Origin: Catellatospora sp. TT07R-123
GTDB lineage: Bacteria; Actinomycetota; Actinomycetes; Mycobacteriales; Micromonosporaceae
Direction of reading: 5' to 3'
NCBI RefSeq assembly: GCF_018327705.1
Contig: NZ_BNEM01000002.1
Coordinates: 1,364,001 to 1,428,000 of the forward strand
DNA length: 64,000 nt
Positions 1 to 64,000 of this stretch are shown one piece after another. The notes below the pieces were generated by a model. That model ran no database searches. It was not told the origin of the DNA and worked only from the letters and a program-made list of their open reading frames with translations. The translations under genes were made by a program, and so were the position numbers. Position 1 is the first letter of the stretch, and the number at the start of each line of letters is the position of its first letter.

Positions 1-259
1 CCAGGCCGACGAAGGTGTAGCCGCCGAAGCCGTCCACCTCGAACAGGGAGACGCCCAGCGCGAGCACCATCGGCAGGACGACGAAGACGAGCAGGCCGAG
101 CAGGTCCGGCGCGAGGAAGGCGTACGCCGCCAGGGCCTCCTTGCGCCTGCGGACACCGGCCGGGCCCGTGCTGATCCGCCCCCGAGGCGCCGAGGCCGGC
201 CGGGGCGGTCGCCCCGGCCGGCTCGTGCGGCCCGGTTGCGGTCGTTGTACGACTGTCAC
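1..259 (-). CDS. Sugar ABC transporter permease, MalF/UgpA type (partial, N-terminal part only)
   Basis: Only the first 86 codons are in the window; the gene runs off the left edge. A GTG start at 259 follows a GGAG-like ribosome site. The protein opens with a basic, Pro/Arg-rich cytoplasmic stretch of about 45 residues (ending RRKEALAAYAFLAPDLLGLL) and then the first membrane helix, as is usual for the first permease of a carbohydrate importer (binding-protein-dependent transport inner-membrane family). It lies 39 bp downstream of the sugar-binding lipoprotein gene on the same strand, so it is the next gene of the isomerase-kinase-binding protein operon. No ATPase gene is seen; actinomycete sugar importers often share one ATPase encoded elsewhere. 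Substrate inferred from neighbours: a pentose or arabinan oligosaccharide. Confidence 0.8.
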   Translation of the reverse strand, partial: MTVVQRPQPGRTSRPGRPPRPASAPRGRISTGPAGVRRRKEALAAYAFLAPDLLGLLVFVVLPMVLALGVSLFEVDGFGGYTFVGL

Positions 260-298
260 CGTGACTCCGCTTCTTTCAGTAGCGAGTTCGTGCCCAGG

Positions 299-1663
299 TC
301 AGAGGAGTGCGGCACCCTTGTACCCGGACAGGAAGGCGTCGATCTTCCCGGCGGCGTCCGCCGCGGCCTGAGCGGGGACCGCCCCGCCGAGCATGGCCGC
401 CTGGATCGCGTCGGAGATCGCCTTGTACACCTCGGGGGTGTACCGGGGCTCGGCGCGCCCACCGGGCACGACCTGCTCCATGAAGGTCTTCAGGGCCGGC
501 TTCTCGAACGCCCCGGCCTTGGTCGCCGCCTCCTTGACCGACTTGCGCGAGGGCATGTTGGTCTTGACGACGGTGTTCCACTGGCGCATCCGCTCGACGC
601 CCTCGGCGTCGGTGGAGCCCAGCGCCCAGGCGATGAACTTCGCCGCAGCCTGCGGGTTGCCACCCTTGGCGTTGGCGCAGAACGCCCAGCCGCCCATGTC
701 GGTGGTGTAGGTGCCACCGGTCGGGGTCGGCAGCGGGAAGACTCCGTACTTGAAGTCCTTGGCGTCGGTCTCCAGCTGCGAGACCGACCAGATGCCGGTC
801 TGCTGCATGGCGCAGAAGCCCGAGGCCAGGTTGGCCACGGCGTTGCCGCCGCCGTCGCCCTGGGTCTTCTTCGGGGCGATGCCGTTCTTCACCGCGTCGC
901 CCCACAGGCCCAGCGCCTTGTGCACGGCGTCGGTGTTGAAGCCGCTCCTGCCGTCGGGGCCGACCGCGGCCGCCCCGCCCTGCCACATGAACGGGTACCA
1001 GGTGAAGTTCTGGTAGTAGCCGGGCGCGGTCTCGAACAGCAGGCCGAACCGCTTGTCGTTGGTCAGCTTCCGGCCCACGTCGAGCAGCTGGTCCCAGGTC
1101 TTCGGGATGTCGCCCTCGGACAGGCCAGCCTTCTCGAAGGCGTCGACGCTGTAGTACATCGCCAGCGGCTCGATCTCCATCGGCAGGCCGAAGACCTTGC
1201 CGTCGACGGTACGGGTGTTGAGCACCCCGTCGACGAAGTCCTCCTTCGCGCCCGACCCCAGGTGCGGGGTGATGTCGGTCAGCACGCCGCCGTTGTAGTA
1301 GCGCAGGAAGTCACCGGGGCTGATGATGAAGATGTCCGGCCCGGCGCCGGAGGAGAACGCCGTCTGGAGCGCGGTGCCGCCGAGGTACTCCGAGACCGGC
1401 AGGTAGTGCAGCTTGATCTTGACGTCGTTGTTGGCGTTCCACTTCGCGGCGAGGTCCTCGAACCACTTGCTCTGGGCGTTGCCGTCCGGGTTCGGGCCGT
1501 AGAAGTTCCAGAACACCAGCTCCTTGGCGTCGCCGCTGCCCTTGTCGTCGTTGCCGCAGGCCGACAGCAGCGGCACCCCGGAGCCCAGCATCGTCGCACC
1601 GAGCAGACCCGCCCGCAGCAGGGACCGCCGGCTGAGCGCGCTCGGCTGGTTGTCGTATGCCAT
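299..1663 (-). CDS. Extracellular solute-binding lipoprotein, sugar ABC transporter (family 1)
   Basis: Binds a sugar outside the membrane and hands it to the permeases. The 454-residue protein starts at the ATG at 1663 behind AGGAGG. It has a twin-arginine-like SRRSLL (residues 11-16), a hydrophobic stretch and a lipobox LLSAC with the lipidated Cys36, so it is likely a lipoprotein. The body (LVFWNFYGPNPDG near residue 50, ISPGDFLRYYNGG, MGGWAFCANAKGGNPQAAAKF) is typical of family-1 maltose/multiple-sugar binding proteins. It follows the kinase gene by 108 bp and precedes a MalF-type permease by 39 bp. Because it is co-oriented with an arabinose-5-phosphate-isomerase-like gene and near two DUF4185 proteins, D-arabinose or a D-arabino-oligosaccharide is my inferred ligand; ribose-type or other sugars cannot be excluded. 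Confidence 0.85.
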   Translation of the reverse strand: MAYDNQPSALSRRSLLRAGLLGATMLGSGVPLLSACGNDDKGSGDAKELVFWNFYGPNPDGNAQSKWFEDLAAKWNANNDVKIKLHYLPVSEYLGGTALQTAFSSGAGPDIFIISPGDFLRYYNGGVLTDITPHLGSGAKEDFVDGVLNTRTVDGKVFGLPMEIEPLAMYYSVDAFEKAGLSEGDIPKTWDQLLDVGRKLTNDKRFGLLFETAPGYYQNFTWYPFMWQGGAAAVGPDGRSGFNTDAVHKALGLWGDAVKNGIAPKKTQGDGGGNAVANLASGFCAMQQTGIWSVSQLETDAKDFKYGVFPLPTPTGGTYTTDMGGWAFCANAKGGNPQAAAKFIAWALGSTDAEGVERMRQWNTVVKTNMPSRKSVKEAATKAGAFEKPALKTFMEQVVPGGRAEPRYTPEVYKAISDAIQAAMLGGAVPAQAAADAAGKIDAFLSGYKGAALL

Positions 1664-1771
1664 ATTCCTGTTCCTCCTGGATGAGGGGTGAGCCCGCGGC
1701 GGGGGAAGGGGACGGTACCTCGCCGCGAGTGTTCTTGGCTGTGCTGGTTCGCTCCGGAACTGAACGAGTGG

Positions 1772-2803
1772 TCAGGCACCACTCGCCGCGGTATCGGATG
1801 CGGACGCCACCGCGGCGGGCTGCCGCGATGACCAGGCGCCGCCCGGCCCGTGGAGCAGGGCGGTGATCTCGGACAGCCCCGGCATCGCCGGGGCCGAGCC
1901 GTGGCGGGTGACGGCCAGGGCGCCCGCCGCCGCGGCGAACTCGGCTGCCGCGAGCAGGCTGTCCCCCGCGGCCAGCCGTGCGGTCAGCGCGCCGCAGAAG
2001 GCGTCGCCGGCACCCACCGTGTCGACCACGTCGACGTCGTAGGCGTTGAGGGCGTTGATACGCCAGGCCGGACCGGGTTCGTCGCTGTCGCGGTCGACCA
2101 CGACCACTCCGCGACCGCCCAGGGTGACCACCGCGCCGGTGCCGGCGAAGTCGCGGCGCAGCTTCAGCGCGACGCCCAGTGCCGCGTCGCCGCGGCAGGA
2201 CAGGCCGGTGAGCTGCTCGGCCTCGACCTCGTTGGGCACGATCACGTCGACCAGCTCGGCGATCTCGCCGGGCAGGTCGGCGTAGGGCGCCGGGTTGAGC
2301 ACGGTGAACACCCCGGCCGAGCGGGCCAGCCGCAGCGCGGCCACGACCGCCTCGACGGGCAGCTCCAGCTGGACCAGCAGGATCCGGCTGCCGCGGATGA
2401 CCCCGGCGGCGGCCTCCACATCGGCGGCGGTGACGGCCTCGTTGGCACGGGGCACGATGATGATCGAGTTCGCGCCGGTCGGCTCGACGACGGGCAGGCC
2501 GACGCCGGTGCCCCGGTTCTCGTCGCGGTGCACCCGGCTGGCGTCGATGCCCTCCTGGGCGAGCAGGTGCAGGAACTCCTCGCCGTAGCGGTCGGCGCCG
2601 ACGCGCCCGACCATGGCGACGCGCGCTCCGGCGCGGGCCGCGGCCACGGCCTGGTTCAGCCCCTTGCCGCCGAGTGCCTCGTAGAAACCATGCCCGCGCA
2701 GGGTCTCGCCGGTCTCCGGTCGGCGCGGAGCCTGGGCGATCAGGTCCTTCATGAAGCTGCCGAGCACGCACACGTCGTACGCCCGGTCTTCGGCCGCGGT
2801 CAT
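1772..2803 (-). CDS. Ribokinase-family (PfkB) carbohydrate kinase
   Basis: Phosphorylates a sugar in the cytoplasm using ATP. The 343-residue protein has both PfkB signatures: the N-terminal GGKGLNQAVAAARAGA (about residues 45-60) and the C-terminal DTVGAGDAFCGAL (about 256-268) with the catalytic Asp in GAGD; GTGVGLPVVEPTGANSIIIV is the ribokinase-type ligand region. The ATG at 2803 overlaps the stop of the upstream isomerase gene (ATGA) and has AGGAG in front, so the two are translationally coupled. Sequence alone says ribokinase-like; paired with an arabinose-5-phosphate isomerase homologue, a D-arabinose 5-kinase role giving D-arabinose 5-phosphate is the most economical reading, but ribose remains possible. 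Confidence 0.85.
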   Translation of the reverse strand: MTAAEDRAYDVCVLGSFMKDLIAQAPRRPETGETLRGHGFYEALGGKGLNQAVAAARAGARVAMVGRVGADRYGEEFLHLLAQEGIDASRVHRDENRGTGVGLPVVEPTGANSIIIVPRANEAVTAADVEAAAGVIRGSRILLVQLELPVEAVVAALRLARSAGVFTVLNPAPYADLPGEIAELVDVIVPNEVEAEQLTGLSCRGDAALGVALKLRRDFAGTGAVVTLGGRGVVVVDRDSDEPGPAWRINALNAYDVDVVDTVGAGDAFCGALTARLAAGDSLLAAAEFAAAAGALAVTRHGSAPAMPGLSEITALLHGPGGAWSSRQPAAVASASDTAASGA

Positions 2804-3480
2804 CGGTTCTCCTCCGTGGGGCCGAGCAGCAGCCGGCCGAGCGTTCCGCCCGGGTGGAATCCGGCGAACTCCTCCGAGGTGAAGCCCCGGCGCACCATCA
2901 GCGCCGAGGCGAGCGCGTCGCCCATGGCCAGGGTGGCCGTGGTGGACGCGGTCGGGGCGACGTTGAGCGGGTCGGCCTCGCGGTCGACGGTGACGTCGAG
3001 GGTGAACCCGGCGATCGCGCCGAGGGTGGACTTGGGCCTGCCGGTCAGCGCGACCACCTGGCAGCCCCGTACGGCGACCATGCGGGCGAAGGCGCAGACC
3101 TCGGCGGTCTCGCCCGAGGCCGACAGCGCGATGAGCACGTCGGCGGGGGCGACCATGCCGGAGTCGCCGTGCAGCGCCTCGGCGGCGTGCACGAAGTGGG
3201 TGGGGGTGCCGGTGCTGGCCAGCGTGGCGGCGATCTTGCGTCCGATCAGGCCGGACTTGCCGAGACCGGACACGATCACGCGACCCTGGCAGGCCAGGAT
3301 CAGGTCCACGACCGCGCCGAACTCCTCGCCGAGCCGCTCGACCAGCGCGGAGATGGCCTCCGCCTCCCGGATGAGCGTCTCGCGGGCGGCGTCCAGGCCC
3401 GGGTCGTGCTGCCGCGGGGGCGGGATCTCCGCCGGTTCCGGCGCGTGCTGGCCATGTTCACCAGCGGAGTGCGTCGTCAC
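2800..3480 (-). CDS. SIS-domain sugar-phosphate isomerase, KpsF/GutQ/KdsD type without CBS domains
   Basis: Probable D-arabinose 5-phosphate/D-ribulose 5-phosphate isomerase. The 226-residue protein starts at a GTG (3480) behind GGAAGGA. After a 25-residue variable leader it shows the family hallmarks: GLGKSGLIGRKIAATLASTG (about 70-90), THFVHAAEALHGDSGM, the phosphate-binding SASGET (about 129-134), and FHPGGTLGRLLL at the end. The two C-terminal CBS domains of E. coli KdsD/GutQ are absent, giving a single-domain form. In Gram-negatives this activity feeds Kdo synthesis; an actinomycete makes no Kdo, so a catabolic role is likelier. It is the first gene of the operon, overlaps the kinase gene by 4 bp, and has a consensus promoter with an operator-like palindrome upstream. 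Confidence 0.85.
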   Translation of the reverse strand: MTTHSAGEHGQHAPEPAEIPPPRQHDPGLDAARETLIREAEAISALVERLGEEFGAVVDLILACQGRVIVSGLGKSGLIGRKIAATLASTGTPTHFVHAAEALHGDSGMVAPADVLIALSASGETAEVCAFARMVAVRGCQVVALTGRPKSTLGAIAGFTLDVTVDREADPLNVAPTASTTATLAMGDALASALMVRRGFTSEEFAGFHPGGTLGRLLLGPTEENR

Positions 3481-3503
3481 GATGGTCCTTCCGTCGTCGT
3501 GCG

Positions 3504-3557
3504 GCTGAGTTGCCCTGGAGCTGAGTTGCCCTGGAGCTGAGTTGCCCTGGAGCTGAG
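3504..3557. repeat. Three tandem copies of a 16-bp unit
   Basis: GCTGAGTTGCCCTGGA occurs three times head to tail (3504-3519, 3520-3535, 3536-3551) followed by a partial fourth unit. It lies between the isomerase start (3480) and its putative operator, so it falls in the 5' untranslated region of that operon. Function unknown; replication slippage is the simplest origin. Confidence 0.9.
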
Positions 3558-3602
3558 AAATCGATTTCCGGAAAGTTAGGCCTCTGAGGACCTCTCTGTC
3601 AA
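3557..3602 (-). promoter_or_regulatory. Promoter and LacI-type operator of the isomerase-kinase-transport operon
   Basis: Read on the minus strand, TTGACA (3602-3597) is followed after 18 bp by TAACTT (3578-3573), a good sigma-70-type promoter. Immediately downstream lies the perfect 12-bp palindrome GAAATCGATTTC (3557-3568), with the central CG typical of LacI-family operators. A repressor bound there would cover the transcription start. Near copies occur before the DUF4185-like gene and before the lacI-type gene. Confidence 0.7.
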
Positions 3603-3658
3603 TGGGACAGATCGGACTTCCGAGAAATCGAAATCACGCCGTGATCTGCGGAAACACG

Positions 3659-3707
3659 GCACGCCGGACAGGGCGGCCGCTGCTGCGGATCCGCCCTGCC
3701 GGCGTGC
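3659..3707 (-). terminator. Hairpin after the propeller/VCBS gene
   Basis: Arms GCACGCCGG(A)CAGGGCGG at 3659-3676 and the complementary 17 bases at 3691-3707 pair with one bulged base around a 14-nt loop. It lies about 60 bp past the stop of the minus-strand gene ending at 3770 and upstream of the isomerase promoter, as expected for a terminator. No clear T-run follows. Confidence 0.55.
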
Positions 3708-3769
3708 TGTACGTACGGTGCTGCCTTGCCACATCGGTCCGGTCGCGACCGGACCGACGGCGGTTCAGC

Positions 3770-6361
3770 TCAGAACGCGGTCTCCCCGGCCAGGCCGAAG
3801 AAGTCGTTCCACTTGGTCGCGGCGCCGAAGCCCGAGCCGGTGGACAGCGCCACCCACACGTCGGCGTCGCCGTCGCTGGAGAACGAGACGGCGTCGGCCT
3901 TCCCGTCGCCGTTGACGTCGCTCAGGTACGGGAACTGCCCCAGCGGCGCGAACGCGCTGTGCCACAGCTGCGCCGCCCCGAACGACGACCCGTTCGACAG
4001 CGCGACGTACACGTCGTCGCCGCCCTGCACGAACGCGACCGCGTCGGCCTTGCCGTCGCCGTTCACGTCGCCGACGCGGGGGGTCTGCCCACCCCAGGCG
4101 TAGGTGTCGTGCCACAGCACGCCCGGCCCGAACGAGGTGCCGTTCGACAGCGCCACGTACACGTCGCCGCTGGTGCCCTGGGTGAAGGTGACGATGTCGT
4201 CCTTGCCGTCGCCGTTGAAGTCGGCCACCGCCGGGAACTCGCCGGGCGGGGCGAAGAACTCGTGCCACTTGACCCCGGCGCCGAACGAGGAGCCGTTGGA
4301 CAGCGCGACGAACACGTCACCGTTGCCGTCCTGGACGAACGTCATGATGTCGTCCTTGCCGTCGCCGTTGAAGTCGCCGACCGCCGGGGTCTCGACCGCC
4401 GGGGCGAACCAGTCGTGCCACTTGGTGCTTGCACCCAGGCCGCCCCCGTTGGACAGGGCCACGTACACGTCGCCCAGGGTGCCCCGGGTGAACGTGACGA
4501 CGTCGTCCTTGCCGTCGCCGTTGAAGTCGCCGGTCAGCGGCGTCTCCCCCGGCAGCGAGAACATGTCGTGCCACTTCACCCCGCCGGCGAAGGAGCTGCC
4601 GGTGGAGGCGCCGACGTACAGGTCGGCCAGCGCGTTCTGGGTGAACACGACGGCGTCGTCCCTGCCGTCACCGGTCAGGTCGGTCGACGACCCGCCCAGC
4701 GGCATCCCGGCGTAGGTGCCGAAGTACACCTCCAGCTCGGCGATCGAGGTGAACGTCCGGGTCCCGCCCGGCGCTCCGATGATCCGTACGCCGTCGGCGT
4801 CGACCGGGTCGAAGCCCAGGGTGTACGTCTTGTACGGGCCCGCGGTGTTGTTGTACGGGTACAGCGGCGAGGTCTTCAGCCCGCGTACGTCGCTCCACAC
4901 GTGGTCACGGCGCACCTGCACCCGCAGGTCGGCACCGAACCAGCCGCCGTCGGCGAACGTCGCGCCGCTGGTGAAGACGACCTTGTTGATCGCGTACCGG
5001 CGCGGCCACGTGTAGCCCCACCAGCTCGCGCCCTTGCGCTCGTCGTTCCAGTCGTCCTCGCTGACGCCGCGGTTCCCGTCGTTGTAGAAACCGTAGTTGC
5101 CGTAGTGCGCGACCCGCTCGACCGGCACCGTGCCGGGCTCGCGGGCCAGGTTGCGCGCCGGGTCGTAGGCGTTGGCCGCGCCGGTCGCCGTGTACGGCAC
5201 CAGCGACATCGGCCGCAGCGAGTACGTGTAGACCGCCGTCCCGCCGCCGCCGCACGGGCAGACGTTGGACTGGAGCCACACCGACCGGCCGTCGGCGCTG
5301 ATGTACTTCGACGGGATCGTGGTGGCGTAGCCGCCGTGCTTGGACGTGGTCCACGGATAGCCGCCGAAGTCCTTGGTCGCGAACGGTTTCCACGGCCCCC
5401 AGGGCGTGGGCGACTCGTAGAACTCGAACGTGTACTCGGTCCACGACGTGTAGAGGTAGCGGTTGAGCGGCTTGTCGTAGACCACGCCGCCCTGGCTGAT
5501 CACGCTGAGGTTGCGCGCCTTGCCCGCCGTGTACACGTCGGGGTAGATGCGCCGGTCGTCGTGCAGCACCGCGACGCGGCGGCTGATGTCGGAGTTCCAC
5601 TGCGGCGCGCCGCCGGCGTCGAAGCCGGAGACGAACTGCCAGGCCGACCGGGTCTGCACCGACGCGCGGGGCACCCGGGCCAGGTAGACGTCGACCGGGT
5701 CGGGCACCCGGTCGGCGAACGAGTCGCGCCAGTTGCCGTCCAGGCCGTAGGCGTACACGTAGCCGTCGACGGCGTTGGCGTAGTTCTTGCCGTAGTCCAG
5801 GAACATGATCGTGGTGAACACGCCGTTGCCGAACATCGGCGCCGACCGGTTCCAGGACCAGGTGCGGCCGTGGTCGGTCGAGCGGGCGACGGTCGCCGCG
5901 GGCGCGTCGTCGAAGTCCAGCGCCAGGTCCTGCACGGCCAGGTAGAGCGAGCCGTCGGCGCAGGCCATGCCGGTGGGCTTGCGGGTGTGGTTGGCGGTCC
6001 AGACCTGCCCGACCTGGTCGCCCATGGCCAGCGTGGTGCCGGCCAGGGAGCCGGGCATGCCGGTGATCCGGTTCACGCCGATGTCGGAGAAGTTCGGGCC
6101 GAAGCCCTTGCCGTCGCCGTGGGCGGCGTAGACGTTGTCGTCGTCGGACCAGCAGTTCGCCCACAGGTCGCCGTCGCCGTTGGCCTGGGTGGTGGCATGG
6201 CTGGCGATGCTGGTGGTGGCGAAGAACGTGCTGGCCGGCGGGGTGTAGGCGACGGGCCGCAGCAGCGGCGCCGGGGTGGCGGAGAAGGAGGCGGCCGCGA
6301 CGCTCGCGGCCACCAGGGCGACCGTGAGCACGGTCGGCAGGAGCTGGGGTTTCAGTCGCAT
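3770..6361 (-). CDS. Secreted beta-propeller glycosidase-like protein (probably DUF4185) with six VCBS repeats
   Basis: An 863-residue exported protein with signal peptide (about residues 1-30) and an ATG at 6361 behind GGGAGGG. Residues about 40-400 resemble DUF4185 five-bladed propellers: DGDLWANCWSDDDNVYAAHG (63-82), PTGMACADGSLYLAVQD, STDHGRTWSWN, DKPLNRYLYTSWTEYTFEFY. DUF4185 includes the GH183 endo-D-arabinofuranases, so a D-arabinan-cleaving role is plausible; the match is weaker than for the protein encoded at 11506. Residues about 415-555 look like a discoidin/F5-8C-type carbohydrate-binding domain (INKVVFTSGATFADGGWFGA, YKTYTLGFDPVDADGVRIIG, FTSIAELEVYF). The C-terminal 300 residues carry six roughly 50-residue DxNGDGxxD repeats like those of the three plus-strand enzymes. 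Its promoter shares the LacI-type operator, linking it to the sugar-uptake operon. A sialidase-like function is the alternative. Confidence 0.75.
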   Translation of the reverse strand: MRLKPQLLPTVLTVALVAASVAAASFSATPAPLLRPVAYTPPASTFFATTSIASHATTQANGDGDLWANCWSDDDNVYAAHGDGKGFGPNFSDIGVNRITGMPGSLAGTTLAMGDQVGQVWTANHTRKPTGMACADGSLYLAVQDLALDFDDAPAATVARSTDHGRTWSWNRSAPMFGNGVFTTIMFLDYGKNYANAVDGYVYAYGLDGNWRDSFADRVPDPVDVYLARVPRASVQTRSAWQFVSGFDAGGAPQWNSDISRRVAVLHDDRRIYPDVYTAGKARNLSVISQGGVVYDKPLNRYLYTSWTEYTFEFYESPTPWGPWKPFATKDFGGYPWTTSKHGGYATTIPSKYISADGRSVWLQSNVCPCGGGGTAVYTYSLRPMSLVPYTATGAANAYDPARNLAREPGTVPVERVAHYGNYGFYNDGNRGVSEDDWNDERKGASWWGYTWPRRYAINKVVFTSGATFADGGWFGADLRVQVRRDHVWSDVRGLKTSPLYPYNNTAGPYKTYTLGFDPVDADGVRIIGAPGGTRTFTSIAELEVYFGTYAGMPLGGSSTDLTGDGRDDAVVFTQNALADLYVGASTGSSFAGGVKWHDMFSLPGETPLTGDFNGDGKDDVVTFTRGTLGDVYVALSNGGGLGASTKWHDWFAPAVETPAVGDFNGDGKDDIMTFVQDGNGDVFVALSNGSSFGAGVKWHEFFAPPGEFPAVADFNGDGKDDIVTFTQGTSGDVYVALSNGTSFGPGVLWHDTYAWGGQTPRVGDVNGDGKADAVAFVQGGDDVYVALSNGSSFGAAQLWHSAFAPLGQFPYLSDVNGDGKADAVSFSSDGDADVWVALSTGSGFGAATKWNDFFGLAGETAF

Positions 6362-6437
6362 CGCACCCTCCCGGGGACGGTTGTTCGGCGTCCGGAGGCG
6401 AAGATCTGCTCAGGACGGTTCAGGAAACGCGGTATGA

Positions 6438-6486
6438 GCAATCGATTTCTTGTCGGGAACGTACATCGACCAAATATCATCGTCAA
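6438..6486 (-). promoter_or_regulatory. Promoter and LacI-type operator of the propeller gene
   Basis: On the minus strand TTGACG (6486-6481), 17-bp spacer, TACGTT (6463-6458), then the palindrome-like site GCAATCGATTTC (6438-6449; one mismatch to GAAATCGATTTC) beginning 8 bp past the -10. Same layout as at the isomerase operon. Confidence 0.65.
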
Positions 6487-6524
6487 GACACCGCTTCAGC
6501 GCGGTGGAAATCTTCGCAAACCTG

Positions 6525-6536
6525 GGAATCGATTTC
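6525..6536 (+). promoter_or_regulatory. LacI-type operator upstream of the regulator gene
   Basis: GGAATCGATTTC differs by one base from the perfect palindrome at 3557. It lies about 100 bp before the regulator's ATG, close to a weak -10-like TAGGCT (6543-6548), which suggests autoregulation. Confidence 0.6.
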
Positions 6537-6633
6537 TCCTGCTAGGCTGCGCACAGCCCGACAGCCGTAGCGACACCGTCACCGAGGATGATGTCGACCG
6601 GTGCAGGGCGTCCGCGGCCGAGAGCGAGGAACG

Positions 6634-7638
6634 ATGGCGACCATCTACGACGTGGCCAGGCAGGCCGGAGTCTCGGCCGCGACCGTGTCCCGGGTCGTCA
6701 ACGGCCGGGCCAGCGTCGACGCGGGACTGGCCGCCCGGGTGCAGCAGGCCATGCGCGAGCTGGACTACCGCCCCAACGCCCTGGCCCGCAACCTGCGCCG
6801 CCGCCAGACCAGCATCTGGGCCGTGATCATCTCCGACATCGGCAACCCGTTCTTCACCGCCATGGTCCGCGGCATCGAGGACGTCGCCCAGGGGGCCGGC
6901 TACTCGGTGGTGCTCTGCAACAGCGACGAGGACCCGGCCAAGGAGGCCCGCTACGTCAACGCGGCCCTGGAGGAGCAGATGGCCGGCGTGATCATCTCGT
7001 CGGCGGGCAAGGCGGCCAACGTCAACCGGCTGATCGAGGCCGGGACGCCGGTGGTCGCGATCGACCGCGAGGTGCGCGGCGCCGCCGTCGACACGGTTCT
7101 GGTCGACAACGAGCACGGCGCCGAGCTGGCCGTAGAGCACCTGATCGACGCCGGATACCAGCGCATCGCCTGCATCGGCGGCCCCCGCAAGCTGCCCACC
7201 GCCCAGCAGCGCCTGCGCGGCTACCAGCGCGCGCTGCGGGCGCACCGGCGCCCGGCCGAGGACGACCTGGTCCGCCACGGCGACTACCGGCAGGAGGGCG
7301 GCTACCAGGCGATGGCCGCGCTGCTGGAGGAGGTCGCCCGGCCGGACGCGATCTTCGCGGCGAACAACCTGATGACGATCGGCGCGCTGGAGTGCCTGGC
7401 CGACCGCGGCATCAGCGTGCCGGAGCAGATGGGCGTGGTGGGCTTCGACGACATCCCGTGGGCGCACCTGGTGCGGCCGTCGCTGACCACGGTGGCGCAG
7501 CCGACCTACGAGCTGGGCCGCACCGCCGCGCTGCTGCTGGCCGAGCGGATCGCCGAACCGTCGCGCCCACCGTCGACGGTCACGCTGCGTACGGAACTGA
7601 AGGTTCGCAACAGCTCCACCCGGCCGTCCATCTCTTGA
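6634..7638 (+). CDS. LacI-family transcriptional regulator
   Basis: A 334-residue DNA-binding regulator. The N-terminus ATIYDVARQAGVSAATVSRV (residues 2-21) is the classic LacI helix-turn-helix, followed by the hinge helix (RPNALARNLRRRQT) and a periplasmic-binding-protein-like effector domain (IISDIGNPFFTAMVRGIEDV, GVVGFDDIPWAHLVRPSLTT). The ATG at 6634 is preferred over an upstream GTG (6601) because GAGGA precedes it and the family start MATIYDVA fits. It is divergent from the propeller gene. A palindrome of the LacI type is found before this gene and before two flanking minus-strand units, so it probably represses D-arabinan/pentose genes until an imported sugar binds; the ligand is inferred. 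Confidence 0.92.
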   Translation: MATIYDVARQAGVSAATVSRVVNGRASVDAGLAARVQQAMRELDYRPNALARNLRRRQTSIWAVIISDIGNPFFTAMVRGIEDVAQGAGYSVVLCNSDEDPAKEARYVNAALEEQMAGVIISSAGKAANVNRLIEAGTPVVAIDREVRGAAVDTVLVDNEHGAELAVEHLIDAGYQRIACIGGPRKLPTAQQRLRGYQRALRAHRRPAEDDLVRHGDYRQEGGYQAMAALLEEVARPDAIFAANNLMTIGALECLADRGISVPEQMGVVGFDDIPWAHLVRPSLTTVAQPTYELGRTAALLLAERIAEPSRPPSTVTLRTELKVRNSSTRPSIS

Positions 7639-7715
7639 GGACGGCTGTACCGGCCCCGAGCTGCCGGAACCAAACATAGGGTGATCCAATCACCACCTGA
7701 ATGAAAAAGATTTAC

Positions 7716-7760
7716 TTGACGGCGCTTCTGAGCGGTTGATAATTTCGCGAGCACGAAATT
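7716..7760 (+). promoter_or_regulatory. Promoter of the cell-wall-hydrolase operon with overlapping inverted repeat
   Basis: TTGACG (7716-7721), 16-bp spacer, GATAAT (7738-7743) is a near-consensus promoter. The -10 runs into an inverted repeat, AATTTCGCGAGCACGAAATT (7741-7760; 7-bp arms, 6-bp spacer), well placed for a repressor. The motif differs from the GAAATCGATTTC sites, so another regulator may be involved. A further inverted repeat GGTGAT-CCA-ATCACC lies at 7680-7694. The leader to the start codon is about 155 nt. Confidence 0.6.
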
Positions 7761-7904
7761 CACCGCCATCCATCACGCGCCGCACCGAACGCGTCGGTAT
7801 GCGCGCACGGCACATCCCGTATCACCTGGTCACAGGCCGTTCTGAGCGGACGGTCAGCCGAACCTGCCCGCACCGTGGCGGGCTTCCCCCAACCAGGAGC
7901 GGCC

Positions 7905-9344
7905 ATGCGACGAAAGCTCGCGATCCTCCTCACCCCCCTACTGATCGCCCCCATCCTCGCAGCGATCGGCCTCGCCTCCCCGGCGTCGGCCGCCTGCACC
8001 TCCATCCCGGCCACCGCCGACCCGTCGGTGCTGGTGATCGTCTACCGCGTCGGCAAGGTCAACAACGTCAACGACAAGGTCATGCTCTCGGGCTTCGAGA
8101 CCGGCTGGGTCGAGTCGCACATGAACAACCTGCCGTGCGGCGACAAGACCTCGCTGGGCGTGTTCCAGCAGCGCTACGACTACGGCTGGGGCACCCCCGA
8201 GCAGATCATGGACCCGGTCTACTCGGCCACGCAGTACTTCGTCCGCGCCATCGTGTGCGACCGGGACCACCCGGGCCACACCACCGGGCAGGTCGCCCAG
8301 TGCGTGCAGCGCTCGGGCTTCCCCGACCGCTACGACCAGGTCCAGGGCACCGCCGGCGGCCTGCTGGCCACGGCCCGCCGGGCCGCCGAGATCCACGCTG
8401 GCTCGCCCACGGACTTCAACGGCGACGGCAAGGACGACATCGTCACGTTCAACCAGGGCACGCTGGCCGACGTGTACGTCTCCACCTCGACGGGCACCGG
8501 TTTCACCGGGACCTCGGTGAAGTGGAACGACTTCTTCTCGGTCGGCGGCGAGACCCCGCTCACCGGTGACTTCAACGGCGACGGCAAGGACGACGTCGTC
8601 ACGTTCACGCACGGCAGCGGCACCGCCGGAGACGTGTACGTCGGCCTTTCCAACGGCGCCGGCTTCCTCGGCGGCGCCAAGTGGAACGACTGGTTCGCCC
8701 CCGGCGCCGAGATCCCCGCCGTCGGCGACGTCAACGGCGACGGCAAGGACGACATCGTCACCTTCACCCACGACGCCCGCGGCGACGTGTACGTGAGCCT
8801 GTCCACCGGCAGCAGCTTCACCGCCGGGGCCAAGTGGCACGAGTTCTTCGCCCCCGCCGGGGAGTACCCGGCCGTGGCCGACGTCAACGGCGACGGCAAG
8901 GCCGACCTGATCACCTTCACCCAGGGCCCGGCCAGCGCCGCCGACGTGTACGTGGCGCTGTCCAACGGCTCGTCCTTCGGCGCGGGCGTGAAGTGGCACG
9001 ACCTGTTCGCGGTCGGCAGCGAGCTGCCGCGCGTGGGCGACGTCAACGGCGACGGCAAGGCCGACATCGTCACCTTCACCTGCGACGCCAACGCCGACGT
9101 CTACGCCGCCGTCTCCAACGGCAGCGCCTTCGTGGGCACCACCGCCAAGTGGAACGACTTCTTCTGCGTCGCGGGCGAGTTCCCGTACCTGGCCGACGTC
9201 AACGGCGACGGCAAGGACGACGCCGTGGTCTTCACCAAGGGCGGCACCAACGACGTCTACGTCGGACTGTCCACCGGCACCGGGTTCCTCGGCGGCGCCA
9301 AGTGGCACGACTTCTTCGGCCTCAACGGCGAGACCACGCTGTGA
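7905..9344 (+). CDS. Secreted lysozyme-like (transglycosylase-fold) protein with six VCBS repeats
   Basis: A 479-residue exported protein; the ATG at 7905 (AGGAG in front) opens a clear signal peptide cleaved near ASAA (28-31). Residues about 35-165 look like a lysozyme/SLT-type fold: FETGWVESHMNN (64-75) with the probable catalytic Glu65, SLGVFQQR (83-90), GWGTPEQIMDPVYSATQYFV. It should cut peptidoglycan glycan strands, though activity is inferred. From residue 168 there are six roughly 50-residue VCBS/FG-GAP repeats with calcium-loop DxNGDGxxD motifs, ending KWHDFFGLNGETTL; repeat 5 carries a Cys pair. It is first in an operon with an amidase and a DUF4185 enzyme that share the same tail. 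Confidence 0.8.
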   Translation: MRRKLAILLTPLLIAPILAAIGLASPASAACTSIPATADPSVLVIVYRVGKVNNVNDKVMLSGFETGWVESHMNNLPCGDKTSLGVFQQRYDYGWGTPEQIMDPVYSATQYFVRAIVCDRDHPGHTTGQVAQCVQRSGFPDRYDQVQGTAGGLLATARRAAEIHAGSPTDFNGDGKDDIVTFNQGTLADVYVSTSTGTGFTGTSVKWNDFFSVGGETPLTGDFNGDGKDDVVTFTHGSGTAGDVYVGLSNGAGFLGGAKWNDWFAPGAEIPAVGDVNGDGKDDIVTFTHDARGDVYVSLSTGSSFTAGAKWHEFFAPAGEYPAVADVNGDGKADLITFTQGPASAADVYVALSNGSSFGAGVKWHDLFAVGSELPRVGDVNGDGKADIVTFTCDANADVYAAVSNGSAFVGTTAKWNDFFCVAGEFPYLADVNGDGKDDAVVFTKGGTNDVYVGLSTGTGFLGGAKWHDFFGLNGETTL

Positions 9345-9391
9345 ACCGCTCCACCCGATCCGCGACCACCCCTCGCGTACTGGAGGAATCC

Positions 9392-11509
9392 GTGACACCC
9401 CTGCCCTTCCGGCGGGCCCGCGCAGCGTCGCTGCTCGGTGCCGCCCTCGCCGGCGCGCTGCTGCTGTCCGCGGCACCCGCCGTCGCCAAGCCGGCCCCGG
9501 CCACCGGGCTCGGCGCCGTGTTCACCGCGGCCGCCACGTCCTACGGCGTGCCCCGGGACGTGCTCGTCGCCGTCGGCTACGGCGAGACCCGCCTGATCGA
9601 CCACGACGGGCTGCCCAGCCAGGACAACGGCTTCGGCATCATGCACCTGGCCACCAACCCGTACAACCACAGCCTGGAGCTGGCCTCGCAGCTCACCGGG
9701 CTGGACCAGGCCGTGCTGAAGAGCGACGCCAGGGCCAACGTCAAGGGCGCGGCCGCGGTGCTGCGCTCGTACGCGGACAGGGCGGGCCTGACCGCCGCCG
9801 ACCGGGCCCGCACCGGCGCCTGGTTCCCGGCCGTGGCCGCCTACGCGGGCGCCACGAACGACGCCACCGCCAAGCTGTACGCCGACTACGTCTACCAGCT
9901 CGTACAGAAGGGCATGAGCGCGCAGACCGTCGGCGGCACCGTCACCACGGCGCCGAACAAGGTCCGCCCGGAGCAGGGCCGCTACGCCGCGATCGCGATG
10001 GCGGGCGAGCAGTCGACCGCCCGCCCGCAGAGCGCCGCCAGGAGCGCCCCGCAGGGCGCGGCGGCGCTGGCCGCGGCCGTCCCGCAGTACCCGGCGGCGC
10101 ACTGGATCGCCGCCAACGGCAACAACTACGCCGCCGGCCGCTCCGCGGCGATCACCACGGTCGTCATCCACGTGATGCAGGGGTCGTACAGCAGCTCGAT
10201 CAACTGGTTCCAGAACCCGTCGGCGCAGGTCAGCGCACATTACCTGGTGCGCTCCAGCGACGGCGACATCACCCAGATGGTGCGCGAGGAGGACACCGCC
10301 TACCACGTGCGGTCCGCCAACTCGTACGCCGTCGGCATCGAGCACGAGGGCTTCATCGACAACCCGTCGTGGTTCACCGACGCCATGTACCGCTCGTCGG
10401 CGAACCTGACCCGCTACCTCTGCGAGAAGTGGGGGCTGCCGAAGTCCCGTACCAATATCAAGGGCCACAACGAGATGCCGGGCAACGACCACACCGACCC
10501 GGGCCCGAACTGGAACTGGAACTACTACATGTCGCTGGTCACCGCCGGTGGCAGCGGCGTGACGCCGGGCGGCTCGCCGACCGACTTCAACGGTGACGGC
10601 AAGGACGACATCGTCACGTTCAACCTGGGCAACCTCAACGACGTCTACGTGGCGACCTCGACCGGAGCCGCCTTCGCGGGCACCTCGGTGAAGTGGAACG
10701 ACTTCTTCGGCCTCAACGGCGAGAAGCTGCTCACCGGCGACTTCAACGGCGACGGCAAGGACGACGTCGTCACGTTCACCGGCGGCACCCTCGGCGACGT
10801 CTACGTCGGCCTGTCCACCGGCACCGGGTTCCTGGGCGGCGCCAAGTGGCACGACTGGTTCTCGCCGGGGGCCGAGATCCCGGCGGTCGGCGACGTGAAC
10901 GGCGACGGCAAGGACGACATCATCACGTTCACCCACGACGCCCAGGGCGACGTGTTCGTGGCCCTGTCGAACGGCAGCTCGTTCGGCGCGGGCGTCAAGT
11001 GGCACGAGTTCTTCGCCCCCGCCGGGGAGTTCCCCGCCGTGGCCGACGCCAACGGCGACGGCAAGGCCGACATCATCACGTTCACGCAGGGCCCGGCGAC
11101 CGCGGCCGACGTGTACGTGGCGCTGTCCACCGGCTCGTCGTTCGGCGCGGGCGTCAAGTGGCACGACCTGTTCGCCGTCGGGGCGGAGAAGCCCCGCGTC
11201 GGCGACTTCAACGGCGACGGCAAGGCCGACATCGCCACCTTCACCTGCAACGCCGACGCCGACGTGTACGTGGCCCTGTCCAACGGCAGCAGCTTCGTCG
11301 GCACCACGGTGAAGTGGAACGACTTCTTCTGCATCGCCGGGGAGTTCCCGTACGTGGGCGACTACAACGGCGACGGCAAGGACGACATCGTCGTCTTCAC
11401 GAAGGGGTCGACCAACGACGTGTTCGTGGGCCTGTCCACCGGCACCGGGTTCCTCGGCGGCGCGAAGTGGCACGACTTCTTCGGCCTGAACGGGGAGACC
11501 ACGCTGTGA
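9392..11509 (+). CDS. Secreted bifunctional lysozyme-like / N-acetylmuramoyl-L-alanine amidase with VCBS repeats
   Basis: A 705-residue exported enzyme with GTG start at 9392 behind GGAGG, 47 bp after the previous gene. After the signal peptide, residues about 38-180 form a lysozyme-like domain (VGYGETR with probable catalytic Glu65; DNGFGIMHLATNP). Residues about 240-385 are an Amidase_2/PGRP domain: TTVVIHVMQG with a zinc-ligand His near 259, SAHYLVRSSDGDITQMV, YAVGIEHEGF, and GHNEMPGNDHTDPGPNWNW with the second His and Asp ligand region. It should therefore cleave both glycan and the MurNAc-L-Ala bond. Six VCBS repeats (400-705) follow, nearly identical to those of its neighbours. Its stop overlaps the next start (GTGA). 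Confidence 0.88.
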   Translation: MTPLPFRRARAASLLGAALAGALLLSAAPAVAKPAPATGLGAVFTAAATSYGVPRDVLVAVGYGETRLIDHDGLPSQDNGFGIMHLATNPYNHSLELASQLTGLDQAVLKSDARANVKGAAAVLRSYADRAGLTAADRARTGAWFPAVAAYAGATNDATAKLYADYVYQLVQKGMSAQTVGGTVTTAPNKVRPEQGRYAAIAMAGEQSTARPQSAARSAPQGAAALAAAVPQYPAAHWIAANGNNYAAGRSAAITTVVIHVMQGSYSSSINWFQNPSAQVSAHYLVRSSDGDITQMVREEDTAYHVRSANSYAVGIEHEGFIDNPSWFTDAMYRSSANLTRYLCEKWGLPKSRTNIKGHNEMPGNDHTDPGPNWNWNYYMSLVTAGGSGVTPGGSPTDFNGDGKDDIVTFNLGNLNDVYVATSTGAAFAGTSVKWNDFFGLNGEKLLTGDFNGDGKDDVVTFTGGTLGDVYVGLSTGTGFLGGAKWHDWFSPGAEIPAVGDVNGDGKDDIITFTHDAQGDVFVALSNGSSFGAGVKWHEFFAPAGEFPAVADANGDGKADIITFTQGPATAADVYVALSTGSSFGAGVKWHDLFAVGAEKPRVGDFNGDGKADIATFTCNADADVYVALSNGSSFVGTTVKWNDFFCIAGEFPYVGDYNGDGKDDIVVFTKGSTNDVFVGLSTGTGFLGGAKWHDFFGLNGETTL

Positions 11510-13572
11510 GAACGACCCGGCTCCCGATCGCCGCGACCATCGCGGCGCTCGTACTGGCCGGGCTGGGCGGGGCGGCTTCGGCCGCCCCGTCCGGGGTTTC
11601 CGGCCCGAGCCCGGCCGCGCTGACGGTCACCGGCCCGGCCGAGAAGGTCGCCAAGCTCACCGGCCCCGGCTCGATCAACGCCACCGACACCAGGTGGCAG
11701 CTCAAGGCCACCGACCTGGGCATCATGTGGGACAACGGCAACGGCCAGGTGCTCACCGTCTTCGGCGACACGTTCGGCAACGGCTGGACCGGCCCCGGCG
11801 GTGGCGTCGGCAACGGCGCCACCATCGACTGGCGCTGCAACACGCTGGTCCGCAGCGCCGACCGCAACCTCGCCGACGGCATGACCTTCGACAGCGCGGT
11901 GCTGGACCGGGCCGGGCACGCCGGCACGATCCTGCCCTGCAAGCAGATCGACAACAACGAGATGACAGTCATCCCGACCGCTGCGATCTCGGTGGGCAGC
12001 CGACAGTTCATCCACTACATGTCGGTCAACCACTGGGGCGACGCGGGCCGCTGGTACACCAACTACAGCGGCATCGCGTACTCCGACGACAACGGGCAGA
12101 CCTGGATCAAGGACGCCGACGCCCGCTGGCAGAACACCCCCGCCTGGGACAACCGGTTCCAGCTGGGCGCCATGCTGCGCCAGGGCGGCTTCGTCTACCT
12201 GTACGGCACCATGAACGGCCGCTTCGGCAACACCTGGCTGGCCCGGGTGCCCGAGGGCTCGGTCCTGGAGCCGACGGCCTACCGGTACTGGAACGGTTCG
12301 GCCTGGGTCACCGACCAGTGGGCCACCGTCCCCGTCGCCACCGGGCCGGTCGGCGAGCTGTCGGTGATCTACAGCCGCTACCTCGGCCGGTTCGTGATGA
12401 CGTACCTCAACGAGAGCCGGGGGGCGCTGGTGCTGCGTACGGCGCCGACGCCGACCGGCCCGTGGAGCGCCGAGGAGGTGCTGGCCACCACGGCCCAGTA
12501 CCCGGGGCTGTACGGGGCGTTCATCCATCCCTGGTCGGCCGACTCCGACAGCCCGTACCTGTATTTCACGATGGCGCAGTGGGATCCGTACAACGTGTGG
12601 CTGATGCGGACGAAGCTCACCGGCGGCGGCATGTTCGCCCGCTCGTCGACCGACTTCACCGGCGACCACCGCTCCGACGTCATCACGTTCACCCAGAACG
12701 ACCTCGGTGACGTGTACGTCGCCCCGTCCACCGGCGGCGCGTTCGCCGGGGGCGGCAAGTGGCACGACTGGTTCGCCCCGTTCAACGAGACCGCGCTGAC
12801 CGGCGACTTTAACGGCGACGGCCGCGACGACATCGCGACCTTCACCCACGCCCCGCTCAACGACGTCTACGTGGCCCTGTCCACCGGCTCCGGCTTCGGC
12901 GCCGGGGCGAAATGGCACGACTGGTTCGCGGGCGGCAACGAGATCCCGGCGGTCGGCGACGTGAACGGCGACGGCAGGGACGACATCGTCACCTTCACCC
13001 ACGACGGCGAGGGCGACGTGTACGTGGCCCTGTCCAACGGCACCTCGTTCGTGGGCACCGCGGCCAAGTGGCACGAGTTCTTCGCCCCGTGGGGCGAGTT
13101 CCCGGCCCTCGGCGACGTCAACGGCGACGGCAGGGACGACCTGATCACGTTCACCCAGGGGTCGACCGACGACGTCTTCGTGGCCCTGTCCACCGGGACC
13201 TCGTTCGGCGCGGGCCAGAAGTGGCACGACTTCTTCGGCCTGACCGGCGAGTCCCCGCGCGTCGGCGACGTCAACGGCGACGGCCGGGACGACATCGTGG
13301 TCTTCACCTGCGACACCAACGCCGACGTCTTCGTGGCCCTGTCCACCGGCACCGGCTTCACCGGCACCACGGCCAGGTGGAACGACTTCTTCTGCACCGC
13401 CGGAGAGTTCCCGTACCTGGCCGACGCCAACGGCGACGGCAAGGACGACATCCTGGTGTTCACCCAGGCCGCCACCAACGACGTCTACGTCGGCCTGTCC
13501 AACGGCACCTCGTTCGCCGCAGGCGTGAAATGGAACGATTTCTTCGGCCTGACCGGCGAGCGCGAGTTCTGA
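11506..13572 (+). CDS. Secreted DUF4185 (GH183-type, putative endo-D-arabinofuranase) with VCBS repeats
   Basis: A 688-residue exported protein, GTG start at 11506 overlapping the amidase stop by 4 bp. A signal peptide (1-26) is followed by a DUF4185 domain (about 50-365) with family hallmarks: ATDLGIMWDNGNGQVLTVFG (68-87), GDTFG, DNRFQLGAMLRQGGFVYLYG, VGELSVIYSRYLGRFVMTYL, PTGPWSAEEVL, YGAFIHPWSADSDSPYLYFT. DUF4185 enzymes were characterised as GH183 endo-D-arabinofuranases acting on mycobacterial arabinogalactan and lipoarabinomannan; I recall this from the literature. Six VCBS repeats (375-688) end the protein; several have R for K in the calcium loop (DVNGDGRDD). Co-translation with peptidoglycan hydrolases fits degradation of a mycobacterial-type wall. 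Not every DUF4185 member need share the activity. Confidence 0.82.
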   Translation: MRTTRLPIAATIAALVLAGLGGAASAAPSGVSGPSPAALTVTGPAEKVAKLTGPGSINATDTRWQLKATDLGIMWDNGNGQVLTVFGDTFGNGWTGPGGGVGNGATIDWRCNTLVRSADRNLADGMTFDSAVLDRAGHAGTILPCKQIDNNEMTVIPTAAISVGSRQFIHYMSVNHWGDAGRWYTNYSGIAYSDDNGQTWIKDADARWQNTPAWDNRFQLGAMLRQGGFVYLYGTMNGRFGNTWLARVPEGSVLEPTAYRYWNGSAWVTDQWATVPVATGPVGELSVIYSRYLGRFVMTYLNESRGALVLRTAPTPTGPWSAEEVLATTAQYPGLYGAFIHPWSADSDSPYLYFTMAQWDPYNVWLMRTKLTGGGMFARSSTDFTGDHRSDVITFTQNDLGDVYVAPSTGGAFAGGGKWHDWFAPFNETALTGDFNGDGRDDIATFTHAPLNDVYVALSTGSGFGAGAKWHDWFAGGNEIPAVGDVNGDGRDDIVTFTHDGEGDVYVALSNGTSFVGTAAKWHEFFAPWGEFPALGDVNGDGRDDLITFTQGSTDDVFVALSTGTSFGAGQKWHDFFGLTGESPRVGDVNGDGRDDIVVFTCDTNADVFVALSTGTGFTGTTARWNDFFCTAGEFPYLADANGDGKDDILVFTQAATNDVYVGLSNGTSFAAGVKWNDFFGLTGEREF

Positions 13573-13616
13573 CACCCCGCCGACGCGAAGACCAGCCGAC
13601 GTGAAGACCAGCCAAC

Positions 13617-13669
13617 TTGCCGGGCAATCGGGCGCCTGCGGCACCCGCATTCGCCCGATTGCCCGGCAA
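13617..13669. repeat. Family A inverted repeat, copy 1 (likely terminator)
   Basis: Perfect 18-bp arms TTGCCGGGCAATCGGGCG (13617-13634) and complement (13652-13669) around a 17-nt loop, 45 bp after the hydrolase operon. Further copies at 50221 and 58040. The rest of the 237-bp gap before the kinase gene shows nothing else clear. Confidence 0.85.
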
Positions 13670-13809
13670 CTCAGACGGCCCTGGCCCGGGGCTCGCGGAC
13701 GGAAGACGCGAGCCTGCTGACCGGTGGTCGAGGACCGCAGGCCGGCGACGAGGCCCGCCTGCGGCATCATGCATTCGGCGGCGGTACGACCAGAGTTGAG
13801 GAGCCAGCC

Positions 13810-14817
13810 ATGGACACGGTCGTGGTCGGGGTCGACGGCGGCGGCACCCGCACCAGGTGCGTGGTGGTCGACGGGGACGGCCGGGTGCTGGGCCGGGCCG
13901 AGGCCGGCGGTGCCAACCCGCACAGCTCCCCCGATCCGGTCGGCGCCCTCACCGACGCGGTCCGCACCGCCGTGGCCCAGGCCGCCGGGACCACGCCCGG
14001 AGTCGCCGCGCGGGTGGCGACCGGGGTGTTCGGGCTGGCCGGAGCCGGTGGCGCCGGGCACGCCGACGCGCTGCGGCGGGCCGCCGCCGCCTGGCACGCG
14101 GCCGGGCTGGCCGGGACCCCGGAGGTGGTCGGCGACCTGGTGGTCAACTTCGCCGCCGGTACGCCCGAACCCGAAGGGCTGGTCCTGGTCGCCGGCACCG
14201 GCGCGATCGCCGGGCGCATCGCCGACGGCGCGGTCGTACGCCGCTGCGACGGGTACGGCTGGCTGGTCGGCGACCGCGGCTCGGGCACCTGGCTGGGCCG
14301 GATGGCGGTCACCGCCGCGCTGGACGCCCTCGACGGCCGCGGCCCGGACACGGTCCTCACGCACACCGTCCCCGCCGCGTTGCTGGACGGCCCCTTCCCG
14401 GCCGCTTTCGAGCCGGGCGGCGCCGACGCCCACGCCCTCGCCCAGCGGCTGATCCGGGCCGTCTACGGCGCCCCACCCGCGACCCTGGCCAGGCTGAGCC
14501 CGGTCGTCGACGCCGCCGCCCGCGCCGGTGACGCCACCGCCCGCCTGATCGCCGCCGAAGCCGCCGACCATCTCGTCGCCTCGGTGGAGGCCCTGGCACC
14601 CCAGCCCGCTGAACCGCTCGTCTTCGCCGGGGGCATCCTGACCGGCCCCACCCTGGTCGCCGAGCTGGTCACGGCCCGGTTCGCCGGATCGCACCCGCCC
14701 CGAGCGGTATCAACGGCCGGGCCCGGCGAGCTCGGCGCCGCGCTGCTCGCGCTACGCCGCACCGGCCTGCCCGCACCCGACCTCACCCGCGTCCACACCG
14801 CCCTGCTCCCGGCGTGA
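13810..14817 (+). CDS. BadF/BadG/BcrA-type amino-sugar kinase (GlcNAc and/or MurNAc kinase, MurK-like)
   Basis: A 335-residue cytoplasmic kinase of the ASKHA fold. Visible motifs: phosphate-1 loop VGVDGGGTRTRCVVV (residues 5-19), GVFGLAGAGGAGH, phosphate-2 region VLVAGTGAIAGRI (about 133-145), and GYGWLVGDRGSGTWLGRMAV, which in this family marks N-acetylglucosamine kinases. The ATG at 13810 follows GAGGAG. Some family members (MurK of Clostridium acetobutylicum) phosphorylate both GlcNAc and MurNAc at C6. Since a MurNAc-6-phosphate etherase (MurQ) is encoded 12 kb away and peptidoglycan hydrolases directly upstream, this is the best candidate for the missing kinase step of muropeptide salvage. 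Substrate is inferred. Confidence 0.85.
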   Translation: MDTVVVGVDGGGTRTRCVVVDGDGRVLGRAEAGGANPHSSPDPVGALTDAVRTAVAQAAGTTPGVAARVATGVFGLAGAGGAGHADALRRAAAAWHAAGLAGTPEVVGDLVVNFAAGTPEPEGLVLVAGTGAIAGRIADGAVVRRCDGYGWLVGDRGSGTWLGRMAVTAALDALDGRGPDTVLTHTVPAALLDGPFPAAFEPGGADAHALAQRLIRAVYGAPPATLARLSPVVDAAARAGDATARLIAAEAADHLVASVEALAPQPAEPLVFAGGILTGPTLVAELVTARFAGSHPPRAVSTAGPGELGAALLALRRTGLPAPDLTRVHTALLPA

Positions 14818-14863
14818 CCGCCAGCGGTCCCCTACCTCCGGCAGCGACCGCCTCTCCCGCGAA

Positions 14864-14924
14864 GATCGGCGTTTCCGGTCATCTTCTGCGCTTCAGCGCG
14901 ACATCGTGACCGGAAACGACGATC
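14864..14924. repeat. Family C inverted repeat, copy 1 (bidirectional terminator candidate)
   Basis: Arms GATCGGCGTTTCCGGTCA (14864-14881) and TGACCGGAAACGACGATC (14907-14924) pair at 17 of 18 positions. It lies exactly between convergent genes (kinase stop 14817, cupin stop 14967). Related copies at 17269, 22224 and 58713. Confidence 0.8.
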
Positions 14925-14966
14925 ACCCGCCCCACCCCGCCCCGCGCCAACCGGCGGGGGGCTCTG

Positions 14967-15860
14967 TCACTGGTAGGTCGGGTCGCTCCAGCGGCCGATG
15001 CTGCGGGAGCGGACCGGCTCGACCAGCCTGGGCGCGGCGCTGTGCGGGTTGGCGGGGCCCCAGTTGGTGGCGTCGCCCTGCACCACCACCCGTGCGTTGT
15101 CGGTGTACCAGTCGACCAGGTCGCTGTCGGAGCGCACCAGCCAGGTGCAGCCCACCTCGTCCCCGGCGGTGAAGTCGCCGTGGCGCACCAGCGGCGGCCG
15201 CCAGAAGTACGTGCCCGGCCACATCTTGCCGAAGTTGTAGTCGAACGCGCCCTCGAGGCAGTACGCCTCCTCCGAGCAGGGATGGTGAGCCAGCGGCACC
15301 TCGCGCCAGCCCGGCTTGGCCTTGATCAGCCGGGTGTAGAAGCCGGTCTTCTCATCGCGGTGCAGCAGCTTGATGTACAGGCCGGGCACCGGCGTGCCGC
15401 CGAGGTCGAAGCGCATCGGACTGCCGTCCTTGACGTCGATCCACGGCATCTGCGCGCTGTCGAGCACGACCAGGACCTGGTCGGGGCGGACGAACTCGCG
15501 GTCGGCGTCGGCCAGGTCGAAGTGCCAGTCGCCGTACTCGCGGTACAGCAGGATCTCGGTGCCCGCGGTGACGGTGACCGCCGGGGTCCACACACCCTTC
15601 GGGGCGGTCCAGTAGCCGTGTTCGCCCAGGGTGGTGTCGCCGATGGTGATCTGTCCGGACAGGACGTACCACTCGGTGTCGGCGTGGTGCACCCCGGCGG
15701 GCCGCGACCAGTCGCTGGTGAACCGGACCTTCAGCGAGGCGGAGCCGTCCTCCTCGTCGTAGCTGAGGTTGCGCTGTTCGGCGCTGCCGCTGGCGTGCTG
15801 GAACTCCGCGACGTGCCAGATGAGGTCGCGTTCATCGATGATCTCCACGTGCGGGCGCAT
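14967..15860 (-). CDS. Cupin-domain protein (two-cupin, DUF4437-like)
   Basis: A 297-residue cytoplasmic protein; ATG at 15860 has GGAGGAGG in front, preferred over an upstream in-frame ATG lying in the promoter. Two cupin-like halves are visible: GVHHADTEWYVLSGQITIGD (first barrel) and HHPCSEEAYCLEGAFDYNFG followed by PLVRHGDFTAGDEVGCTWLV (second), each with metal-ligand-type His/Glu. Aromatic-rich sequence and length suit a non-haem metal enzyme or sugar/acid-binding protein; the substrate is unknown. It is divergent from a TetR gene that probably controls it together with the racemase-fold gene. Confidence 0.7.
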   Translation of the reverse strand: MRPHVEIIDERDLIWHVAEFQHASGSAEQRNLSYDEEDGSASLKVRFTSDWSRPAGVHHADTEWYVLSGQITIGDTTLGEHGYWTAPKGVWTPAVTVTAGTEILLYREYGDWHFDLADADREFVRPDQVLVVLDSAQMPWIDVKDGSPMRFDLGGTPVPGLYIKLLHRDEKTGFYTRLIKAKPGWREVPLAHHPCSEEAYCLEGAFDYNFGKMWPGTYFWRPPLVRHGDFTAGDEVGCTWLVRSDSDLVDWYTDNARVVVQGDATNWGPANPHSAAPRLVEPVRSRSIGRWSDPTYQ

Positions 15861-15898
15861 GGCTGCCTCCTCCGAGCGGTGACAATTTCCAGTGCGGA

Positions 15899-15940
15899 AT
15901 GTATCGGTTAACTTTTTCAAGTACAAGATGTAGCGTTAAC
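15899..15940. promoter_or_regulatory. Divergent promoter region with a direct repeat, cupin/TetR
   Basis: The 83-bp AT-rich gap holds two similar boxes, ATGTATCGGTTAAC (15899-15912) and ATGTAGCGTTAAC (15928-15940), 29 bp apart. They are candidate binding sites for the adjacent TetR regulator. The TetR gene's GTG follows within 4 bp of the second box with no ribosome site, so its transcript may be leaderless. Confidence 0.45.
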
Positions 15941-15943
15941 CCC

Positions 15944-16504
15944 GTGAACCGACCTGGCCGCCCCACCGGGCCCACCTCCGACACCGCGACCGTGGTGCTC
16001 ACCTCGGCGCTGGAACTGCTGCTGTCCGAGGGGGCCGCCGCGCTCACCGCCCAGCGCCTGCACCAGTCCACCGGCGTGTCCCGCTCCACGATCTACCGCC
16101 ACTGGCCCACCCCGGCCGCGGTGCTGGCGGCCCTGATCGAGGTCGCCCCGCTGCCGCCCGTCGAGCCCTCCGGCGACCTGGCCCGCGACCTGCACGCCGA
16201 GGTCGACCTGCTGTGCAACCGGCTGCGCGACCGGCCCGTCGGCGCCTTCCTGCAGGCGCTCGTCGTCGCCGCGGCGGCCGACCCCGGCGCCGCCGAACTG
16301 CGCCACCGGTACGTGAGCGACCTGCTCGAACCGTTCCACGCCGTGCTGCGCGCGGCGGGCGTGCCCGCGACCCAGCGCGAGGACGCCGTCGCGATGATCG
16401 CCTCACCCCTGCTGCTGGACGCGCTGCTGCTGGACCGGCCCACCGCCCGTACCCGCGCCCACCGCATCGTCGACGACGTCGTGCAGCGGCTGGCCCGCGC
16501 ATGA
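15944..16504 (+). CDS. TetR-family transcriptional regulator
   Basis: A 186-residue regulator. The N-terminal helix-turn-helix is TAQRLHQSTGVSRSTIYRHW (about residues 34-53); the rest is a helical ligand domain, including LRDRPVGAFLQALVVAAAAD and the C-terminal AHRIVDDVVQRL. The GTG at 15944 gives the usual short leader (VNRPGRPTGPTSD); an ATG at 15899 would place the start inside the operator region. Its stop overlaps the start of the racemase-fold gene (ATGA), so both are one transcript. Likely autoregulator and controller of the divergent cupin gene. Confidence 0.85.
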   Translation: MNRPGRPTGPTSDTATVVLTSALELLLSEGAAALTAQRLHQSTGVSRSTIYRHWPTPAAVLAALIEVAPLPPVEPSGDLARDLHAEVDLLCNRLRDRPVGAFLQALVVAAAADPGAAELRHRYVSDLLEPFHAVLRAAGVPATQREDAVAMIASPLLLDALLLDRPTARTRAHRIVDDVVQRLARA

Positions 16505-17244
16505 CCAACGCCGTCGGGCCGCGCGCCGTCTTCGGCGTCATCGTGCCCAGCACCAACACCGTCGTCGAGCACGACTACTGGACCGCCCGGGTGCCGGGTG
16601 TCGCCTACCGGGCCGGCTCGATGCACATCCCGAACCCGGTGATGGGCGACGACGAGGATTTCCAGGCGCTGCTCGGCCAGATCCGCGCCTCGATCGACAC
16701 CGCCGTGCGCGACGTGCTCACCGCCGAACCCGACCGCATGGTCATGGGTATGTCCGCCGAGACGTTCTGGGGCGGCGTCGAGGGCAACGCCGCCTTCGAG
16801 CAGCGGCTGCGCGACCGCACCGGGCTGCCGGTCACCACGGGCGCGAGCTCCTGCCGGGCGGCGCTGCGGGAACTGGGCTGCCACCGCATCTCCGTCTTCT
16901 CGCCGTACCAGCCGATCGCCGATCGCGAGGTCGGCCGGTTCTTCACCGAGGCGGGGTTCGACGTCGCGGCGATCACCGGCCTGCGCTGCCCGACCGCCAT
17001 GGACATCGCCCGCGTGCCCGACGACCGGCTGCGCGACACCGTCGCCGCCCTCGACGGACCCGACGTCGACGCCGTGGTCCAGGTCGGCACCAACCTGTCC
17101 TTCGTACGCCTCGCCGACCAGCTCGAACAGGAACTGGGCAAGCCGGTGATCGCGATCAACGCCGCCACCCTCTGGCACGCCCTGCGCGAACACGGCCTCG
17201 ACGACCGCCTCCCCCAGATGGGACGCCTACTCCGCGACCACTGA
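16501..17244 (+). CDS. Asp/Glu racemase-fold protein (maleate isomerase/arylmalonate decarboxylase family), atypical active site
   Basis: A 247-residue protein translationally coupled to the TetR gene. The start VFGVIVPSTNTVVEHDYW (residues 10-27) is the family signature, and RISVFSPYQPIADREVGRFF follows the usual pattern. Maleate isomerases carry a catalytic Cys at the first loop and another near residue 190; here these positions read VMGMSAETFWGG and VVQVGTNLSFVR, with no Cys. The only Cys pair near the middle (GASSCRAALRELGC) is not at the usual catalytic places. It may use another mechanism, or be a decarboxylase-like or binding protein. Function not assigned. Confidence 0.75.
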   Translation: MTNAVGPRAVFGVIVPSTNTVVEHDYWTARVPGVAYRAGSMHIPNPVMGDDEDFQALLGQIRASIDTAVRDVLTAEPDRMVMGMSAETFWGGVEGNAAFEQRLRDRTGLPVTTGASSCRAALRELGCHRISVFSPYQPIADREVGRFFTEAGFDVAAITGLRCPTAMDIARVPDDRLRDTVAALDGPDVDAVVQVGTNLSFVRLADQLEQELGKPVIAINAATLWHALREHGLDDRLPQMGRLLRDH

Positions 17245-17559
17245 CCAAGACCCGCCCCCCGCTCCGAAGATCGGCATTGGCGGTCATTCAGTGCATCCCA
17301 GCACCACATTCCGACCTGAAACGACGATCACCCCGCCCCTCCGCCATCACCACAACCATCGCGCCGCAACCCGATCCGGATCATCCTCCCGGAGACACCA
17401 CCCGCCCCAGCCAGGACGACGCCCTTGTAGCTTCCATACAACAAATCTAGTGGACATTCATGCATCGAGACATCTTCGTGACCGCTCGGTAGGGGTGAGG
17501 CTATAGCCAGTGTCGACGCGAGTCCGCGCCGGCGAAGGCGTCTGGAGAGGAATCTCGGC
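17245..17559. other. 315-bp intergenic region before the enoyl reductase
   Basis: No gene seen. It holds family C copy 2 (17269-17329) and an AT-richer promoter-like part from 17420 on, with the inverted repeat TTGTA-GCTTCCA-TACAA (17425-17441), resembling GntR-type operators. A ribosome site GGAGAGGA lies just before the next ATG. Confidence 0.5.
17269..17329. repeat. Family C inverted repeat, copy 2 (decayed)
   Basis: Left arm GATCGGCATTGGCGGTCA (17269-17286), right arm CGACCTGAAACGACGATC (17312-17329); pairing is down to about 12 of 18, but the outer GATCG...CGATC and the right-arm sequence match copy 1 clearly. Located just after the racemase-fold gene. Confidence 0.65.
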
Positions 17560-18327
17560 ATGGCTGGGCTGCTGGCGGGCAAGCGTCTACTCATCACCGG
17601 CATCATCACCGAGCAGTCGCTGGCGTTCTCGGTCGCCCGGATCGCCCAGGAGCAGGGCGCCCGCCTGGTGCTCACCGGATTCGGGCGCATGTCGCTGGTC
17701 GAGCGCATCGCCAGGCGCCTGCCCGAGCCCGCGCCCGTCCTCGAACTCGACGTGACCGACCGCGCCCACCTGGCCAGCCTCGCCGACCGCGTGCGCGAGC
17801 ACGCCGACGGCATCGACGGCGTGCTGCACGCCGTCGCGAACGCGCCCGCCGCCGCGCTGGGCGGGAACTTCCTCGACACGGCTTGGGAGGACGTGTCCCG
17901 GGCGGTCCACGTCTCGACCTACTCCTACCAGGCCCTGGCCACGGCGGCACTGCCGCTGATGGGTGCGGGCGGGTCCATCGTCGGCCTCACCTTCGACGCC
18001 ACCCGCGCCTGGCCGGTGTACGACTGGATGGGCGTGGCCAAAGCCGGGCTGGAGTCCGCCAACCGCTACCTCGCCCGCTATCTGGGTCCGCACGGGATCC
18101 GGTGCAACCTCGTCTCCGCCGGACCGACGCGCACCCTGGCCGCGAAGTCCATCCCCGGCGCCGAGGGGTTCGAGGAGGCATGGCCGCAGCGGGCGCCGCT
18201 GGGCTGGGACCACTACGACGCCGCATCGACCGCCAGGGCGTGCTGCGCGCTGCTGTCCGACTGGTTCCCGGCCACCACCGGCGAGGTGGTCCACGTCGAC
18301 GGCGGCTTCCACGCGGTCGGCGCCTGA
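17560..18327 (+). CDS. fabI: Enoyl-[acyl-carrier-protein] reductase, InhA/FabI type
   Basis: NADH-dependent last reduction step of type II fatty-acid elongation. The 255-residue protein tracks mycobacterial InhA closely: LLITGIITEQSLAFSVARIA (residues 10-29), ARLVLTGFGRMSLVERIARR, GGSIVGLTFDATRAWPVYDW with the catalytic Tyr, the Lys in MGVAKAG, RCNLVSAGPTRTLAAKSIPG and the C-terminal LSDWFPATTGEVVHVDGGFH. The substrate loop after AKSIPG is about a dozen residues shorter than in InhA. In mycobacteria inhA follows a ketoreductase gene; here it stands alone. It is the classical target of isoniazid and triclosan; Micromonosporaceae lack mycolates, so it presumably serves ordinary fatty acids. Confidence 0.9.
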   Translation: MAGLLAGKRLLITGIITEQSLAFSVARIAQEQGARLVLTGFGRMSLVERIARRLPEPAPVLELDVTDRAHLASLADRVREHADGIDGVLHAVANAPAAALGGNFLDTAWEDVSRAVHVSTYSYQALATAALPLMGAGGSIVGLTFDATRAWPVYDWMGVAKAGLESANRYLARYLGPHGIRCNLVSAGPTRTLAAKSIPGAEGFEEAWPQRAPLGWDHYDAASTARACCALLSDWFPATTGEVVHVDGGFHAVGA

Positions 18328-18338
18328 CCGGCGGCGCC

Positions 18339-18899
18339 TCAGCCGCGGAATCCGGCGGCGGTGAGCGCCGCCGTCACGACAGTCTGGGCCTGGTCCGGGG
18401 TGATCGCGCCGACCAGCAGCGGGCCCTGCAGTCCGCTGACGACGGCGTACAGCCCGATCGCGGTATCCCGGTCGAAGGCCCGCGCGAGGAACGCGTACGC
18501 CCCCTCGTACGCCGAGCGCATGATCTGGCCGGCGTGCGGTTCGGTGGCGCTGTAGGCGAGCAGGGCCGCTGTGGCCGCCGAGGTCAGCCGCCGCTCGTCG
18601 TCGAGCGGCAGCATCTCATCGATGATCACGCGAAGCCCCACCGCGTCGTCGGCCGGGTCGGAGGTGCGGGCCATGCGGGCGAGCACCCGGGCGGTGAAGG
18701 CCGTGTTCAGGTGGCCGAGCACGAACCGCAGCAGCTCCTCCTTGGTCGCGAAGCACCGCTGCACGGCCCCGGCGGACACCCCGGCCTCTGCGGCGATGGT
18801 GCGCACGGACGCCGCCTCGATGCCGCGCGTGCCGATGATCCGTACGGCGGTGTCCGCGATGAGCGCACGGCGGGCTTGCTGGTCCACGATCTTCGGCAT
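18339..18899 (-). CDS. TetR-family transcriptional regulator
   Basis: A 186-residue regulator with helix-turn-helix VRTIAAEAGVSAGAVQRCFA (about residues 32-51) and a typical helical C-terminal domain (TSAATAALLAYSATEPHAGQ, GLYAVVSGLQGPLLVGAITP). It is divergent from an alpha/beta-hydrolase gene 42 bp away; the gap contains a palindrome fitting a TetR operator, so it most likely represses the hydrolase gene and itself. It ends 12 bp from the enoyl reductase gene (convergent), with no room for a separate terminator. Confidence 0.88.
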   Translation of the reverse strand: MPKIVDQQARRALIADTAVRIIGTRGIEAASVRTIAAEAGVSAGAVQRCFATKEELLRFVLGHLNTAFTARVLARMARTSDPADDAVGLRVIIDEMLPLDDERRLTSAATAALLAYSATEPHAGQIMRSAYEGAYAFLARAFDRDTAIGLYAVVSGLQGPLLVGAITPDQAQTVVTAALTAAGFRG

Positions 18900-18907
18900 G
18901 CTTATAT

Positions 18908-18921
18908 GATACGGTCGTATC
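18908..18921. promoter_or_regulatory. TetR-type operator
   Basis: GATACGGTCGTATC is a palindrome with two central unpaired bases, midway in the 41-bp divergent gap between tetR and the hydrolase gene and only 20 bp from the hydrolase GTG. Confidence 0.6.
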
Positions 18922-18940
18922 GAAAAAATGGAGGTGCGGC

Positions 18941-19822
18941 GTGACGGTCATGACGGCGCGAAACGGCGAGGTCGAACTCGCCTACGAGACGTTCGGCGAC
19001 GCGTCCGGGCAGCCGCTGCTGCTGATCACCGGGCTCGGGCACCAGATGCTGCTCTGGCCGGACGGCTTCTGCCGGGCCCTGGCCGAGGCCGGTTTCCACG
19101 TCGCACGCTTCGACAACCGCGACTCGGGGCTGTCGACCTACTTCGACAGCCCCGACCAGCGGTGGTGGCAGGCGCTGCTCGGCGGGGGCCGGCCGCCGTA
19201 CACCTCGGTCGCCTTCGTCGACGACGCGCTCGCCGTGATGGACGCGCTGGGCTGGCAGTCGGCCCACGTCGCGGGGGCCTCGATGGGTTCCGCGATCGGC
19301 CAGATGCTCGCGGTCCGCCACCCCGGACGCGTGCGCAGCCTGACGGCCCTGATGAGCATGCCCGCCTCCAGCAGCCTGCTCGCCCTGCGGCACATCCGGC
19401 TCGGCTCGGTGCTGAAGATGGGCCGCATGCGCCACGGCGCCGACCGGGCGGGCCAGGAGCAGCGGATCGTCGACCTGCTGCGGATGCTGGCCTCACCCCG
19501 GGGCGCGTTCGACGAGGCGTGGGCGCGGGACGTGGCCCGCCGCGGCTACGACCGGCGGCCGTTCGACCCGCGAGCCGAACGGCGCCAACTGGCGGCGGGT
19601 CGGGGCACCAAGGGGACGCTCGACCTGAGCCGGCTCACGGCCCCGACGCTCATCGTCTACGGCGAGGACGATCCCCTCGTACGGCCGAGCGGGCCGAAGG
19701 CCCTGGCCCAAGCCATCCCCGGGTCGCGGCTGATCGCATACCCGGGGATGGGCCACGACCTGCCCGCACCGCTGTGGCCGGACCTCGTCGGCGAGATGGC
19801 GCGGCACCTGTCCGCGCCGTGA
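18941..19822 (+). CDS. Alpha/beta-fold hydrolase
   Basis: A 293-residue cytoplasmic hydrolase; GTG at 18941 behind GGAGGTG. The fold is complete: oxyanion region LLLITGLGHQMLLWP (about 26-40), FDNRDSGLS, nucleophile elbow VAGASMGSAIGQM with Ser near 109, acid in LIVYGEDDPLVRP and His in YPGMGHDLP. The FDNRDSGLST and LLALRHIRLGS features are common in actinomycete hydrolases related to aclacinomycin methylesterase (RdmC) and proline iminopeptidase-like families. Substrate unknown. Control by the divergent TetR gene through the palindrome at 18908 is likely. Confidence 0.85.
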   Translation: MTVMTARNGEVELAYETFGDASGQPLLLITGLGHQMLLWPDGFCRALAEAGFHVARFDNRDSGLSTYFDSPDQRWWQALLGGGRPPYTSVAFVDDALAVMDALGWQSAHVAGASMGSAIGQMLAVRHPGRVRSLTALMSMPASSSLLALRHIRLGSVLKMGRMRHGADRAGQEQRIVDLLRMLASPRGAFDEAWARDVARRGYDRRPFDPRAERRQLAAGRGTKGTLDLSRLTAPTLIVYGEDDPLVRPSGPKALAQAIPGSRLIAYPGMGHDLPAPLWPDLVGEMARHLSAP

Positions 19823-19837
19823 CCTGACCGGGCGCCC

Positions 19838-21106
19838 TCAGCCGACGAAGTTGTTCTGCACGAACGTCACCACCATGACGCCCTGCACGCCGACCGCGAC
19901 GACCGGGTAGATCCGGTCGAAGGTGCGGTCGGCGCCCATCCGCGCCAGCACCAGGAACGCCGGCAGGCATTCGAGGAAGTATCGCCAGACCGACGCCAGC
20001 GGGTAGTAGTTGTGCACCGGGTTGACCACCGGCAGCAGCATCGCGGGCAGCGCGAACGCGATCAGGTAGTGCGCGCCCCGGCCGAGCCGCCACGGCCCGG
20101 CGACGGCCAGGCCGAGCAGCGCCAGCGAGCCGACCGAGGTCACCAGGTTCACGGTGTTGCGCACGGTGTCCGGCTGGTACGTCGTGCCCTCGGAGATCAG
20201 CCGGATCACCTCGCGCCAGGTGGTCCACGGCGGCTGGTAGCCGCTGCGGAACCAGTGCGACTGCACGTCCAGGAAGGCCGTCGCGCTGCCGAGGGTCCGC
20301 TGGAGGTGCAGCGCGTACAGGACGACGCCCAAGGGCACCAGCAGGGCCGCCAGCGCGTCCCACCGCACGCGCCGGACCGACCAGTCGCGCTGGCGCAGGT
20401 ATTCGTAGACGAACGCCAGCCCCAGCAGGACGCCGGTCAGCCGGGTCGCCCCGGCCAGGCCGCACAGCAGGCCCGCCCACCACCACCGGCCGCACCGCAT
20501 GCAGTACAGCGCACCCACCGCCAGCGCGACGAACAGCGATTCGTTGTACGCCGCGACGAGGTACAGCCCGGTCGGGAACGCGAGCAGGTAGAACGCGGCC
20601 CGGCGGCCGTGCTCGGCGTCGAGCAGCTCGGTGGCGAGCCGGTGGACCAGGATCAGCGCGGCCAGGCAGGCGAGCACCGACACCAGCATGGCGGCGTGGA
20701 ACGTCGACAGCGTCGTGACGGTCTGCACGGCGCGCACCAGCATCGGATAGAGCGGGAAGAAGGCCGCCCGCAGCGGATCGGGCGCGTAGCCGGTGTCGGC
20801 GATGGGCAGGTACCAGGCGACGTCCCACCGGTTCCAGGCGTCGAGCGCACCCTCGAACCCGGTCGGCGCGTCACCCGCCTTGGCCGGGAGGTCCTGCACC
20901 GGCAGCCACGCGAAGTAGGTGGCCGCGGCGTACATCAGCAGCCCGGCGACCCAGGTGACGAGCCCGGCGCGGACCGACTCCCGCCAGCCGTCCGGCACCG
21001 CGCGCTCGGGCGCGGTGCCGTCCTGGCCGGCCTGCGGCTCGGCCGCCGGCACCGGGTTCGGATCGACCTCTGTCGCTTCGGGCATGCCCGCGACGATAGC
21101 GGGCAC
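19838..21106 (-). CDS. Polytopic membrane glycosyltransferase, PIG-V-like mannosyltransferase
   Basis: About 420 residues with roughly ten membrane helices after a 45-residue acidic/Pro-rich cytoplasmic leader. The luminal-loop motif DAWNRWDVAWYLPIADTGY (about 86-104) followed by RAAFFPLYPMLVRA is the hallmark of PIG-V-type, polyprenyl-phosphate-mannose-dependent transferases; AYNESLFVALAVGALYCMR and GLAGATRLTGVLLGL also fit. It probably adds mannose to a lipid or protein outside the membrane. The start is uncertain: a GTG at 21106 and an ATG at 21085 are both possible and neither has a clear ribosome site. It converges with the hydrolase gene. Confidence 0.75.
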   Translation of the reverse strand: MPAIVAGMPEATEVDPNPVPAAEPQAGQDGTAPERAVPDGWRESVRAGLVTWVAGLLMYAAATYFAWLPVQDLPAKAGDAPTGFEGALDAWNRWDVAWYLPIADTGYAPDPLRAAFFPLYPMLVRAVQTVTTLSTFHAAMLVSVLACLAALILVHRLATELLDAEHGRRAAFYLLAFPTGLYLVAAYNESLFVALAVGALYCMRCGRWWWAGLLCGLAGATRLTGVLLGLAFVYEYLRQRDWSVRRVRWDALAALLVPLGVVLYALHLQRTLGSATAFLDVQSHWFRSGYQPPWTTWREVIRLISEGTTYQPDTVRNTVNLVTSVGSLALLGLAVAGPWRLGRGAHYLIAFALPAMLLPVVNPVHNYYPLASVWRYFLECLPAFLVLARMGADRTFDRIYPVVAVGVQGVMVVTFVQNNFVG

Positions 21107-21144
21107 GATCCGGTTTAGACAGACGCCGAACGATCGCGATCTCG

Positions 21145-21405
21145 TCAGTGGTGGTGGTCGTGGTGGTCGTGATCGTGGGCGCCGTGGTCGTGGCCGGCGT
21201 GGGCGAGGGGCTTGGCGGCCACCCAGACCCGGGCGGACTCGGCCGCGTCGCGCAGCTCGGCCAGCAGCGCCGCCAGCTCCTCGTGCTGCATGTAGTTGGT
21301 CTCGGTGATCGAGTTGACGTGCTCGCCCAGCCGGTCGGCCAGGGCGCGGATGCCGGTGAGCGCGTCGACGACGGTGGCGGTCTCCTGCTCGGTCAGATCA
21401 CACAT
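21145..21405 (-). CDS. Small protein with His-rich metal-binding tail
   Basis: An 86-residue cytoplasmic protein, ATG at 21405 (an in-frame upstream start at 21426 is possible). The first 60 residues are predicted helical with heptad-like Leu spacing (VVDALTGIRALADRLGEHVN, EELAALLAELRDAAESARVW). The end is HAGHDHGAHDHDHHDHHH, 10 His in 18 residues, of the kind that stores or delivers Ni, Co or Zn. The upstream gene on the same strand encodes a NicO-like membrane protein, so a metal-handling pair is suggested. The 70-bp gap between them is unusually AT-rich and may hold its promoter. Confidence 0.7.
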   Translation of the reverse strand: MCDLTEQETATVVDALTGIRALADRLGEHVNSITETNYMQHEELAALLAELRDAAESARVWVAAKPLAHAGHDHGAHDHDHHDHHH

Positions 21406-21475
21406 GTCCCCCACCGTACCCGCCATAGACGGTCATGGAATCCTTCTAATGGTTGTAAATCATGGCATTCTGGTG

Positions 21476-22129
21476 TCAGTGCCCCAGCAGGGCCAGCGCG
21501 ACCGTGATCGCGCCCGAGGCGATCAGCGCCACGGCCCATACCCGGTCCAGGTCCAGCCAGGCCGACACCCGCAGCGCCCGCACCGCCAGCAGCTGGAGCA
21601 CCACCAGGGCGATCACCGCCGCCACCGCCGTCATCGCGGCGGTGTGCACCGCGGTCGCGGCCAGCCCGGTCAGCGCCGACACCTGGCCGCCGGCCGCCAT
21701 CTCGTGATGGTGTCCCCCGCCCGCCGCCACCGGCACCGCGACCAGCACCGGCAGCAGCGCCAGCCCGGCGCCGTGCAGCGACGACATCAGGAACGACCAG
21801 CCCATCAGCTGCCGCCCGGACGGCTGCAACCCGCGCCAGTGCAGGTGTCCCCCGGCCCGCAGCTGCCACAGGCCGAACCCGACCAGCAGCGCCCCGCCGA
21901 CGACCGCCACCCGCTGCGCCCCGCCGACCGACACCGCCAGGCCCACCAGCGTCGCCACCGCGAACACCGACAGCGCGTGCCCGCCCGCGACCGGCAGCAG
22001 CACCCGCAGCGCCGCGCCCCGGCTGCGTTCGCGCAGCCCGGCCGCGACCGCCAGCAACCACCCCATACCGGGGTTGAGACCGTGAAACGCGCCCAGCCCA
22101 GCAAGGAGGACGTACTGCCACACGCTCAT
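21476..22129 (-). CDS. Six- or seven-helix membrane protein, NicO/RcnA-like (putative metal transporter)
   Basis: A 217-residue integral membrane protein; ATG at 22129 behind GGGGG. Intramembrane His motifs recur: AFHGLNPGMGWLLAVAAGL (about 14-32), PVAGGHALSVFAVA, SSLHGAGLALLPVL, AVHTAAMTAVAAV, plus a loop GGGHHHEM. This layout resembles nickel/cobalt and related exporters, although the strict HX4DH signature of NiCoT proteins is absent. A His-rich protein is encoded just downstream. Specific metal and direction are unknown; a different small-molecule exporter is the alternative. Confidence 0.55.
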   Translation of the reverse strand: MSVWQYVLLAGLGAFHGLNPGMGWLLAVAAGLRERSRGAALRVLLPVAGGHALSVFAVATLVGLAVSVGGAQRVAVVGGALLVGFGLWQLRAGGHLHWRGLQPSGRQLMGWSFLMSSLHGAGLALLPVLVAVPVAAGGGHHHEMAAGGQVSALTGLAATAVHTAAMTAVAAVIALVVLQLLAVRALRVSAWLDLDRVWAVALIASGAITVALALLGH

Positions 22130-22223
22130 AACACCCCCGTCCGCAGTGACATCGTCACCGGCTGGTCGGCGTCCTGTCACGGGTAGTCGCCCCATCGATA
22201 CCGCTGGTTCCCGGCGATCTGGG

Positions 22224-22292
22224 GCTTGATCGCCGCCTACGGTCATCAGGTGCTCCCTGAACGCACAAACCGACCGCAGACAGCAATCAAGC
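22224..22292. repeat. Family C inverted repeat, copy 3
   Basis: Left arm GCTTGATCGCCGCCTACGGTC (22224-22244, shown up to its 21 bases in two parts: GCTTGATCGC + CGCCTACGGTC) pairs with 22272-22292 at 17 of 21 positions. It lies between the NicO-like gene and the end of the sugar-permease operon, suiting a terminator for the latter. Confidence 0.65.
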
Positions 22293-22328
22293 GCCGCCTG
22301 CGGTCGGGGGGTGGAGGGTGGGGCGCGG

Positions 22329-23153
22329 TCAGCCCTTTACCGCGCCGGCGGTTAGGCCGTGGGCGAGGTTGCGCTGGGCTAGGGCGAAGCAGATCGCCAC
22401 CGGGAGCGCGATGAGGGTCGACCCGGCCATGAGCGGGCCGAACTCGGCGCCCTCCGAGGTGATGAAGTGCGTCAGCCACAGCGGCAGGGTGTACCGGTCG
22501 GGGGTGCTGGTCAGGAAGTAGGCGACCAGGTACTCGTTCCACGACAGGATCATCGTGAAGATCGAGGTGGCGATGAGGCCCGGCAGCACCAGCGGCAACG
22601 TCACCCGCCGGAACGCCTGGAGCGGGGTGCAGCCGTCGATCATCGCGGCCTCCTCCAGCTCGCGGGGCACGCCCGCGACGAAGCCGCGCATGGTCCACAC
22701 CGCGAACGGCAGCGCGAACGCCAGATACGCCACGACCAGGCCGGTCAGCGTGTCGGCCAGGCCGAGGTCGCTCAGCGTCAGGAACAGCGGGATGATCAGC
22801 GCCACGTGCGGCACCAGCTGCACGACCAGCACCGAGGCCAGGAAGGCCCGGCGGCCGCCGAAGTCGAACCGGGCCACCGCGACGGCGGACAGGAACGCCA
22901 CCGCCATCGCCAGCACCACCGTGACCGCGGTGACCCCGGCGCTGTTGCGCAGCGCCTGCCAGAACGCGGCATCGTGGAGCACCCGGTTGATGTGCTGCAT
23001 GGTGGGGTGCAGCGGCACGAGCTGGGGCTCGGCGGCGTACATGTCGCGGCCGGGCTTGATGGCGGTGGTGGCCATCCAGTAGACCGGGAACACCCACACG
23101 ACGGCGACCATGATCCCGAGGAGGGCGTACACGCCCCGCAGCACCCGCCTCAC
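22329..23153 (-). CDS. Sugar ABC transporter permease, MalG type
   Basis: A 274-residue inner-membrane permease with six helices. The GTG at 23153 overlaps the stop of the first permease (GTGA). The ATPase-contact EAA loop is RELEEAAMIDGCTPLQAFRR (about 177-196), preceding the conserved LPLVLPGLIATSIFTMILSWNEYLVA. It pairs with the permease at 23150 and the lipoprotein at 24158 as a carbohydrate importer. Being next to a MurR-type regulator and murQ, the inferred cargo is MurNAc or a MurNAc-containing fragment. No ATPase gene is present, so a shared ATPase is likely. Confidence 0.88.
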   Translation of the reverse strand: MRRVLRGVYALLGIMVAVVWVFPVYWMATTAIKPGRDMYAAEPQLVPLHPTMQHINRVLHDAAFWQALRNSAGVTAVTVVLAMAVAFLSAVAVARFDFGGRRAFLASVLVVQLVPHVALIIPLFLTLSDLGLADTLTGLVVAYLAFALPFAVWTMRGFVAGVPRELEEAAMIDGCTPLQAFRRVTLPLVLPGLIATSIFTMILSWNEYLVAYFLTSTPDRYTLPLWLTHFITSEGAEFGPLMAGSTLIALPVAICFALAQRNLAHGLTAGAVKG

Positions 23154-24097
23154 GTGAGGTCTCCCATCCGGATGAGCTGGCGGACGTAGACGACCAGCAG
23201 CACGGCCAGCAGCAGCACCGTCACCAGCGCCACCGCCCCCGCGTAGCCGTAGTCGTGGCCCTGGTAGGCCTGCATGTAGGCGTAGATGCCCAGGGTCTGG
23301 TACTCGGGTTCGGGGGAGGCGTTGCGCAGCAGCCAGATCTGGTTGAAGACCTGGAAGTCCCAGATGACCGACAGCACGATCTGGATGCCGAGCACCGGGC
23401 GCAGCAGCGGCAGGGTGACCCGGCGCAGCACCTGAAGCCCCGACGCCCCGTCCATCCGCGCCGACTCGACCAGCTCCGCGGGCACCTGCGTGAGCCCGGC
23501 GTACGTGGTGACGGCGATGAACGGCACGGCGCCCCACACCACCACGGCGGTGGCCACGGCCAGGCCCTCGACCGGGTTGATGTACCAGTTGTGCTGGCCG
23601 AGGCCGAACAGGTAGTTGAAGACGCCGAAGTTCTGCTGGGTCATCCAGGCGAACACCTGCGTCGACACGAAGGTCGGCACCGCCCACGCGAGCACCAGCA
23701 CCGACATCACGACCCGCCGCAGCCACGCGGGCAGCCGCTCCATCAGCAGCGCGATGCCGACGCCGAACAGCATGGTCAGGGTGACCATGGCGGCGGCGAG
23801 CACCAGCGTGCGGCGCAGCGCGGCCCAGAAGACCGGGTCGCTGAGGATCCGCTCGAAGTTGTCCAGGCCCACGAACGGGGCAGGCTGGTCGGAGAAGATC
23901 TGGGCCAGGCCCCAGCCCTGGAACGACAGGGCCGCCACACGGCCCAGCGGGTATGCCTGCACCAGCAGCAGGATCAGGGCGGCCGGGGCGATCAGCAGCA
24001 GCGGCAGCCTCGGACGGCGCGGCCGGCTCGACCGGCCCGGCCGGCTCGGCGCGGGCGCCGGACCGGCGGCGGCGTGGGTGGCGACGGTGACGGCCAC
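23150..24097 (-). CDS. Sugar ABC transporter permease, MalF type
   Basis: A 315-residue permease; GTG at 24097 with GAAAGGAAG upstream is preferred to an in-frame start at 24151 that lacks a ribosome site. A Pro/Arg-rich leader precedes six helices. The EAA loop is PAELVESARMDGASGLQVLR, followed by VTLPLLRPVLGIQIVLSVIW. The stop overlaps the MalG-type permease start. It is 60 bp downstream of the lipoprotein gene, forming a three-gene import operon transcribed away from the MurR-type regulator. Confidence 0.88.
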   Translation of the reverse strand: MAVTVATHAAAGPAPAPSRPGRSSRPRRPRLPLLLIAPAALILLLVQAYPLGRVAALSFQGWGLAQIFSDQPAPFVGLDNFERILSDPVFWAALRRTLVLAAAMVTLTMLFGVGIALLMERLPAWLRRVVMSVLVLAWAVPTFVSTQVFAWMTQQNFGVFNYLFGLGQHNWYINPVEGLAVATAVVVWGAVPFIAVTTYAGLTQVPAELVESARMDGASGLQVLRRVTLPLLRPVLGIQIVLSVIWDFQVFNQIWLLRNASPEPEYQTLGIYAYMQAYQGHDYGYAGAVALVTVLLLAVLLVVYVRQLIRMGDLT

Positions 24098-24157
24098 GGC
24101 TTCCTTTCGTAGGGGGATGCGGCGGGCGCGAGAGGTCCGCGCCCGCCGCACCGGGGA

Positions 24158-25441
24158 TCAGCCGGCGTTCAGCAACGCCTCGATGGCCTTGTCGCCCGCC
24201 TCGGTGGCGGCTTCGACCGTGGCCTTGCCCGTGGCGATGTCCACCAGCATGTTAAGCACGATCTTGTTCTTCTCCACCTGGGCCCAGTTCTTGGCCGGCG
24301 GCAGCGTCCACGTGTCGGCGAGGCTGTCGGCGTAACCCTTGAGCTGCGGGTCGGTGGGGACGATGCCCTTGGTGTTGGCGAGGAAGCCGCCGTCGACGAA
24401 CGCCTGCTGCGAGGAGTTGCTCAGGAACGCCGCGATCCACGCCCGCGCCCAGTCCTGGTGCTTGCTCCTGGCCGTCACGGCGACGTCGGAGCCGCCCATG
24501 AACGCCGGCGTGAAGCCGTCGGCCTTGGTCGGGCTGGGCAGCCGGAACGTGCCGATCTGCTCCTTGAGCTTCGGGTCGCCGTCGGCGCCGAAGACCTTCT
24601 TCATCTGGCCGGCCGAGTCGTAGAACATGGCGGCCTTGCCCGCGACCATGGTGCTGAACGCGGTGAGGTCGTTGATGGTGCGGTCGCCCTTGTAGCCGGC
24701 GTCCATCAGCGACTTCCAGTTCTTCAGGCCCGCGATGCCCTCGGGGCTGCTGAACGTGGCGTCCCACTTGCCGTCGGCGCCGAGCTTGGCGGCCTGGCCG
24801 CCCGCGTCGTAGACGAACGGCATCGCCGCGTACTGGTGCTGGCCGGGCAGGAAGAACGAGCTGAACGTCGGGTCCTTGGCGTGCTTGGCGTTGAGCTTGT
24901 TGACCAGGTCCATCAGCGCGGCCCAGGTCGTCGGCGGCGTGGTGACGCCGACCTCGGCCAGCAGGTCCTTGCGGTAGATGACGGCGCGGTCACCGCCGTA
25001 GTACGGGACGCCGTACAGCTTGCCCTGGTAGGTCGCCGAGTCCTCCAGCGCCTTGACCCAGGTGGTGTTGTTGTCGAACTCGGCGCGGTGCGAGGTGAGG
25101 TCGCTGAACGCGCCCGCGGCCATGTACAGGCCCATCTCGGTGGAGCCGAGCTCGATCACGTCGGGGGCCGAGCCGGCCTGCGCCGCGGCGTCGAACTTGG
25201 CCAGGTGCTCCGGCCACGTCTGGTACGCCACGTTCACCTTGACGCTGGGGTACTTCTCCTTGAGCTTCGCGTTGGCGGCCTCGACGGTCTTGGGCCACAG
25301 GTTCTGCGCCTCGACCTGGAGCCAGACGTTCAGCTCGCCGGCGGCGTTGGGGTCGTCTGTGGATCCGGCGTCGTCGCCGCAGGCCGCTACGCCCAGGAGC
25401 AGGGCGGCTGCCGCGGCGGCGGCGAGGAGACGTACCTTCAT
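24158..25441 (-). CDS. Extracellular solute-binding lipoprotein (family 1) of the putative MurNAc importer
   Basis: A 427-residue lipoprotein; ATG at 25441 behind TTAGGAG. Signal with lipobox LGVAAC (Cys about residue 20). Body motifs fit family-1 sugar-binding proteins: ELNVWLQVEAQNLWPKTVEA, VAYQTWPEHLAKFDAAAQAG, VPYYGGDRAVIYRKDLLAEV, FMGGSDVAVTARSKHQDWAR. It is divergent from a MurR/RpiR regulator that is followed by murQ, the context on which the MurNAc assignment rests; the sequence itself does not define the ligand. Confidence 0.88.
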   Translation of the reverse strand: MKVRLLAAAAAAALLLGVAACGDDAGSTDDPNAAGELNVWLQVEAQNLWPKTVEAANAKLKEKYPSVKVNVAYQTWPEHLAKFDAAAQAGSAPDVIELGSTEMGLYMAAGAFSDLTSHRAEFDNNTTWVKALEDSATYQGKLYGVPYYGGDRAVIYRKDLLAEVGVTTPPTTWAALMDLVNKLNAKHAKDPTFSSFFLPGQHQYAAMPFVYDAGGQAAKLGADGKWDATFSSPEGIAGLKNWKSLMDAGYKGDRTINDLTAFSTMVAGKAAMFYDSAGQMKKVFGADGDPKLKEQIGTFRLPSPTKADGFTPAFMGGSDVAVTARSKHQDWARAWIAAFLSNSSQQAFVDGGFLANTKGIVPTDPQLKGYADSLADTWTLPPAKNWAQVEKNKIVLNMLVDIATGKATVEAATEAGDKAIEALLNAG

Positions 25442-25553
25442 TCCATCAACTCCTAACAGCGTGTATAGACGAAAGAGAATCGAGTCCACAGGCGTAGGAT
25501 CCGGCATGCGGACAGCGCCACGATGGCAGGAATCTCCTTATCCGTCAATCTCC

Positions 25554-25569
25554 ATGAAGGAATTATTCG
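25554..25569. promoter_or_regulatory. MurR-type operator candidate 1
   Basis: ATGAAGGAATTATTCG lies in the 200-bp divergent gap between the lipoprotein gene and the regulator gene. It matches ATGAAAGAATTCTTCA before murQ at 13 of 16 positions, and the first ten bases recur before the C39 peptidase gene. Confidence 0.5.
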
Positions 25570-25642
25570 GCGCCTGATTGTGGCGAGGGCTCCGGTCAGC
25601 GAAGATGGGCGCCTGGCCGCAGTTCGCCGAGGAGATGACCGT

Positions 25643-26530
25643 ATGACCGAGACCCAGCCCGACCACCTCGTCGCCAGCGTCCGCGCGGTGCTGCCCTCGC
25701 TGACGCCGTCGGCGCAGGTCATCGCGCGGCTGATCCTCGACGACCCCGCAACCGTGGCACGCAGCACCATCACCGAGCTGAGCGCCAACTCCGGGGTCAG
25801 TGAGGCGACGATCGTACGAACCGCCCGCATGCTCGGTTTCTCCGGGTACGCCCCGCTGCGCCTGGCCCTGGCCGCCGCCGCCGCGCGGGCCGAGCCGGAC
25901 CGCCTGGTCCCCGGTGACCTCGGGCTGAGCGACCCGCTGTCGGACGTCATCGCCAAGGTGACCCGCTCCGAGATCGAGGCGCTGTCCGACACCGCCGCGC
26001 AGCTCAACCCCGACCAGCTCGACACGGTCATCACCGCGGCGATCGCCGCCCGCCGCATCGACATCTACGGCGTGAGCGCCTCCGGCCTGGTCGCCGCGGA
26101 CATGGCGCAGAAGCTGCTGCGCATCGGCATGTCCGGGCACGCCTTCACCGACGTGCACTCCGCACTGACCAGCGCGGCCCTGCTGCGCAAGGGCGACCTG
26201 GCGATCGGCGTCTCCACCTCGGGGGAGACGCCCGACATCATCGAGCCGCTGCGCCAGGCGGGGCGGGCCGGGGCGACCACGGTCGCGATCACCAACAACC
26301 CGTGGTCCAACCTGGCCCGCACCGCCGACCACACCCTGGTGTCGGCGGGCCGGGAGACGTCCTTCCGGCCCGGGGCGATGGCCTCGCGCATCAGCCAGCT
26401 GCTGCTGGTCGACTGCGTGTTCGTCGGGATCACCCAGCGCACGTTCGCCACCTCCGAGCAGGCGCTGAAGCTGACCCGCGAGGCCGTGAGCGACTACATG
26501 GCCGAACACCGTCCCCGCCCGCGGAGCTGA
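25643..26530 (+). CDS. murR: MurR/RpiR-family transcriptional regulator
   Basis: A 295-residue regulator: N-terminal RpiR helix-turn-helix (ITELSANSGVSEATIVRTAR, about 53-72) and C-terminal SIS sugar-phosphate-binding domain (YGVSASGLVAADMAQKLLRI, GDLAIGVSTSGETPDIIEPL). The ATG at 25643 follows GAGGAG; an upstream in-frame start would enter the operator region. It stands between the sugar importer (divergent) and murQ (same strand, 173 bp on). In E. coli MurR senses MurNAc 6-phosphate and controls murQP, so this is the probable ortholog in function. Candidate sites are at 25554, 26579 and 34949. Confidence 0.85.
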   Translation: MTETQPDHLVASVRAVLPSLTPSAQVIARLILDDPATVARSTITELSANSGVSEATIVRTARMLGFSGYAPLRLALAAAAARAEPDRLVPGDLGLSDPLSDVIAKVTRSEIEALSDTAAQLNPDQLDTVITAAIAARRIDIYGVSASGLVAADMAQKLLRIGMSGHAFTDVHSALTSAALLRKGDLAIGVSTSGETPDIIEPLRQAGRAGATTVAITNNPWSNLARTADHTLVSAGRETSFRPGAMASRISQLLLVDCVFVGITQRTFATSEQALKLTREAVSDYMAEHRPRPRS

Positions 26531-26573
26531 GCGCTCACAAACGAAACCTCCACGTCATCGGTCTGCCATGTCC

Positions 26574-26602
26574 TTGCAATGAAAGAATTCTTCATGCATA
26601 CA
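26574..26602 (+). promoter_or_regulatory. murQ promoter with MurR-type operator candidate 2
   Basis: TTGCAA (26574-26579), 17-bp spacer, CATACA (26597-26602). The spacer is filled by ATGAAAGAATTCTTCAT (26579-26595), an imperfect palindrome around GAATTC, so bound regulator would block polymerase. The leader to the murQ ATG is about 95 nt. Confidence 0.6.
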
Positions 26603-26703
26603 AACATCTGTATTGCTTTTCTCCAGCACCTCGGGGGACGATGCGTGTCGGAACCCGGGCGCCGCGAAGCGGCGCCCACCAGCATGTGAACTTGGGGGGA
26701 CTG

Positions 26704-27615
26704 ATGACCGACGGTCAAGCGATGACGATGCCGGTCACCGAGCGACGCCTCGCCGGTACGGAAGAGCTCGACCTGCTGTCCACGCCCGACCTGGTCCGGC
26801 TGATGACGGCTCAGGACCGGACCGTGCCGGACGCCATGGCGGAGGTCGCCATCGAGATCGCCGCGGCCGTGGACGCCATCTCCGACCGGATGCGCCGCGG
26901 GGGGCGGCTCATCTACCTCGGCGCGGGCAGCGCCGGCCGGATCGGCACCCTGGACGCCAGCGAGATCCCGCCCACCTTCGGCGTGGGCCCGGACCTGGTC
27001 CGGGCGCTCATCGCGGGCGGGCCCGGGGCGCTGATCTCGGCGGTGGAGGCGGCCGAGGACTCCGCCGAGATGGCGGTGGCCGACCTGACCGCGATCGCGC
27101 TCACCGAGCTCGACAGCGTCGTCGGGCTCTCGGCCAGCGGCACCACGCCGTACACGGTGGGCGGGGTGCGGCACGCGCGCGGGCTCGGGGCCCTGACGGT
27201 GGGAGTGGCCTGCAACTCCGGCACCCCGCTGGCGGCCGCGGCCGAGATCGGCATCGAGGTCGTGGTGGGGCCGGAGCTGCTGGCCGGGTCGACCCGGCTG
27301 AAGGCCGGCACGGCGCAGAAGCTCGTCTGCAACACGCTGTCGACGCTGGTGATGATCCGGCTGGGCCGCACGTACGGCAACCTGATGGTCCACATGAACG
27401 CGACCAACAAGAAGCTCTACGCGCGGGCGCACCGGCTGGTGGAGCTGATCACCGGCCGGGGCGAGCTGGAGGTCGACACGGCGCTGCGGGCGGCCCAGGG
27501 CTCGGTGCCGGTGGCCGTGCTGGTGCTGCAGCTGGGCGTCGACGCGGCGACCGCGCGCACCCGCCTGGCGGCCGCCGGGGGCAGCCTGCGCGACGCGCTG
27601 CGCACGGCCGCCTGA
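26704..27615 (+). CDS. murQ: N-acetylmuramic acid 6-phosphate etherase
   Basis: Removes the lactyl ether of MurNAc 6-phosphate, giving GlcNAc 6-phosphate and D-lactate in peptidoglycan salvage. 303 residues, as in the E. coli enzyme (298). The start ATG at 26704 follows a GGGGGG site; a more upstream start at 26641 is possible. SIS motif YLGAGSAGRIGTLDASEIPP (71-90) holds the Glu at 87, equivalent to catalytic Glu83 of E. coli, and ISAVEAAEDSAEMA (111-124) holds the second acidic site; GLSASGTTPYTVGGVRHARG and NLMVHMNATNKKLYARAHRL are invariant family stretches. It needs a MurNAc kinase, for which the BadF-type gene at 13810 is the candidate. Confidence 0.95.
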   Translation: MTDGQAMTMPVTERRLAGTEELDLLSTPDLVRLMTAQDRTVPDAMAEVAIEIAAAVDAISDRMRRGGRLIYLGAGSAGRIGTLDASEIPPTFGVGPDLVRALIAGGPGALISAVEAAEDSAEMAVADLTAIALTELDSVVGLSASGTTPYTVGGVRHARGLGALTVGVACNSGTPLAAAAEIGIEVVVGPELLAGSTRLKAGTAQKLVCNTLSTLVMIRLGRTYGNLMVHMNATNKKLYARAHRLVELITGRGELEVDTALRAAQGSVPVAVLVLQLGVDAATARTRLAAAGGSLRDALRTAA

Positions 27616-27638
27616 GGCACGGAGAAGGCTTATTGCCG

Positions 27639-27674
27639 TCCGGCCCCGCGTTGCCAGAGCCATGCGGGGCCGGA
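27639..27674. terminator. Hairpin after murQ
   Basis: TCCGGCCCCGC (27639-27649) and its exact complement (27664-27674), 14-nt loop, 24 bp past the murQ stop and between convergent genes. Confidence 0.7.
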
Positions 27675-27699
27675 CCACCCCACGGGGCGGGGTGGAAAA

Positions 27700-27743
27700 G
27701 GAGCGGGGGTGGCCGGCGGGACGCCGCCGGCCACCCCCGCTCC
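27700..27743 (-). terminator. Very strong intrinsic terminator of the Opp operon
   Basis: Perfect 20-bp arms GGAGCGGGGGTGGCCGGCGG (27700-27719) and complement (27724-27743) with a GACG tetraloop, starting 9 bp past the minus-strand stop at 27752. On the minus strand CCTTTTCC follows, giving the T-run. Confidence 0.85.
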
Positions 27744-27751
27744 TGCGTCTG

Positions 27752-29485
27752 TCAGGACTTCACGTACGCGTCCACGAAGGCCGGGTACCCGAAGATGCTG
27801 GAGACGAAGATGCCGCCCGCCTTGGAGCCGTGCAGGTAGTACGCCACGTCGACGTACAGCGGCACCGCCGGGGCGTCGTCCTCCATCAGCTTCTTGTCCA
27901 GCTTGGCCCACTCGGGGGCCTGCGAGGCCGGGTCCATCGCCAGCACGCGGTCGAACTCAGCGTTGATCTTGTCGTCGTTGAGGAACGACCGGTTGTTGTT
28001 GCCCTCGTCCTTGACCGTACGGCCGTCGAAGAGCACCGGCAGGATCGAGGCGCCGCTGGGCCAGTCGGCGGCCCAGGCGTCGATGTACAGGTCCCACGGG
28101 TTGTTCTTCTTGCTGGTCTCGTCGAGCTTGGCGTCGGCCGGGATCAGCTTGACCGTGACCTTGAAGCCCGCCTTCTCCAGGTTGGCCTCCAGCTGCGCGC
28201 CGGTCTCGGCATCGGTGTCCAGGACACCCAGCACCAGCTCCGGCGTCTTGCCCGCCAGCAGCTCCTTGGCCTTCTCGATGTTGCCGTTCGGGCCCGCCGG
28301 GTAGGCGTCGTAGTTGACGAAACCGAGCGTCGAGGAAGGCATCAGCGTGGTCATCGGGGAGGCGACGGTGTCACCGCCCAGCGACTTGATCAGGCCCTCG
28401 CGGTCGATGGCGTAGTTCAGCGCGCGGCGGACGTTGACGTCGGTGACCCGCAGCGTGTTGATGGTGAGGCGGTTGGCCGACGGGGTCGGCGACAGGATCG
28501 AGCGCGACTTCAGCGACGCGTCGGAGATGGTCTTGCCGACCAGCGACGCCGGCACGCCGTTCCAGCCCAGCGCGGCCTGGTCGTCGCCGCTGTCGGCGAT
28601 GATCCGGTTGGCCTGCGCGTCGCCGTCGGCGCCGAAGCTCCACACGAACTTCTCGGGGTACTGGTGGCGCACCGGGTCGGTGGCCGCGTCCCAGTTCGTG
28701 TTGCGCTCCAGCACGATCTCGGTACCGACCGTATTCTTGGTGACCTTGTACGGCCCGGACGAGAACGGCTGCGTGTCCAGCCCGAGCCCGGTGTCCTTGG
28801 CCTGCGGCACCGGCGCGGTGTAGGGCAGCGACACCGCGAACGGCAGGTCGCAGTGGCCCTTGGCGAAGCTGAACCGCAGCGTCTTGTCGTCGGGGGCGGT
28901 CAGGCCGGGCGGGAACGAGCCCTTGTTGGCCTTGAAGTCCCACACCTTGTCGAACTGGGCCGAGTCGGCCAGCCACTCCTGGATGTAGGTCGGGCCGCCG
29001 CTGTAGTCGGGGCTGAAGGCGCGGGAGATGCCGTACGCGATGTCCTTGGCGCTGATCGCGCTGCCGTCCTCGTACTTCACCCCGTCCTTGATCTTGAATT
29101 CCCAGGTCTTGCAGTCCTTGTTGACGTCCGTGCCGGGCGTCTCGGCCAGGTCGCCGACCAGGGTCAGGTGGCCCTTGCCGTCGTCCTTCCAGGTGGTCAG
29201 GAAGCGCGCGTACAGCGGCGAGGTCATCAGGCCGACGAACGAGTAGATGCGCTGCGGGTCCAGGTGCGAGATCGCCGTCTGGCGCAGCACGTGGAAGGTG
29301 CCGCCCTTGACGGCGCCGGCCACCTCGGCCGCCGGGCCCTTGGACTGGGCCGGGTCGGTGGCGATGACGCCGGTGCTCTGCCGGTTGACGTCGACTGCCG
29401 GGCCCTCGCCCTTATTCTCAGTGCACGCCGCGAGCAGGAGCAGCGCCAGCGCTGCGCCCGCGGCGGTTGCCGCTCGTGTCCTCAT
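27752..29485 (-). CDS. Peptide ABC transporter substrate-binding lipoprotein (family 5)
   Basis: A 577-residue lipoprotein with lipobox LLLAAC (Cys about residue 21). Family-5 (OppA/DppA) features: ISHLDPQRIYSFVGLMTSPL, GVKYEDGSAISAKDIAYGIS, QPFSSGPYKVTKN, NVRRALNYAIDREGLIKSLG. Last gene of a minus-strand operon with C39-like peptidase, OppD, OppF, OppC and OppB homologues. Next to murQ and a MurR-type system, murein peptides are a plausible cargo, as with MppA/Opp in E. coli; ordinary oligopeptides cannot be excluded. The gene ends at a strong terminator. Confidence 0.9.
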   Translation of the reverse strand: MRTRAATAAGAALALLLLAACTENKGEGPAVDVNRQSTGVIATDPAQSKGPAAEVAGAVKGGTFHVLRQTAISHLDPQRIYSFVGLMTSPLYARFLTTWKDDGKGHLTLVGDLAETPGTDVNKDCKTWEFKIKDGVKYEDGSAISAKDIAYGISRAFSPDYSGGPTYIQEWLADSAQFDKVWDFKANKGSFPPGLTAPDDKTLRFSFAKGHCDLPFAVSLPYTAPVPQAKDTGLGLDTQPFSSGPYKVTKNTVGTEIVLERNTNWDAATDPVRHQYPEKFVWSFGADGDAQANRIIADSGDDQAALGWNGVPASLVGKTISDASLKSRSILSPTPSANRLTINTLRVTDVNVRRALNYAIDREGLIKSLGGDTVASPMTTLMPSSTLGFVNYDAYPAGPNGNIEKAKELLAGKTPELVLGVLDTDAETGAQLEANLEKAGFKVTVKLIPADAKLDETSKKNNPWDLYIDAWAADWPSGASILPVLFDGRTVKDEGNNNRSFLNDDKINAEFDRVLAMDPASQAPEWAKLDKKLMEDDAPAVPLYVDVAYYLHGSKAGGIFVSSIFGYPAFVDAYVKS

Positions 29486-29554
29486 CTAAGTTCCCTTCGG
29501 TGTGCATGAGAGGTGACGGGCGGCCCGGTGTAGCGGACCGGGCCGCCCGGATCG

Positions 29555-30541
29555 TCAACGCAGCCGTACGCGCGGATCGATGACCGCGTACAGCAGGTCG
29601 ACGACGATGTTGGCGACCACCACGAACACGGCGGCCAGGATCACGGTGCCCATCACGGTCGCCAGGTCGCCGGTGTGCACGGCGTCGACCGTGGTGCGGC
29701 CCAGGCCCTGCAGGCCGAAGGTGGTCTCGGTGATGAAGGTGCCGCCCAGCGCCGAGCCGACGTCCAGGCCCGCGATGGTGACCAGCGGGGTGATCGCGGC
29801 CCGCAGCGCGTGCCTGCCGTTGACCTGCCAGGACGACAGGCCCTTGGCGCGGGCCGTGCGCACGAAGTCCTCCGACAGCGTCTCCAGCATCTGCGCCCGC
29901 GACAGCCGGGCGTAGATCGCCGAGAACAGGAAGGCCAGAGCCACCCAGGCCAGCACCAGCCCGGACGCCCAGTCCAGCGGGTCCTCCAGCAGCGGCGTGT
30001 AGTGCGGCACCGGCACCCAGTGCAGGGTGTACGTGAACAGCAGCAGCAGCACCGCGCCGACGAAGTACAGTTGCATCGACGCCCCGGTCAGCGTGAAGCC
30101 GACCGCCAGCCGGTCCAGCAGCGTCCCCCGGCGCAGAGCCGAGACCATGCCCAGGCCGACGCCGAGCACCAGCCACAGCACCGCGGCCGGGATCACGATG
30201 CTCAGCGTCACCGGCAGCACCCGCTTGAACGTGTCGGTGACCGCCTCGCTGCGGATGTAGGAGAAGCCCAGGCACGGCGCGTCGCAGTGGCCGCCCTGGG
30301 CGGTGCCCAGGTCCCGGCCGACGAAGATGCCCTTCACGTAGCCGAAGTACTGCACCGGCTTCGGATCGCGCAGGCCCAGCTCGACCCGCACCCGCTCCAG
30401 GCGCTCGGCGTTGCAGTTCTTCGGGCACATGCCGCTGACGGGGTCGCCGGGCAGCGCGAAGAACATCAGGAAGCTCAGCATGCTGACCGCGAACAGGACC
30501 AGCACCGCCGACAGCAACCGCTTGACCACGAAACGGAACAT
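29555..30541 (-). CDS. Peptide ABC transporter permease, OppB/DppB type
   Basis: A 328-residue permease. The start FVVKRLLSAVLVLFAVSMLS is the standard first helix; the EAA-type loop is SEDFVRTARAKGLSSWQVNG followed by RHALRAAITPLVTIAGLDVG. A loop of about 60 residues with CPKNC and CDAPC, four cysteines outside the membrane, is longer than in E. coli OppB and may form disulfides. Lies between the OppC gene (5 bp) and the binding-protein gene (69 bp). Confidence 0.92.
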   Translation of the reverse strand: MFRFVVKRLLSAVLVLFAVSMLSFLMFFALPGDPVSGMCPKNCNAERLERVRVELGLRDPKPVQYFGYVKGIFVGRDLGTAQGGHCDAPCLGFSYIRSEAVTDTFKRVLPVTLSIVIPAAVLWLVLGVGLGMVSALRRGTLLDRLAVGFTLTGASMQLYFVGAVLLLLFTYTLHWVPVPHYTPLLEDPLDWASGLVLAWVALAFLFSAIYARLSRAQMLETLSEDFVRTARAKGLSSWQVNGRHALRAAITPLVTIAGLDVGSALGGTFITETTFGLQGLGRTTVDAVHTGDLATVMGTVILAAVFVVVANIVVDLLYAVIDPRVRLR

Positions 30542-30546
30542 GATGC

Positions 30547-31548
30547 CTACCTCGACGATCGGGGGTCGAGCGCATCGCGCAGCGCGTCACCGAACAGGTT
30601 GAAGGCCAGCACCATCACGAAGATGGTGATGCCGGGGAAGAAGACGTACGCCGGGTCGGTCTGCAGGTAGTTGATGCTGCGGTTGATCATCCGGCCGAAG
30701 TCGGGGATGGGTTCGACCATGCCGACGTCCAGGAACGACAGCGCCGCCTCGGCGGTCACGTAGCTGGGCAGCGCCAGCGAGAACGAGATCAGGATCGGCG
30801 CCCACAGGTTGGGCAGCAGCTGCTTGAACAGCATGTGCCCCAGGCCCGCCCCGGCGGCGCGGGCCGCCTCGACGAACTCCCGCTCCCGCAGGGAGATGAC
30901 CTGGCCGCGCACCAGCCGGGCGGTGCCCGTCCAGCCGAACACGGCGAAGATCCCGACCAGCACCACGCCCCGGAACAGCGGCGGGATCTCGTCGCGCGGC
31001 CCGTAGAAGCGCAGCGCGACCGTCGGCACCACCGCCAGCGCGAACACCATGAACGGCATCGCCAGCGCGAAGTCCATCACCCAGCCCAGCACCGCGTCGA
31101 CCCACCGGCCCAGGAAGCCCGCGGCCAGGCCGACGAGCACACCGATGGCGCTGGTCAGCACCGAGGCGGCGGTCGCGATCAGCAGCGACGTGCGCATGCC
31201 GTAGACCATGCGGATGAAGATGTCGCGGCCCAGGCCCGGCTCCAGGCCGAACCAGTGGTCGCCGTCGACGCCGCCCGCGTAGCCCAGGGGCATGCCGAAC
31301 CGGTCGAGCCGGCCCTGGAAGCTGTCGTAGGGGCCGATGCCGTACGCCCACTCGATCAGCGGCGCCGCCAGCGCGATGACCAGCATCAGCACGATCACGA
31401 CCGCGCCGGTCACCGCGACCTTGTCCTTCTTCAGCCGCGCCCAGGCGAGCTGGCCCGGCGAACGCCCGGCCACCTCCGGCGCGGCGGCCGCGACGGGTTC
31501 GACCGGCGCCGGGGCGGGGTTCAGGTCGAGCTCAGTCGGCATCGCCAT
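30547..31548 (-). CDS. Peptide ABC transporter permease, OppC/DppC type
   Basis: A 333-residue permease with an N-terminal cytoplasmic tail ([20 protein letters not shown]), the usual large first external loop ([20 protein letters not shown], the conserved GTDxxGRD-like region), and EAA loop [20 protein letters not shown]. It overlaps the end of the OppF gene by 17 bp, so it is co-translated. An ATG two codons downstream is an equally good start. Confidence 0.92.
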
Positions 31549-32548
31549 GGGCGGCCTCGCCTTCAGCAGTCGCGGACTCCGGACCGGGCTCCGGACCGGG
31601 CTCCGGAAAGTGGCAGGCCACCGCCTGGCGGCTGCCGTCGCGCGGGATCAGCTCCGGTTCCGCGGTGGCGCACAGGTCCTGCGCCTTCCAGCACCGGGTC
31701 CGGAACCGGCACCCGGACGGCGGGTCACTGGGCGCGGGCACCTCGCCGGTGAGCCGGATCCGGCCCTGGCCGGACTCGCCCAGCTCCGGCACGGCCGACA
31801 GCAGCGCCCGGGTGTACGGGTGCCGCGGCGCGGTGTAGATGTCCTCGCGGTCGCCGGACTCGACGACCTTGCCCAGGTACATCACCGCGACCCGCTGGCA
31901 GAAGTGCCGCACCACGGCCAGGTCGTGCGCGATCAGCACGAACGTCAGCCCCAGGTCGCGCTGCAGGCCGCGCAGCAGGTTGACCACCTGCGCCTGCACC
32001 GACACGTCCAGGGCGCTGACCGGCTCGTCTGCCACGATCAGGCGCGGCTTGAGGGCCAGCGCGCGGGCGATGCCGATGCGCTGGCGCTGGCCGCCGGAGA
32101 ACTCGTGCGGGTAGCGGTTGTAGTGCTCGGGGTTGAGCCCGACCAGTTCCAGCAGCTCCTGCACCTGACGCCGGATGCCGCCGGGCGGCCTGATCCCGTT
32201 GACCTCCAGCGGCATCGCCACGATCTGGCCCACGGTGTGCCGGGGGTTGAGCGAGCCGTACGGGTCCTGGAAGACGATCTGGATGTCGCGGCGCAGCGGG
32301 CGCAGCGCCCGGCCACGCAGATGGGTGATGTCCCGGCCGTCGAAGGTGATCTTCCCGGCGGTCGGCTCCAGCAGCCGCACCAGCATCCGGCCGGTGGTGG
32401 TCTTGCCGCAGCCGGACTCCCCCACCAGGCCCAGCGCCTCGCCGGGCGCCACGGCCAGGTCCACTCCCGACACGGCCTGCACCGGCGCCCCGCCGCGCAC
32501 GGCGAACTCCTTGGTCAGCCCCTCGACCTGCAACAAAGGCGTACTCAT
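31532..32548 (-). CDS. Peptide ABC transporter ATP-binding protein, OppF/DppF type
   Basis: A 338-residue ATPase. Walker [16 protein letters not shown] (about 43-57), Q-loop [15 protein letters not shown], signature [15 protein letters not shown], Walker [17 protein letters not shown]-loop [10 protein letters not shown]; the C-terminal oligopeptide domain has the [14 protein letters not shown] cysteines that bind an iron-sulfur cluster in some homologues. The ATG at 32548 overlaps the stop of a 27-codon reading frame that links it to the OppD gene. The Glu/Pro/Gly tail is lineage-specific. Confidence 0.93.
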
Positions 32549-32628
32549 GCCGAAACCCCGCTTCGCGGGCTTTCGGCATGAGGCTCTTCGACACTGTGCC
32601 CCATGATTCGCTCGCTTCGCTCGCTCAT
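32545..32628 (-). CDS. 27-codon linker reading frame between the two ATPase genes
   Basis: The ATG at 32628 overlaps the OppD stop (ATGA) and its stop overlaps the OppF ATG (ATGA), exactly bridging the 76-bp gap. The start MSERSERI is encoded by a GAGCGA-rich tract that is common in actinomycete genomes; the rest contains the hairpin at 32546-32580. It may serve translational coupling rather than make a useful peptide. Chance cannot be excluded. Confidence 0.4.
32546..32580. repeat. Hairpin over the OppF start codon
   Basis: CATGCCGAAACCCCG (32546-32560) pairs with CGGGCTTTCGGCATG (32566-32580) at 14 of 15 positions around CTTCG. It would bury the OppF start unless opened by ribosomes translating the linker frame. 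Confidence 0.7.
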
Positions 32629-33650
32629 GCCGACACCCCCGTCTCGGTCCGGGCCGCGCGCCGGTCGGCGGCGGGCAGGTGGCAGGCGGCCAGGTGACCG
32701 GGCTCGCCGGAGACCAGCAGCTCGGGCACCCGCTCGCGGCTGGCACCGCCGGTGCGGCCGGCGAACCGGCAGCGCGGGTGGAACGCGCAGCCCGCGGGCA
32801 GGTGCACCAGGCTGGGCGGGTTGCCCGGGATCGGCACCAGATCGTCGGTGACCGGGCCGGTCAGGCTCGGCACGCTGGCCAGCAGCCCCCACGTGTACGG
32901 GTGCTGCGGGTCGCCGAGCACCTGCGCGGCGCTGCCGTGCTCGACGGCGCGGCCGCCGTACATGACGAGGACGTCGTGGGCGACCTGCCGCACCACGCCC
33001 AGGTCATGGGTGATCATGATGATCGCGGACTGGAACTCCCGCTGCAGATCGGCCAGCAGGTCCAGGATCTGCGCCTGCACGGTCACGTCCAGGGCGGTGG
33101 TCGGCTCGTCGGCGATGAGCACCTTCGGGTTGTTGACCAGCGCCATCGCGATCATCGCGCGCTGGCGCATGCCGCCCGAGAACTCGTGCGGGTACTGGTC
33201 GATGCGCCGCTGCGGCTGCGGGATGCCGACCCGGCCGAGCAGGTCGATCGCGTGCCGTCGTGCGGCGGCGCGGCCGACGCCCGCGTCGTGCGTGCGGTGC
33301 GCCTCGATGATCTGGCGGCCCACCGTGTAGTACGGGTGCAGCGCCGACAGCGGGTCCTGGAAGATCATGGCCAGGTCGCCGCCGCGCAGCCTGCGCCGCT
33401 CGCGTTCGGGCAGCGCCTGGAGGTCGGTGCCGTCGACCAGGATGCGGCCGCCGATCTCGGCCTTGCGGGCGTCGTGCAGGCCGAGCACGGCCAGCCCGGT
33501 CACGGTCTTGCCGGAGCCGGACTCGCCGACGATGCCCAGGGTCCGGCCGCGCGCCACGGAGAACGACAGGTCGTTGACCGCGCGCACCACTCCGTCGGAG
33601 CTGCGCAGGCGCACGGTCAGGTTCTCGACCTGCAGGTACGGCGTGCTCAC
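32625..33650 (-). CDS. Peptide ABC transporter ATP-binding protein, OppD/DppD type
   Basis: A 341-residue ATPase; GTG at 33650 overlaps the stop of the C39-like gene (GTGA). Walker [18 protein letters not shown] (about 38-54), Q-loop [20 protein letters not shown], signature [15 protein letters not shown], Walker [17 protein letters not shown]-loop [10 protein letters not shown], then the oligopeptide-transport C-terminal region with CAFHPRC. It partners the OppF-type protein as a heterodimer energising peptide import. Confidence 0.93.
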
Positions 33651-34921
33651 CAGTTCGCCTGGACCGGGGCCGGCGGGAGCGCGACGGTCGCCGGGCGCAT
33701 CACGTAGACGACGCCCCGGCTGCTGTTGAGCCAGGCCGCCTCGAACGCGGCCCGCCCGGCGGTCTTGCGGACCCCGGCGTCGGTCGGGGCGTGCGGGTCG
33801 TTGAGCACCGGGTCGCCGGTGGCGCTGAACCCGGCCAGCACCAGCAGGTGGCCGCTGGTGGCGTAGTCCAGGCCCGGGACCTCGCCCTTCTTGTACGACA
33901 CCGACAGCACCAGCGGGATGCCCGCCGCGATGAACGCCTCGGCCTCGGTGAGGCCGCGCAGCCTGGTCACGAACCCGTCCAGCCCCCGGGTCGCGGCGTA
34001 CGCGGTGTTGAAGGGCCAGTTGCCGGTGCCGTCGTAGGCCTGGTCGAACGTCTGCCGGGCGGCGTGGTCGACCCACGGGGCCGGGTCGGCGCCGTCGACC
34101 CACGCGTAGTCGGCCGCCGGGGGCAGCACGCCCCAGCAGGCCAGGACCATCGAGGTGGAGGTGGGGCTGCACCACGCCTCGCCGCCCCCGTTGTACTCGG
34201 GGTAGTGCCCGTCGTGGACGTTCTGCGAGTACTGCGGGACGGCGAGCACGGTGCCCTGCGCCTGGGTGGGCGTGCTGGCGGTGAGCTTGCCGGGTGCGGG
34301 GAGCCGGGAGGCCACGGCCGCGACCGAGCGCACCGCGGGGCTGAGGGTGCTGCCGATCGGGCGCAGCAGGGTGATCCGCAGCTGCCAGGAGGTCCAGCCC
34401 CGGCCCGCGGCCGCGGTGAACGTGTCGGTGGTGACGGCGCCGTCGGCGTCGGCCTGCCCGCCCACGGAGGTGCGGCGGACGCCGGTGTCGCCGTCGGCCC
34501 AGCGGCCCAGCACGTACCACCTGGTGGTGGTGCCCGCCTCGGTGGTGCCGCGCAGGTCGACCTGCACCCAGGTCCCGGCCGGGGTGGTCGCGTTCCAGGA
34601 CGGGATCGCCTCGGTCGCGGCGAACCCGGGCGCGGCCCACGGCGAGGTCCAGGCCGCGTAGTCGTAGTCGGCGCTGACGCCGGTGTGCGGGTCCAGGTAG
34701 GACAGCTGTCCGGCCGGCGTGTCGACGACGAGGGCACCGCCGGACACGGTGGTGCCCGTGCCGGTGCCCGCCGCGAATCCGGCGGTGCCGGACCAGCGGT
34801 GCAGTCTGATGTCGCGCACGACCGGCTGCGGTTTGCCCGCGGCCATGGCTTCCTCCCCCAATGCCAGCCCCGCGGCGGCACCCGCGGCGACCGCGGTGCG
34901 CAGTACGGTGCGTCGGTCCAT
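33647..34921 (-). CDS. Secreted C39-like (papain-fold) peptidase
   Basis: A 424-residue exported protein with a twin-arginine-type signal MDRRTVLRTAVAAGAAAG; ATG at 34921 follows GGGAG. Residues about 40-200 form a beta-rich domain, perhaps carbohydrate- or surface-binding (YDYAAWTSPWAAPGFAATEA, WVQVDLRGTTEAG). From about 215 comes a Peptidase_C39_2 domain: LAVPQYSQNVHDGHYPEYNG, catalytic Cys in GEAWCSPTSTSMVLACWG, His in SGHLLVLAGF and Asp in VLNDPHAPT. It leads the Opp operon, its stop overlapping the OppD start, which implies that it frees peptides the importer then takes up. Given the MurQ context, cross-linked stem peptides are a possible substrate. A MurR-like box lies 28 bp upstream. 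Confidence 0.8.
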   Translation of the reverse strand: MDRRTVLRTAVAAGAAAGLALGEEAMAAGKPQPVVRDIRLHRWSGTAGFAAGTGTGTTVSGGALVVDTPAGQLSYLDPHTGVSADYDYAAWTSPWAAPGFAATEAIPSWNATTPAGTWVQVDLRGTTEAGTTTRWYVLGRWADGDTGVRRTSVGGQADADGAVTTDTFTAAAGRGWTSWQLRITLLRPIGSTLSPAVRSVAAVASRLPAPGKLTASTPTQAQGTVLAVPQYSQNVHDGHYPEYNGGGEAWCSPTSTSMVLACWGVLPPAADYAWVDGADPAPWVDHAARQTFDQAYDGTGNWPFNTAYAATRGLDGFVTRLRGLTEAEAFIAAGIPLVLSVSYKKGEVPGLDYATSGHLLVLAGFSATGDPVLNDPHAPTDAGVRKTAGRAAFEAAWLNSSRGVVYVMRPATVALPPAPVQANW

Positions 34922-34948
34922 ACTCCCGGCTCCATCCCCGACAGGTTG

Positions 34949-34960
34949 ATGAAGGAATAT
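34949..34960 (-). promoter_or_regulatory. MurR-type operator candidate 3
   Basis: ATGAAGGAATAT repeats the first ten bases of the site at 25554 (ATGAAGGAAT) and resembles the murQ site. It lies 28-39 bp before the C39 peptidase ATG, where a promoter would be. Confidence 0.4.
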
Positions 34961-35186
34961 GGTCAGGAAGCCTGGCACAGGCGGAGATTCTTTACAAGAG
35001 CCAGATGGCGCCGTATGGACACGGCTCGGTCACAGGTCGGCGCCGGTGTCGGGTAGATCGTCTACATGCATCAGCGGGTGCCGATCCGCGTCCGGGACAG
35101 CCGCGTGAGCGATCCGGTGCGGGGGCTGTTCACGTCCGCCCGACCGTACCCGAACAGCCGAATCCGCGCAGCCCCGCCGGGCACGG

Positions 35187-35219
35187 CGGAGCCGCCGCCC
35201 GGGTGGGACGGCGGCTCCG
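35187..35219 (-). terminator. Hairpin after the secreted hydrolase gene
   Basis: CGGAGCCGCCG (35187-35197) and its complement (35209-35219), 11-nt loop, 14 bp past the minus-strand stop. Confidence 0.6.
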
Positions 35220-35232
35220 GACGGGCGGCCGG

Positions 35233-36132
35233 TCAGGCCGCGCCCTCGAACTGCACCTGCGGGTCGTTGTGGGCCGCGGTGCCCCAGACGGCGTCGTACG
35301 AGCCGGTGTCGCCGGCCAGGTAGTAGCGGAACCAGTCGGTGAGCAGGCGCCGGGTCAGCGACAGCTGCACGGCGCGGGTGATCGAGCCGCTGTCGCAGAA
35401 GCTCGACGTCGAGTCCATGAAGCCGCAGTGGAACCCGCCGGTGATGGTGCGCAGCTGCTTGGGCGCGGCCTTGCCGTTGTAGATCTTGCGCTGGTTGTCG
35501 GCGGGCGGCGCGATGGTGTCCGACGAGCCGGCGACCAGCAGCATCGGCGCGGCCACCGACGCGGCGGCGGTCGCGGCCGACGGGTTGGTCTCGGCGGCGG
35601 CCAGGTTGGCCACGGTGGTGACGGCCGGGTTGCGCGAGGCGGCCAGCACGCTGGCTCCGGCGCCCATCGAGTGCCCGGACAGCCCGAGCCGGTTGGTGAC
35701 GATGTGGGCGTTGAACCGCGAGCCGGCGGTGGTGTCCTGCGCGACCAGCCAGGTCAGCTGGGCGTTGAGGTCGTCGGCGAAGGCGCCGTGGCTGGGGAAC
35801 AGCCCGCCCTGCGAGGTCGGCGCGGCCACCACGAAGCCCCAGGAGGCCAGGTGGGACATGGTGCCGTAGTACTTGCTGACCGCCTGGAGGAAGCCGTGGC
35901 CGAACGCGATGGCCGGGAACCGGCCCGCGGCGACGGCGGCGTTCTGCCCGGCGGCCGCGGCCGGGTAGTAGATGCGGGCGCTGAAGGACCGGCCGGACGC
36001 GCTGACCGAGGCGTCGACGTAGCCGACGGCATACGAGCCGGGCACGGACGTGTCGGCGGCGGCCGCCGGGGCGGCGGTGCCGATCAGGGCGCCGGTGAGC
36101 AGCGTGAGGACGAGGATCGCTCGCCTGAACAT
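35233..36132 (-). CDS. Secreted alpha/beta hydrolase (cutinase/PET-hydrolase/dienelactone-hydrolase-like)
   Basis: A 299-residue exported esterase; ATG at 36132 behind GAGGAG, signal peptide cleaved near AAPAAAAD. Fold markers: oxyanion region FPAIAFGHGFLQAVSKYYGT, nucleophile elbow LGLSGHSMGAGASVLAASRN with the catalytic Ser, Asp in LLVAGSSDTIAPP, His in TGGFHCGFMDS, plus a possible disulfide (FHCG...SFCD). This pattern is that of polyester/lipid hydrolases of actinomycetes. Ester-linked mycolate lipids are one possible substrate given the cell-wall theme, but this is speculation; polymeric or triglyceride esters fit equally. The promoter carries two GTTTC-type palindromes shared with the CoA-catabolism genes. 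Confidence 0.8.
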   Translation of the reverse strand: MFRRAILVLTLLTGALIGTAAPAAAADTSVPGSYAVGYVDASVSASGRSFSARIYYPAAAAGQNAAVAAGRFPAIAFGHGFLQAVSKYYGTMSHLASWGFVVAAPTSQGGLFPSHGAFADDLNAQLTWLVAQDTTAGSRFNAHIVTNRLGLSGHSMGAGASVLAASRNPAVTTVANLAAAETNPSAATAAASVAAPMLLVAGSSDTIAPPADNQRKIYNGKAAPKQLRTITGGFHCGFMDSTSSFCDSGSITRAVQLSLTRRLLTDWFRYYLAGDTGSYDAVWGTAAHNDPQVQFEGAA

Positions 36133-36148
36133 AGATGCTCCTCTATTA

Positions 36149-36192
36149 GGGAACTGGTTCCCACAGTGGAACATCGTTTCCTCAAGAGAAAC
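36149..36192 (-). promoter_or_regulatory. Operator array before the secreted hydrolase
   Basis: GGGAAC-TG-GTTCCC palindrome (36149-36162), then GGAACATCGTTTC (36168-36180) and GTTTC-N7-GAAAC (36176-36192). The last two patterns recur at 38065-38088; the first 13-mer type also at 46035 and the N7 type at 63985. Confidence 0.55.
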
Positions 36193-36213
36193 AAGACTGT
36201 CGATGTGCCAACG

Positions 36214-36852
36214 TCAGACGGGACCTCCCGCCGCCGCCAGCCGGTCCAGGGCCTCGGCCTGGTCCACCACGTCGGCGTACTTGGCGTCCAGGTCGAACAG
36301 GTTCGCCTCGTGCGGCCCGGGGTCGCGGTCGGCGCACGCCTGGCGCACCACCATCGGCCGGAACCCGTGCTGGAGCGCGTCCACCGCGGTCGCCCGGACG
36401 CACCCGCTGGTCGAGAACCCGCCGATCACCACGGTGTCCACCCCGTTGGCGGTCAGCCACGCCGCCAGCGCGGTGCCCGCGAACGCGCTGGCGTAGTGCT
36501 TGAGCACCACATGCTCGCCCGGGGCGGGGGCCAGCGCGGCCGGGAACTCCCCCAGCGGCCCGCCCGCCGCGAACACCGACAGCACCGGCACCTTCGCGGC
36601 GAACAGCGGCGCCTCGGCACAGCTGGCGTCGGCGTACCGGACGCCGGTCAGCACCACCGGCGCCCCGGCCGCCCGCGCGGCCGCGAGCAGGCCCGCCATC
36701 GCGGCCACCGCGGCGTCCCCGGTGTCCAGGCGCAGCGGCGACCCGTCCGCCGTGTACGCCACCACCGGGTCGACCAGCAGCAGCGCGGGCCGCCGCCCCC
36801 AGCCCAGCCGCCGCGCGAACCCGGCGGCGGCGTAGTCGGCGTCCAGGGCCAT
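36214..36852 (-). CDS. Isochorismatase-family cysteine hydrolase
   Basis: A 212-residue cytoplasmic hydrolase with the full catalytic triad: Asp in PALLLVDPVVAY (about residue 28), Lys in VVLKHYASAFAG and Cys in GGFSTSGCVRATAVDALQHG. The STSGCVRATA and RQACADRDPGPHEANLFDL stretches resemble N-carbamoylsarcosine amidase and maleamate amidohydrolase (NicF-like) more than nicotinamidase. Its ATG touches the stop of the CoA-transferase gene (TGATG), so both are co-translated; a hydrolysis step in catabolism of an amide or carbamoyl compound is inferred. Confidence 0.85.
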   Translation of the reverse strand: MALDADYAAAGFARRLGWGRRPALLLVDPVVAYTADGSPLRLDTGDAAVAAMAGLLAAARAAGAPVVLTGVRYADASCAEAPLFAAKVPVLSVFAAGGPLGEFPAALAPAPGEHVVLKHYASAFAGTALAAWLTANGVDTVVIGGFSTSGCVRATAVDALQHGFRPMVVRQACADRDPGPHEANLFDLDAKYADVVDQAEALDRLAAAGGPV

Positions 36853-38045
36853 CAGATGACCCCCTGCTCGCGCAGCCGCGCCCGCTCGTCCTCAGACAGT
36901 CCCAGCAGCTGCCCGTAGACCTCGTCGTTGTGGCTGCCCAGGGCCGGTCCGGCCCAGCGGACCGCGCCCGGGTCGGCCGACAGCCGGGGCGCGACGTTCT
37001 GCATCGGCAGCTCGCCGAAGTCGGGGTGCGGCACGCGCACGATCGCCTCGCGGGCGGCGAAGTGCGGATCGGCCAGCATGTCCTTGGCCGTGTAGACCCC
37101 GCCGGCCGGCACGCCCGCCTCGTGCAGCGCGGCCAGCAGCTTGTCCGACTGCTGGGCCCGCGTCCACGCGCTGATCAGGTCGTCGAGCTCGGCCTGGTGC
37201 GCCCCGCGCGACCCGTGGGTGGCGTAGCGCGGATCGGCCGCCAGCTCGGGCGTGCCCATGACCTCGCACAGCCGCCCGAACACGGTGTCCTGGTTGGCCG
37301 CGATCAGCACCTCGCTGCCGTCGGCGGTCGGGTAGGCGTTGCTGGGGGCGACGTTGGGCAGGATCGCGCCGGTGCGCTCACGCTGGTAGCCCGCCACCGC
37401 CCACTCGGTGACCAGCGACTCCATCATCGCCAGCACGGCTTCGTAGATGGCCGAGTCGACGACCTGGCCCCGGCCGGTGCGGGTGCGGGCGTGCAGCGCG
37501 GCGAGCGTGCCGTACGCGGCGTACGTCGCCGCCAGCGAGTCGCCCAGCGAGATCCCCGACCGCGACGGCGGCCGGTCGGCCTCGCCGGTGACGTACCGGA
37601 TGCCGCCCATGGCCTCGCCGATCGAGCCGAACCCGGCCCGGGGCGAATACGGCCCGGTCTGCCCGTAGCCGGTGACGCGCACCAGGATCAGCCTCGGGTT
37701 GATCTCCGCCAGCTGCTCGTAGCCCAGGCCCCAGCGTTCCAGGGTGCCGGGGCGGAAGTTCTCCAGCAGCACGTCGGACTGCGCGACCAGGCGGCGCAGC
37801 AGGTCCTGCCCGTCCTGCGTACGCAGGTTGCAGGTGACCGACTTCTTGTTGCGGGCGACCACCGGCCACCACAGCGACTGCCCGTGCGGCTTCTCCCGGC
37901 CCCACTGGCGCATCGGATCGCCCTTGCCCGGGTCCTCCAGTTTGATCACTTCGGCGCCGAAGTCGCCGAGCAGCTGGCCGCAGAACGGGCCCGCCAGTAG
38001 CGTGCCGGTCTCGATGACCCTGATATCGGATAGTGCCCCAGTCAC
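36852..38045 (-). CDS. CaiB/BaiF (class III) CoA-transferase
   Basis: A 397-residue enzyme moving CoA between carboxylic acids. Signatures: RVIETGTLLAGPFCGQLLGD (about 9-28), AEVIKLEDPGKGDPMRQWG, DVLLENFRPGTLERWGLGY, and the catalytic-Asp region SGISLGDSLAATYAAYGTLA. It is co-transcribed with the isochorismatase-like gene and divergent from an HMG-CoA-lyase-like gene, which suggests activation of a dicarboxylic or hydroxy acid before cleavage. A second family member is encoded at 46080. Confidence 0.92.
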   Translation of the reverse strand: MTGALSDIRVIETGTLLAGPFCGQLLGDFGAEVIKLEDPGKGDPMRQWGREKPHGQSLWWPVVARNKKSVTCNLRTQDGQDLLRRLVAQSDVLLENFRPGTLERWGLGYEQLAEINPRLILVRVTGYGQTGPYSPRAGFGSIGEAMGGIRYVTGEADRPPSRSGISLGDSLAATYAAYGTLAALHARTRTGRGQVVDSAIYEAVLAMMESLVTEWAVAGYQRERTGAILPNVAPSNAYPTADGSEVLIAANQDTVFGRLCEVMGTPELAADPRYATHGSRGAHQAELDDLISAWTRAQQSDKLLAALHEAGVPAGGVYTAKDMLADPHFAAREAIVRVPHPDFGELPMQNVAPRLSADPGAVRWAGPALGSHNDEVYGQLLGLSEDERARLREQGVI

Positions 38046-38064
38046 GGCCGCATCCTATGCTTTG

Positions 38065-38088
38065 GAAACACCGTTTCGCCAGTGGAAC
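38065..38088. promoter_or_regulatory. Shared operator between the CaiB and lyase genes
   Basis: GAAAC-ACC-GTTTC (38065-38077, perfect arms) overlapping GTTTC-N7-GAAC (38073-38088). It sits in the 61-bp divergent gap, so one regulator could control both directions. Confidence 0.6.
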
Positions 38089-38106
38089 CATGCAGGAAGG
38101 AGCACC

Positions 38107-39000
38107 GTGTCGGAGATCGTCGAGGTCGGGCCCCGCGACGGGCTGCAGAACGAGAAGACGCTGCTGCCCACGGAGGTGAAGGTCGAGTACGTCACCCGTG
38201 CGCTCGCGGCGGGCGTACGCCGGATCGAGGCGGTCGCGTTCGCCCACCCGGCCCGCGTGCCGCAGCTGGCCGACGCCGAAGCCGTGCTGGCGGCGCTGCC
38301 CCGCCCGGCCGGGGTCTCCTACATCGGCCTGGTCCTCAACCGGCGGGGCCTGGACCGTGCCCTGGCCAGCGCGGGCGTCGACGAGGTCAACTACGTGGTG
38401 GTGGCCACCGACGAATTCTCCCAGCGCAACCAGGGCATGGACACCCGCGCCAGCCTGGCCCAGTGGGCGCAGGTCGGCACCGCCGCCCGGCAGGCCGGGC
38501 TGCGCACCACGCTGACCATCGCGGCCGCGTTCGGGTGCCCGTTCACCGGCGAGGTCGCCGCCGCGCGCGTACGGGAGATCGCCGAGCTGGGCCTGGACGG
38601 GCAGCCCGACGAGATCTGCCTGGCCGACACCATCGGCGCCGGGGTGCCCCGGCAGGTCGCGGCGCTGGCCGAGGCGGTGCGGTCGGTCGCGCCGCAGGTC
38701 GCGCTGCGGGCGCACTTCCACAACACCCGCAACACCGGCTACGCCAACGCGATGGCGGCGCTGGAGCACGGGTTCGGGGCGCTGGACGCCAGCACCGGCG
38801 GCATCGGCGGCTGCCCGTTCGCCCCGGCCGCCACCGGCAACATCGCCACCGAGGACCTGGCCTGGCTGCTGGCGCGCTCCGGGGTGGCCACCGGCACCGA
38901 CCCGGCCGCGCTGGCCGATACCGGCACCTGGATCGCCGACCGGCTGGGCATCACCGCGCCCGCGATGCTCGGCCGAGCCGGCCTGTTCCCCGCCCACTGA
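38107..39000 (+). CDS. HMG-CoA-lyase-like pyruvate-carboxyltransferase-fold lyase
   Basis: A 297-residue TIM-barrel lyase; GTG at 38107 behind AGGAAGGAG. VEVGPRDGLQNEKTLLPTEV (residues 5-24) is the HMG-CoA lyase opening with catalytic Arg/Asp; metal-ligand LRAHFHNTRNTGYANAMAAL and GGIGGCPFAPAATGNIATED with the catalytic Cys are intact. It should cleave a 3-hydroxy-3-methyl(glutaryl)-CoA-like thioester to acetyl-CoA or pyruvate plus a keto acid. Neighbouring CoA-transferase fits thioester formation first. Leucine catabolism is the usual context, but typical partner genes are missing, so the substrate may differ. Confidence 0.9.
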   Translation: MSEIVEVGPRDGLQNEKTLLPTEVKVEYVTRALAAGVRRIEAVAFAHPARVPQLADAEAVLAALPRPAGVSYIGLVLNRRGLDRALASAGVDEVNYVVVATDEFSQRNQGMDTRASLAQWAQVGTAARQAGLRTTLTIAAAFGCPFTGEVAAARVREIAELGLDGQPDEICLADTIGAGVPRQVAALAEAVRSVAPQVALRAHFHNTRNTGYANAMAALEHGFGALDASTGGIGGCPFAPAATGNIATEDLAWLLARSGVATGTDPAALADTGTWIADRLGITAPAMLGRAGLFPAH

Positions 39001-39030
39001 CCCGCACCCGCGGGGCGGGGCGGAGTGGCG

Positions 39031-39090
39031 GCAGTTTCGGGGAAAGTGCAGGAATCTTGGGCGGTATTCGCGCACTTTCCCCGAAACTGC
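39031..39090. repeat. Family B inverted repeat, copy 1 (terminator candidate)
   Basis: Perfect 19-bp arms GCAGTTTCGGGGAAAGTGC (39031-39049) and complement (39072-39090), 22-nt loop, 30 bp after the lyase gene. Copy 2 is at 57674. The remaining gap to 39239 shows no gene. Confidence 0.85.
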
Positions 39091-39238
39091 ACGATCATTC
39101 CGCAGGCCGGCGCGGCGGCGGCCCTGCGATACCAGGCGATCCGCTGGCGCGACGCCCGCCCGGCCCCGACTGCGGCTCCCGATACCACCGTCGGCCAGCC
39201 GTAGGCCACCAGCGGCCGGACCTGGCCGCAGGCGTTCT

Positions 39239-40084
39239 ATGCTGCATCGCGTGGCGAGATCATCTGCGCGGCGGTTGGCGGCACTGGTCGAGGCACCGGG
39301 CGACGGTCTGGCCGCGATGCTGCCCGAGGGCCGCCTGGTGTACGGCGGCGAAGGCGGCGACGACCAGCCCGCGCTCTGGGTCGGCGACGGCCCCGCACCG
39401 GCCGGGCTGTGGACGGCGCTGCTCGCCGAGCACGAGCGCTCCGGCCTGTGGCCGCTGCTGCTGGACCACCTGAGCGCAGACGCCCGGCGGCCGTGGGACG
39501 ACGGCGAGCTCTGGCCGGCCGACATGTCCGACCCCGCCGACCTCGACGCCGGAGCGCTGCTGGCCCGGTGGTGGACCGACCACACCGAGATCGACGAGGA
39601 CGACAACCTGCCGCCGCGGGAGCGGCTCGCGGTGACCGCGCCGTACGGGCAGAGCTGGCCCGGCCTGTCCCCCGCCCTGCCCCAGCGCCACGATCCGCGC
39701 CGCCACGCCGCCCTGTGCGCCGCCGAGCTGCTGTCGGCCCGGCGGCACCTGCGCCTGGGCCTGGCCGCCGCCGACCACCCCGCCGACGCGATCACGGCCA
39801 TCGGCTGGCAGGGCGCGGCCAACTACGCCAACGACACCGCCGAGCTGTCCGCCGTGCTGCGCTCCTGGCAGGACCGGTTCGGCGCGTACGTGATCGGCGT
39901 CGGCTTCGCCGAGCTGTACGTCAGCGTCGCCGCCCCGCCCGCCACCGCCGACGAGGCGCTGGGCGTCGCCGCCGAGCACTTCGCCTTCTGCCCCGACAAC
40001 GTCTGGCAGGGCACGGCCACCGACCTCGCCGAGTACGCCCGGATGCTGGTCGACCAGCCGGTCTGGGCGTTCTGGTGGGACTGA
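39239..40084 (+). CDS. DUF4253-domain protein
   Basis: A 281-residue cytoplasmic protein of unknown role. The C-terminal 120 residues are DUF4253: LRSWQDRFGAYVIGVGFAEL, YVSVAAPPATADEALGVAAE, HFAFCPDNVWQGTATDLAEY and the end VWAFWWD. Such proteins are frequent in actinomycetes. The start is uncertain between the ATG at 39239 and a GTG at 39251; neither has a strong ribosome site. The NUDIX gene follows 30 bp later on the same strand. Confidence 0.8.
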   Translation: MLHRVARSSARRLAALVEAPGDGLAAMLPEGRLVYGGEGGDDQPALWVGDGPAPAGLWTALLAEHERSGLWPLLLDHLSADARRPWDDGELWPADMSDPADLDAGALLARWWTDHTEIDEDDNLPPRERLAVTAPYGQSWPGLSPALPQRHDPRRHAALCAAELLSARRHLRLGLAAADHPADAITAIGWQGAANYANDTAELSAVLRSWQDRFGAYVIGVGFAELYVSVAAPPATADEALGVAAEHFAFCPDNVWQGTATDLAEYARMLVDQPVWAFWWD

Positions 40085-40114
40085 CGGCGGCGGCCGCGCC
40101 ATTAGGCTGAGCCG

Positions 40115-40588
40115 ATGGCCGTACACGAACATGAGCAGCACGCCTCCGCGCGGCTGACGGCGGGCGCGCTGTTCACCGATCCCGCCGGTCGCCCACTGCT
40201 GGTGAAGCCCGGCTACAAGCACGGCTGGGAGATTCCCGGCGGCTACGTCGACGCGGGCGAATCGCCGCTGGCCGCGTGCCGCCGCGAGCTCGTCGAGGAG
40301 CTGGGGCGTGACCTGCCGGTGAACGGGCAGCCACTGGTCGTGGACTGGGCGCCGCTCGCCCCCGAAGGCGACAAACTGCTGTTCATCTTCGACGGCGGGA
40401 CCCTGAGCGACGAGGACGTCCGATCGTTCGTCTTCGCCGACGGCGAGATCGAGGAAACCCGGTTCGTCGAAGCCGCCGACCTCGAAGAGTACGTGCCCAA
40501 GCGCCTGGCCGACCGGCTGCGGCTCGCGCTGGCCGCCAGGCAGGAGGATCGCTGCGTCTACGCCGAGCACGCCGTCGAGCCGCACTGA
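40115..40588 (+). CDS. NUDIX hydrolase
   Basis: A 157-residue hydrolase of nucleoside-diphosphate-linked compounds. The Nudix box is complete: GGYVDAGESPLAACRRELVE followed by ELG (GX5EX7REUXEEXGU, about residues 42-64). The strand before it, PLLVKPGYKHGWEIPGG, and the late FVEAADLEEYVPKRL are usual. Substrate not predictable; house-cleaning is likely. Confidence 0.92.
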   Translation: MAVHEHEQHASARLTAGALFTDPAGRPLLVKPGYKHGWEIPGGYVDAGESPLAACRRELVEELGRDLPVNGQPLVVDWAPLAPEGDKLLFIFDGGTLSDEDVRSFVFADGEIEETRFVEAADLEEYVPKRLADRLRLALAARQEDRCVYAEHAVEPH

Positions 40589-40674
40589 CCGGGGTCTCGC
40601 GGGCGCGGCAGTTGTGACGGCCGGCCCGGCCTGGCCCGGCTGGAGGAGATCGAAGCGGCGTCCTGGTTCGGCCC

Positions 40675-41061
40675 TCACATCTCGGAAAGGGGGATGTCCA
40701 GTCCAGCGGCGAGCAGGATGAGGCCGCCCAAGACGAAGCTGCCGAGCAGACCGAAGACGAATATCGGCTCGCCCACGGCTCGCGTCCGGCCCGCTCTCCC
40801 GAGGAGGCCGCCGACCAGCGCCACAGCGAGGACCGCGCCCAGGCCACGGTAGATGTGCGGGTCGATGTCGCCGACATGGATGTTGTCGTCGTAATGGCGC
40901 TCAGCCCTGGTATGGGTGATGAACGGGCTTCCGCTCATCCAGATCCACAGCGCGATGTCGAGCGCGACTCCGACCGCGCATCCGATGATCCACTGCCAGC
41001 GGGCCGTACGGGCGATGGTGCGCGAGTCATGCTGCACACCCGACACCTTACCGCGAAACAT
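40675..41061 (-). CDS. Small membrane protein, unknown
   Basis: A 128-residue protein with three hydrophobic segments: WIIGCAVGVALDIALWIWM, LGAVLAVALVGGLLGRAG and IFVFGLLGSFVLGGLILLAA. Between the first two is a His/Asp-rich external loop (HTRAERHYDDNIHVGDIDPH). No family recognised. Its start lies 2 bp from the end of the 81-residue gene upstream on the same strand, so the two may be co-expressed. Confidence 0.6.
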   Translation of the reverse strand: MFRGKVSGVQHDSRTIARTARWQWIIGCAVGVALDIALWIWMSGSPFITHTRAERHYDDNIHVGDIDPHIYRGLGAVLAVALVGGLLGRAGRTRAVGEPIFVFGLLGSFVLGGLILLAAGLDIPLSEM

Positions 41062-41062
41062 G

Positions 41063-41308
41063 TCAATATGCCCGGCTCAGCTGGGTCAGCTCGGCGAACA
41101 GCTCGCCGTCAGCACAGCCGACCATGCCGGGCTCCCAGCCGACCGCCAGGCGCACGGCCGCGACCGGCACCTGATACCAGGTGTACGGCGACAGCGGCCC
41201 GATACCGGCGGCGAGCTCGTCCACGTCGTAGGGGAAGCCGTCGTCCGGGGTGGGACGCTCGTCGAGCTCGCCCTCGTACGAGATCTGCCAGGCGAGCTCT
41301 ATTGTCAC
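41063..41308 (-). CDS. Small acidic hypothetical protein
   Basis: An 81-residue soluble acidic protein (MTIELAWQISYEGELDERPT start) rich in Trp, Tyr and Pro; coding-like third-position GC and tight spacing to the next gene support it. A weak AT-rich promoter lies between it and the divergent cyclophilin gene. No family recognised. Confidence 0.55.
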   Translation of the reverse strand: MTIELAWQISYEGELDERPTPDDGFPYDVDELAAGIGPLSPYTWYQVPVAAVRLAVGWEPGMVGCADGELFAELTQLSRAY

Positions 41309-41377
41309 GCCTAAACCCTATCGGCACGGGCCAGCCGTTTCTCACCCACAGCCGTGCCTTGATGTATATCTTTCCAT

Positions 41378-42115
41378 ATGCGAATCAACCTGATCCGGCT
41401 CACCGTCGCCGGACTCGTCGCCGGGCTGCTGACCGCCGCCGCCGCCACCACCCCCGCCGCGGCCGCCCCGGCTCCTCGGACCACCAACGGCCCCTGCCAG
41501 TATGCCGAGACCCCCGACGACCCGCCGGTCCGGCCGGTCGGGCTGCCCTTCGATCCGCGGCACCAGCAGACCTGGAACACCCACGTCGTGCTCAACACCA
41601 GCCACGGCAAGATCACGATCACGCTGGACGCCGCCAAGGCGCCCTGCACCGTGCAGAGCTTCGAGCACCTGATCCTGCACCGGTTCTACAACGACACCAG
41701 CTGCCACCGGCTGACGGCGTACCCGACGCTGAAGGTGCTCCAGTGCGGCGACCCGTCCGGCACCGGCAGCGGCGGCCCCGGCTACCAGTACAAGGACGAA
41801 CTGCCCACCGACCTGCCGCCCGTGCCCGACCGGCCCGGCCGCGTCTACTACCCGCGCGGCACCCTGGCCATGGCCAACGCCGGACCGGACACCAACGGCA
41901 GCCAGTTCTTCCTGGTCTACGCCGACTCGATCCTGCGGCCCAACTACACCGTCTTCGGCACCATCGACGAAGCCGGGATGGCCGCCCTGGACGCCATCGC
42001 CGCGGGCGGGATCCAGCCGACCCCCGAAGACCCGGCCCCCGTGGACGGCGCGCCCGCGCTGACCGCCGACATCCAGCGGGCCTGCGTACACCTGTTCCCG
42101 CTCCCGTTCTGCTGA
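41378..42115 (+). CDS. Secreted cyclophilin-type peptidyl-prolyl isomerase
   Basis: A 245-residue exported foldase with signal peptide (1-31, AAAAPAP). The cyclophilin core is clear: VVLNTSHGKITITLDAAKAP, TVQSFEHLILHRFYNDTSCH, GTLAMANAGPDTNGSQFFLV, YTVFGTIDEAGMAALDAIA. The active-site Arg motif normally FHRVI is TSCHRLTAY here. Extra Cys pairs (GPCQY, APCTV, TSCHR, LQCGD, RACVH, PFC) suggest disulfides outside the cell. Role: assisting folding of secreted proteins. Confidence 0.9.
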   Translation: MRINLIRLTVAGLVAGLLTAAAATTPAAAAPAPRTTNGPCQYAETPDDPPVRPVGLPFDPRHQQTWNTHVVLNTSHGKITITLDAAKAPCTVQSFEHLILHRFYNDTSCHRLTAYPTLKVLQCGDPSGTGSGGPGYQYKDELPTDLPPVPDRPGRVYYPRGTLAMANAGPDTNGSQFFLVYADSILRPNYTVFGTIDEAGMAALDAIAAGGIQPTPEDPAPVDGAPALTADIQRACVHLFPLPFC

Positions 42116-42146
42116 CCGGACGCTGAGCCTCCGCACACCAGAGGAG

Positions 42147-42183
42147 CCCCGCTGAGCCCGGATTTCGATTCGAGCTCAGCGGG
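42147..42183 (+). terminator. Hairpin after the cyclophilin gene
   Basis: CCCGCTGAGC (42147-42156 region) pairs with GCTCAGCGGG (42174-42183) around a 17-nt AT-rich loop, about 32 bp after the stop. Confidence 0.55.
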
Positions 42184-42349
42184 TCATTCGAGTGCCGCAG
42201 GAGGCAGGACCGAGGCAGGCACAGTTCCAGGACCACCGCAGGTGTCCTCATGACCGCCGACCCCTGACCGATCGGCTTACCTTGCGTGCACTGTCCTGAC
42301 CGGACAGCATGAGGCGGTCCATCACAGGCCGTCGACGGGGGCGATCAGC

Positions 42350-43138
42350 ATGTCATCAACTGCGGACACCGGGCGATCGGCGAACCGGTGGACGGGAGCG
42401 GTTGTGCTGGCCACCATCGTCCCGAGCGCGGTGGCGCTGGCCATACCCGCCGGCTCGCACATCTTCGACCGCACCGCGTCCCTCTACGGCGCGGGCCGCT
42501 GGGCCCTGCTGGCGGTCCTGGCCGCAGCCGGACTCGTGCTGGCGGTCGGCCGGCCGGCCGCCGCCGGGGTGTCCGCGACGGCGGGCCTGTTCGCCGCCGG
42601 TCAGCTCTGCGCCACCGGTATCTGGGCCATCAAGCACTGGGAGCCGTTCTCCGGCATGGTCGGCACCGGCTGGGACATGCTGCCCCTGCTCAGGTCGCTG
42701 GCAGTCGTCCTCGCCGTCGCGGGCGCGGCAGCCACGGCGGCCTGCCTGCTCGCGATGCGCCGCAGCGGCGCCTGGGCCGGGCAGACCACCGACGTCCAGC
42801 GCAAGTCGGCTTTCGCGGTCGGCGCGGCGGTCGCGGTCCTGCTGCCGGTCACCATGCTCCGCGGCCTGACCCCGATCACCATGCTCGGTACGTACGGGCT
42901 GATCTTCGGCCTGCCGTGGGGCATCGCCGTTGCCGCGACAGGCTGGCTGCGCCGCGACGCGGCGATCACCGCGGGCGTCCTCGTGGGGGTCAGCGCCCTG
43001 TCCGTCCTCGGCTGGAGCATCGGCCACAGCACCGAGTGGACTTCCGTCCTGCCCCACTTCGTCGCCACCGCCCTCGTCGCCGCGCTGGCGACCGCCCTCG
43101 CCCTGCGCCGCCCCACCCCGCCCGCAGCAGCCGACTGA
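42350..43138 (+). CDS. Multi-pass membrane protein, unknown
   Basis: A 262-residue protein with about seven helices (GAVVLATIVPSAVALAIPAG, WALLAVLAAAGLVLAVG, AFAVGAAVAVLLPVTML, LIFGLPWGIAVAATGW and others) and short charged loops. No residues that define a family are seen. Its stop is 8 bp from the convergent stop of the next gene. Confidence 0.65.
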   Translation: MSSTADTGRSANRWTGAVVLATIVPSAVALAIPAGSHIFDRTASLYGAGRWALLAVLAAAGLVLAVGRPAAAGVSATAGLFAAGQLCATGIWAIKHWEPFSGMVGTGWDMLPLLRSLAVVLAVAGAAATAACLLAMRRSGAWAGQTTDVQRKSAFAVGAAVAVLLPVTMLRGLTPITMLGTYGLIFGLPWGIAVAATGWLRRDAAITAGVLVGVSALSVLGWSIGHSTEWTSVLPHFVATALVAALATALALRRPTPPAAAD

Positions 43139-43145
43139 GGCAAGG

Positions 43146-43874
43146 CTAGGCGTCCGGTGGTCCGGCGGCGGTCGCGTCCAGTTCCGCGAGGACGAGGGCG
43201 AGGCATCCGGCGGCGTCGGCGACGCCGAGTTCCCGGCCGTCGGCGGCAAGGACCCGGTAGGTGCCGGGTTCGAGCAACGGGTCCACCGAGGGACAGTCCC
43301 GCGACCACGGATAGGTCACGGTCCGGCTGAAGCACAGCGTCCAGTGGCTGGTGAACGGCCGCAGGCGCCGCAGCCGCGGCTCTTGGAAAGCCAGAGCGAG
43401 GAAAGGGTGCAGGCGGGCGCGTACGACGTCGTCCATGTGGTTGTCGTGCAGCGACAGCCACGCAGCCTCGACGACGTCGCCGCGTTCCCGGGCCTCGACC
43501 AGTCGGACCGACCCGAGGTACGGCCACACCGCCGCGACCTCGACGGCCCGCGCGCCGCCCAGCCACCGCGCCGCCGTGTCGGCCGCGACCGCCAGGTCCG
43601 GCGCGAACCCCTGCGCCCACACCAGCCGTCCTGTTCGGATGCTCACCCAGATCCTGGGCTCGCGCCACCCGAGCAGCACTTTGGTGTGGCGCTCGCCGTC
43701 CCCGACGGTGACCGACCGCTCCGCGGCCTGGGCTGGCTCCAGGTTCGGCCGGGCCCGCGGCGCGACGCCCAACCGTTCGAACTCGGCGTCCAGCGCGCGC
43801 AGGAGCCCGCCGACCGCGGCGATCTCCGGGTACAGCGCGGCGTCGAGGCGGTAGGGGCTCTCCTGGTCGGGCAT
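43146..43874 (-). CDS. DUF6193-like hypothetical protein
   Basis: A 242-residue soluble protein, ATG at 43874. Sequence such as LGWREPRIWVSIRTGRLVWA, ADTAARWLGGARAVEVAAVW and LRPFTSHWTLCFSRTVTYPW resembles the actinomycete DUF6193 group, whose role is unknown. Start uncertain, no good ribosome site. It lies 47 bp downstream of a membrane-protein gene. Confidence 0.6.
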   Translation of the reverse strand: MPDQESPYRLDAALYPEIAAVGGLLRALDAEFERLGVAPRARPNLEPAQAAERSVTVGDGERHTKVLLGWREPRIWVSIRTGRLVWAQGFAPDLAVAADTAARWLGGARAVEVAAVWPYLGSVRLVEARERGDVVEAAWLSLHDNHMDDVVRARLHPFLALAFQEPRLRRLRPFTSHWTLCFSRTVTYPWSRDCPSVDPLLEPGTYRVLAADGRELGVADAAGCLALVLAELDATAAGPPDA

Positions 43875-43921
43875 CGGTCCATGGTGCCCGGTCGGCGCAG
43901 CCGCGACCACCCGTCCGTGCG

Positions 43922-44533
43922 CTAGGCGAGGATCTTGATCACGATGGCGATGAGCAGCAGGATCAGGACGACTCCGCCGATGAGCCAGCCGAACACGCCC
44001 GTGACGAGCAGCGGGCCGCGACGCAGCAGGGCGACCGGCCCCGGCTCGGACCGGTCCGGCCGCACGGGCTGCACGGCGACGGGGTCCGGCGCGGTCCGAC
44101 GCGGGAACAGTCCGCCGGCGCACACTACCGCCGCCAGCGGCAGCAGTACGCAGACCAGCCAGGTCGTGTAGAGGGCGCCCGGGTCGTGCCGGTGGCGGCT
44201 GCTGGACATCGCCGGGGCGACCCCGGCCAGCAGCCACGCGAACCCGGTCACGGCCGCGCCGTACACCGCCAGCAGCCCCGCCGCGCCCCAGGCCGGGGCC
44301 AGCGGGCGCCCGCGCAGCAGCGCCGGGACGCTGTGCAGCACGGTGCCGAGGACCAGGCCCACCGCGTAGCACGCGATGATCGCGAAGCCGTCGTCGCGCA
44401 GCCCCTGCTGGGCGTCGTCGAGCCAGCCGATCGTGTACGCCTCGCTGCTCAGCCACACCGTGGCGACGAGGCTGGCCACGATGGCCACGGTGGAGATGAC
44501 GACGCGCGACGGCCGAACCCGATGATCACTCAC
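43922..44533 (-). CDS. Four- to five-helix membrane protein, unknown
   Basis: A 203-residue protein: helices near VVISTVAIVASLVATVWLSS, FAIIACYAVGLVLGTVL, WGAAGLLAVYGAAVTGFAWL, TWLVCVLLPLAAVVCAGGLF and a C-terminal GGVVLILLLIAIVIKIL. A His-containing loop SSSRHRHDPG precedes the fourth. No family recognised. Confidence 0.6.
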   Translation of the reverse strand: MSDHRVRPSRVVISTVAIVASLVATVWLSSEAYTIGWLDDAQQGLRDDGFAIIACYAVGLVLGTVLHSVPALLRGRPLAPAWGAAGLLAVYGAAVTGFAWLLAGVAPAMSSSRHRHDPGALYTTWLVCVLLPLAAVVCAGGLFPRRTAPDPVAVQPVRPDRSEPGPVALLRRGPLLVTGVFGWLIGGVVLILLLIAIVIKILA

Positions 44534-44570
44534 GGTCCGGCAGAGTAGCGCGCACCGGCAAGCGACCTCG

Positions 44571-45998
44571 TCAGCGGGACACGAACCGGCCGGTCGGGCC
44601 GCCGAGGACCGCGCCGTCGGCGTAGGCGACGTGGCCGCGTACGACGGTGGCCACCGGCCAGCCCTTGACCTTGTGCCCCTCGAACGGGCAGTGGTCCTGG
44701 CCGGACAGCAGCAGGTCGGAGGTCACCTCCTGCTCCAGCTCCGGGTCGACGATCGCCAGGTCGGCGTCGGCGCCGACCATCAGGCTGCCCTTGCGCCCGG
44801 CCAGCCCGTACGCCCGCGCGGGGTTGGCCGAGGCGAGCTCGGCGACGCGCTGCGGCGACAGGCCGCGCTTGTGCATGCCCTCGCTGAGCAGGATCGGGTA
44901 CAGCAGCGCGGTGCCGCCGAAGCCGGGCAGCGCGGGCCACAGCGCGTCGCCCTTGTGCTCCTCCATGCAGCAGGCGTGGTCGGAGGCGACCCAGTCGACG
45001 GTGCCGTCGAGCACCCCCGCCCACAGTGCCTCGGTGTCGGACACGGCCCGGATCGGCGGGTTCACCTTCGCGCCCAGGCCGCCCTTGCGGTCCAGGCTCT
45101 CGTGGTCCAGGCACAGGTGGTGCAGGGTGACCTCGCAGCGCAGGTCCAGCGACTTGTCGGCCTTGGCGGCGGCGGCCGCGGCGATCGCGGCGGCGCTGGA
45201 CAGGTGCAGCAGGTTGACCGGGCAGCCGGTGGCGCGGGCCAGGGTGGTCGCCTCGCCGATGGCGACCTGCTCGGTCAGCGGCGGGCGGGCGTCGGAGTAG
45301 GCCTTCAGCGTCTGCGGGTCGCCCGCGGCGCGTACCCGGTCGATGAACAGCCGCATGAGCTCGGCCTGCTCGCAGTGCAGCGACAGCGAGACCCGGCGGC
45401 CCTCGCGCCGGGTGGCGGCGACGGCTTCCATCAGCTGGTACAGGTGGCCGAGGTCGTATTCGTCGCTCATGGTGAAGGACTTGGCGTCGCGGGAGTCGGC
45501 CGACAGGTTGAAGCCCTTGTAGAACATGTAGTACTTGAACGAGCTGACGCCGTGGTCGTCGACCAGCGACGGGACCTCGCCGACCTGCGCGGTGTCCATG
45601 GGCGCGAGGTGGAAGCCGTAGTCGGTCCAGGCGTGCCCGGCGACGGCGTCGAGCACCTGCGGGAAGATCTCCGCGTACGGCCCGGTGCGGTTGAGGTAGT
45701 GCTGGCCGGTGCGGAAGTAGGACAGGACCGTGCCCACGCCGCCGACCAGCGAGGAGCGGGTCTCCTCGGCGGCGTCGAGCGCGAGGTCGCGGTAGATGCC
45801 GAGGTGGTAGTGGGCGTCGACGGCGGCGGGGAAGACCAGCCGCCCGGTGGCGTCGATGACCTGGTCGGCCTGCGCGGCCGGGATCTCGTCGGCGATCGCC
45901 GCGATGCGGCCGTCGCGGGTGGCCAGGTCGGCGCGTACGGTGCCGACATACGGCATGACCAGCGTCGCGTTCTTGACCAGCAGGTCGTAACGGACCAC
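44571..45998 (-). CDS. Dihydropyrimidinase/hydantoinase-like amidohydrolase
   Basis: A 475-residue cyclic-amide hydrolase of the amidohydrolase superfamily; GTG at 45998 behind GGGAGGT. Metal ligands are all visible: HxH in FPAAVDAHYHLGIY (about 58-71), the Lys to be carboxylated in GVSSFKYYMFYKGF, His in SLHCEQAELMR, His in NLLHLSSAAAIA and Asp in DWVASDHACC. It opens rings such as dihydropyrimidines, hydantoins or related imides. Divergent from a CoA-transferase/cyclase/MmgE operon through a 81-bp gap with a shared operator-like 13-mer; together with the isochorismatase-like hydrolase it suggests breakdown of an N-heterocycle, which is inference. Confidence 0.88.
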   Translation of the reverse strand: MVRYDLLVKNATLVMPYVGTVRADLATRDGRIAAIADEIPAAQADQVIDATGRLVFPAAVDAHYHLGIYRDLALDAAEETRSSLVGGVGTVLSYFRTGQHYLNRTGPYAEIFPQVLDAVAGHAWTDYGFHLAPMDTAQVGEVPSLVDDHGVSSFKYYMFYKGFNLSADSRDAKSFTMSDEYDLGHLYQLMEAVAATRREGRRVSLSLHCEQAELMRLFIDRVRAAGDPQTLKAYSDARPPLTEQVAIGEATTLARATGCPVNLLHLSSAAAIAAAAAAKADKSLDLRCEVTLHHLCLDHESLDRKGGLGAKVNPPIRAVSDTEALWAGVLDGTVDWVASDHACCMEEHKGDALWPALPGFGGTALLYPILLSEGMHKRGLSPQRVAELASANPARAYGLAGRKGSLMVGADADLAIVDPELEQEVTSDLLLSGQDHCPFEGHKVKGWPVATVVRGHVAYADGAVLGGPTGRFVSR

Positions 45999-46034
45999 GG
46001 CGGGTACCTCCCGGAGAGCTGCGTTTCGCACACT

Positions 46035-46047
46035 GTAACGAGGTTTC
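46035..46047. promoter_or_regulatory. GNAAC-N3-GTTTC operator between hydantoinase-like and CaiB operons
   Basis: GTAACGAGGTTTC has the form seen at 36168 (GGAACATCGTTTC) and 38065 (GAAACACCGTTTC). It lies about midway in the divergent gap. Confidence 0.5.
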
Positions 46048-46079
46048 CATTTTCCGGGTAGAGCCGTTACCGTTGCGCC

Positions 46080-47279
46080 ATGCCGCCCGCAGCCCTGACC
46101 GGGATCACCGTCGTCGACGCCGCGACCCTCTTCGCCGGCCCCCTGGCCGCGACGATCCTCGGCGACTACGGCGCGGACGTCATCAAGATCGAGCACCCGG
46201 CCAAGGGCGACCCCTCGCGCGGCCACGGCCCGTCCCGCGACGGCGTCCCGCTGTGGTGGACCATGCTCGGCCGCAACAAGCACACCGTCACCCTCGACCT
46301 CGGCCGCGCCGAAGGCGCCGAGCTCGCCAAGCGGCTGCTGTCCGACGCGGACGTGCTCATCGAGAACTTCCGGCCCGGCACCCTCGAACGCTGGGGCCTG
46401 GGCCCCGACGTCCTGCACGAGCTCAACCCCCGCCTGGTCATCGCCCGCGTCACCGCGTTCGGCCAGTCCGGCCCCTACGCCCACCGGCCCGGGTTCGGCA
46501 CCCTCGCCGAGGCGATGAGCGGCTTCGCCGCGATCACCGGCCAGCCCGACGGCCCGCCGACGCTGCCCCCGTTCGGGCTCGCCGACGGCGTGTCCGCGCT
46601 GGTCTGCGCGCAGGCCGTGCTCACCGCGCTCTACCACCGCGACCACGGCGGCGACGGCCGGGGGCAGGTCGTCGACCTGGCCATCATCGAACCCATGCTG
46701 ACCGTGCTCGGCATGCAGGCCATGGCGTACGACCAGCTCGGGCTCGTCCAGCCCCGCACCGGCAACCGCTCGGTCAACAACGCCCCGCGCAACACGTACG
46801 CCACCCGCGACGGCCGCTGGGTCGCCGTCTCCACCAGCGCCCAGGCCGTCGCCGAACGCGTCATGCACCTGGTCGGCCACCCCGAGGTCATCGCCGAACC
46901 CTGGTTCGCCAGCGGCGCCGGGCGCGCCGCCCACGCCGACCTGCTCGACGCCCACGTCGCCGCCTGGATCGCCGACCGCGACCTGGCCGAGGTCACCGAG
47001 GCGTTCGACCAGGCCCAGGCCGCCGTCGCCCCGATCTACGACATCGCCGACATCTTCGCCGACCCGCAGTACGCGGCGCTCGACTCCATCACCACCGTCG
47101 AGGACCCGGCGCTCGGACCGGTACGCATGCCCAACGTGCTCTACCGCATGTCACAGACCCCCGGCCGCATCGGCTGGACCGGCCGCCCGCGCGGCGCCGA
47201 CAACGACGCCGTCTACCGCGACCGCCTCGGCCTCGACCCCGCCGAGCTGGCCGCCCTGCGCGAGAGCGGAGTGATCTGA
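46080..47279 (+). CDS. CaiB/BaiF (class III) CoA-transferase
   Basis: A 399-residue CoA-transferase. TVVDAATLFAGPLAATILGD, ADVIKIEHPAKGDPSRGHGP, DVLIENFRPGTLERWGLGP and PFGLADGVSALVCAQAVLTA (catalytic Asp) are intact. First gene of an operon with a cyclase and an MmgE/PrpD protein; its stop touches the cyclase start (TGATG). It is a paralogue of the protein encoded at 36852, clearly diverged. Confidence 0.92.
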   Translation: MPPAALTGITVVDAATLFAGPLAATILGDYGADVIKIEHPAKGDPSRGHGPSRDGVPLWWTMLGRNKHTVTLDLGRAEGAELAKRLLSDADVLIENFRPGTLERWGLGPDVLHELNPRLVIARVTAFGQSGPYAHRPGFGTLAEAMSGFAAITGQPDGPPTLPPFGLADGVSALVCAQAVLTALYHRDHGGDGRGQVVDLAIIEPMLTVLGMQAMAYDQLGLVQPRTGNRSVNNAPRNTYATRDGRWVAVSTSAQAVAERVMHLVGHPEVIAEPWFASGAGRAAHADLLDAHVAAWIADRDLAEVTEAFDQAQAAVAPIYDIADIFADPQYAALDSITTVEDPALGPVRMPNVLYRMSQTPGRIGWTGRPRGADNDAVYRDRLGLDPAELAALRESGVI

Positions 47280-48127
47280 TGCAGGACCTCGACCCGCACA
47301 CGCTGCAACCCGCCCACAGCGGCCGCCCCACGGCCACTCCCTGGGCCGCCGTACGCGGCCGCCAGGTCCTCGACCTTGCCCAGCCGATGCGCCGCGGCAT
47401 GCCCCAGTCGCCCAACCACCCGCCGTTCCGGATGGCCCTGGAACGCCGCCACGGCGACATGATGCGCCCCGACGGCGGCTCGGCCGCCAACGAGCTCATC
47501 GTCACCGGCGGCCACGTCGGCACCCACGTCGACGCCCTGGCCCACGTATCCCAGGACGGGCGGCTGCACGGCGGCCGCCAGGCCGCCGGACTCCAGTCCC
47601 ACCAGGGCTTCAGCGACCTCGGCATCGACACCTTCCCGCCCTACCTCGGGCGCGCGGTGGTGCTGGACGTGGCCCAGGTCCACGGCGTCGACGTGCTGCC
47701 CGCCGGCTACGAGATCACCCCCGACGACCTGGCCGCCGCCGCCGACGGGATCGAACTCGCCCCCGGCGAGACGATCCTCGTCGGCACCGGCTGGTCCCGG
47801 CGCTGGCACGAGCACGACGCGTTCATCGGCGGCCGCGACGGCACCCCCGGCCCCGGCGAGGCCGCCGCCCGGTGGCTCGCCGCGCACCAGCCCGTCGCCG
47901 TCGGCGGCGAGACCATCGCGTTCGAGCACATCCCCGCCGGTCGCGGCCACGCCGTGCTGCCCGCCCACCGGGTGCTGCTCGTCGAGCACGGCGTACACAT
48001 CGTCGAGACCATGAACCTCGACCCGCTGCTGCGCACCGGCGCCCGCGAGCTGCTGCTCGTGCTCAACCCGCTGCCCATCGTCGGGGCCACCGGCGCCCCG
48101 GTCCGGCCGCTGGCGGTGCTCGCGTGA
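47279..48127 (+). CDS. Cyclase-family metal hydrolase (kynurenine-formamidase-like)
   Basis: A 282-residue enzyme of the Cyclase/KynB family. The metal-binding HVGTHVDALAHVS (about 79-91) is the family signature HxGTHxD; VLDLAQPMRRGMPQSPNHPP is the usual start of the fold, and RAVVLDVAQV and ETILVGTGWSRRW follow. Members hydrolyse formamides, lactones or isatin-type rings. ATG overlaps the CoA-transferase stop; stop overlaps the next start (GTGA), so all three are co-translated. Confidence 0.87.
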   Translation: MQDLDPHTLQPAHSGRPTATPWAAVRGRQVLDLAQPMRRGMPQSPNHPPFRMALERRHGDMMRPDGGSAANELIVTGGHVGTHVDALAHVSQDGRLHGGRQAAGLQSHQGFSDLGIDTFPPYLGRAVVLDVAQVHGVDVLPAGYEITPDDLAAAADGIELAPGETILVGTGWSRRWHEHDAFIGGRDGTPGPGEAAARWLAAHQPVAVGGETIAFEHIPAGRGHAVLPAHRVLLVEHGVHIVETMNLDPLLRTGARELLLVLNPLPIVGATGAPVRPLAVLA

Positions 48128-49506
48128 ACGCCGACCGCGCCGTACACACCCTGGCCGAGTTCGCCGTGTCCTGCCGCGACGGCGCCGTCCCCGACGGCGT
48201 GCCCGGCCGCGTCCTCGACATCCTCGGCCTGGCCCTGGCCGCGCAGGACGACCCCGCGGTCCGCGCCGTGCTCACCTCCGTACGCCGCTGGGGCGGCACG
48301 CCCGAAGCCACCGTCATCGGCACCGGCGACCGCCTGCCCGCGCCCGCCGCCGCCCTGGTCAACGGTGTGATGGCGCACGCGCTCGACTTCGACGACACCC
48401 ACCTGCCGTCCGTGCTGCACCCCAGCGCGGGTGTGGTGCCCGCGGCCCTGGCCGCCGCCGAGGCGACCGGCGCCGACGGGCCCGCGCTGGTCCGCGCCGT
48501 CGCCGCCGGCATCGAGATCTGCAACCGGCTCGGCATGGCCGCGTACGACCGCGAGCTGCGCAACTCGGTCTTCTTCGACCGCGGCCTGCACGCCACCTCG
48601 ATCTGCGGCACGATCGGCGCCGCGGCCGCCGCCGCGCTGCTGCACGGCCTGGACGCCGCCGGGACCGCCCACGCCATGGGCATCGCCGCCAGCATGGGCG
48701 CCGGGCTCATCGAGGCCAACCGCACCGGCGGCACGGTCAAGAAGACCCACTGCGGCTGGGCCGCGCACGCCGGGGTCGGCGCGGCGGTGTTCGCCGCCGA
48801 CGGGCTGACCGGGCCGCCGACGGTGCTGGAGGGGCGGTTCGGGTTCTTCGCCGCGTACACCTCGGGCCGATTCGACGCCGACGCGCTGCTCGGGGACCTG
48901 GGCACCCGATGGGAGCTGTCGCGGACCGTGTACAAGCCCTACCCCACCAACCACTTCACCCACCCGGGCATCGACTGCGCGCTGGCGCTGCGGGCCGCCG
49001 GGCTCGACCCCGCCGACGTCGTGTCGGCCGAGCTGGGCGTCGCCGCGCCGGTGCTGCGGACCATCGCCGAACCGGTCGCGGAGAAGGCCCGGCCGCAGAC
49101 CGCGTACCACGGGAAGTTCTCCGGGCCGTACACGGTGGCGGCGGCGCTGCTCGGCGGCGGCGGGCTCGGCCTGAGCCTGGGCGACTTCACCGACCTGCGC
49201 GAGGACTGCCTGGCGCTGGCCGCCCGGATCACCTGCGTGGCCGACGAACGGGCCACCGGGCTGTTCCCGGAGGCGTTCGCGGCGGTGCTGCGGGTCCGCA
49301 CGCGCACCGGCGAACTGCTGGAGCACCGCGTCGACTCGTCGCGGGGCAGCGCCGAGCACCCGCTGACCGAAGCCGAGCTTGCCCTGAAGTTCACCGTGAA
49401 CACGGCCGGGGTGCTGACGCCGGTGCAGGCGGCGCTGCTGACCGACCGCGCCTACCGGCAGTCGCCCGCGGCCCGCCTGCTGGAGACCTGCACCGTCCAG
49501 AGCTGA
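48124..49506 (+). CDS. MmgE/PrpD-family protein
   Basis: A 460-residue protein of the 2-methylcitrate dehydratase/iminodisuccinate epimerase/cis-aconitate decarboxylase family. Typical stretches: AALVNGVMAHALDFDDTHLP (about 79-98), LHPSAGVVPAALAAAEATGA, GLHATSICGTIGAAAAAALL, KKTHCGWAAHAGVGAAVFAA, YKPYPTNHFTHPGIDCALAL. The third gene of the operon. In company with CoA-transferase and ring hydrolases it probably isomerises or (de)hydrates a tricarboxylate- or imide-derived acid; no propionate-cycle genes are near. Confidence 0.9.
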   Translation: MNADRAVHTLAEFAVSCRDGAVPDGVPGRVLDILGLALAAQDDPAVRAVLTSVRRWGGTPEATVIGTGDRLPAPAAALVNGVMAHALDFDDTHLPSVLHPSAGVVPAALAAAEATGADGPALVRAVAAGIEICNRLGMAAYDRELRNSVFFDRGLHATSICGTIGAAAAAALLHGLDAAGTAHAMGIAASMGAGLIEANRTGGTVKKTHCGWAAHAGVGAAVFAADGLTGPPTVLEGRFGFFAAYTSGRFDADALLGDLGTRWELSRTVYKPYPTNHFTHPGIDCALALRAAGLDPADVVSAELGVAAPVLRTIAEPVAEKARPQTAYHGKFSGPYTVAAALLGGGGLGLSLGDFTDLREDCLALAARITCVADERATGLFPEAFAAVLRVRTRTGELLEHRVDSSRGSAEHPLTEAELALKFTVNTAGVLTPVQAALLTDRAYRQSPAARLLETCTVQS

Positions 49507-49507
49507 A

Positions 49508-50128
49508 TCAGGGCAGTAGCAGCGGGTCGACGGCACCTGTCAGGTCCGGCGCGGCATCGCCGTCACCTTCGAACGTGGCCAGGAACGCCGCCTCGGCCGG
49601 GCGCAGGGTCTCGATCAGCGCCTCGATCGGGTACCGGTCGGTGAAGGCGGCGCCGTCACGCGAGACGATGAGCACGGACAGGGGCGGGTCGCCGGCGAGC
49701 GGCAGGTCGGGGTAGACGTTGCCGCCCCAGTGCAGCACCGGGTGCCGGCCCTCGTCGGCGAAGCGGCCCGCCCCGGCCAGCATCAGCAGCTCGGTGCGGG
49801 TGCGGTAGCTGTCGGCGTGGTAGTCGTACAGGTAGATCTCCAGCGCCCCGTCGCGGTGGCGGGCCACGCAGCCGTTCGGCACCCGCTGGGCCAGCAGCTC
49901 CCGCGCCGTCCTGCGCCGCTCCTCCAGCAGGGTCTGCACGGCGCCCGGATACTCCGCCAGCTCGGCGAGATCCCAGTCGGCGGCCGCACCGTCGGCGGCC
50001 CACCCGGTCCACATCGCATCGGGATTCGCGATGACCTCCACCGCCGGCAGCGGCGCGTCCAGCCAGCCCTCGAACCCGGACCGCGGCATCGGAATCCGCG
50101 CCGCCAGCATGTACGACCGCCCGCTCAC
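49508..50128 (-). CDS. Hypothetical protein, 206 residues
   Basis: A soluble acidic protein of unknown family. It contains AMWTGWAADGAAADWDLAEL and LEIYLYDYHADSYRTRTELL, and VYPDLPLAGDPPLSVLIVSR. It converges with the MmgE/PrpD gene, stops only 1 bp apart, with no terminator between. Good codon pattern but no functional clue. Confidence 0.6.
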   Translation of the reverse strand: MSGRSYMLAARIPMPRSGFEGWLDAPLPAVEVIANPDAMWTGWAADGAAADWDLAELAEYPGAVQTLLEERRRTARELLAQRVPNGCVARHRDGALEIYLYDYHADSYRTRTELLMLAGAGRFADEGRHPVLHWGGNVYPDLPLAGDPPLSVLIVSRDGAAFTDRYPIEALIETLRPAEAAFLATFEGDGDAAPDLTGAVDPLLLP

Positions 50129-50220
50129 GCCCCGACCCTACCCCGTCCCGAACCCCACACCGCCTACACCATCCTAGGAGGATGGGCCAGTCCCCTCGGC
50201 GACCCCTTGATCAGCCAAGT

Positions 50221-50274
50221 CGCCGGGCAATCGGGCGTATCGAGGCCCCGCTTTCGCCCGATTGCCGGGCAACT
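50221..50274. repeat. Family A inverted repeat, copy 2 (slightly decayed)
   Basis: CGCCGGGCAATCGGGCG (50221-50237), 17-nt loop, then CGCCCGATTGCCGGGCAACT (50255-50274). One base in each arm differs from copies 1 and 3; loop shares TATC and CTTT with copy 3. Confidence 0.75.
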
Positions 50275-50340
50275 CGGCCAGGGGTGCTGCCCGCGGGCGG
50301 CGGGCGGCGGGCGGGCTGAGAACGCCGACTCGTTACCCAA

Positions 50341-50467
50341 GTCGGCGGCCCAGTGCCAGGACGACACGGCGAACCTGTTCTGGTGCCCGCCGTTCACGCA
50401 GATCTACGACCCGACCGAGCTGAACACCTGGACCTGGATCGCCAACCGGCTCGGCCAGCTGCCGTAG
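50341..50467 (+). pseudogene. 3' remnant of a lost gene
   Basis: One frame reads through AQCQDDTANLFWCPPFTQIY then DPTELNTWTWIANRLGQLP and a stop at 50465-50467, with almost every codon ending in G or C and a protein-like composition (paired Cys, Trp, aromatic). Upstream the frame dissolves into a GC-rich repeat tract next to family A copy 2, so the 5' part appears deleted. Original family not recognised. Confidence 0.45.
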
Positions 50468-50495
50468 CCGAACCGGACGGGGACGGCTGAGCAGG

Positions 50496-51434
50496 CTAGG
50501 CGGGCGCGGCCGGGAAGCGGCGCAGCACCTGCGGGTCCTGGAAGACGGTGATGCGCGAGATCCCCTGCGCCGAGACGGTCAGCACGTGCACCGTGTGCAG
50601 CCGGAACGTGGTGCCGTCGCCGACGTACGCGGCCAGCGCGGGCTGGCCGTTCGCCGACGACGGCAGCATCCGCCAGCTGCGGCCGCGCATCGCGAAGACC
50701 CGTTCCATGAAGCGGGCGTACAGGCCGGCGCCCCGGTACCACAGCGCGACCGGCGGCATCTCCAGCACGATGTCACCGGTCAGCAGCCCGACCAGCGCGG
50801 TGACGTCGGCCGCCTCGAAGGCGTCGACGTAGCGCCGCACCGCGGCCGCGACCTCTGCGTCGGCGGGTTCGCCGACGGCGGACTCCTGCGGGCAGGCCGC
50901 CGCCACGATCGCCCTGGCGCGCTGGAGGGCGCTGTTGGCCGAGGCCACCGACGTGCCGAGCAGCTCGGCGGTCTCGGCGGCCGGGTAGCCGAGGACGTCG
51001 CGCAGCAGGAACACGGCCCGCTGCCGGGGTGGGAGCAGCTGCATGGCGGCGATCAGCGCCAGCCGTACGCTGCTGCGCCGCACCGCGTGGTCGGCCGGGT
51101 CGGCAGTCTCGTCGGGCAGCGGTTGCAGCCAGGCGACGTCCAGCGCCGGGGTCAGCGGGGCGTGCGGGTCGTGGCCGGCGGCGACGAGGCTCGTCGGCAG
51201 TTCACGCCGGGGGCGGCCCTGCACCCAGGTGAGGCACACATTGGTGGCGATCTTGTACAGCCAGGTGCGCAGTGAGGCGACGCTCTCGTCGTACCGGTCC
51301 CGGGCCCGCCAGGCACGCAGCATGGTCTCCTGCACCAGGTCCTCGGCGTCGTCGGCCGACCCCGCCATCCGGTAGCAGTGGACCAGGATCTCGCGCCGGT
51401 ACGGGTCCAGGCGTCGGGCGAAAGCGTCGCTCAC
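50496..51434 (-). CDS. ECF sigma factor with C-terminal SnoaL-like domain
   Basis: A 312-residue extracytoplasmic-function sigma factor. Sigma-2 region: LVHCYRMAGSADDAEDLVQE, RTWLYKIATNVCL; sigma-4 region: LPPRQRAVFLLRDVLGYPAA, ETAELLGTSVASANSALQRA. About 110 residues follow (VRRYVDAFEAADVTALVGLL to FQDPQVLRRFPAAPA), a SnoaL/NTF2-like fold as in SigG/SigJ-type sigma factors that are controlled by this tail instead of an anti-sigma factor. A second SnoaL-like protein is encoded next, upstream region 20 bp away; its target genes are unknown. Confidence 0.88.
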   Translation of the reverse strand: MSDAFARRLDPYRREILVHCYRMAGSADDAEDLVQETMLRAWRARDRYDESVASLRTWLYKIATNVCLTWVQGRPRRELPTSLVAAGHDPHAPLTPALDVAWLQPLPDETADPADHAVRRSSVRLALIAAMQLLPPRQRAVFLLRDVLGYPAAETAELLGTSVASANSALQRARAIVAAACPQESAVGEPADAEVAAAVRRYVDAFEAADVTALVGLLTGDIVLEMPPVALWYRGAGLYARFMERVFAMRGRSWRMLPSSANGQPALAAYVGDGTTFRLHTVHVLTVSAQGISRITVFQDPQVLRRFPAAPA

Positions 51435-51454
51435 CGTCGTCTTTCCTCAGTGCG

Positions 51455-51841
51455 TCAGAGCTGGGCGGGGGTGTTGCTGTAGGCGGCGATCCGCCAGGCG
51501 CCGCCGCGCTTGCACAGTACCCAGGTCGCGTGCTTGGCCTGGCCCGCGGCGACCTCGGCCTGTCCGGCGGGCACGACCCCGGCCCGGCTCACCACGATCG
51601 CGGTCGACCCGTCGATGATGCGGATGTCCTGCGGCTCGTCGACGGCCCGCGAGCCCTTCAGCGGCCCGGCGAACGCGGCCTTCATGGAGTCGCGCACGGC
51701 CCTGCGGCCCTGGTGGAACACGCCGGGCATGGTCACCGTCGCGTCGTCGAGGTAGTCCTCGACGAACGCGTCGGCGTCGTTGTCGCGCCAGGCCTGGTAG
51801 AGGCGGTCGAATACGGCCAGAACAGCGGTTTCGTCAGTCAT
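51455..51841 (-). CDS. SgcJ/EcaC-type SnoaL-like protein
   Basis: A 128-residue NTF2-fold protein; ATG at 51841. VLAVFDRLYQAWRDNDADAF, VTMPGVFHQGRRAVRDSMKA and the end ATWVLCKRGGAWRIAAYSNT fit the SgcJ/EcaC group, found in antibiotic clusters and elsewhere. Catalysis unproven. It lies downstream of the monooxygenase-like gene and upstream of the sigma-factor gene on one strand, possibly one operon. Confidence 0.75.
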   Translation of the reverse strand: MTDETAVLAVFDRLYQAWRDNDADAFVEDYLDDATVTMPGVFHQGRRAVRDSMKAAFAGPLKGSRAVDEPQDIRIIDGSTAIVVSRAGVVPAGQAEVAAGQAKHATWVLCKRGGAWRIAAYSNTPAQL

Positions 51842-51900
51842 GCCGAGGTATACCGGCGCCACCGCCGGAACTCATCGGTGACGCCGGTCACATCGTCGGA

Positions 51901-52245
51901 TCACATCGGCGGCGCGGTGAAGTCGTAGGTGCGCTCCACCCGGGCCACCTCGACCCGGTAGCGGGCGTACCAGCGGTCGCGGCCCAGGCGCTGCGCCTCC
52001 AGGTGCTCGGGATGCTGCTGCCAGGCGCGGATCGACTCGGGGTCGCGGTAGTAGATGACGGTCAGGTCGCTGCCGTCCGGGGCGTACATCGACTCGCGGC
52101 CCAGGTAGCCGGGCTGCGCCGCGCCGAGCTCTCCCATCCGGCGGCCCATCGCGGCGTAGCCCTCCGGGTCGGTTCCGCTGGGCGTGCTGGTGATGATGAC
52201 GGCGTAGTAGGGCGGCTCGGGCCGATCCCGGTAAGGGGTGATCAT
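51901..52245 (-). CDS. Antibiotic-biosynthesis-monooxygenase-like dimeric barrel protein
   Basis: A 114-residue ferredoxin-fold protein; ATG at 52245 within MITPYRDRPEPPYYAVIITS. GYLGRESMYAPDGSDLTVIY and WQQHPEHLEAQRLGRDRWYA match the ABM family (YgiN/YqjZ-like). Such proteins can be haem-degrading or quinone oxygenases, or stress proteins; no cofactor residues decide here. Confidence 0.75.
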   Translation of the reverse strand: MITPYRDRPEPPYYAVIITSTPSGTDPEGYAAMGRRMGELGAAQPGYLGRESMYAPDGSDLTVIYYRDPESIRAWQQHPEHLEAQRLGRDRWYARYRVEVARVERTYDFTAPPM

Positions 52246-52339
52246 GCCCGATGCTAATGGCACGGCAGCGGCCGCGCGCAACCGGTTATCGTCGCGCCAC
52301 GACCGCCGCTCTCCGAGGAGACCGAGCAGACAGTCCGGA

Positions 52340-55300
52340 TCAGAGGTATCGGCGCGCGATGGCCACCAGCTCCGGGCCGTCGGCGCCGCGCCGGGTCAGC
52401 AGCTCGCGCAGGCCGCGCATGTCCTCGTCGTCGGCGTCCATGCCCTCCTCCTTGACCACCCGGTCCCACCCGGCGTCGTCCGGGGCGACCCGCAGCAGCA
52501 GCTCCAGCAGGATCACCGACTTGCCCCGCACCGTACGGCGGACGCCCAGCGGGTCGAGCAGCCACGGCCAGCGGACCATGACCTCGACCAGGCGGGCCAT
52601 CTCGGCGCTGTGCACCTGGGTGCCGCTGAGGCTGCTCGTGGTGGCGCCGAGCTCGTGCTCCAGCGCCATGTAGAAGCGCCACAGGTTGACGAACGCCTTG
52701 ATCTGGCGCGGGTTGCGGCCGGGCAGGTTCTGCACGGCCTCGTGCAGGGCGTCGCGGACGACGGGGATGTCCTCCAGCCGGTCCAGCACGCTGTCGGTGC
52801 CCGCGGCCGCGGTGGCCGTCGCCTGCGGGCCGGTGCGCTGGGTGGGGATCGCCGGCGCGGCCGCGGGTTCCGGTGCGGCGGCCGTGACGGACGGCTTGGA
52901 CCGCCGGAAGCCGCGGCGGCGGTCGCCGGGCGGGGCCTGCTCCTGCGGCACCACGACCCGGGGGCGGACCCGGTTGGACAGCAGGAGCTGGTCGAGGTAG
53001 CTGCGCATGGCGATGTCGGTGACCCGGGGCAGCCGCACCGGCAGGTCGACGATCTTCTCCATGAACCGCCAGCCGGTGTGACGCAGGTGCCGGTAGGTGA
53101 CCGGGTCCTCCTTGGCCCGCTTGTCGATCGCGGGCAGATGCGACTCCAGGTGCGCGGCGACCGTGGCCGGGTCCAGGCCCATCACGAAGATGCACGGGCC
53201 GAACGCCTTGGTGAGGAACAGGTTGATGGCCTCGATCGTGTCGGCCACGATGCCGGGGCTGCACCGGTCCATGTCGTCGATGAAGATGTACAGCGGCGAG
53301 TCGGCCACCAGGTCGATGACCTCGCGTACGTCGTGGCGCAGCAGGTACAGGTAGCCCCGGTCGGGCGTCTCCAGCGGGTCGGACACCGAGTCCGGGGCGC
53401 TGACGCCGCCCATGCGCGGGCCGCTGTCGGCCAGTGGGTCGTACCAGACGTTGAAGCCCTTGGCACTGGTGGCGACCAGCCGGATCACGATGCCGAGCGC
53501 GGCCAGGAAGATCACGACGGCGCTACCGAGGATCTTGTCGAGCTCGCCGGTGTTGACGACCGCCACCATCGTGGCGACGACGGCGGCGACCAGCGCCAGC
53601 GCGGCAGCGGCCAGGCCGATGACGCCGCGCAGGGTGTGCGGCCGGTAGCTCTCCAGGATCTGCCTGCGCACCTGCGCGGAGCTGGTGCGCTTGAGGTTGA
53701 GGTCGATGAACAGCCGCCGCCGCTGCTCCGGGGGCAGCCGCCGGGTGATCGCGGTCAGGATCTCGTTGGTCAGCCCGGCCCAGATCTGGTTGCGCTCCTC
53801 GTACATCCACGGGTTGAACCAGGCCGTGATCGGGGTGGGCGTGCCGCCGACCGGGCGCATCCGGTACGGCAGCTCGTTCTCGGCCGCCCGCTCCTGAAGC
53901 CGCTGCCAGGCCCAGGTCGGGGTCACCTTCGTGGTCACCGGTCTGCCGGTGTCGTTCATGACCAGGCGGTGCGTCTGCAACTCCGGCGCGGACGGCTTGT
54001 CCCGGCTGCCGGGCTCGTCGACGGCCGCGCGGATCTGCCGCAGGATGCTGGACTTGCCCTGGCCCCAGGGCGCGTGCACGCCCACCACCACCGGCGCGAT
54101 CGGCTCGGCCGAGCGCAGCGCGCTGACCAGCGTCTTGGTCAGGGCGGCGCGGGCGAGCAGGTCCGAGTCGGCCGGCTGGTCCTGTAGCAGGATCGACGTG
54201 GCCTCGACCGGGGACTCCAGCACGCCGCCGGAGGACAGCGGCTTGTCCCTGGAGATCGGCCAGTGCCGCAACACGCCGTCGTGACCGCCGCTGAGCAGGC
54301 CCGAGGTCACCCCGGCGGTGGCGGTCTGGTGCATGACGTGCAGGTCGCGGATCGAGATGTCGCTGCCCGCGGGCTTGGACGCCTGCCCGATGAGCTGGCC
54401 GTCCAGGTCCCACTTGAGGATCTCGCCGTTGTCGCAGCCGCCGAAGACCAGCACGTCGTCCTGGGCGGTGCGGTGCATCGCCACGGCGCGCACCTGCCGG
54501 TTGGCCCTGGTCTCGGGCGTCACCGGCATGGCGAACCGCTTGACCAGGACGCCGAGCTTGACGTCGTACAACTCGACGTTGCCGTCGGTGCGGGCCACGA
54601 CGACCAGGTTGGTGGTGTCGGGGCGCCCGGCGGCGCGGGGCCCGCCGCGCACGGTGGCGACGTCGGCGATCGAGTCCGTCTCGACGGTGCGCAGCTCGCC
54701 GCCGAGCAGCGGGATGCGGAACAGGCCCTGGGTCGAGCCGATGATCACGCGCACCTCGTCGGCGGCGTAGCCGACCGCCAGCGAGGACACCTCGCCCACC
54801 TCGTCGGCGAGGATCCTCATGTCGTTCGGGTCGTCGAGCGGGCAGGTGCGGACGGTGCCGTCGGGGCCGCCGCTGACGGCATACCACCGGCCGTCGAGCT
54901 CGGCGGTGGCCAGCGCCCACACCTCGGCCTCGTGGCCCATGCGCAGCTCTTCGCGCCAGCCCGTCTCCGGATGCCAGTCGTAGACGCGGTGGTCGGCGCC
55001 GCCGCTGATCAGGTGCGGGCGCTCGGCGGTCCCGCCGAAGGCCAGCGCGCGTACGGTGCTGTCGTGCCCCTCCAGCGTATGGCGGTGCTGGCGGGTGGCC
55101 GGGTCGACGACGTAGATGATCCGGTTCACCCCGGCGCAGGCGTAGAAGTCGCCCGACTCGCCGGTGCCGCCGGTGACGGCCCAGATCGTGTTCGGGATGC
55201 GGGTGACGTCGTTCTTCTGCTGGTCCAGCAGTACGCTGGAGGTCAGACGATTGATCTTGATGTCGCCGTTGAAGTCGCCGGACGCGACGAGGATGCCGTC

Positions 55301-56188
55301 GGGCAGGGTCTCGCAGGCCACGGCGTACACCTCGCCGCTGTGCAGCGCCACCTCCGCCGCGGGCCGCTCGGTCGGGCCGTCGTAGCGCCAGAGCGACACC
55401 TGGCCCCGCGCCGACGCCGTGACCAGCATCGCCACCCCGGCGTCGACCACGTGGCCGAGGCGCCGGATGGTGCCGCCCGTGTGGTACTCGCGCAGCAGGC
55501 GCAGGCCCCCGCCGGTCGGCAGCCAGACCTTCATCACCTGGTCCGAGCTGCCGGAGGCGACGAGCTGGGCGCCGTCGGGGCCGGGCGGCAGCGCGATCAC
55601 GGTCCAGATCGGGCCGCTGTGGCCCGGCGTCGTCACCGGCTCCGCCCCGCGCTCGGTCAGGTCCCAGGTCAGGATCGTGCCGTCGGTCAGGGCGCAGGCC
55701 GCGTACGGCCGGCCCTCGTGCTGGTACAGGCACACCTTGAACGGCCGGGCGCTCAGCTTCGAGGCGTCGGCGACCAGCTCGGTGAACGGGTCCCGGGCGG
55801 CGCGCGGGTCCCACAGCGACACGCCGCTCTCCCGCGCCACCACGACGACGTCCGTGCCGCCGACGCCCCGGCCCACCGCGAAGTCCCGGATCTCGCCCCG
55901 CCCGTGCACCAGCTGGCGCACCTCGTGGCCGTTGCCCGGGTTGATCTCGCGGATCTCGCCGTTGGGCCCGCCCACCAGCAGGTGGTCGCCGTGCTGCCCG
56001 GACGGCAGCGCGGCCAGCGCCGTCACCGGCATGCCCGCCGCCACGATGCGGATGAGCTGCTTCGACTTCGCCTCGATCAGGTCTACACCCTGGCTGCGCC
56101 CCGCCGCCAGGATCAGATCTTGATCCACGCGTACGAAGACCATATGGTCGATCTGGCCACTGAGCGTATGACCCATCGCCTGCGTCAC
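52340..56188 (-). CDS. WD40-repeat/KAP P-loop NTPase fusion protein
   Basis: A 1282-residue protein. Residues 1 to about 640 are WD40-type propeller repeats (for example TPGHSGPIWTVIALPPG, LEGHDSTVRALAFGG, SGGPDGTVRTCPLDDPNDMR, SGGHDGVLRHWPI), enough for two seven-bladed propellers. A KAP NTPase follows: Walker A VVVGVHAPWGQGKSSILRQI near 705, a pair of membrane helices inserted near 865-915 (GVIGLAAAALALVAAVVATM, SAVVIFLAALGIVIRLVA) and Walker B SPLYIFIDDMDRCSPGIVAD near 965, then VRLPRVTDIAMRSYLDQLLL and a Pro/Ala linker with a helical C-terminus. KAP ATPases (human KIDINS220, phage-exclusion PifA) are membrane signalling or defence proteins. A sensor that couples propeller binding to NTP hydrolysis is inferred. 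Confidence 0.85.
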   Translation of the reverse strand: MTQAMGHTLSGQIDHMVFVRVDQDLILAAGRSQGVDLIEAKSKQLIRIVAAGMPVTALAALPSGQHGDHLLVGGPNGEIREINPGNGHEVRQLVHGRGEIRDFAVGRGVGGTDVVVVARESGVSLWDPRAARDPFTELVADASKLSARPFKVCLYQHEGRPYAACALTDGTILTWDLTERGAEPVTTPGHSGPIWTVIALPPGPDGAQLVASGSSDQVMKVWLPTGGGLRLLREYHTGGTIRRLGHVVDAGVAMLVTASARGQVSLWRYDGPTERPAAEVALHSGEVYAVACETLPDGILVASGDFNGDIKINRLTSSVLLDQQKNDVTRIPNTIWAVTGGTGESGDFYACAGVNRIIYVVDPATRQHRHTLEGHDSTVRALAFGGTAERPHLISGGADHRVYDWHPETGWREELRMGHEAEVWALATAELDGRWYAVSGGPDGTVRTCPLDDPNDMRILADEVGEVSSLAVGYAADEVRVIIGSTQGLFRIPLLGGELRTVETDSIADVATVRGGPRAAGRPDTTNLVVVARTDGNVELYDVKLGVLVKRFAMPVTPETRANRQVRAVAMHRTAQDDVLVFGGCDNGEILKWDLDGQLIGQASKPAGSDISIRDLHVMHQTATAGVTSGLLSGGHDGVLRHWPISRDKPLSSGGVLESPVEATSILLQDQPADSDLLARAALTKTLVSALRSAEPIAPVVVGVHAPWGQGKSSILRQIRAAVDEPGSRDKPSAPELQTHRLVMNDTGRPVTTKVTPTWAWQRLQERAAENELPYRMRPVGGTPTPITAWFNPWMYEERNQIWAGLTNEILTAITRRLPPEQRRRLFIDLNLKRTSSAQVRRQILESYRPHTLRGVIGLAAAALALVAAVVATMVAVVNTGELDKILGSAVVIFLAALGIVIRLVATSAKGFNVWYDPLADSGPRMGGVSAPDSVSDPLETPDRGYLYLLRHDVREVIDLVADSPLYIFIDDMDRCSPGIVADTIEAINLFLTKAFGPCIFVMGLDPATVAAHLESHLPAIDKRAKEDPVTYRHLRHTGWRFMEKIVDLPVRLPRVTDIAMRSYLDQLLLSNRVRPRVVVPQEQAPPGDRRRGFRRSKPSVTAAAPEPAAAPAIPTQRTGPQATATAAAGTDSVLDRLEDIPVVRDALHEAVQNLPGRNPRQIKAFVNLWRFYMALEHELGATTSSLSGTQVHSAEMARLVEVMVRWPWLLDPLGVRRTVRGKSVILLELLLRVAPDDAGWDRVVKEEGMDADDEDMRGLRELLTRRGADGPELVAIARRYL

Positions 56189-56278
56189 GTTTAGTCCCCC
56201 ATCACCGTGGCGACATCAGCATAGGTGGATGACCACACGTACAGTAGGCCCTGATCACCAGCGAACGACGACGACCGG

Positions 56279-57547
56279 GTGCGGATGAAAGTGAAGATCA
56301 CGGACGCGACAGGAGCCGGCCCGGTGACGACCACTCGGCAGCAGCAGGAGCAGCCAGAACTCGTCACCGCGCGGCCACGCCCGCGCCTGGAGGCGATGGA
56401 CTGGATCGCGATCGGGCTGCTGCTCGGCGGCGGCGCCGCCGTGGCGACCGGGCTGCTGCCGTACGCCGACGCGAAGGCCACCGTCTCGCGGATCCTGCCG
56501 CTGCTGGTCTTCCTCGGCTCGGTGATCGTGCTCGCGGAGCTGGCCGCCCGCGCCGAGCTGTTCGACGTGATCGCGGTCAAGGTCACCGCTCTGGGCCGCG
56601 GCCGCAACGTCGCGCTGTTCCTGCTCTGCTTCGCGTTCGCCGCGCTCAACACGATCTTCCTCAACCTCGACACCACCGCGGTCCTGCTCACCCCGGTGCT
56701 GCTGGCCACCGCGCGGCGCGCGAACACGGCCGCGCTGCCCCTGGCCATGACCACGGTCTGGCTGGCCAACACCGCCAGCCTGCTGCTGCCCGTGTCGAAC
56801 CTCACCAACCTGCTCGCCGCCGACCGCATCGACCTGGAGCCGCTGGACTTCGCCGCCAAGATGGCGCTGCCGCAGCTGGCCGCCCTGATCCCGATCGGCC
56901 TGTGCCTCTGGCTGTTCTACTGGCGCACCAACCCGCCCCGGTACGAGATCCCCCCGCCGCACCGGCCCGCCGACCCGCGCCTGTTCCGGGTCGCGGCGGT
57001 CTGCGTGGCCGGGTTCATCGTCTGCATCCTGACCGGCGTCACCATCGAGATCGCCTCGATCGCGGGCGCGGTGCTGCTGCTGGTGGCGTTCCTGATCTGG
57101 CGCCGCACCGAACTGTCCTGGAGCATGCTGCCGTGGCGGCTGCTGGTCTTCGTCACCGGCCTGTTCCTGGTCGTCGACACGATCAGCCGGCACGGGCTGT
57201 CCACGGTCATGTCGGCGCTGATCGGGACCGACCCCGGCACCGAGGGCGTGATCCGGGCCGCGTCGGTCGGCGCGGGCTCGGCGAACCTGCTGAACAACCT
57301 GCCCAGCTACGTCGCGGGCGAGTCGGTGATCCCGGTCGCCAACCACGACCAGCTCATCGGCCTGCTCATCGGCACCAACGTCGGCCCGCTGATCGTGCCG
57401 TGGGCGTCGCTGGCCACCATGATCTGGGCCGAACGCTGCCGCGCCAACGGGCTGCGCATCCAGTGGCGCCCGTTCATCCTGGCCAGCACGGTCGCCGCGA
57501 TCCTCACCCTCGCCACCACCACCGGCGCCCTCCTCCTCACCCCCTGA
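56279..57547 (+). CDS. ArsB/NhaD/SLC13-superfamily ion transporter
   Basis: A 422-residue membrane transporter of about eleven helices after a 35-residue leader. The re-entrant-loop motifs are clear in both halves: LNTIFLNLDTTAVLLTPVLL (about 121-140) and GSANLLNNLPSYVAGESVIP (about 326-345), the hallmark of ArsB/CitMHS-type ion transporters; GTNVGPLIVPWASLATMIWA follows. Arsenite efflux is the textbook role of ArsB, but no arsR, arsC or arsenic genes are near, so substrate is open. It is divergent from the WD40-KAP gene. Confidence 0.85.
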   Translation: MRMKVKITDATGAGPVTTTRQQQEQPELVTARPRPRLEAMDWIAIGLLLGGGAAVATGLLPYADAKATVSRILPLLVFLGSVIVLAELAARAELFDVIAVKVTALGRGRNVALFLLCFAFAALNTIFLNLDTTAVLLTPVLLATARRANTAALPLAMTTVWLANTASLLLPVSNLTNLLAADRIDLEPLDFAAKMALPQLAALIPIGLCLWLFYWRTNPPRYEIPPPHRPADPRLFRVAAVCVAGFIVCILTGVTIEIASIAGAVLLLVAFLIWRRTELSWSMLPWRLLVFVTGLFLVVDTISRHGLSTVMSALIGTDPGTEGVIRAASVGAGSANLLNNLPSYVAGESVIPVANHDQLIGLLIGTNVGPLIVPWASLATMIWAERCRANGLRIQWRPFILASTVAAILTLATTTGALLLTP

Positions 57548-57673
57548 CCCCACCCGCCCCGCACCACCTACGGCGCACCACCCGGCCTCCGCCATCCCTC
57601 GCGCCCACACCCACGCTCGCTCGCGCTCGTACCCGTGCTCGCTCCGGCGCTCGCGCTCGCTCCGGCAACGTCC

Positions 57674-57737
57674 GTGCAGTTTCGGGGAAAGTGCACGAAT
57701 GTGTCCCGCGTTTCGCACACTTTCCCCGAAACTGCAC
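57674..57737. repeat. Family B inverted repeat, copy 2
   Basis: Perfect 20-bp arms GTGCAGTTTCGGGGAAAGTG (57674-57693) and complement (57718-57737), 24-nt loop. Same arms as at 39031, with the flanking GAAT and TTCGC of the loop also conserved. Confidence 0.87.
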
Positions 57738-57790
57738 AAATCATGGACCTGCGCCAAGCCCGGCAGACTGGGCTCGGGCCCGGTGTAGGC

Positions 57791-58030
57791 AGCGGCCCGG
57801 TGCGGCACGGAGCGCGGCCCAGGCGCGGTGCGGCACAGGCGCGGGGCGTGGTGCGGGCACGGGCACGGGGCCGCGGTGCGGGCACGGGCACGGGGCCGCG
57901 GTGCGGGCACGGCGCGGGGCGGGCGCGGCGCGGGGCGGGCGCGGCGCGGGGCGGGCGCGGCGCGGGGCGTGGTGCGGCGCGGGGCGTGGTGCGGGCGCGG
58001 CCGGGCACGGACCTGGTGTGGGCGCGGCTC
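57791..58030. repeat. GC-rich tandem-repeat tract
   Basis: About 240 bp, over 85% GC, made of short repeats: a 25-bp type beginning GGTGCGGGCACGGGCAC (two copies) and a CGCGGCGCGGGGCGGG type (at least three copies), then GGGGCGTGGTGCGG-like units. G-rich on the plus strand; may slip or form G-quadruplexes. Confidence 0.8.
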
Positions 58031-58039
58031 AGAGACGTT

Positions 58040-58102
58040 CGAAGTTGCCGGGCAATCGGGCGTATCTTGGGCTCTCTTTCGCCCGATTGCCCGGCAACTT
58101 CG
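58040..58102. repeat. Family A inverted repeat, copy 3 (longest)
   Basis: Perfect 23-bp arms at 58040-58062 and 58080-58102 (core TTGCCGGGCAATCGGGCG), 17-nt loop. It lies 48 bp beyond the stop of the minus-strand gene at 58151, so it could terminate that gene. Confidence 0.87.
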
Positions 58103-58150
58103 CGCGGCCGGGCGGGCGGGCGAGCGGGCGGGCGAGCGGCGAGGGTGGGG

Positions 58151-58462
58151 TCAAGGGCGGGGGTCGTGTACCTCGATGACGCGGGTGGTGGGGGCGGCGG
58201 CGCCTAGCTGGGCACGTAGGGCGAGGCGGTCCGGGTCGGCGAGGGCGGCCTCGTAACCAGCGCGGGACGTGAAGCGGATCAGCTGCACCTCGGTGGCGCC
58301 GCCGTCGGTGCTGTACAGGCGGCGTTCGACCGTGCCGCCGTAGCTGTGCAGTACGGCCAGCACCGCGTCCTCGTACTCCCGGCCCGCGTCGACGTGCCCC
58401 GGGGCCATCTCCACCACCGCGACCAGGAACAGCGCCTCGGCCGGGTTCTCTCCTTGTGCCAT
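58151..58462 (-). CDS. DUF1330-like dimeric alpha/beta-barrel protein
   Basis: A 103-residue protein, ATG at 58462 (MAQGENPAEALFLVAVVEMA). EYEDAVLAVLHSYGGTVERR, TEVQLIRFTSRAGYEAALAD and PDRLALRAQLG fit the DUF1330/ABM-type barrel. Function unknown. Isolated between two repeat-rich gaps. Confidence 0.65.
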   Translation of the reverse strand: MAQGENPAEALFLVAVVEMAPGHVDAGREYEDAVLAVLHSYGGTVERRLYSTDGGATEVQLIRFTSRAGYEAALADPDRLALRAQLGAAAPTTRVIEVHDPRP

Positions 58463-58712
58463 CGTCACGCCGCGCAGTATCGCACCGCGCCCCACTTCCG
58501 ATCGGCCGTGAACCAGGCCCCTCCCACTGCTTGATCGCTACCTGCGCCGCTCCCAATGGAACAACGCTCAGGCCGACGACGAAGCGGCCGGGGACGCCGA
58601 TCTTCGCAATCCCGGCATCCGCTGGATCCGCGCTCTCGGCCAAGACCTCACTTTCGGCGTCCAGAACCCCCAGAACCGACCGGAAACAACGATCTTGCCC
58701 GGTGGCCACTCG

Positions 58713-58777
58713 ATGATCGCCGTCATCGGTCAGAAAGTCGGCGCCAACTGCGGGTTCTGACCGGAGACAGCGATCAT
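58713..58777. repeat. Family C inverted repeat, copy 4
   Basis: Arms at 58713-58735 and 58755-58777 pair at 20 of 23 positions; right-arm core TGACCGGAGACAGCGATC resembles copy 1 (TGACCGGAAACGACGATC). Confidence 0.75.
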
Positions 58778-58880
58778 GCGGCGCGAGTCCCCACGCCCAC
58801 GCAGCACGAATCCCCACGCCCACGCGGTGCGGATCCCCACGCCCACGCGGTGCGGAGTCTCGCGCCCACACGGTGCGGAG
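58778..58880. repeat. Tandem repeat, about 23-bp unit, four copies
   Basis: Units resembling GCGGTGCGGATCCCCACGCC + CAC follow each other from 58778 to about 58880 with drift. No spacers, so not a CRISPR array. Confidence 0.75.
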
Positions 58881-58968
58881 CTTCGCGCTGTCAGGGGGTT
58901 GGGTGGGGTGGGGTGGGTGGCGGGGGCGTGGTGCAATTTCGGGGAGGTTGTCCAATGTGGGGAGACAC

Positions 58969-59862
58969 ATGTCGCGCCGTGCTCCGGGATTCGTGCTGCT
59001 CGTTCTGAGCTTTCCGCTGCTGATGCTGGGCATCTCGGCCTGGAAGGAAGCCGACCGCGAGGCGGAGGTGCGGGCCGGGCAGCTGCGGGAGACCGCCGCC
59101 GCCACCGACCCCGCCGAGCGGGACCGGTGGGCCAGCTATGCCGAGTACACGCTGTGGCGGCTGGAGGACGCCGAATACAACCGCGACATGATGCTGGCCG
59201 GGGCTGGGGCGGGCCTGCTCGGCGGCATCGTGGTGCTGGTCACCGGCGGTCGGCGGCGCGATGCCGAGCTGGTCCGGGCCGCGGCCGCCGAGACCGCGGG
59301 CGCGGGCGCGCCGCCGCCACCGGCGTTCACCGCGTGCGCGGCCTGCCAGTGGAAGATCTCCGTCGCGGCGACCGCCTGCCCGCAGTGCGGCCACCCGAAC
59401 GTACCGGTGACGGCCCCGGTGCCCGGGGTGGCGGCAGGGGTGGTGGCAGGGGCACCGCCGGTGCCCGCCGGCCGGGCGCAGCGGATGTTCTACGCGGCGC
59501 TGATCACGCTGGGCCTCGGCTCGGCCGTGGTGATCCACACGGTGCTGTTCGGCAGGCTGTCCGAGACCGAGCTCGTACACATCTCACCGTACTGGATCTT
59601 TCCGGTGGTGTTCGGGTACTACGGGCTGGTCGCGCAGCGGATGGAGGCCCGGCTGCAGGACACCCACCTGGACACCGTCTCCGACCAGCTGCTGAGCGTC
59701 ATCAAAGAGACCGGCCTGGTGGGGCAGGTGTTCGCGTTCCTGGTGCACGCGCCGTTCCTGCTGGTCAAGAGCCGCCAGCCGTGGGTGACGGCGCTGGTCG
59801 GCTCGCTGATCTGGGCGATGGCGCTGATCCTGTTCTTCGGCCTGGTGTGGCCCAGTCTGTGA
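58969..59862 (+). CDS. Membrane protein with central zinc ribbon
   Basis: A 297-residue protein; ATG at 58969 behind GGGGAGA. Two N-terminal helices (FVLLVLSFPLLMLGISAW; AGAGAGLLGGIVVLVTGG) bracket a charged helix; then a zinc ribbon FTACAACQWKISVAATACPQ + CGHP (Cys-x2-Cys...Cys-x2-Cys, about 120-142); then four more hydrophobic segments. Unknown role; the ribbon may bind Zn or protein partners in the cytoplasm. Confidence 0.75.
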   Translation: MSRRAPGFVLLVLSFPLLMLGISAWKEADREAEVRAGQLRETAAATDPAERDRWASYAEYTLWRLEDAEYNRDMMLAGAGAGLLGGIVVLVTGGRRRDAELVRAAAAETAGAGAPPPPAFTACAACQWKISVAATACPQCGHPNVPVTAPVPGVAAGVVAGAPPVPAGRAQRMFYAALITLGLGSAVVIHTVLFGRLSETELVHISPYWIFPVVFGYYGLVAQRMEARLQDTHLDTVSDQLLSVIKETGLVGQVFAFLVHAPFLLVKSRQPWVTALVGSLIWAMALILFFGLVWPSL

Positions 59863-59907
59863 CCGAGGACGGGGCGGGCCCGAGGGCCCGCCCCGTGGCA
59901 TGGCGCG

Positions 59908-61377
59908 TCAGCGCCAGACCCACACCTGGTTGGCCTGCGGGCCGCCGCCGCAGGCCCACAGGATGGTCGGGGTGCCGTTGGCCGTACCCCACGCGTCGGC
60001 GTCGAGGCACTTGCCCGAGGCCGGGTTGAGCAGGTTGCCGTTGGCCTGGAAGATCCACTGCTGGGCCGAGTTGTTCAGGCAGGTCCACAGCCGGACCTCG
60101 GCCCCGTCGGCGGTGCTGGCCCCGGCGACGTCCAGGCACTTGCCGGAGTTCGGGTTGACCAGCGTGTTGCCGACCCGCTGCCACAGCTGCGCCGGGTTGT
60201 TCAGGCAGTCCCACAGCTGGGTCTTGGTGCCGTCGGCGGTACGCCCGCCGGAGACGTCCAGGCACCGGCCGGAGACCGGGTTGATGATCGACCGCGCGCC
60301 GCTGCCGCCGCCGCGGATGAGGAACAGGTTGTCGGCGACGTTGAAGTTGTTCGCCAGGTACGACCCCGAGGGCGGGTTGGTGCTGTAGTAGTCGTCGTGG
60401 TTGCAGTCCAGCCGCTGGTCGTGCGACTGGGCGGTGCACAGGTAGCGCATCTGCGGGTGGTTGGGCTCGTCGGAGTAGCACATGACGTCGTACTCGTCGG
60501 TGCAGTGCGCGCCGCCGGAGGCGTTGGGCGCGTTGTTGTTGACCGCGCCCAGGTTGTGGCCGAGCTCGTGGCTGGCCACGGCCGAGGTCCAGCAGCCGTT
60601 GTCGGAGCGGCCGAACTCGGGGCCGAAGTTGGAGCGGTTGTCGTCGGTCTTGCGGGTGTCCCCGGCGAACCCGCCGATGCCGCAGTACACGTTGGCCTCG
60701 GTCAGCATCACGTACTTGCGGTCGGTGCGGTTGTAGCCCAGCGCCTTGACGGCGTTGACGCTGGCGCCGAACTCCGACAGCGACGACTGCGCGACCCGCA
60801 CGTCGCGCACGACGGGACGGCAGGCGCCGTTGACGTTCTCGGTGACGAAGCGGATGTGCCGCTCGCCGCCGGTCTCCCGGGCGCTCTCGTTGTAGATGAC
60901 GTCCATGCCCTCGGCCAGGGTCCGGAACGTCTCCAGGTACTGGCTGTAGCGGTTGGTGTCGCCGTGCACGTACAGCACCTCGACCCGGCGGCCGGAGACC
61001 CCGTCGCCTTCGCAGACGGCGAGCGCGGCCAGGGGCGCCGCCAGCGCCTTCATCGGGGCGATGCCGCGCTTGACCGACAGCTCGGCGGGCGGGGCGTCGG
61101 GGCCGTGGCTGCACATGACGGGCTGCACCGAGACGACCCGGAAGCCGCCGACGCAGACGCCATTGGTGTCAGCGGCCAGTCCCTTGTGCACGAGGCCGCG
61201 GGCGGCGTCGTCGACCGGCATCGCGATCGGGCGGGCGTCGGCGCCGAAGGCGTGGAACTCGGGTTCGGGCGCGGCGGGACGGGCCGTGGCCGAACCGGAC
61301 AGGGCGGTGGACAGCAGCAGCGCCGCGGCGGCAGCGGGCAGCAGCCACCGGGCGCGTAGGGGTGTCGGCAGAGCCAT
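59908..61377 (-). CDS. Secreted metalloprotease with C-terminal ricin-type lectin domain
   Basis: A 489-residue exported protease with signal peptide (to about TARPAAPEP). A metzincin-like domain (about 125-350) has the zinc site ASHELGHNLGAVNNN (HExxHxxG; third ligand position is an unusual Ala-Val-Asn context) and Met-turn candidate DEYDVMCYSD. The last 130 residues are a ricin B/CBM13 trefoil with three repeats: NPVSGRCLDVSGG, NPNSGKCLDVAGA, NPASGKCLDADAW, with QxW-like AQLWQ, AQQWIF and NQVWVW. It should target a protein on a galactose/xylan-type surface. The short gap upstream has an AT-rich promoter. Confidence 0.85.
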   Translation of the reverse strand: MALPTPLRARWLLPAAAAALLLSTALSGSATARPAAPEPEFHAFGADARPIAMPVDDAARGLVHKGLAADTNGVCVGGFRVVSVQPVMCSHGPDAPPAELSVKRGIAPMKALAAPLAALAVCEGDGVSGRRVEVLYVHGDTNRYSQYLETFRTLAEGMDVIYNESARETGGERHIRFVTENVNGACRPVVRDVRVAQSSLSEFGASVNAVKALGYNRTDRKYVMLTEANVYCGIGGFAGDTRKTDDNRSNFGPEFGRSDNGCWTSAVASHELGHNLGAVNNNAPNASGGAHCTDEYDVMCYSDEPNHPQMRYLCTAQSHDQRLDCNHDDYYSTNPPSGSYLANNFNVADNLFLIRGGGSGARSIINPVSGRCLDVSGGRTADGTKTQLWDCLNNPAQLWQRVGNTLVNPNSGKCLDVAGASTADGAEVRLWTCLNNSAQQWIFQANGNLLNPASGKCLDADAWGTANGTPTILWACGGGPQANQVWVWR

Positions 61378-61473
61378 GGGCGTGGCTCCTCTCGGGAGTG
61401 GATGGAACCCGCAAGCTATCCATCCACTTCCGACACAGTCGACAGTTTTCGATACTCGAAATACCGAGGGTGG

Positions 61474-62322
61474 TCAGGACTCGGGGTCGAGCAGGCGCCG
61501 CGCGGACCGCACCACGGCCTCGTCGACCAGCCGTCCGCGCGCGTCCAGGCACACCCCGGTGCCGTCGCGCAGCGCCTGGTCGTGGCGGGCCACCACGTCG
61601 CGGGCGGCGTCGAGCTCCGCCTCGGTCGGGGTGAACACCTCGTGCACCACCGGCAGCTGCGCCGGGTGGATGCAGGCCCTGCCCCGGAAGCCGAGCCGCT
61701 TGAGGGCGAGGGTGGACTCGCGCAGCGCGTCGAGGTCGCGGAAGTCGGTGCTGACCGGGGCCACCGGTGGGGCGATCCCTGCGGCGGCGCTGGCCAGCAC
61801 CGCCTGCGAGCGGACCCACAGCAGCTCGCGCCCGTCCGGGCCCGGGGTGACGCCGAGGTCGGCGGCGAGGTCGGCCTCGCCGAGCTGGAGCCGGGCCACC
61901 CGTGGGGCGCGGGCGAGCGCGGGTGCGTCCAGCACCGCGGCGGCCGACTCCAGCAGCGGTACGACCCGGACCCCGCCCGGGGCCAGGCCCCGCTCAGCCT
62001 CCAGGGCCGTGAGCAGCCGGTCGAGGGCGGCCAGCTCGTCGGCGGATGCGGCCTTGGCCACGCACACCCCGGCCAGGTGCGGCCCGACCACGGCGGCGGC
62101 GTCGGTGTGCCCGGCGGCGCCGGGGTTGACCCGTACCCAGAGGCGGGGTTCGCCGACGCCGGTGCGTTCGGCGAGGAAGCCGGCGACGGCGACGCGGGCG
62201 GCGTCCTTGCCCGCCGGGGGTACGGCGTCCTCCAGGTCCACGATCAGCGCATCCGCGCCGGTGCTGAGCGCCTTGGCCAGCTTGCCGGGGTTGTCGCCGG
62301 GGACGTACAGGTAGGACCTCAT
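61474..62322 (-). CDS. CitE-like CoA-ester lyase (HpcH/HpaI family)
   Basis: A 282-residue lyase; ATG at 62322 behind GGGAGC. RSYLYVPGDNPGKLAKALST (2-21), DALIVDLEDAVPPAGKDAAR with the metal-binding Asp/Glu, LWVRVNPG (substrate Arg), VPLLESAAAVLDAPALA with catalytic Glu and RLQLGEADLAADLG are intact. Members cleave malyl-, citramalyl- or methylmalyl-CoA. It is downstream of the thiolase and OB-fold genes; the pathway may link with the CoA-transferases at 36852 and 46080, whose promoters share a motif with this operon. Confidence 0.9.
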   Translation of the reverse strand: MRSYLYVPGDNPGKLAKALSTGADALIVDLEDAVPPAGKDAARVAVAGFLAERTGVGEPRLWVRVNPGAAGHTDAAAVVGPHLAGVCVAKAASADELAALDRLLTALEAERGLAPGGVRVVPLLESAAAVLDAPALARAPRVARLQLGEADLAADLGVTPGPDGRELLWVRSQAVLASAAAGIAPPVAPVSTDFRDLDALRESTLALKRLGFRGRACIHPAQLPVVHEVFTPTEAELDAARDVVARHDQALRDGTGVCLDARGRLVDEAVVRSARRLLDPES

Positions 62323-62372
62323 CGCAGGTGCTCCCTGCCGGACGGTTCCTGGTCGGCGTCGAGGTGCACGGG

Positions 62373-62762
62373 TCACAGCTCCCTGGTGAAGGCGGGCAGC
62401 GCGCGCCCGTCCGGCAGTGGCAGCCAGGTCAGCACGACCGGCTGGTCGCAGTGCGGTTCGAAGTCTCCAACGAGGCGGGTGAGCAGGATCGGCCCGTCCA
62501 CCAGGCGCACCCGGGCGATCGTGTACGGCACGGCCGTGCCCGGCGTCGGCGCGCGGTGGACCACGGTGTACGCGTCGACGATCCCGCGCCGGCCCGCCGC
62601 GACCAGCGCCAACCGCTCACCGCCGCAACCGGTGCACAGCAGCCGGGGCGGGAGCTGGGCCAGCCCGCAGACCGCGCAGTGCTGCACGGTGAGCCGCCGC
62701 TGCCGGGTCTGCTCCCACCACGGCCCGGTGACCTCGTCGGTGGGGATGTCGCCGTCGTTCAC
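62373..62762 (-). CDS. Zinc-ribbon/OB-fold protein (DUF35 family), thiolase partner
   Basis: A 129-residue protein; GTG at 62762 overlaps the thiolase stop (GTGA). An N-terminal helix (GPWWEQTRQRRLTVQHC), a zinc ribbon CAVCGLAQLPPRLLCTGCGG and the OB-fold (GRRGIVDAYTVVHRAPTPGT, VPYTIARVRLVDG). Such proteins form complexes with thiolase-like or hydratase partners in acyl-CoA and steroid side-chain catabolism. Confidence 0.88.
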   Translation of the reverse strand: MNDGDIPTDEVTGPWWEQTRQRRLTVQHCAVCGLAQLPPRLLCTGCGGERLALVAAGRRGIVDAYTVVHRAPTPGTAVPYTIARVRLVDGPILLTRLVGDFEPHCDQPVVLTWLPLPDGRALPAFTREL

Positions 62763-63865
62763 GCCGTCTCCAGCAGCACGGTCGCGTGGCTGGAGGCGAT
62801 GCCGCCGGTCCCGTGCACCAGCGCGGTACGCGCCCCGGGGACCTGCCGCGCCCCGCACTCGCCGCGCAGCTGCCGCACCGCCTCGACCAGCAGCAGCACG
62901 CCGAGCTGCCCGGGGTGGCAGTAGGACAGCCCGCCGCCGGTGGTGTTGACCGGGACGCCGTCCCAGTGGGTGCCGGTGCCCGGCGGGCAGAAGCCGAGCT
63001 GCTCCAGCCCCAGCGGCACGCTGATGGTGAAGGAGTCGTTGAGCTGGATCACGTCGACGTCGGCCGGGCGGCGCCCGGCCTGGGCGAACGCGCGCGCCCC
63101 GGACGCGGCGGCGCCGGTGCTGAGCAGGTCGTCGGGGGTGGCCATGGCCGCGTGGGTGACCGCCTCGCCGCAGCCGAGCACGGTGACCGGCGGGCGGCGC
63201 AGGTGCCGGGCCCGGTCCAGCGAGGTGAGCACGACCGCGCCGCCTCCGTCGGTCACCAGGCAGCAGTCCAGCGTGCCCAGCGGACTGGACACCATCGGGG
63301 CGGCGAGCACGTCGTCGACGGTCAGCGGCCCGGCCGCCCGGCGGAACGCGGCCGGGTTGGCCAGCGCGTACTGCCGGGCGGCGACGGCGACCCGGGCCAG
63401 GTCGGCCCGGGTCAGGTGGTAGGTGTGCAGGTAGCGCTGGGCGGTCATGGCGTAGTAGGACAGCGGCGACAGCGGCTGGTAGGGCTGCTCGAACTGCGCC
63501 TCCGGCGTGCCGGGGTCGTAGACGCCGCCGAGGCGGCGGGAGCGGGCGCTGCGCTGGTCGCAGGCGTACGCTATGACGGCCACCTGGCACAGGCCTGCCT
63601 CGATCGCCTGGACCGCCCGGGCGACGTGCGTCTCGAACACCGCGCCGGCGGCCGCGGTGGAGTCGGTCCACGACGGGCAGAGCCCGAGCTGGTCGGCCAG
63701 CTGGACGGCCGGGGACCGGCCGGTGGCCGCCAGCCCGTCCACGTCGTGCAGCCGCAGTCCCGCGTCGTCCAGGGCACGCCGCACGGCCTGGGCCAGCAGG
63801 TGCTGTGCGGACCGGCCCGTGTGCCCGAGGTCGCATTCGGCGGCGCCGACGACGGCGACGGTCAT
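62759..63865 (-). CDS. Thiolase-family protein (SCP2/lipid-transfer-like)
   Basis: A 368-residue thiolase-superfamily enzyme. Conserved: STAAAGAVFETHVARAVQAI (the usual Gly-Cys nucleophile loop here reads AAAGAVFE without a Cys), DCCLVTDGGGAVVLTSLDRA, DVIQLNDSFTISVPLGLEQL, NTTGGGLSYCHPGQLGVLLL (catalytic His region) and VHGTGGIASSHATVLL. Lack of the nucleophilic Cys is typical of the SCP-2-like aldolase/thiolase group that works with a DUF35 protein, as encoded next. ATG at 63865 overlaps the end of a 26-codon leader frame. Confidence 0.87.
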   Translation of the reverse strand: MTVAVVGAAECDLGHTGRSAQHLLAQAVRRALDDAGLRLHDVDGLAATGRSPAVQLADQLGLCPSWTDSTAAAGAVFETHVARAVQAIEAGLCQVAVIAYACDQRSARSRRLGGVYDPGTPEAQFEQPYQPLSPLSYYAMTAQRYLHTYHLTRADLARVAVAARQYALANPAAFRRAAGPLTVDDVLAAPMVSSPLGTLDCCLVTDGGGAVVLTSLDRARHLRRPPVTVLGCGEAVTHAAMATPDDLLSTGAAASGARAFAQAGRRPADVDVIQLNDSFTISVPLGLEQLGFCPPGTGTHWDGVPVNTTGGGLSYCHPGQLGVLLLVEAVRQLRGECGARQVPGARTALVHGTGGIASSHATVLLETA

Positions 63866-63942
63866 CGCGCCATCGCCGCCCCGGCCGGGCCCGGGAGGCC
63901 GGGCAGGCGGGTCCGGCTGACGTCGTGGGAGCGGCCGGCCAT
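63862..63942 (-). CDS. 26-residue leader reading frame before the thiolase gene
   Basis: ATG at 63942 opens MAGRSHDVSRTRLPGLPGPA + GAAMAR and the stop overlaps the thiolase ATG (ATGA). The promoter's predicted start falls on or next to the ATG, so the frame would be leaderless and would load ribosomes for the thiolase gene. Alternatively chance. Confidence 0.35.
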   Translation of the reverse strand: MAGRSHDVSRTRLPGLPGPAGAAMAR

Positions 63943-63948
63943 GGGGCG

Positions 63949-64000
63949 ACGCTAGCCAGGGGCCGACCAGCCCGTCAAGAGCTTGTTTCTCACAGCGAAC
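63949..64000 (-). promoter_or_regulatory. Promoter and operator-like site of the thiolase operon
   Basis: On the minus strand TTGACG (63978-63973), 18-bp spacer, TAGCGT (63954-63949). Just upstream, GTTTC-N7-GAAC (63985-64000, plus-strand reading) repeats the pattern at 38073-38088 and 36176-36192. The site reaches the window edge. Confidence 0.5.

Follow-up and report, generated by a model that had tools for sequence, protein, structure and literature searches.

Gene content of the locus

The window, a stretch of 64,000 nucleotides from the soil actinobacterium Catellatospora sp. TT07R-123 (contig NZ_BNEM01000002.1, positions 1,364,001 to 1,428,000), carries at positions 1-14817 genes for a GH183 enzyme, a divergent GH183 relative, peptidoglycan hydrolases, a LacI regulator, an isomerase, a kinase and a sugar importer. 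The features and their strands are:

1..259 (-): permease 1, 5' part; BPD_transp_1 match (L002:11270-12259(-); window base 1 = L002:12001)
299..1663 (-): substrate-binding protein of a sugar ABC importer; SBP_bac_1 136.2 bits, SBP_bac_8 113.2 bits
1772..2803 (-): ribokinase-like PfkB kinase, predicted D-arabinose 5-kinase; PfkB 200.6 bits
2800..3480 (-): CBS-less KdsD/KpsF-type SIS isomerase, predicted D-arabinose-5-phosphate isomerase; best match 2xhz, E 2.6e-44
3557..3568: predicted LacI-type operator upstream of the isomerase gene (distance 76 bases), exact GAAATCGATTTC
3624..3635: operator-like site, weaker, with 2 mismatches
3770..6361 (-): divergent GH183 relative (by profile comparison) with C-terminal FG-GAP repeats; export predicted from the N-terminus
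6438..6449: predicted operator with 1 mismatch, located upstream of the gene starting at 6361 (distance 76 bases)
6525..6536: predicted operator with 1 mismatch, located upstream of the lacI-type gene (distance 98 bases)
6634..7638 (+): LacI-family regulator; LacI and Peripla_BP matches
7905..9344 (+): putative lysozyme-like domain (weak match to 8b2h, 24.6 bits, E 2.4e-4) and FG-GAP repeats
9392..11509 (+): Amidase_2 domain (108.9 bits; AmpD E 6e-9) and FG-GAP repeats
11506..13572 (+): predicted GH183 endo-D-arabinanase (PF13810 match) and FG-GAP repeats
13810..14817 (+): BadF/NagK-like sugar kinase; BcrAD_BadFG 99.9 bits, NagK NF046058 90.7 bits (cut-off 370)

The open reading frame of permease 1 extends from 259 to about -730; the gene caller prefers the start at 70. 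The isomerase and kinase genes overlap by 4 bases. Upstream, the locus goes on beyond the window with the rest of permease 1, permease 2, a GH172 gene without FG-GAP repeats, a HAD hydrolase gene and an FG-GAP-tailed GH172 gene; these genes, outside the view of the first-pass annotation, support its D-arabinan reading. Secretion was called by eye from the N-termini of the proteins. The sugar kinase 13810-14817, possibly for peptidoglycan amino sugars, is loosely linked to the locus and adjoins it in one relative (genome G016).

Gene calls and domain searches placed all genes where the first-pass annotation had put them, and its KpsF-type isomerase, ribokinase-like kinase, sugar importer and amidase agree with the SIS/KdsD, PfkB/RbsK, SBP_bac_1/SBP_bac_8 and Amidase_2 matches, respectively. 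It had also proposed two lysozyme-like domains. The one in 7905-9344 has a single weak structure match; for the one in 9392-11509, nothing significant besides the amidase and the FG-GAP repeats was detected in the protein (Glucosaminidase E 0.044).

Predicted polysaccharide-degrading and catabolic enzymes

The protein encoded at 11506-13572 matches DUF4185 (PF13810) with 385.3 bits in the longer frame and 388.9 bits in the genome search (cut-off 39.5), and EndoMA1, a structure-solved endo-D-arabinanase, at E 2.9e-101. Residues D33, D51 and E243, essential in EndoMA1 (PMC10509167), have equivalents in this protein (positions hand-counted along the alignment), which are unchanged in 15 of 15 GH183 rows; the EndoMA1 contact residue P141 is not conserved. 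By its sequence, the protein is clearly a predicted endo-D-arabinanase.

For 3770-6361, the Pfam DUF4185 search gave no match at E ≤ 0.5. Its orthologues pass the PF13810 cut-off (40.3 bits in G051, 53.3 bits in a Kribbella), and hhalign against the GH183 profile yielded 99.2% (E 1.1e-19), over columns (query 120-692) that omit the N-terminal Asp pair and take in a CBM-like part absent from this protein. Orthologues and profile comparison together make 'DUF4185-like' an apt description, so that the earlier claim of two DUF4185 or DUF4185-like proteins holds. The D51 equivalent is present in 24 of 24 rows of the 3770-type alignment, and an Asp 18 residues before it reproduces the D33-D51 spacing, at a point where MAFFT places a gap. 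In an alignment of approximately 20-28% identity, E243 lies opposite Gln and R198 opposite Trp (9/9 each). Assignment as GH183 proper was rejected, since the third essential residue, E243, is missing as aligned.

Both upstream GH172 genes match PF11175 (283.2 and 212.3 bits, cut-off 27). The one without FG-GAP repeats is most similar to the alpha-fructofuranosidase alpha-FFase1 (272.6 bits); ExoMA1 scores much lower (103.8 bits). D-arabinan as the substrate, as first proposed, is supported by the EndoMA1 match together with these two GH172 genes.

The isomerase 2800-3480 is 51% identical to E. coli KdsD (196 aligned residues) and shares with KdsD/GutQ/KpsF isomerases the SIS domain and K59, E111, E152 and H193 of KdsD, which we take to be the catalytic residues. 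In contrast to those enzymes, it has no CBS match, and importer and kinase genes adjoin it. With 202.0 bits it stays below the TIGR00393 cut-off of 203.7, and it is described here as a KdsD-type SIS isomerase instead of KpsF/GutQ proper. All four residues are intact in 21 of 21 linked isomerases examined (of 25 type-A loci, defined below), while two of them are missing in a homologue from a different context (G105). No second close homologue turned up in the genome (next match 34.8 bits versus 477). A Kdo-8-phosphate synthase model that matches in control genomes found nothing in this genome, in line with the earlier statement that Kdo synthesis is not the reason for the isomerase. The KdsD equilibrium is reported to favour D-arabinose 5-phosphate (Keq [Ru5P]/[A5P] 0.48-0.5; PMC11591822), so the catabolic direction would need pull.

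The kinase 1772-2803 is 40% identical to E. coli RbsK, and ribokinases are its best matches. Both ribokinase equivalog cut-offs are missed (TIGR02152, 280.8 vs 299.65; NF008353, 251.6 vs 341) and the lid residue Ala98 is absent. The protein has Gly at RbsK position 98 and Pro at position 100. Gly98 occurs in 21 of 21 linked kinases examined, whereas E. coli RbsK and 14 of 14 control ribokinases have Ala. The substitution A98G in E. coli ribokinase is reported to raise kcat for D-arabinose 15-fold (PMC9604405). The linked kinases group as one clade, so Gly98 may represent a single event.

Operator and distribution among relatives

Two forms of the locus were distinguished: type A, with a KdsD-type isomerase and a ribokinase-like kinase, and type B, with a FucI-like isomerase and an FGGY kinase. 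The operator GAAATCGATTTC is common to both, with every site outside called genes, and the LacI regulator 6634-7638 is 47-50% identical to its homologue in type-B loci. The site at 3557..3568 is the sole exact copy in the genome; a second operator cluster flanks M23 and amidase genes. In Kribbella, the operator also accompanies GH183 genes at other genomic positions (10 of 10 loci examined, five in detail). It could be used for finding further parts of a wall-degrading regulon, e.g. enzymes for the removal of acyl groups or galactan.

The sample comprised 200 genomes of the family, including that of the window; GH183 matches of at least 298 bits were counted as strong. The isomerase (72-100% identity) was found in seven genomes, in all seven with the kinase alongside and a PF13810 match within 10 kb; at E ≤ 1e-30 the number is eight. 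The FucI-like isomerase occurs in 27 genomes, and the two isomerases never occur together. At this frequency the 0/7 overlap is unremarkable, and the exclusion is weak evidence unless conditioned on GH183. Of the 19 strong-GH183 genomes, the KdsD-type isomerase is present in seven and the FucI-like one in 11; no genome has both, and one, with a decayed locus, has neither. Gene content, residues, operator and this mutual exclusion within the sample can be read directly from the sequences. The FucI-like isomerase is not D-arabinan-specific, as 16 of its 27 genomes lack a GH183 of 298 bits.

Both locus forms occur in species of one genus. In G039 and G080 the isomerase-kinase pair stands together with GH183-, GH172- and GH116-type genes, the last also being present in the type-A locus of G017. 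Counterparts of 7905-9344 are present in G016, G051, G039 and G080 and in the type-B loci of G001 and G122. The isomerase-kinase-regulator block recurs in Kribbella, with a GH183 relative in 11 of 16 loci, GH172 in one of 16 and no canonical GH183 within the locus DNA examined. The FucI-like isomerase is absent from 16/16 Kribbella, which is weak evidence because all were chosen as isomerase-bearing. Missing conservation in relatives had been named beforehand as a ground for abandoning the idea; the joint occurrence of isomerase, kinase and DUF4185 in 7/200 genomes and the Kribbella block speak for conservation.

Proposed function, alternatives and comparison with known systems

Judged from sequence, the locus is very probably a LacI-controlled D-arabinan utilisation locus with a phosphorylate-first D-arabinose route in place of the FucI-like isomerase and FGGY kinase of sister loci; as part of this reading, the target would very probably be arabinogalactan or lipoarabinomannan of mycolic-acid actinobacteria. 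The FG-GAP-tailed exported GH183, its relative, the upstream GH172, the amidase and the lysozyme-like protein would breach the wall and cleave D-arabinan. Uptake of D-arabinose or short oligosaccharides would be the task of the ABC importer, and trimming of the oligosaccharides that of the GH172 without FG-GAP repeats, which is probably intracellular. The kinase would convert D-arabinose to D-arabinose 5-phosphate, and the isomerase would convert this to D-ribulose 5-phosphate, which enters the pentose phosphate pathway; the pair would thus stand in for the two type-B enzymes. Sequence and context support this route, which the first-pass annotation had outlined, and from them we infer enzyme activities, export, flux direction, regulator binding, inducer and ecological role (predation or scavenging).

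Use of the pair for ribose, ribulose or another pentose, beside D-arabinan genes by coincidence, would fit the ribokinase matches of the kinase and the KpsF-like isomerase, dispensable there, of a Citrobacter rodentium D-ribulose locus (PMC12307932). We regard it as unlikely: in Micromonosporaceae the pair is kept with D-arabinan-type genes, in 11 of 16 Kribbella loci with a GH183 relative, and in Kribbella it shares its operator with distant GH183 genes; control ribokinases lack the Gly98 lid change; and no genome examined combines the pair with the FucI-like isomerase. An anabolic role of the isomerase, with D-arabinose 5-phosphate as precursor of a surface sugar on the pattern of Kdo synthesis, agrees with what KdsD-type enzymes are known to do and with their equilibrium (PMC11591822), but is highly improbable given the missing Kdo-8-phosphate synthase, the operator common to degradative genes and the adjacent importer and kinase genes, which synthesis would make pointless. 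The similarity of one GH172 to alpha-FFase1 could point to alpha-fructofuranan or another furanoside. However, the third-best match of that GH172, 8ah3 (DG02479, 235.1 bits), presumably DgGH172c, is among enzymes described as exo-alpha-D-arabinofuranosidases, and fructose would not need a KdsD-type isomerase. The GH183 enzymes assayed in PMC10115798 cut D-arabinan, not D-galactan, and we consider a fructofuranan substrate very unlikely.

Whole-cell arabinose has been reported for Micromonosporaceae, which would suit recycling of an arabinose-bearing polymer from the strain's own wall. Models of the arabinosyltransferases Emb and AftA, which match in control genomes, have no match in this genome; together with the absent Kdo-8-phosphate synthase, this makes a foreign polymer likelier. 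Mycobacteria do have GH183 enzymes with a suggested own-wall role (PMC10115798), but the patchy distribution (8/200), the two forms in one genus and the fragmented locus of G071 fit a nutrient option over housekeeping, and self-turnover appears improbable. Peptidoglycan salvage, with the SIS protein and the kinases acting on amino sugars and DUF4185 secondary, might be suggested by the amidase, the lysozyme-like protein, the adjacent NagK-like kinase and the operator-flanked M23 and amidase genes. The top matches of the SIS protein are, however, D-arabinose-5-phosphate isomerases, and sister loci carry a FucI-like isomerase and an FGGY kinase in place of the pair, leaving this explanation with very little probability.

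Returning to D-arabinan utilisation, we lean on balance towards a wider interpretation: a dedicated D-arabinose 5-kinase with natural Ala98Gly, the first gene candidate for EC 2.7.1.54, and a catabolic CBS-less KdsD, with phosphorylate-first replacing isomerise-first within a single conserved LacI regulon, which would control a wall-lysis kit (amidase, M23, lysozyme-like) as well and be a programme to open and eat mycobacterium-type walls. The phosphorylate-first route would constitute a complete second catabolic way for D-arabinose, a hallmark sugar of mycobacterial walls, and both versions in one genus, with related regulators and one operator, would be a clean natural pathway replacement. 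Volk reportedly described the same two reactions, by a D-arabinokinase and a phosphoarabinoisomerase, in Propionibacterium pentosaceum, an actinobacterium. EC 2.7.1.54 denotes D-arabinokinase. A 2007 survey lists it as a validated orphan with no gene (PMC1940265), and the kinase 1772-2803 offers a candidate.

The linked kinases resemble E. coli RbsK in fold and catalytic residues and the engineered A98G mutant in Gly98, but differ from the mutant (PMC9604405) in being natural, in also having Pro100 and Lys15 and in forming one separate clade. They may already be the sort of D-arabinose kinase that nucleoside-analogue makers have been engineering (PMC9604405). In the catabolic Rbl locus of Citrobacter rodentium, which likewise contains a KpsF-like isomerase, an FGGY D-ribulokinase does the work (PMC12307932).

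The first-pass annotation knew of no described locus with this combination, a claim overtaken by D-arabinan loci with GH183, GH172, an ABC importer, an isomerase and a kinase published in 2023 (PMC10509167; cf. PMC10115798). The novel part is the catabolic pair; a phosphorylate-first route within a D-arabinan locus was not found in our search of open-licence papers. PUL42 of Dysgonomonas gadei, of the Bacteroidota, likewise combines GH183, GH172 and sugar catabolism, and its top-abundance carbohydrate enzyme on D-arabinan, a predicted fucose isomerase (PMC10115798), suggests an isomerise-first route. The Microbacterium arabinogalactanolyticum locus, induced by D-arabinose and mycobacterial wall extract and called typical for Gram-positives (PMC10509167), is alike in GH183, GH172, SBP_bac_8 importer, kinase and isomerase, and all elements of this Gram-positive set are present together in Catellatospora. 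That locus has four GH183 and a GH116, whereas Catellatospora has one canonical GH183 and no match in the whole genome to PF04685 (GH116, to which the reported exo-beta-D-arabinofuranosidase belongs), making its locus a variant and not the published form. It differs further in its FG-GAP-tailed enzymes, peptidoglycan hydrolases and kinase-first pair, the contrast being drawn with the type-B loci of the family.

Organisation of the locus and its candidate D-arabinanases

The D-arabinan locus occupies the first 14817 bases of the window (G000:C2:1364001-1428000, genome size 9.17 Mb). Genes were called with our own codon-usage script, which skipped genes in some of the compared stretches (chiefly those of G017 and L081), and were identified with Pfam and NCBIfam.

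Gene order at the D-arabinan locus (window coordinates; in stretch L002, base 12001 is window base 1)
Minus strand, from 6361 downwards:
3770-6361 (-), divergent GH183 relative
2800-3480 (-), KdsD-type isomerase
1772-2803 (-), ribokinase-like kinase
(-), sugar-binding protein
(-), two permeases
(-), GH172 without FG-GAP repeats, beyond the window edge
(-), HAD hydrolase, beyond the window edge
Plus strand, in order:
6634-7638 (+), LacI regulator
(+), lysozyme-like protein
(+), amidase
11506-13572 (+), GH183
(+), NagK-like kinase
Farther upstream, past a transposase gene:
L002:2104-5364, FG-GAP-tailed GH172

The transposase gene (rve and HTH_38 domains; L002:5534-6937, window about -6466 to -5063), presumably IS30-like, separates the FG-GAP-tailed GH172 gene from the end of the operon. 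Judged by eye, the FG-GAP proteins are predicted to be exported. Genomes G016 and G051 belong to the same genus as the window, Catellatospora (Micromonosporaceae), and the isomerases in records of Catellatospora sp. KI3 and C. bangladeshensis share 93% and 86% identity, respectively, with that of the window.

The first-pass annotation had placed the 11506 protein in GH183 (DUF4185), which is borne out by its match to EndoMA1 of Microbacterium arabinogalactanolyticum (E 2.9e-101). D33, D51 and E243 are reported as essential in EndoMA1 (PMC10509167). With positions counted along the pairwise alignment, their equivalents are retained in the 11506 protein. Of the contact residues, R198, W138, L292 and Y293 are also conserved and P141 is not. 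The columns of the essential residues are invariant in 15/15 aligned GH183 proteins.

The 3770 protein, previously called DUF4185-like, was recognised as a GH183 relative by hhalign (99.2%, E 1.1e-19), and its orthologues exceed the Pfam cut-off. Its third essential residue, as aligned, is Gln in 9/9 rows; the protein may be inactive, or its target may be a different linkage of D-arabinan. An AlphaFold2 model from 12 close sequences was discarded (mean pLDDT 37.6). A model with GH183 rows added to the alignment reached a mean pLDDT of 63.5, and its top Foldseek matches were two EndoMA1 entries (8ic1, E 1.2e-15; 8hhv, E 3.3e-15), with M. tuberculosis AraH2 (8an0) at rank 37. TM-scores to EndoMA1 reached only 0.41-0.45. 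The model leans towards a GH183 fold, which is not independent evidence because GH183 rows were present in its alignment.

Isomerase and kinase of the predicted pathway

The isomerase shares 51% identity with KdsD across the SIS domain and has no CBS domain. Four KdsD residues, which we take to be catalytic, are present in 21/21 isomerases of type A loci, defined by a SIS isomerase and a ribokinase-like kinase. The 25 type A loci comprise seven Micromonosporaceae genomes (including that of the window), two records repeating two of these and 16 Kribbella loci. They gave 21 usable SIS rows (absent: L081, L085, L087, L093) and 21 usable kinase rows (absent: L081, L087, L091, L094), 19/21 being distinct in each set. 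The genome of the window yielded no other close homologue of the isomerase and no Kdo-8-phosphate synthase, in agreement with the earlier view that Kdo synthesis does not apply.

The 21 kinase rows were compared at 17 RbsK positions with RbsK of E. coli and with 14 ribokinases taken from plasmid records as controls. The positions were picked partly on background knowledge, position 98 having been included before PMC9604405 was consulted. The RbsK catalytic residues are retained. Position 98 is Gly in 21/21 linked kinases and Ala in RbsK and 14/14 controls, while position 100 is Pro in 21/21 linked kinases. Lys15, Gly98 and Pro100 (three of the 17 positions) are fixed across the linked kinases and absent from the 14 controls; Met14 was dropped as a specificity mark, being present in 3/14 controls. 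The linked kinases form a single clade (support 100/100), so Gly98 counts as one inherited state and not as repeated evidence. Among five aligned solved ribokinases, four carry Ala98 and one Gly98 (8cqx); the latter is probably an engineered mutant, since it otherwise resembles 6znx in the alignment. The kinase of the window falls short of the cut-offs of both NCBIfam ribokinase models, which would fit a changed substrate.

A D-arabinokinase, presumably EC 2.7.1.54, and a phosphoarabinoisomerase were reportedly described by Volk from Propionibacterium pentosaceum. EC 2.7.1.54 is listed among validated orphans in a table of PMC1940265. As described in PMC9604405, the RbsK lid residues Ala98, Ile100 and Ile110 face the 2'-OH of D-arabinose; with D-arabinose, A98G in the E. 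coli enzyme gave a 15-fold higher kcat and a 1.5-fold lower KM, and I100V gave no gain. The A98G mutant still strongly favoured ribose (KM 310 mM vs 0.28 mM; PMC9604405), and Gly98 alone would therefore not suffice for a D-arabinose kinase.

Two predicted catabolic versions and their distribution

Type B loci carry a FucI-like isomerase, an FGGY kinase and GH116 instead of the type A pair. They were found at eight GH183 loci (G042, G125, G109, G118, G100, G001, G018, G122), five of which include a D-arabinitol-dehydrogenase-like gene. In domain searches on G042, the Pfam match of the FucI-like isomerase was weak (Fucose_iso_C, 27.7 bits; cut-off 29.3).

Lack of conservation in relatives had been named as a result that would speak against the locus. 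Among 200 family genomes, the isomerase query gave eight matches at E<=1e-30 (that of the window included). Seven show 72-100% identity, an adjoining kinase and a PF13810 match at most 10 kb away, so that the gene set is conserved in 7/200 genomes. The eighth (G105; L055/L056, 17331-20186) has 41% identity, lacks two of the four catalytic residues and adjoins an FGGY kinase and a gene named transaldolase-like by reading its sequence; this SIS protein would serve some other sugar pathway.

Both locus types occur within the genus of the window. A FucI-like protein was detected in 27/200 family genomes and in 0/7 type A genomes, which is unremarkable over all 200 genomes. FucI-like isomerases appear to be in wider use, as 16/27 of these genomes are without a GH183 of at least 298 bits; only the contrast inside GH183 genomes is informative on exclusion. 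The best GH183 reaches this score in 19 genomes, seven with type A, 11 with FucI, none with both and one with neither (G071). The chance figure for this exclusion is 1.6e-4, which takes no account of genome relatedness or of the threshold having been picked after inspection of the score table. G039 and G080 combine the type A pair with GH183-, GH172- and GH116-type genes, and therefore mainly the sugar-burning step differs there. In G071, of the same genus (L073, 9321-17663), the GH183, GH172 and amidase genes are split into pieces, and the locus has no isomerase, FucI or operator.

Eight D-arabinan loci, with both types represented, share a conserved PF00756 esterase (G080 29909-30901, G039, G001, G125, G118, G109, G100, G122a; domain checked in five). 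Among solved structures it matches ferulic acid esterases best, with corynebacterial Cmt1 among the weaker matches, and it could strip acyl groups, perhaps mycolates, from arabinan. The G080 gene is preceded by an exact operator at a distance of 30 bases.

A contig scan with exact isomerase peptide patterns found 32 loci and is no census. Its last 14 matches (L095 onwards), mostly in Gram-negative groups and 45-53% identical, are probably ordinary KdsD; no other locus gene was found in the DNA around them (tblastn, E<=1e-6, coverage >0.3; some stretches short). The scan also gave 16 Kribbella loci, and kinase and LacI genes accompany the isomerase in 16/16. The stretches examined there include importer genes in 13/16, a 3770-type gene in 11/16, GH172 in 1/16 and canonical GH183 in 0/16. 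PF13810 matches occur in 16/16 of these Kribbella genomes (at least 268 bits in 14), and in the seven showing both, the 3770-type gene is on another contig than the top GH183. A FucI-like protein was found in 0/16, a weak result as the sample consists of isomerase-bearing Kribbella only. In one Kribbella, a GH92 gene (L080:12708-15653) adjoins the SIS-kinase-LacI block and might act on the mannose parts of lipoarabinomannan. Directly 3' of GH183, 3/5 Kribbella GH183 loci share a similar gene (L134:8261-9382, L136:8368-9519, L138:11100-12242), the product of the first scoring 28.7 bits for BNR_2, under the cut-off of 31.4.

Shared operator, probable target wall and published loci

The inverted repeat GAAATCGATTTC was found in promoter regions of both locus types. 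In type A it precedes the genes for the isomerase, the LacI regulator and the 3770-type protein, and in type B the FGGY, GH172 and GH183 genes. We infer that the LacI protein binds this repeat. At up to one mismatch, 63 copies occur in 22 family stretches (630 kb; 0.12 expected from base composition), every one outside called genes; the G105, G071 and G118b stretches have none. The operator was derived from the same loci in which it was counted, and therefore the independent checks, a whole-genome scan and the Kribbella GH183 loci, weigh more. The window holds four copies at up to two mismatches (0.26 expected), of which 3557-3568 is the sole exact copy in the whole genome. One-mismatch copies lie at nine more places (about 1.7 expected genome-wide by base composition), and the reversed control pattern at none. 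In Kribbella, two copies occur in 16/16 isomerase loci and one in 10/10 GH183 loci examined; in five of the latter, inspected closely, it precedes the GH183 gene by about 31-94 bases. The isomerase-kinase genes are thus linked to GH183 independently of neighbourhood.

Elsewhere in the genome of the window, a further operator cluster (L129:7469-11577, G000:C2:2726468-2730576; copies at L129:9014, 9189 and 11623) is probably a distant part of the regulon. Its copies (C2:2728013-2730633) flank an M23 peptidase plus FG-GAP gene and an Amidase_2 plus FG-GAP gene, and the N-terminal part of the Amidase_2 protein is 80% identical to the amidase of the window. One-mismatch copies at C1:1927356, C1:4300652, C1:4359124 and C2:3312503 have no clear link. 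The one-mismatch copy at L130:9504 precedes GH16-like and GH64 beta-1,3-glucanase genes (L130:7547-9371) and may be due to chance.

Emb and AftA models had no match in the genome of the window, and both match in C. glutamicum. Peptidoglycan is probably attacked as well, as suggested by the amidase, the lysozyme-like protein and the M23/amidase genes of the second cluster; this fits both scavenging and predation.

The first-pass annotation knew of no described locus with this combination, a claim not supported as it stood: the M. arabinogalactanolyticum locus, which is induced by D-arabinose, is described as containing 'a putative isomerase and kinase' together with GH183, GH172, GH116 and an ABC importer (PMC10509167). 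In D. gadei grown on D-arabinan, a predicted fucose isomerase is given as the most abundant carbohydrate-active enzyme (PMC10115798). Taken together, the window holds a genuine D-arabinan utilisation locus, coherent in content and conserved, and a variant of the published kind. Compared to the open-licence literature, its new feature is the predicted phosphorylate-first pathway (D-arabinose to D-arabinose 5-phosphate to D-ribulose 5-phosphate), exchanged with the isomerise-first pathway inside one regulon.
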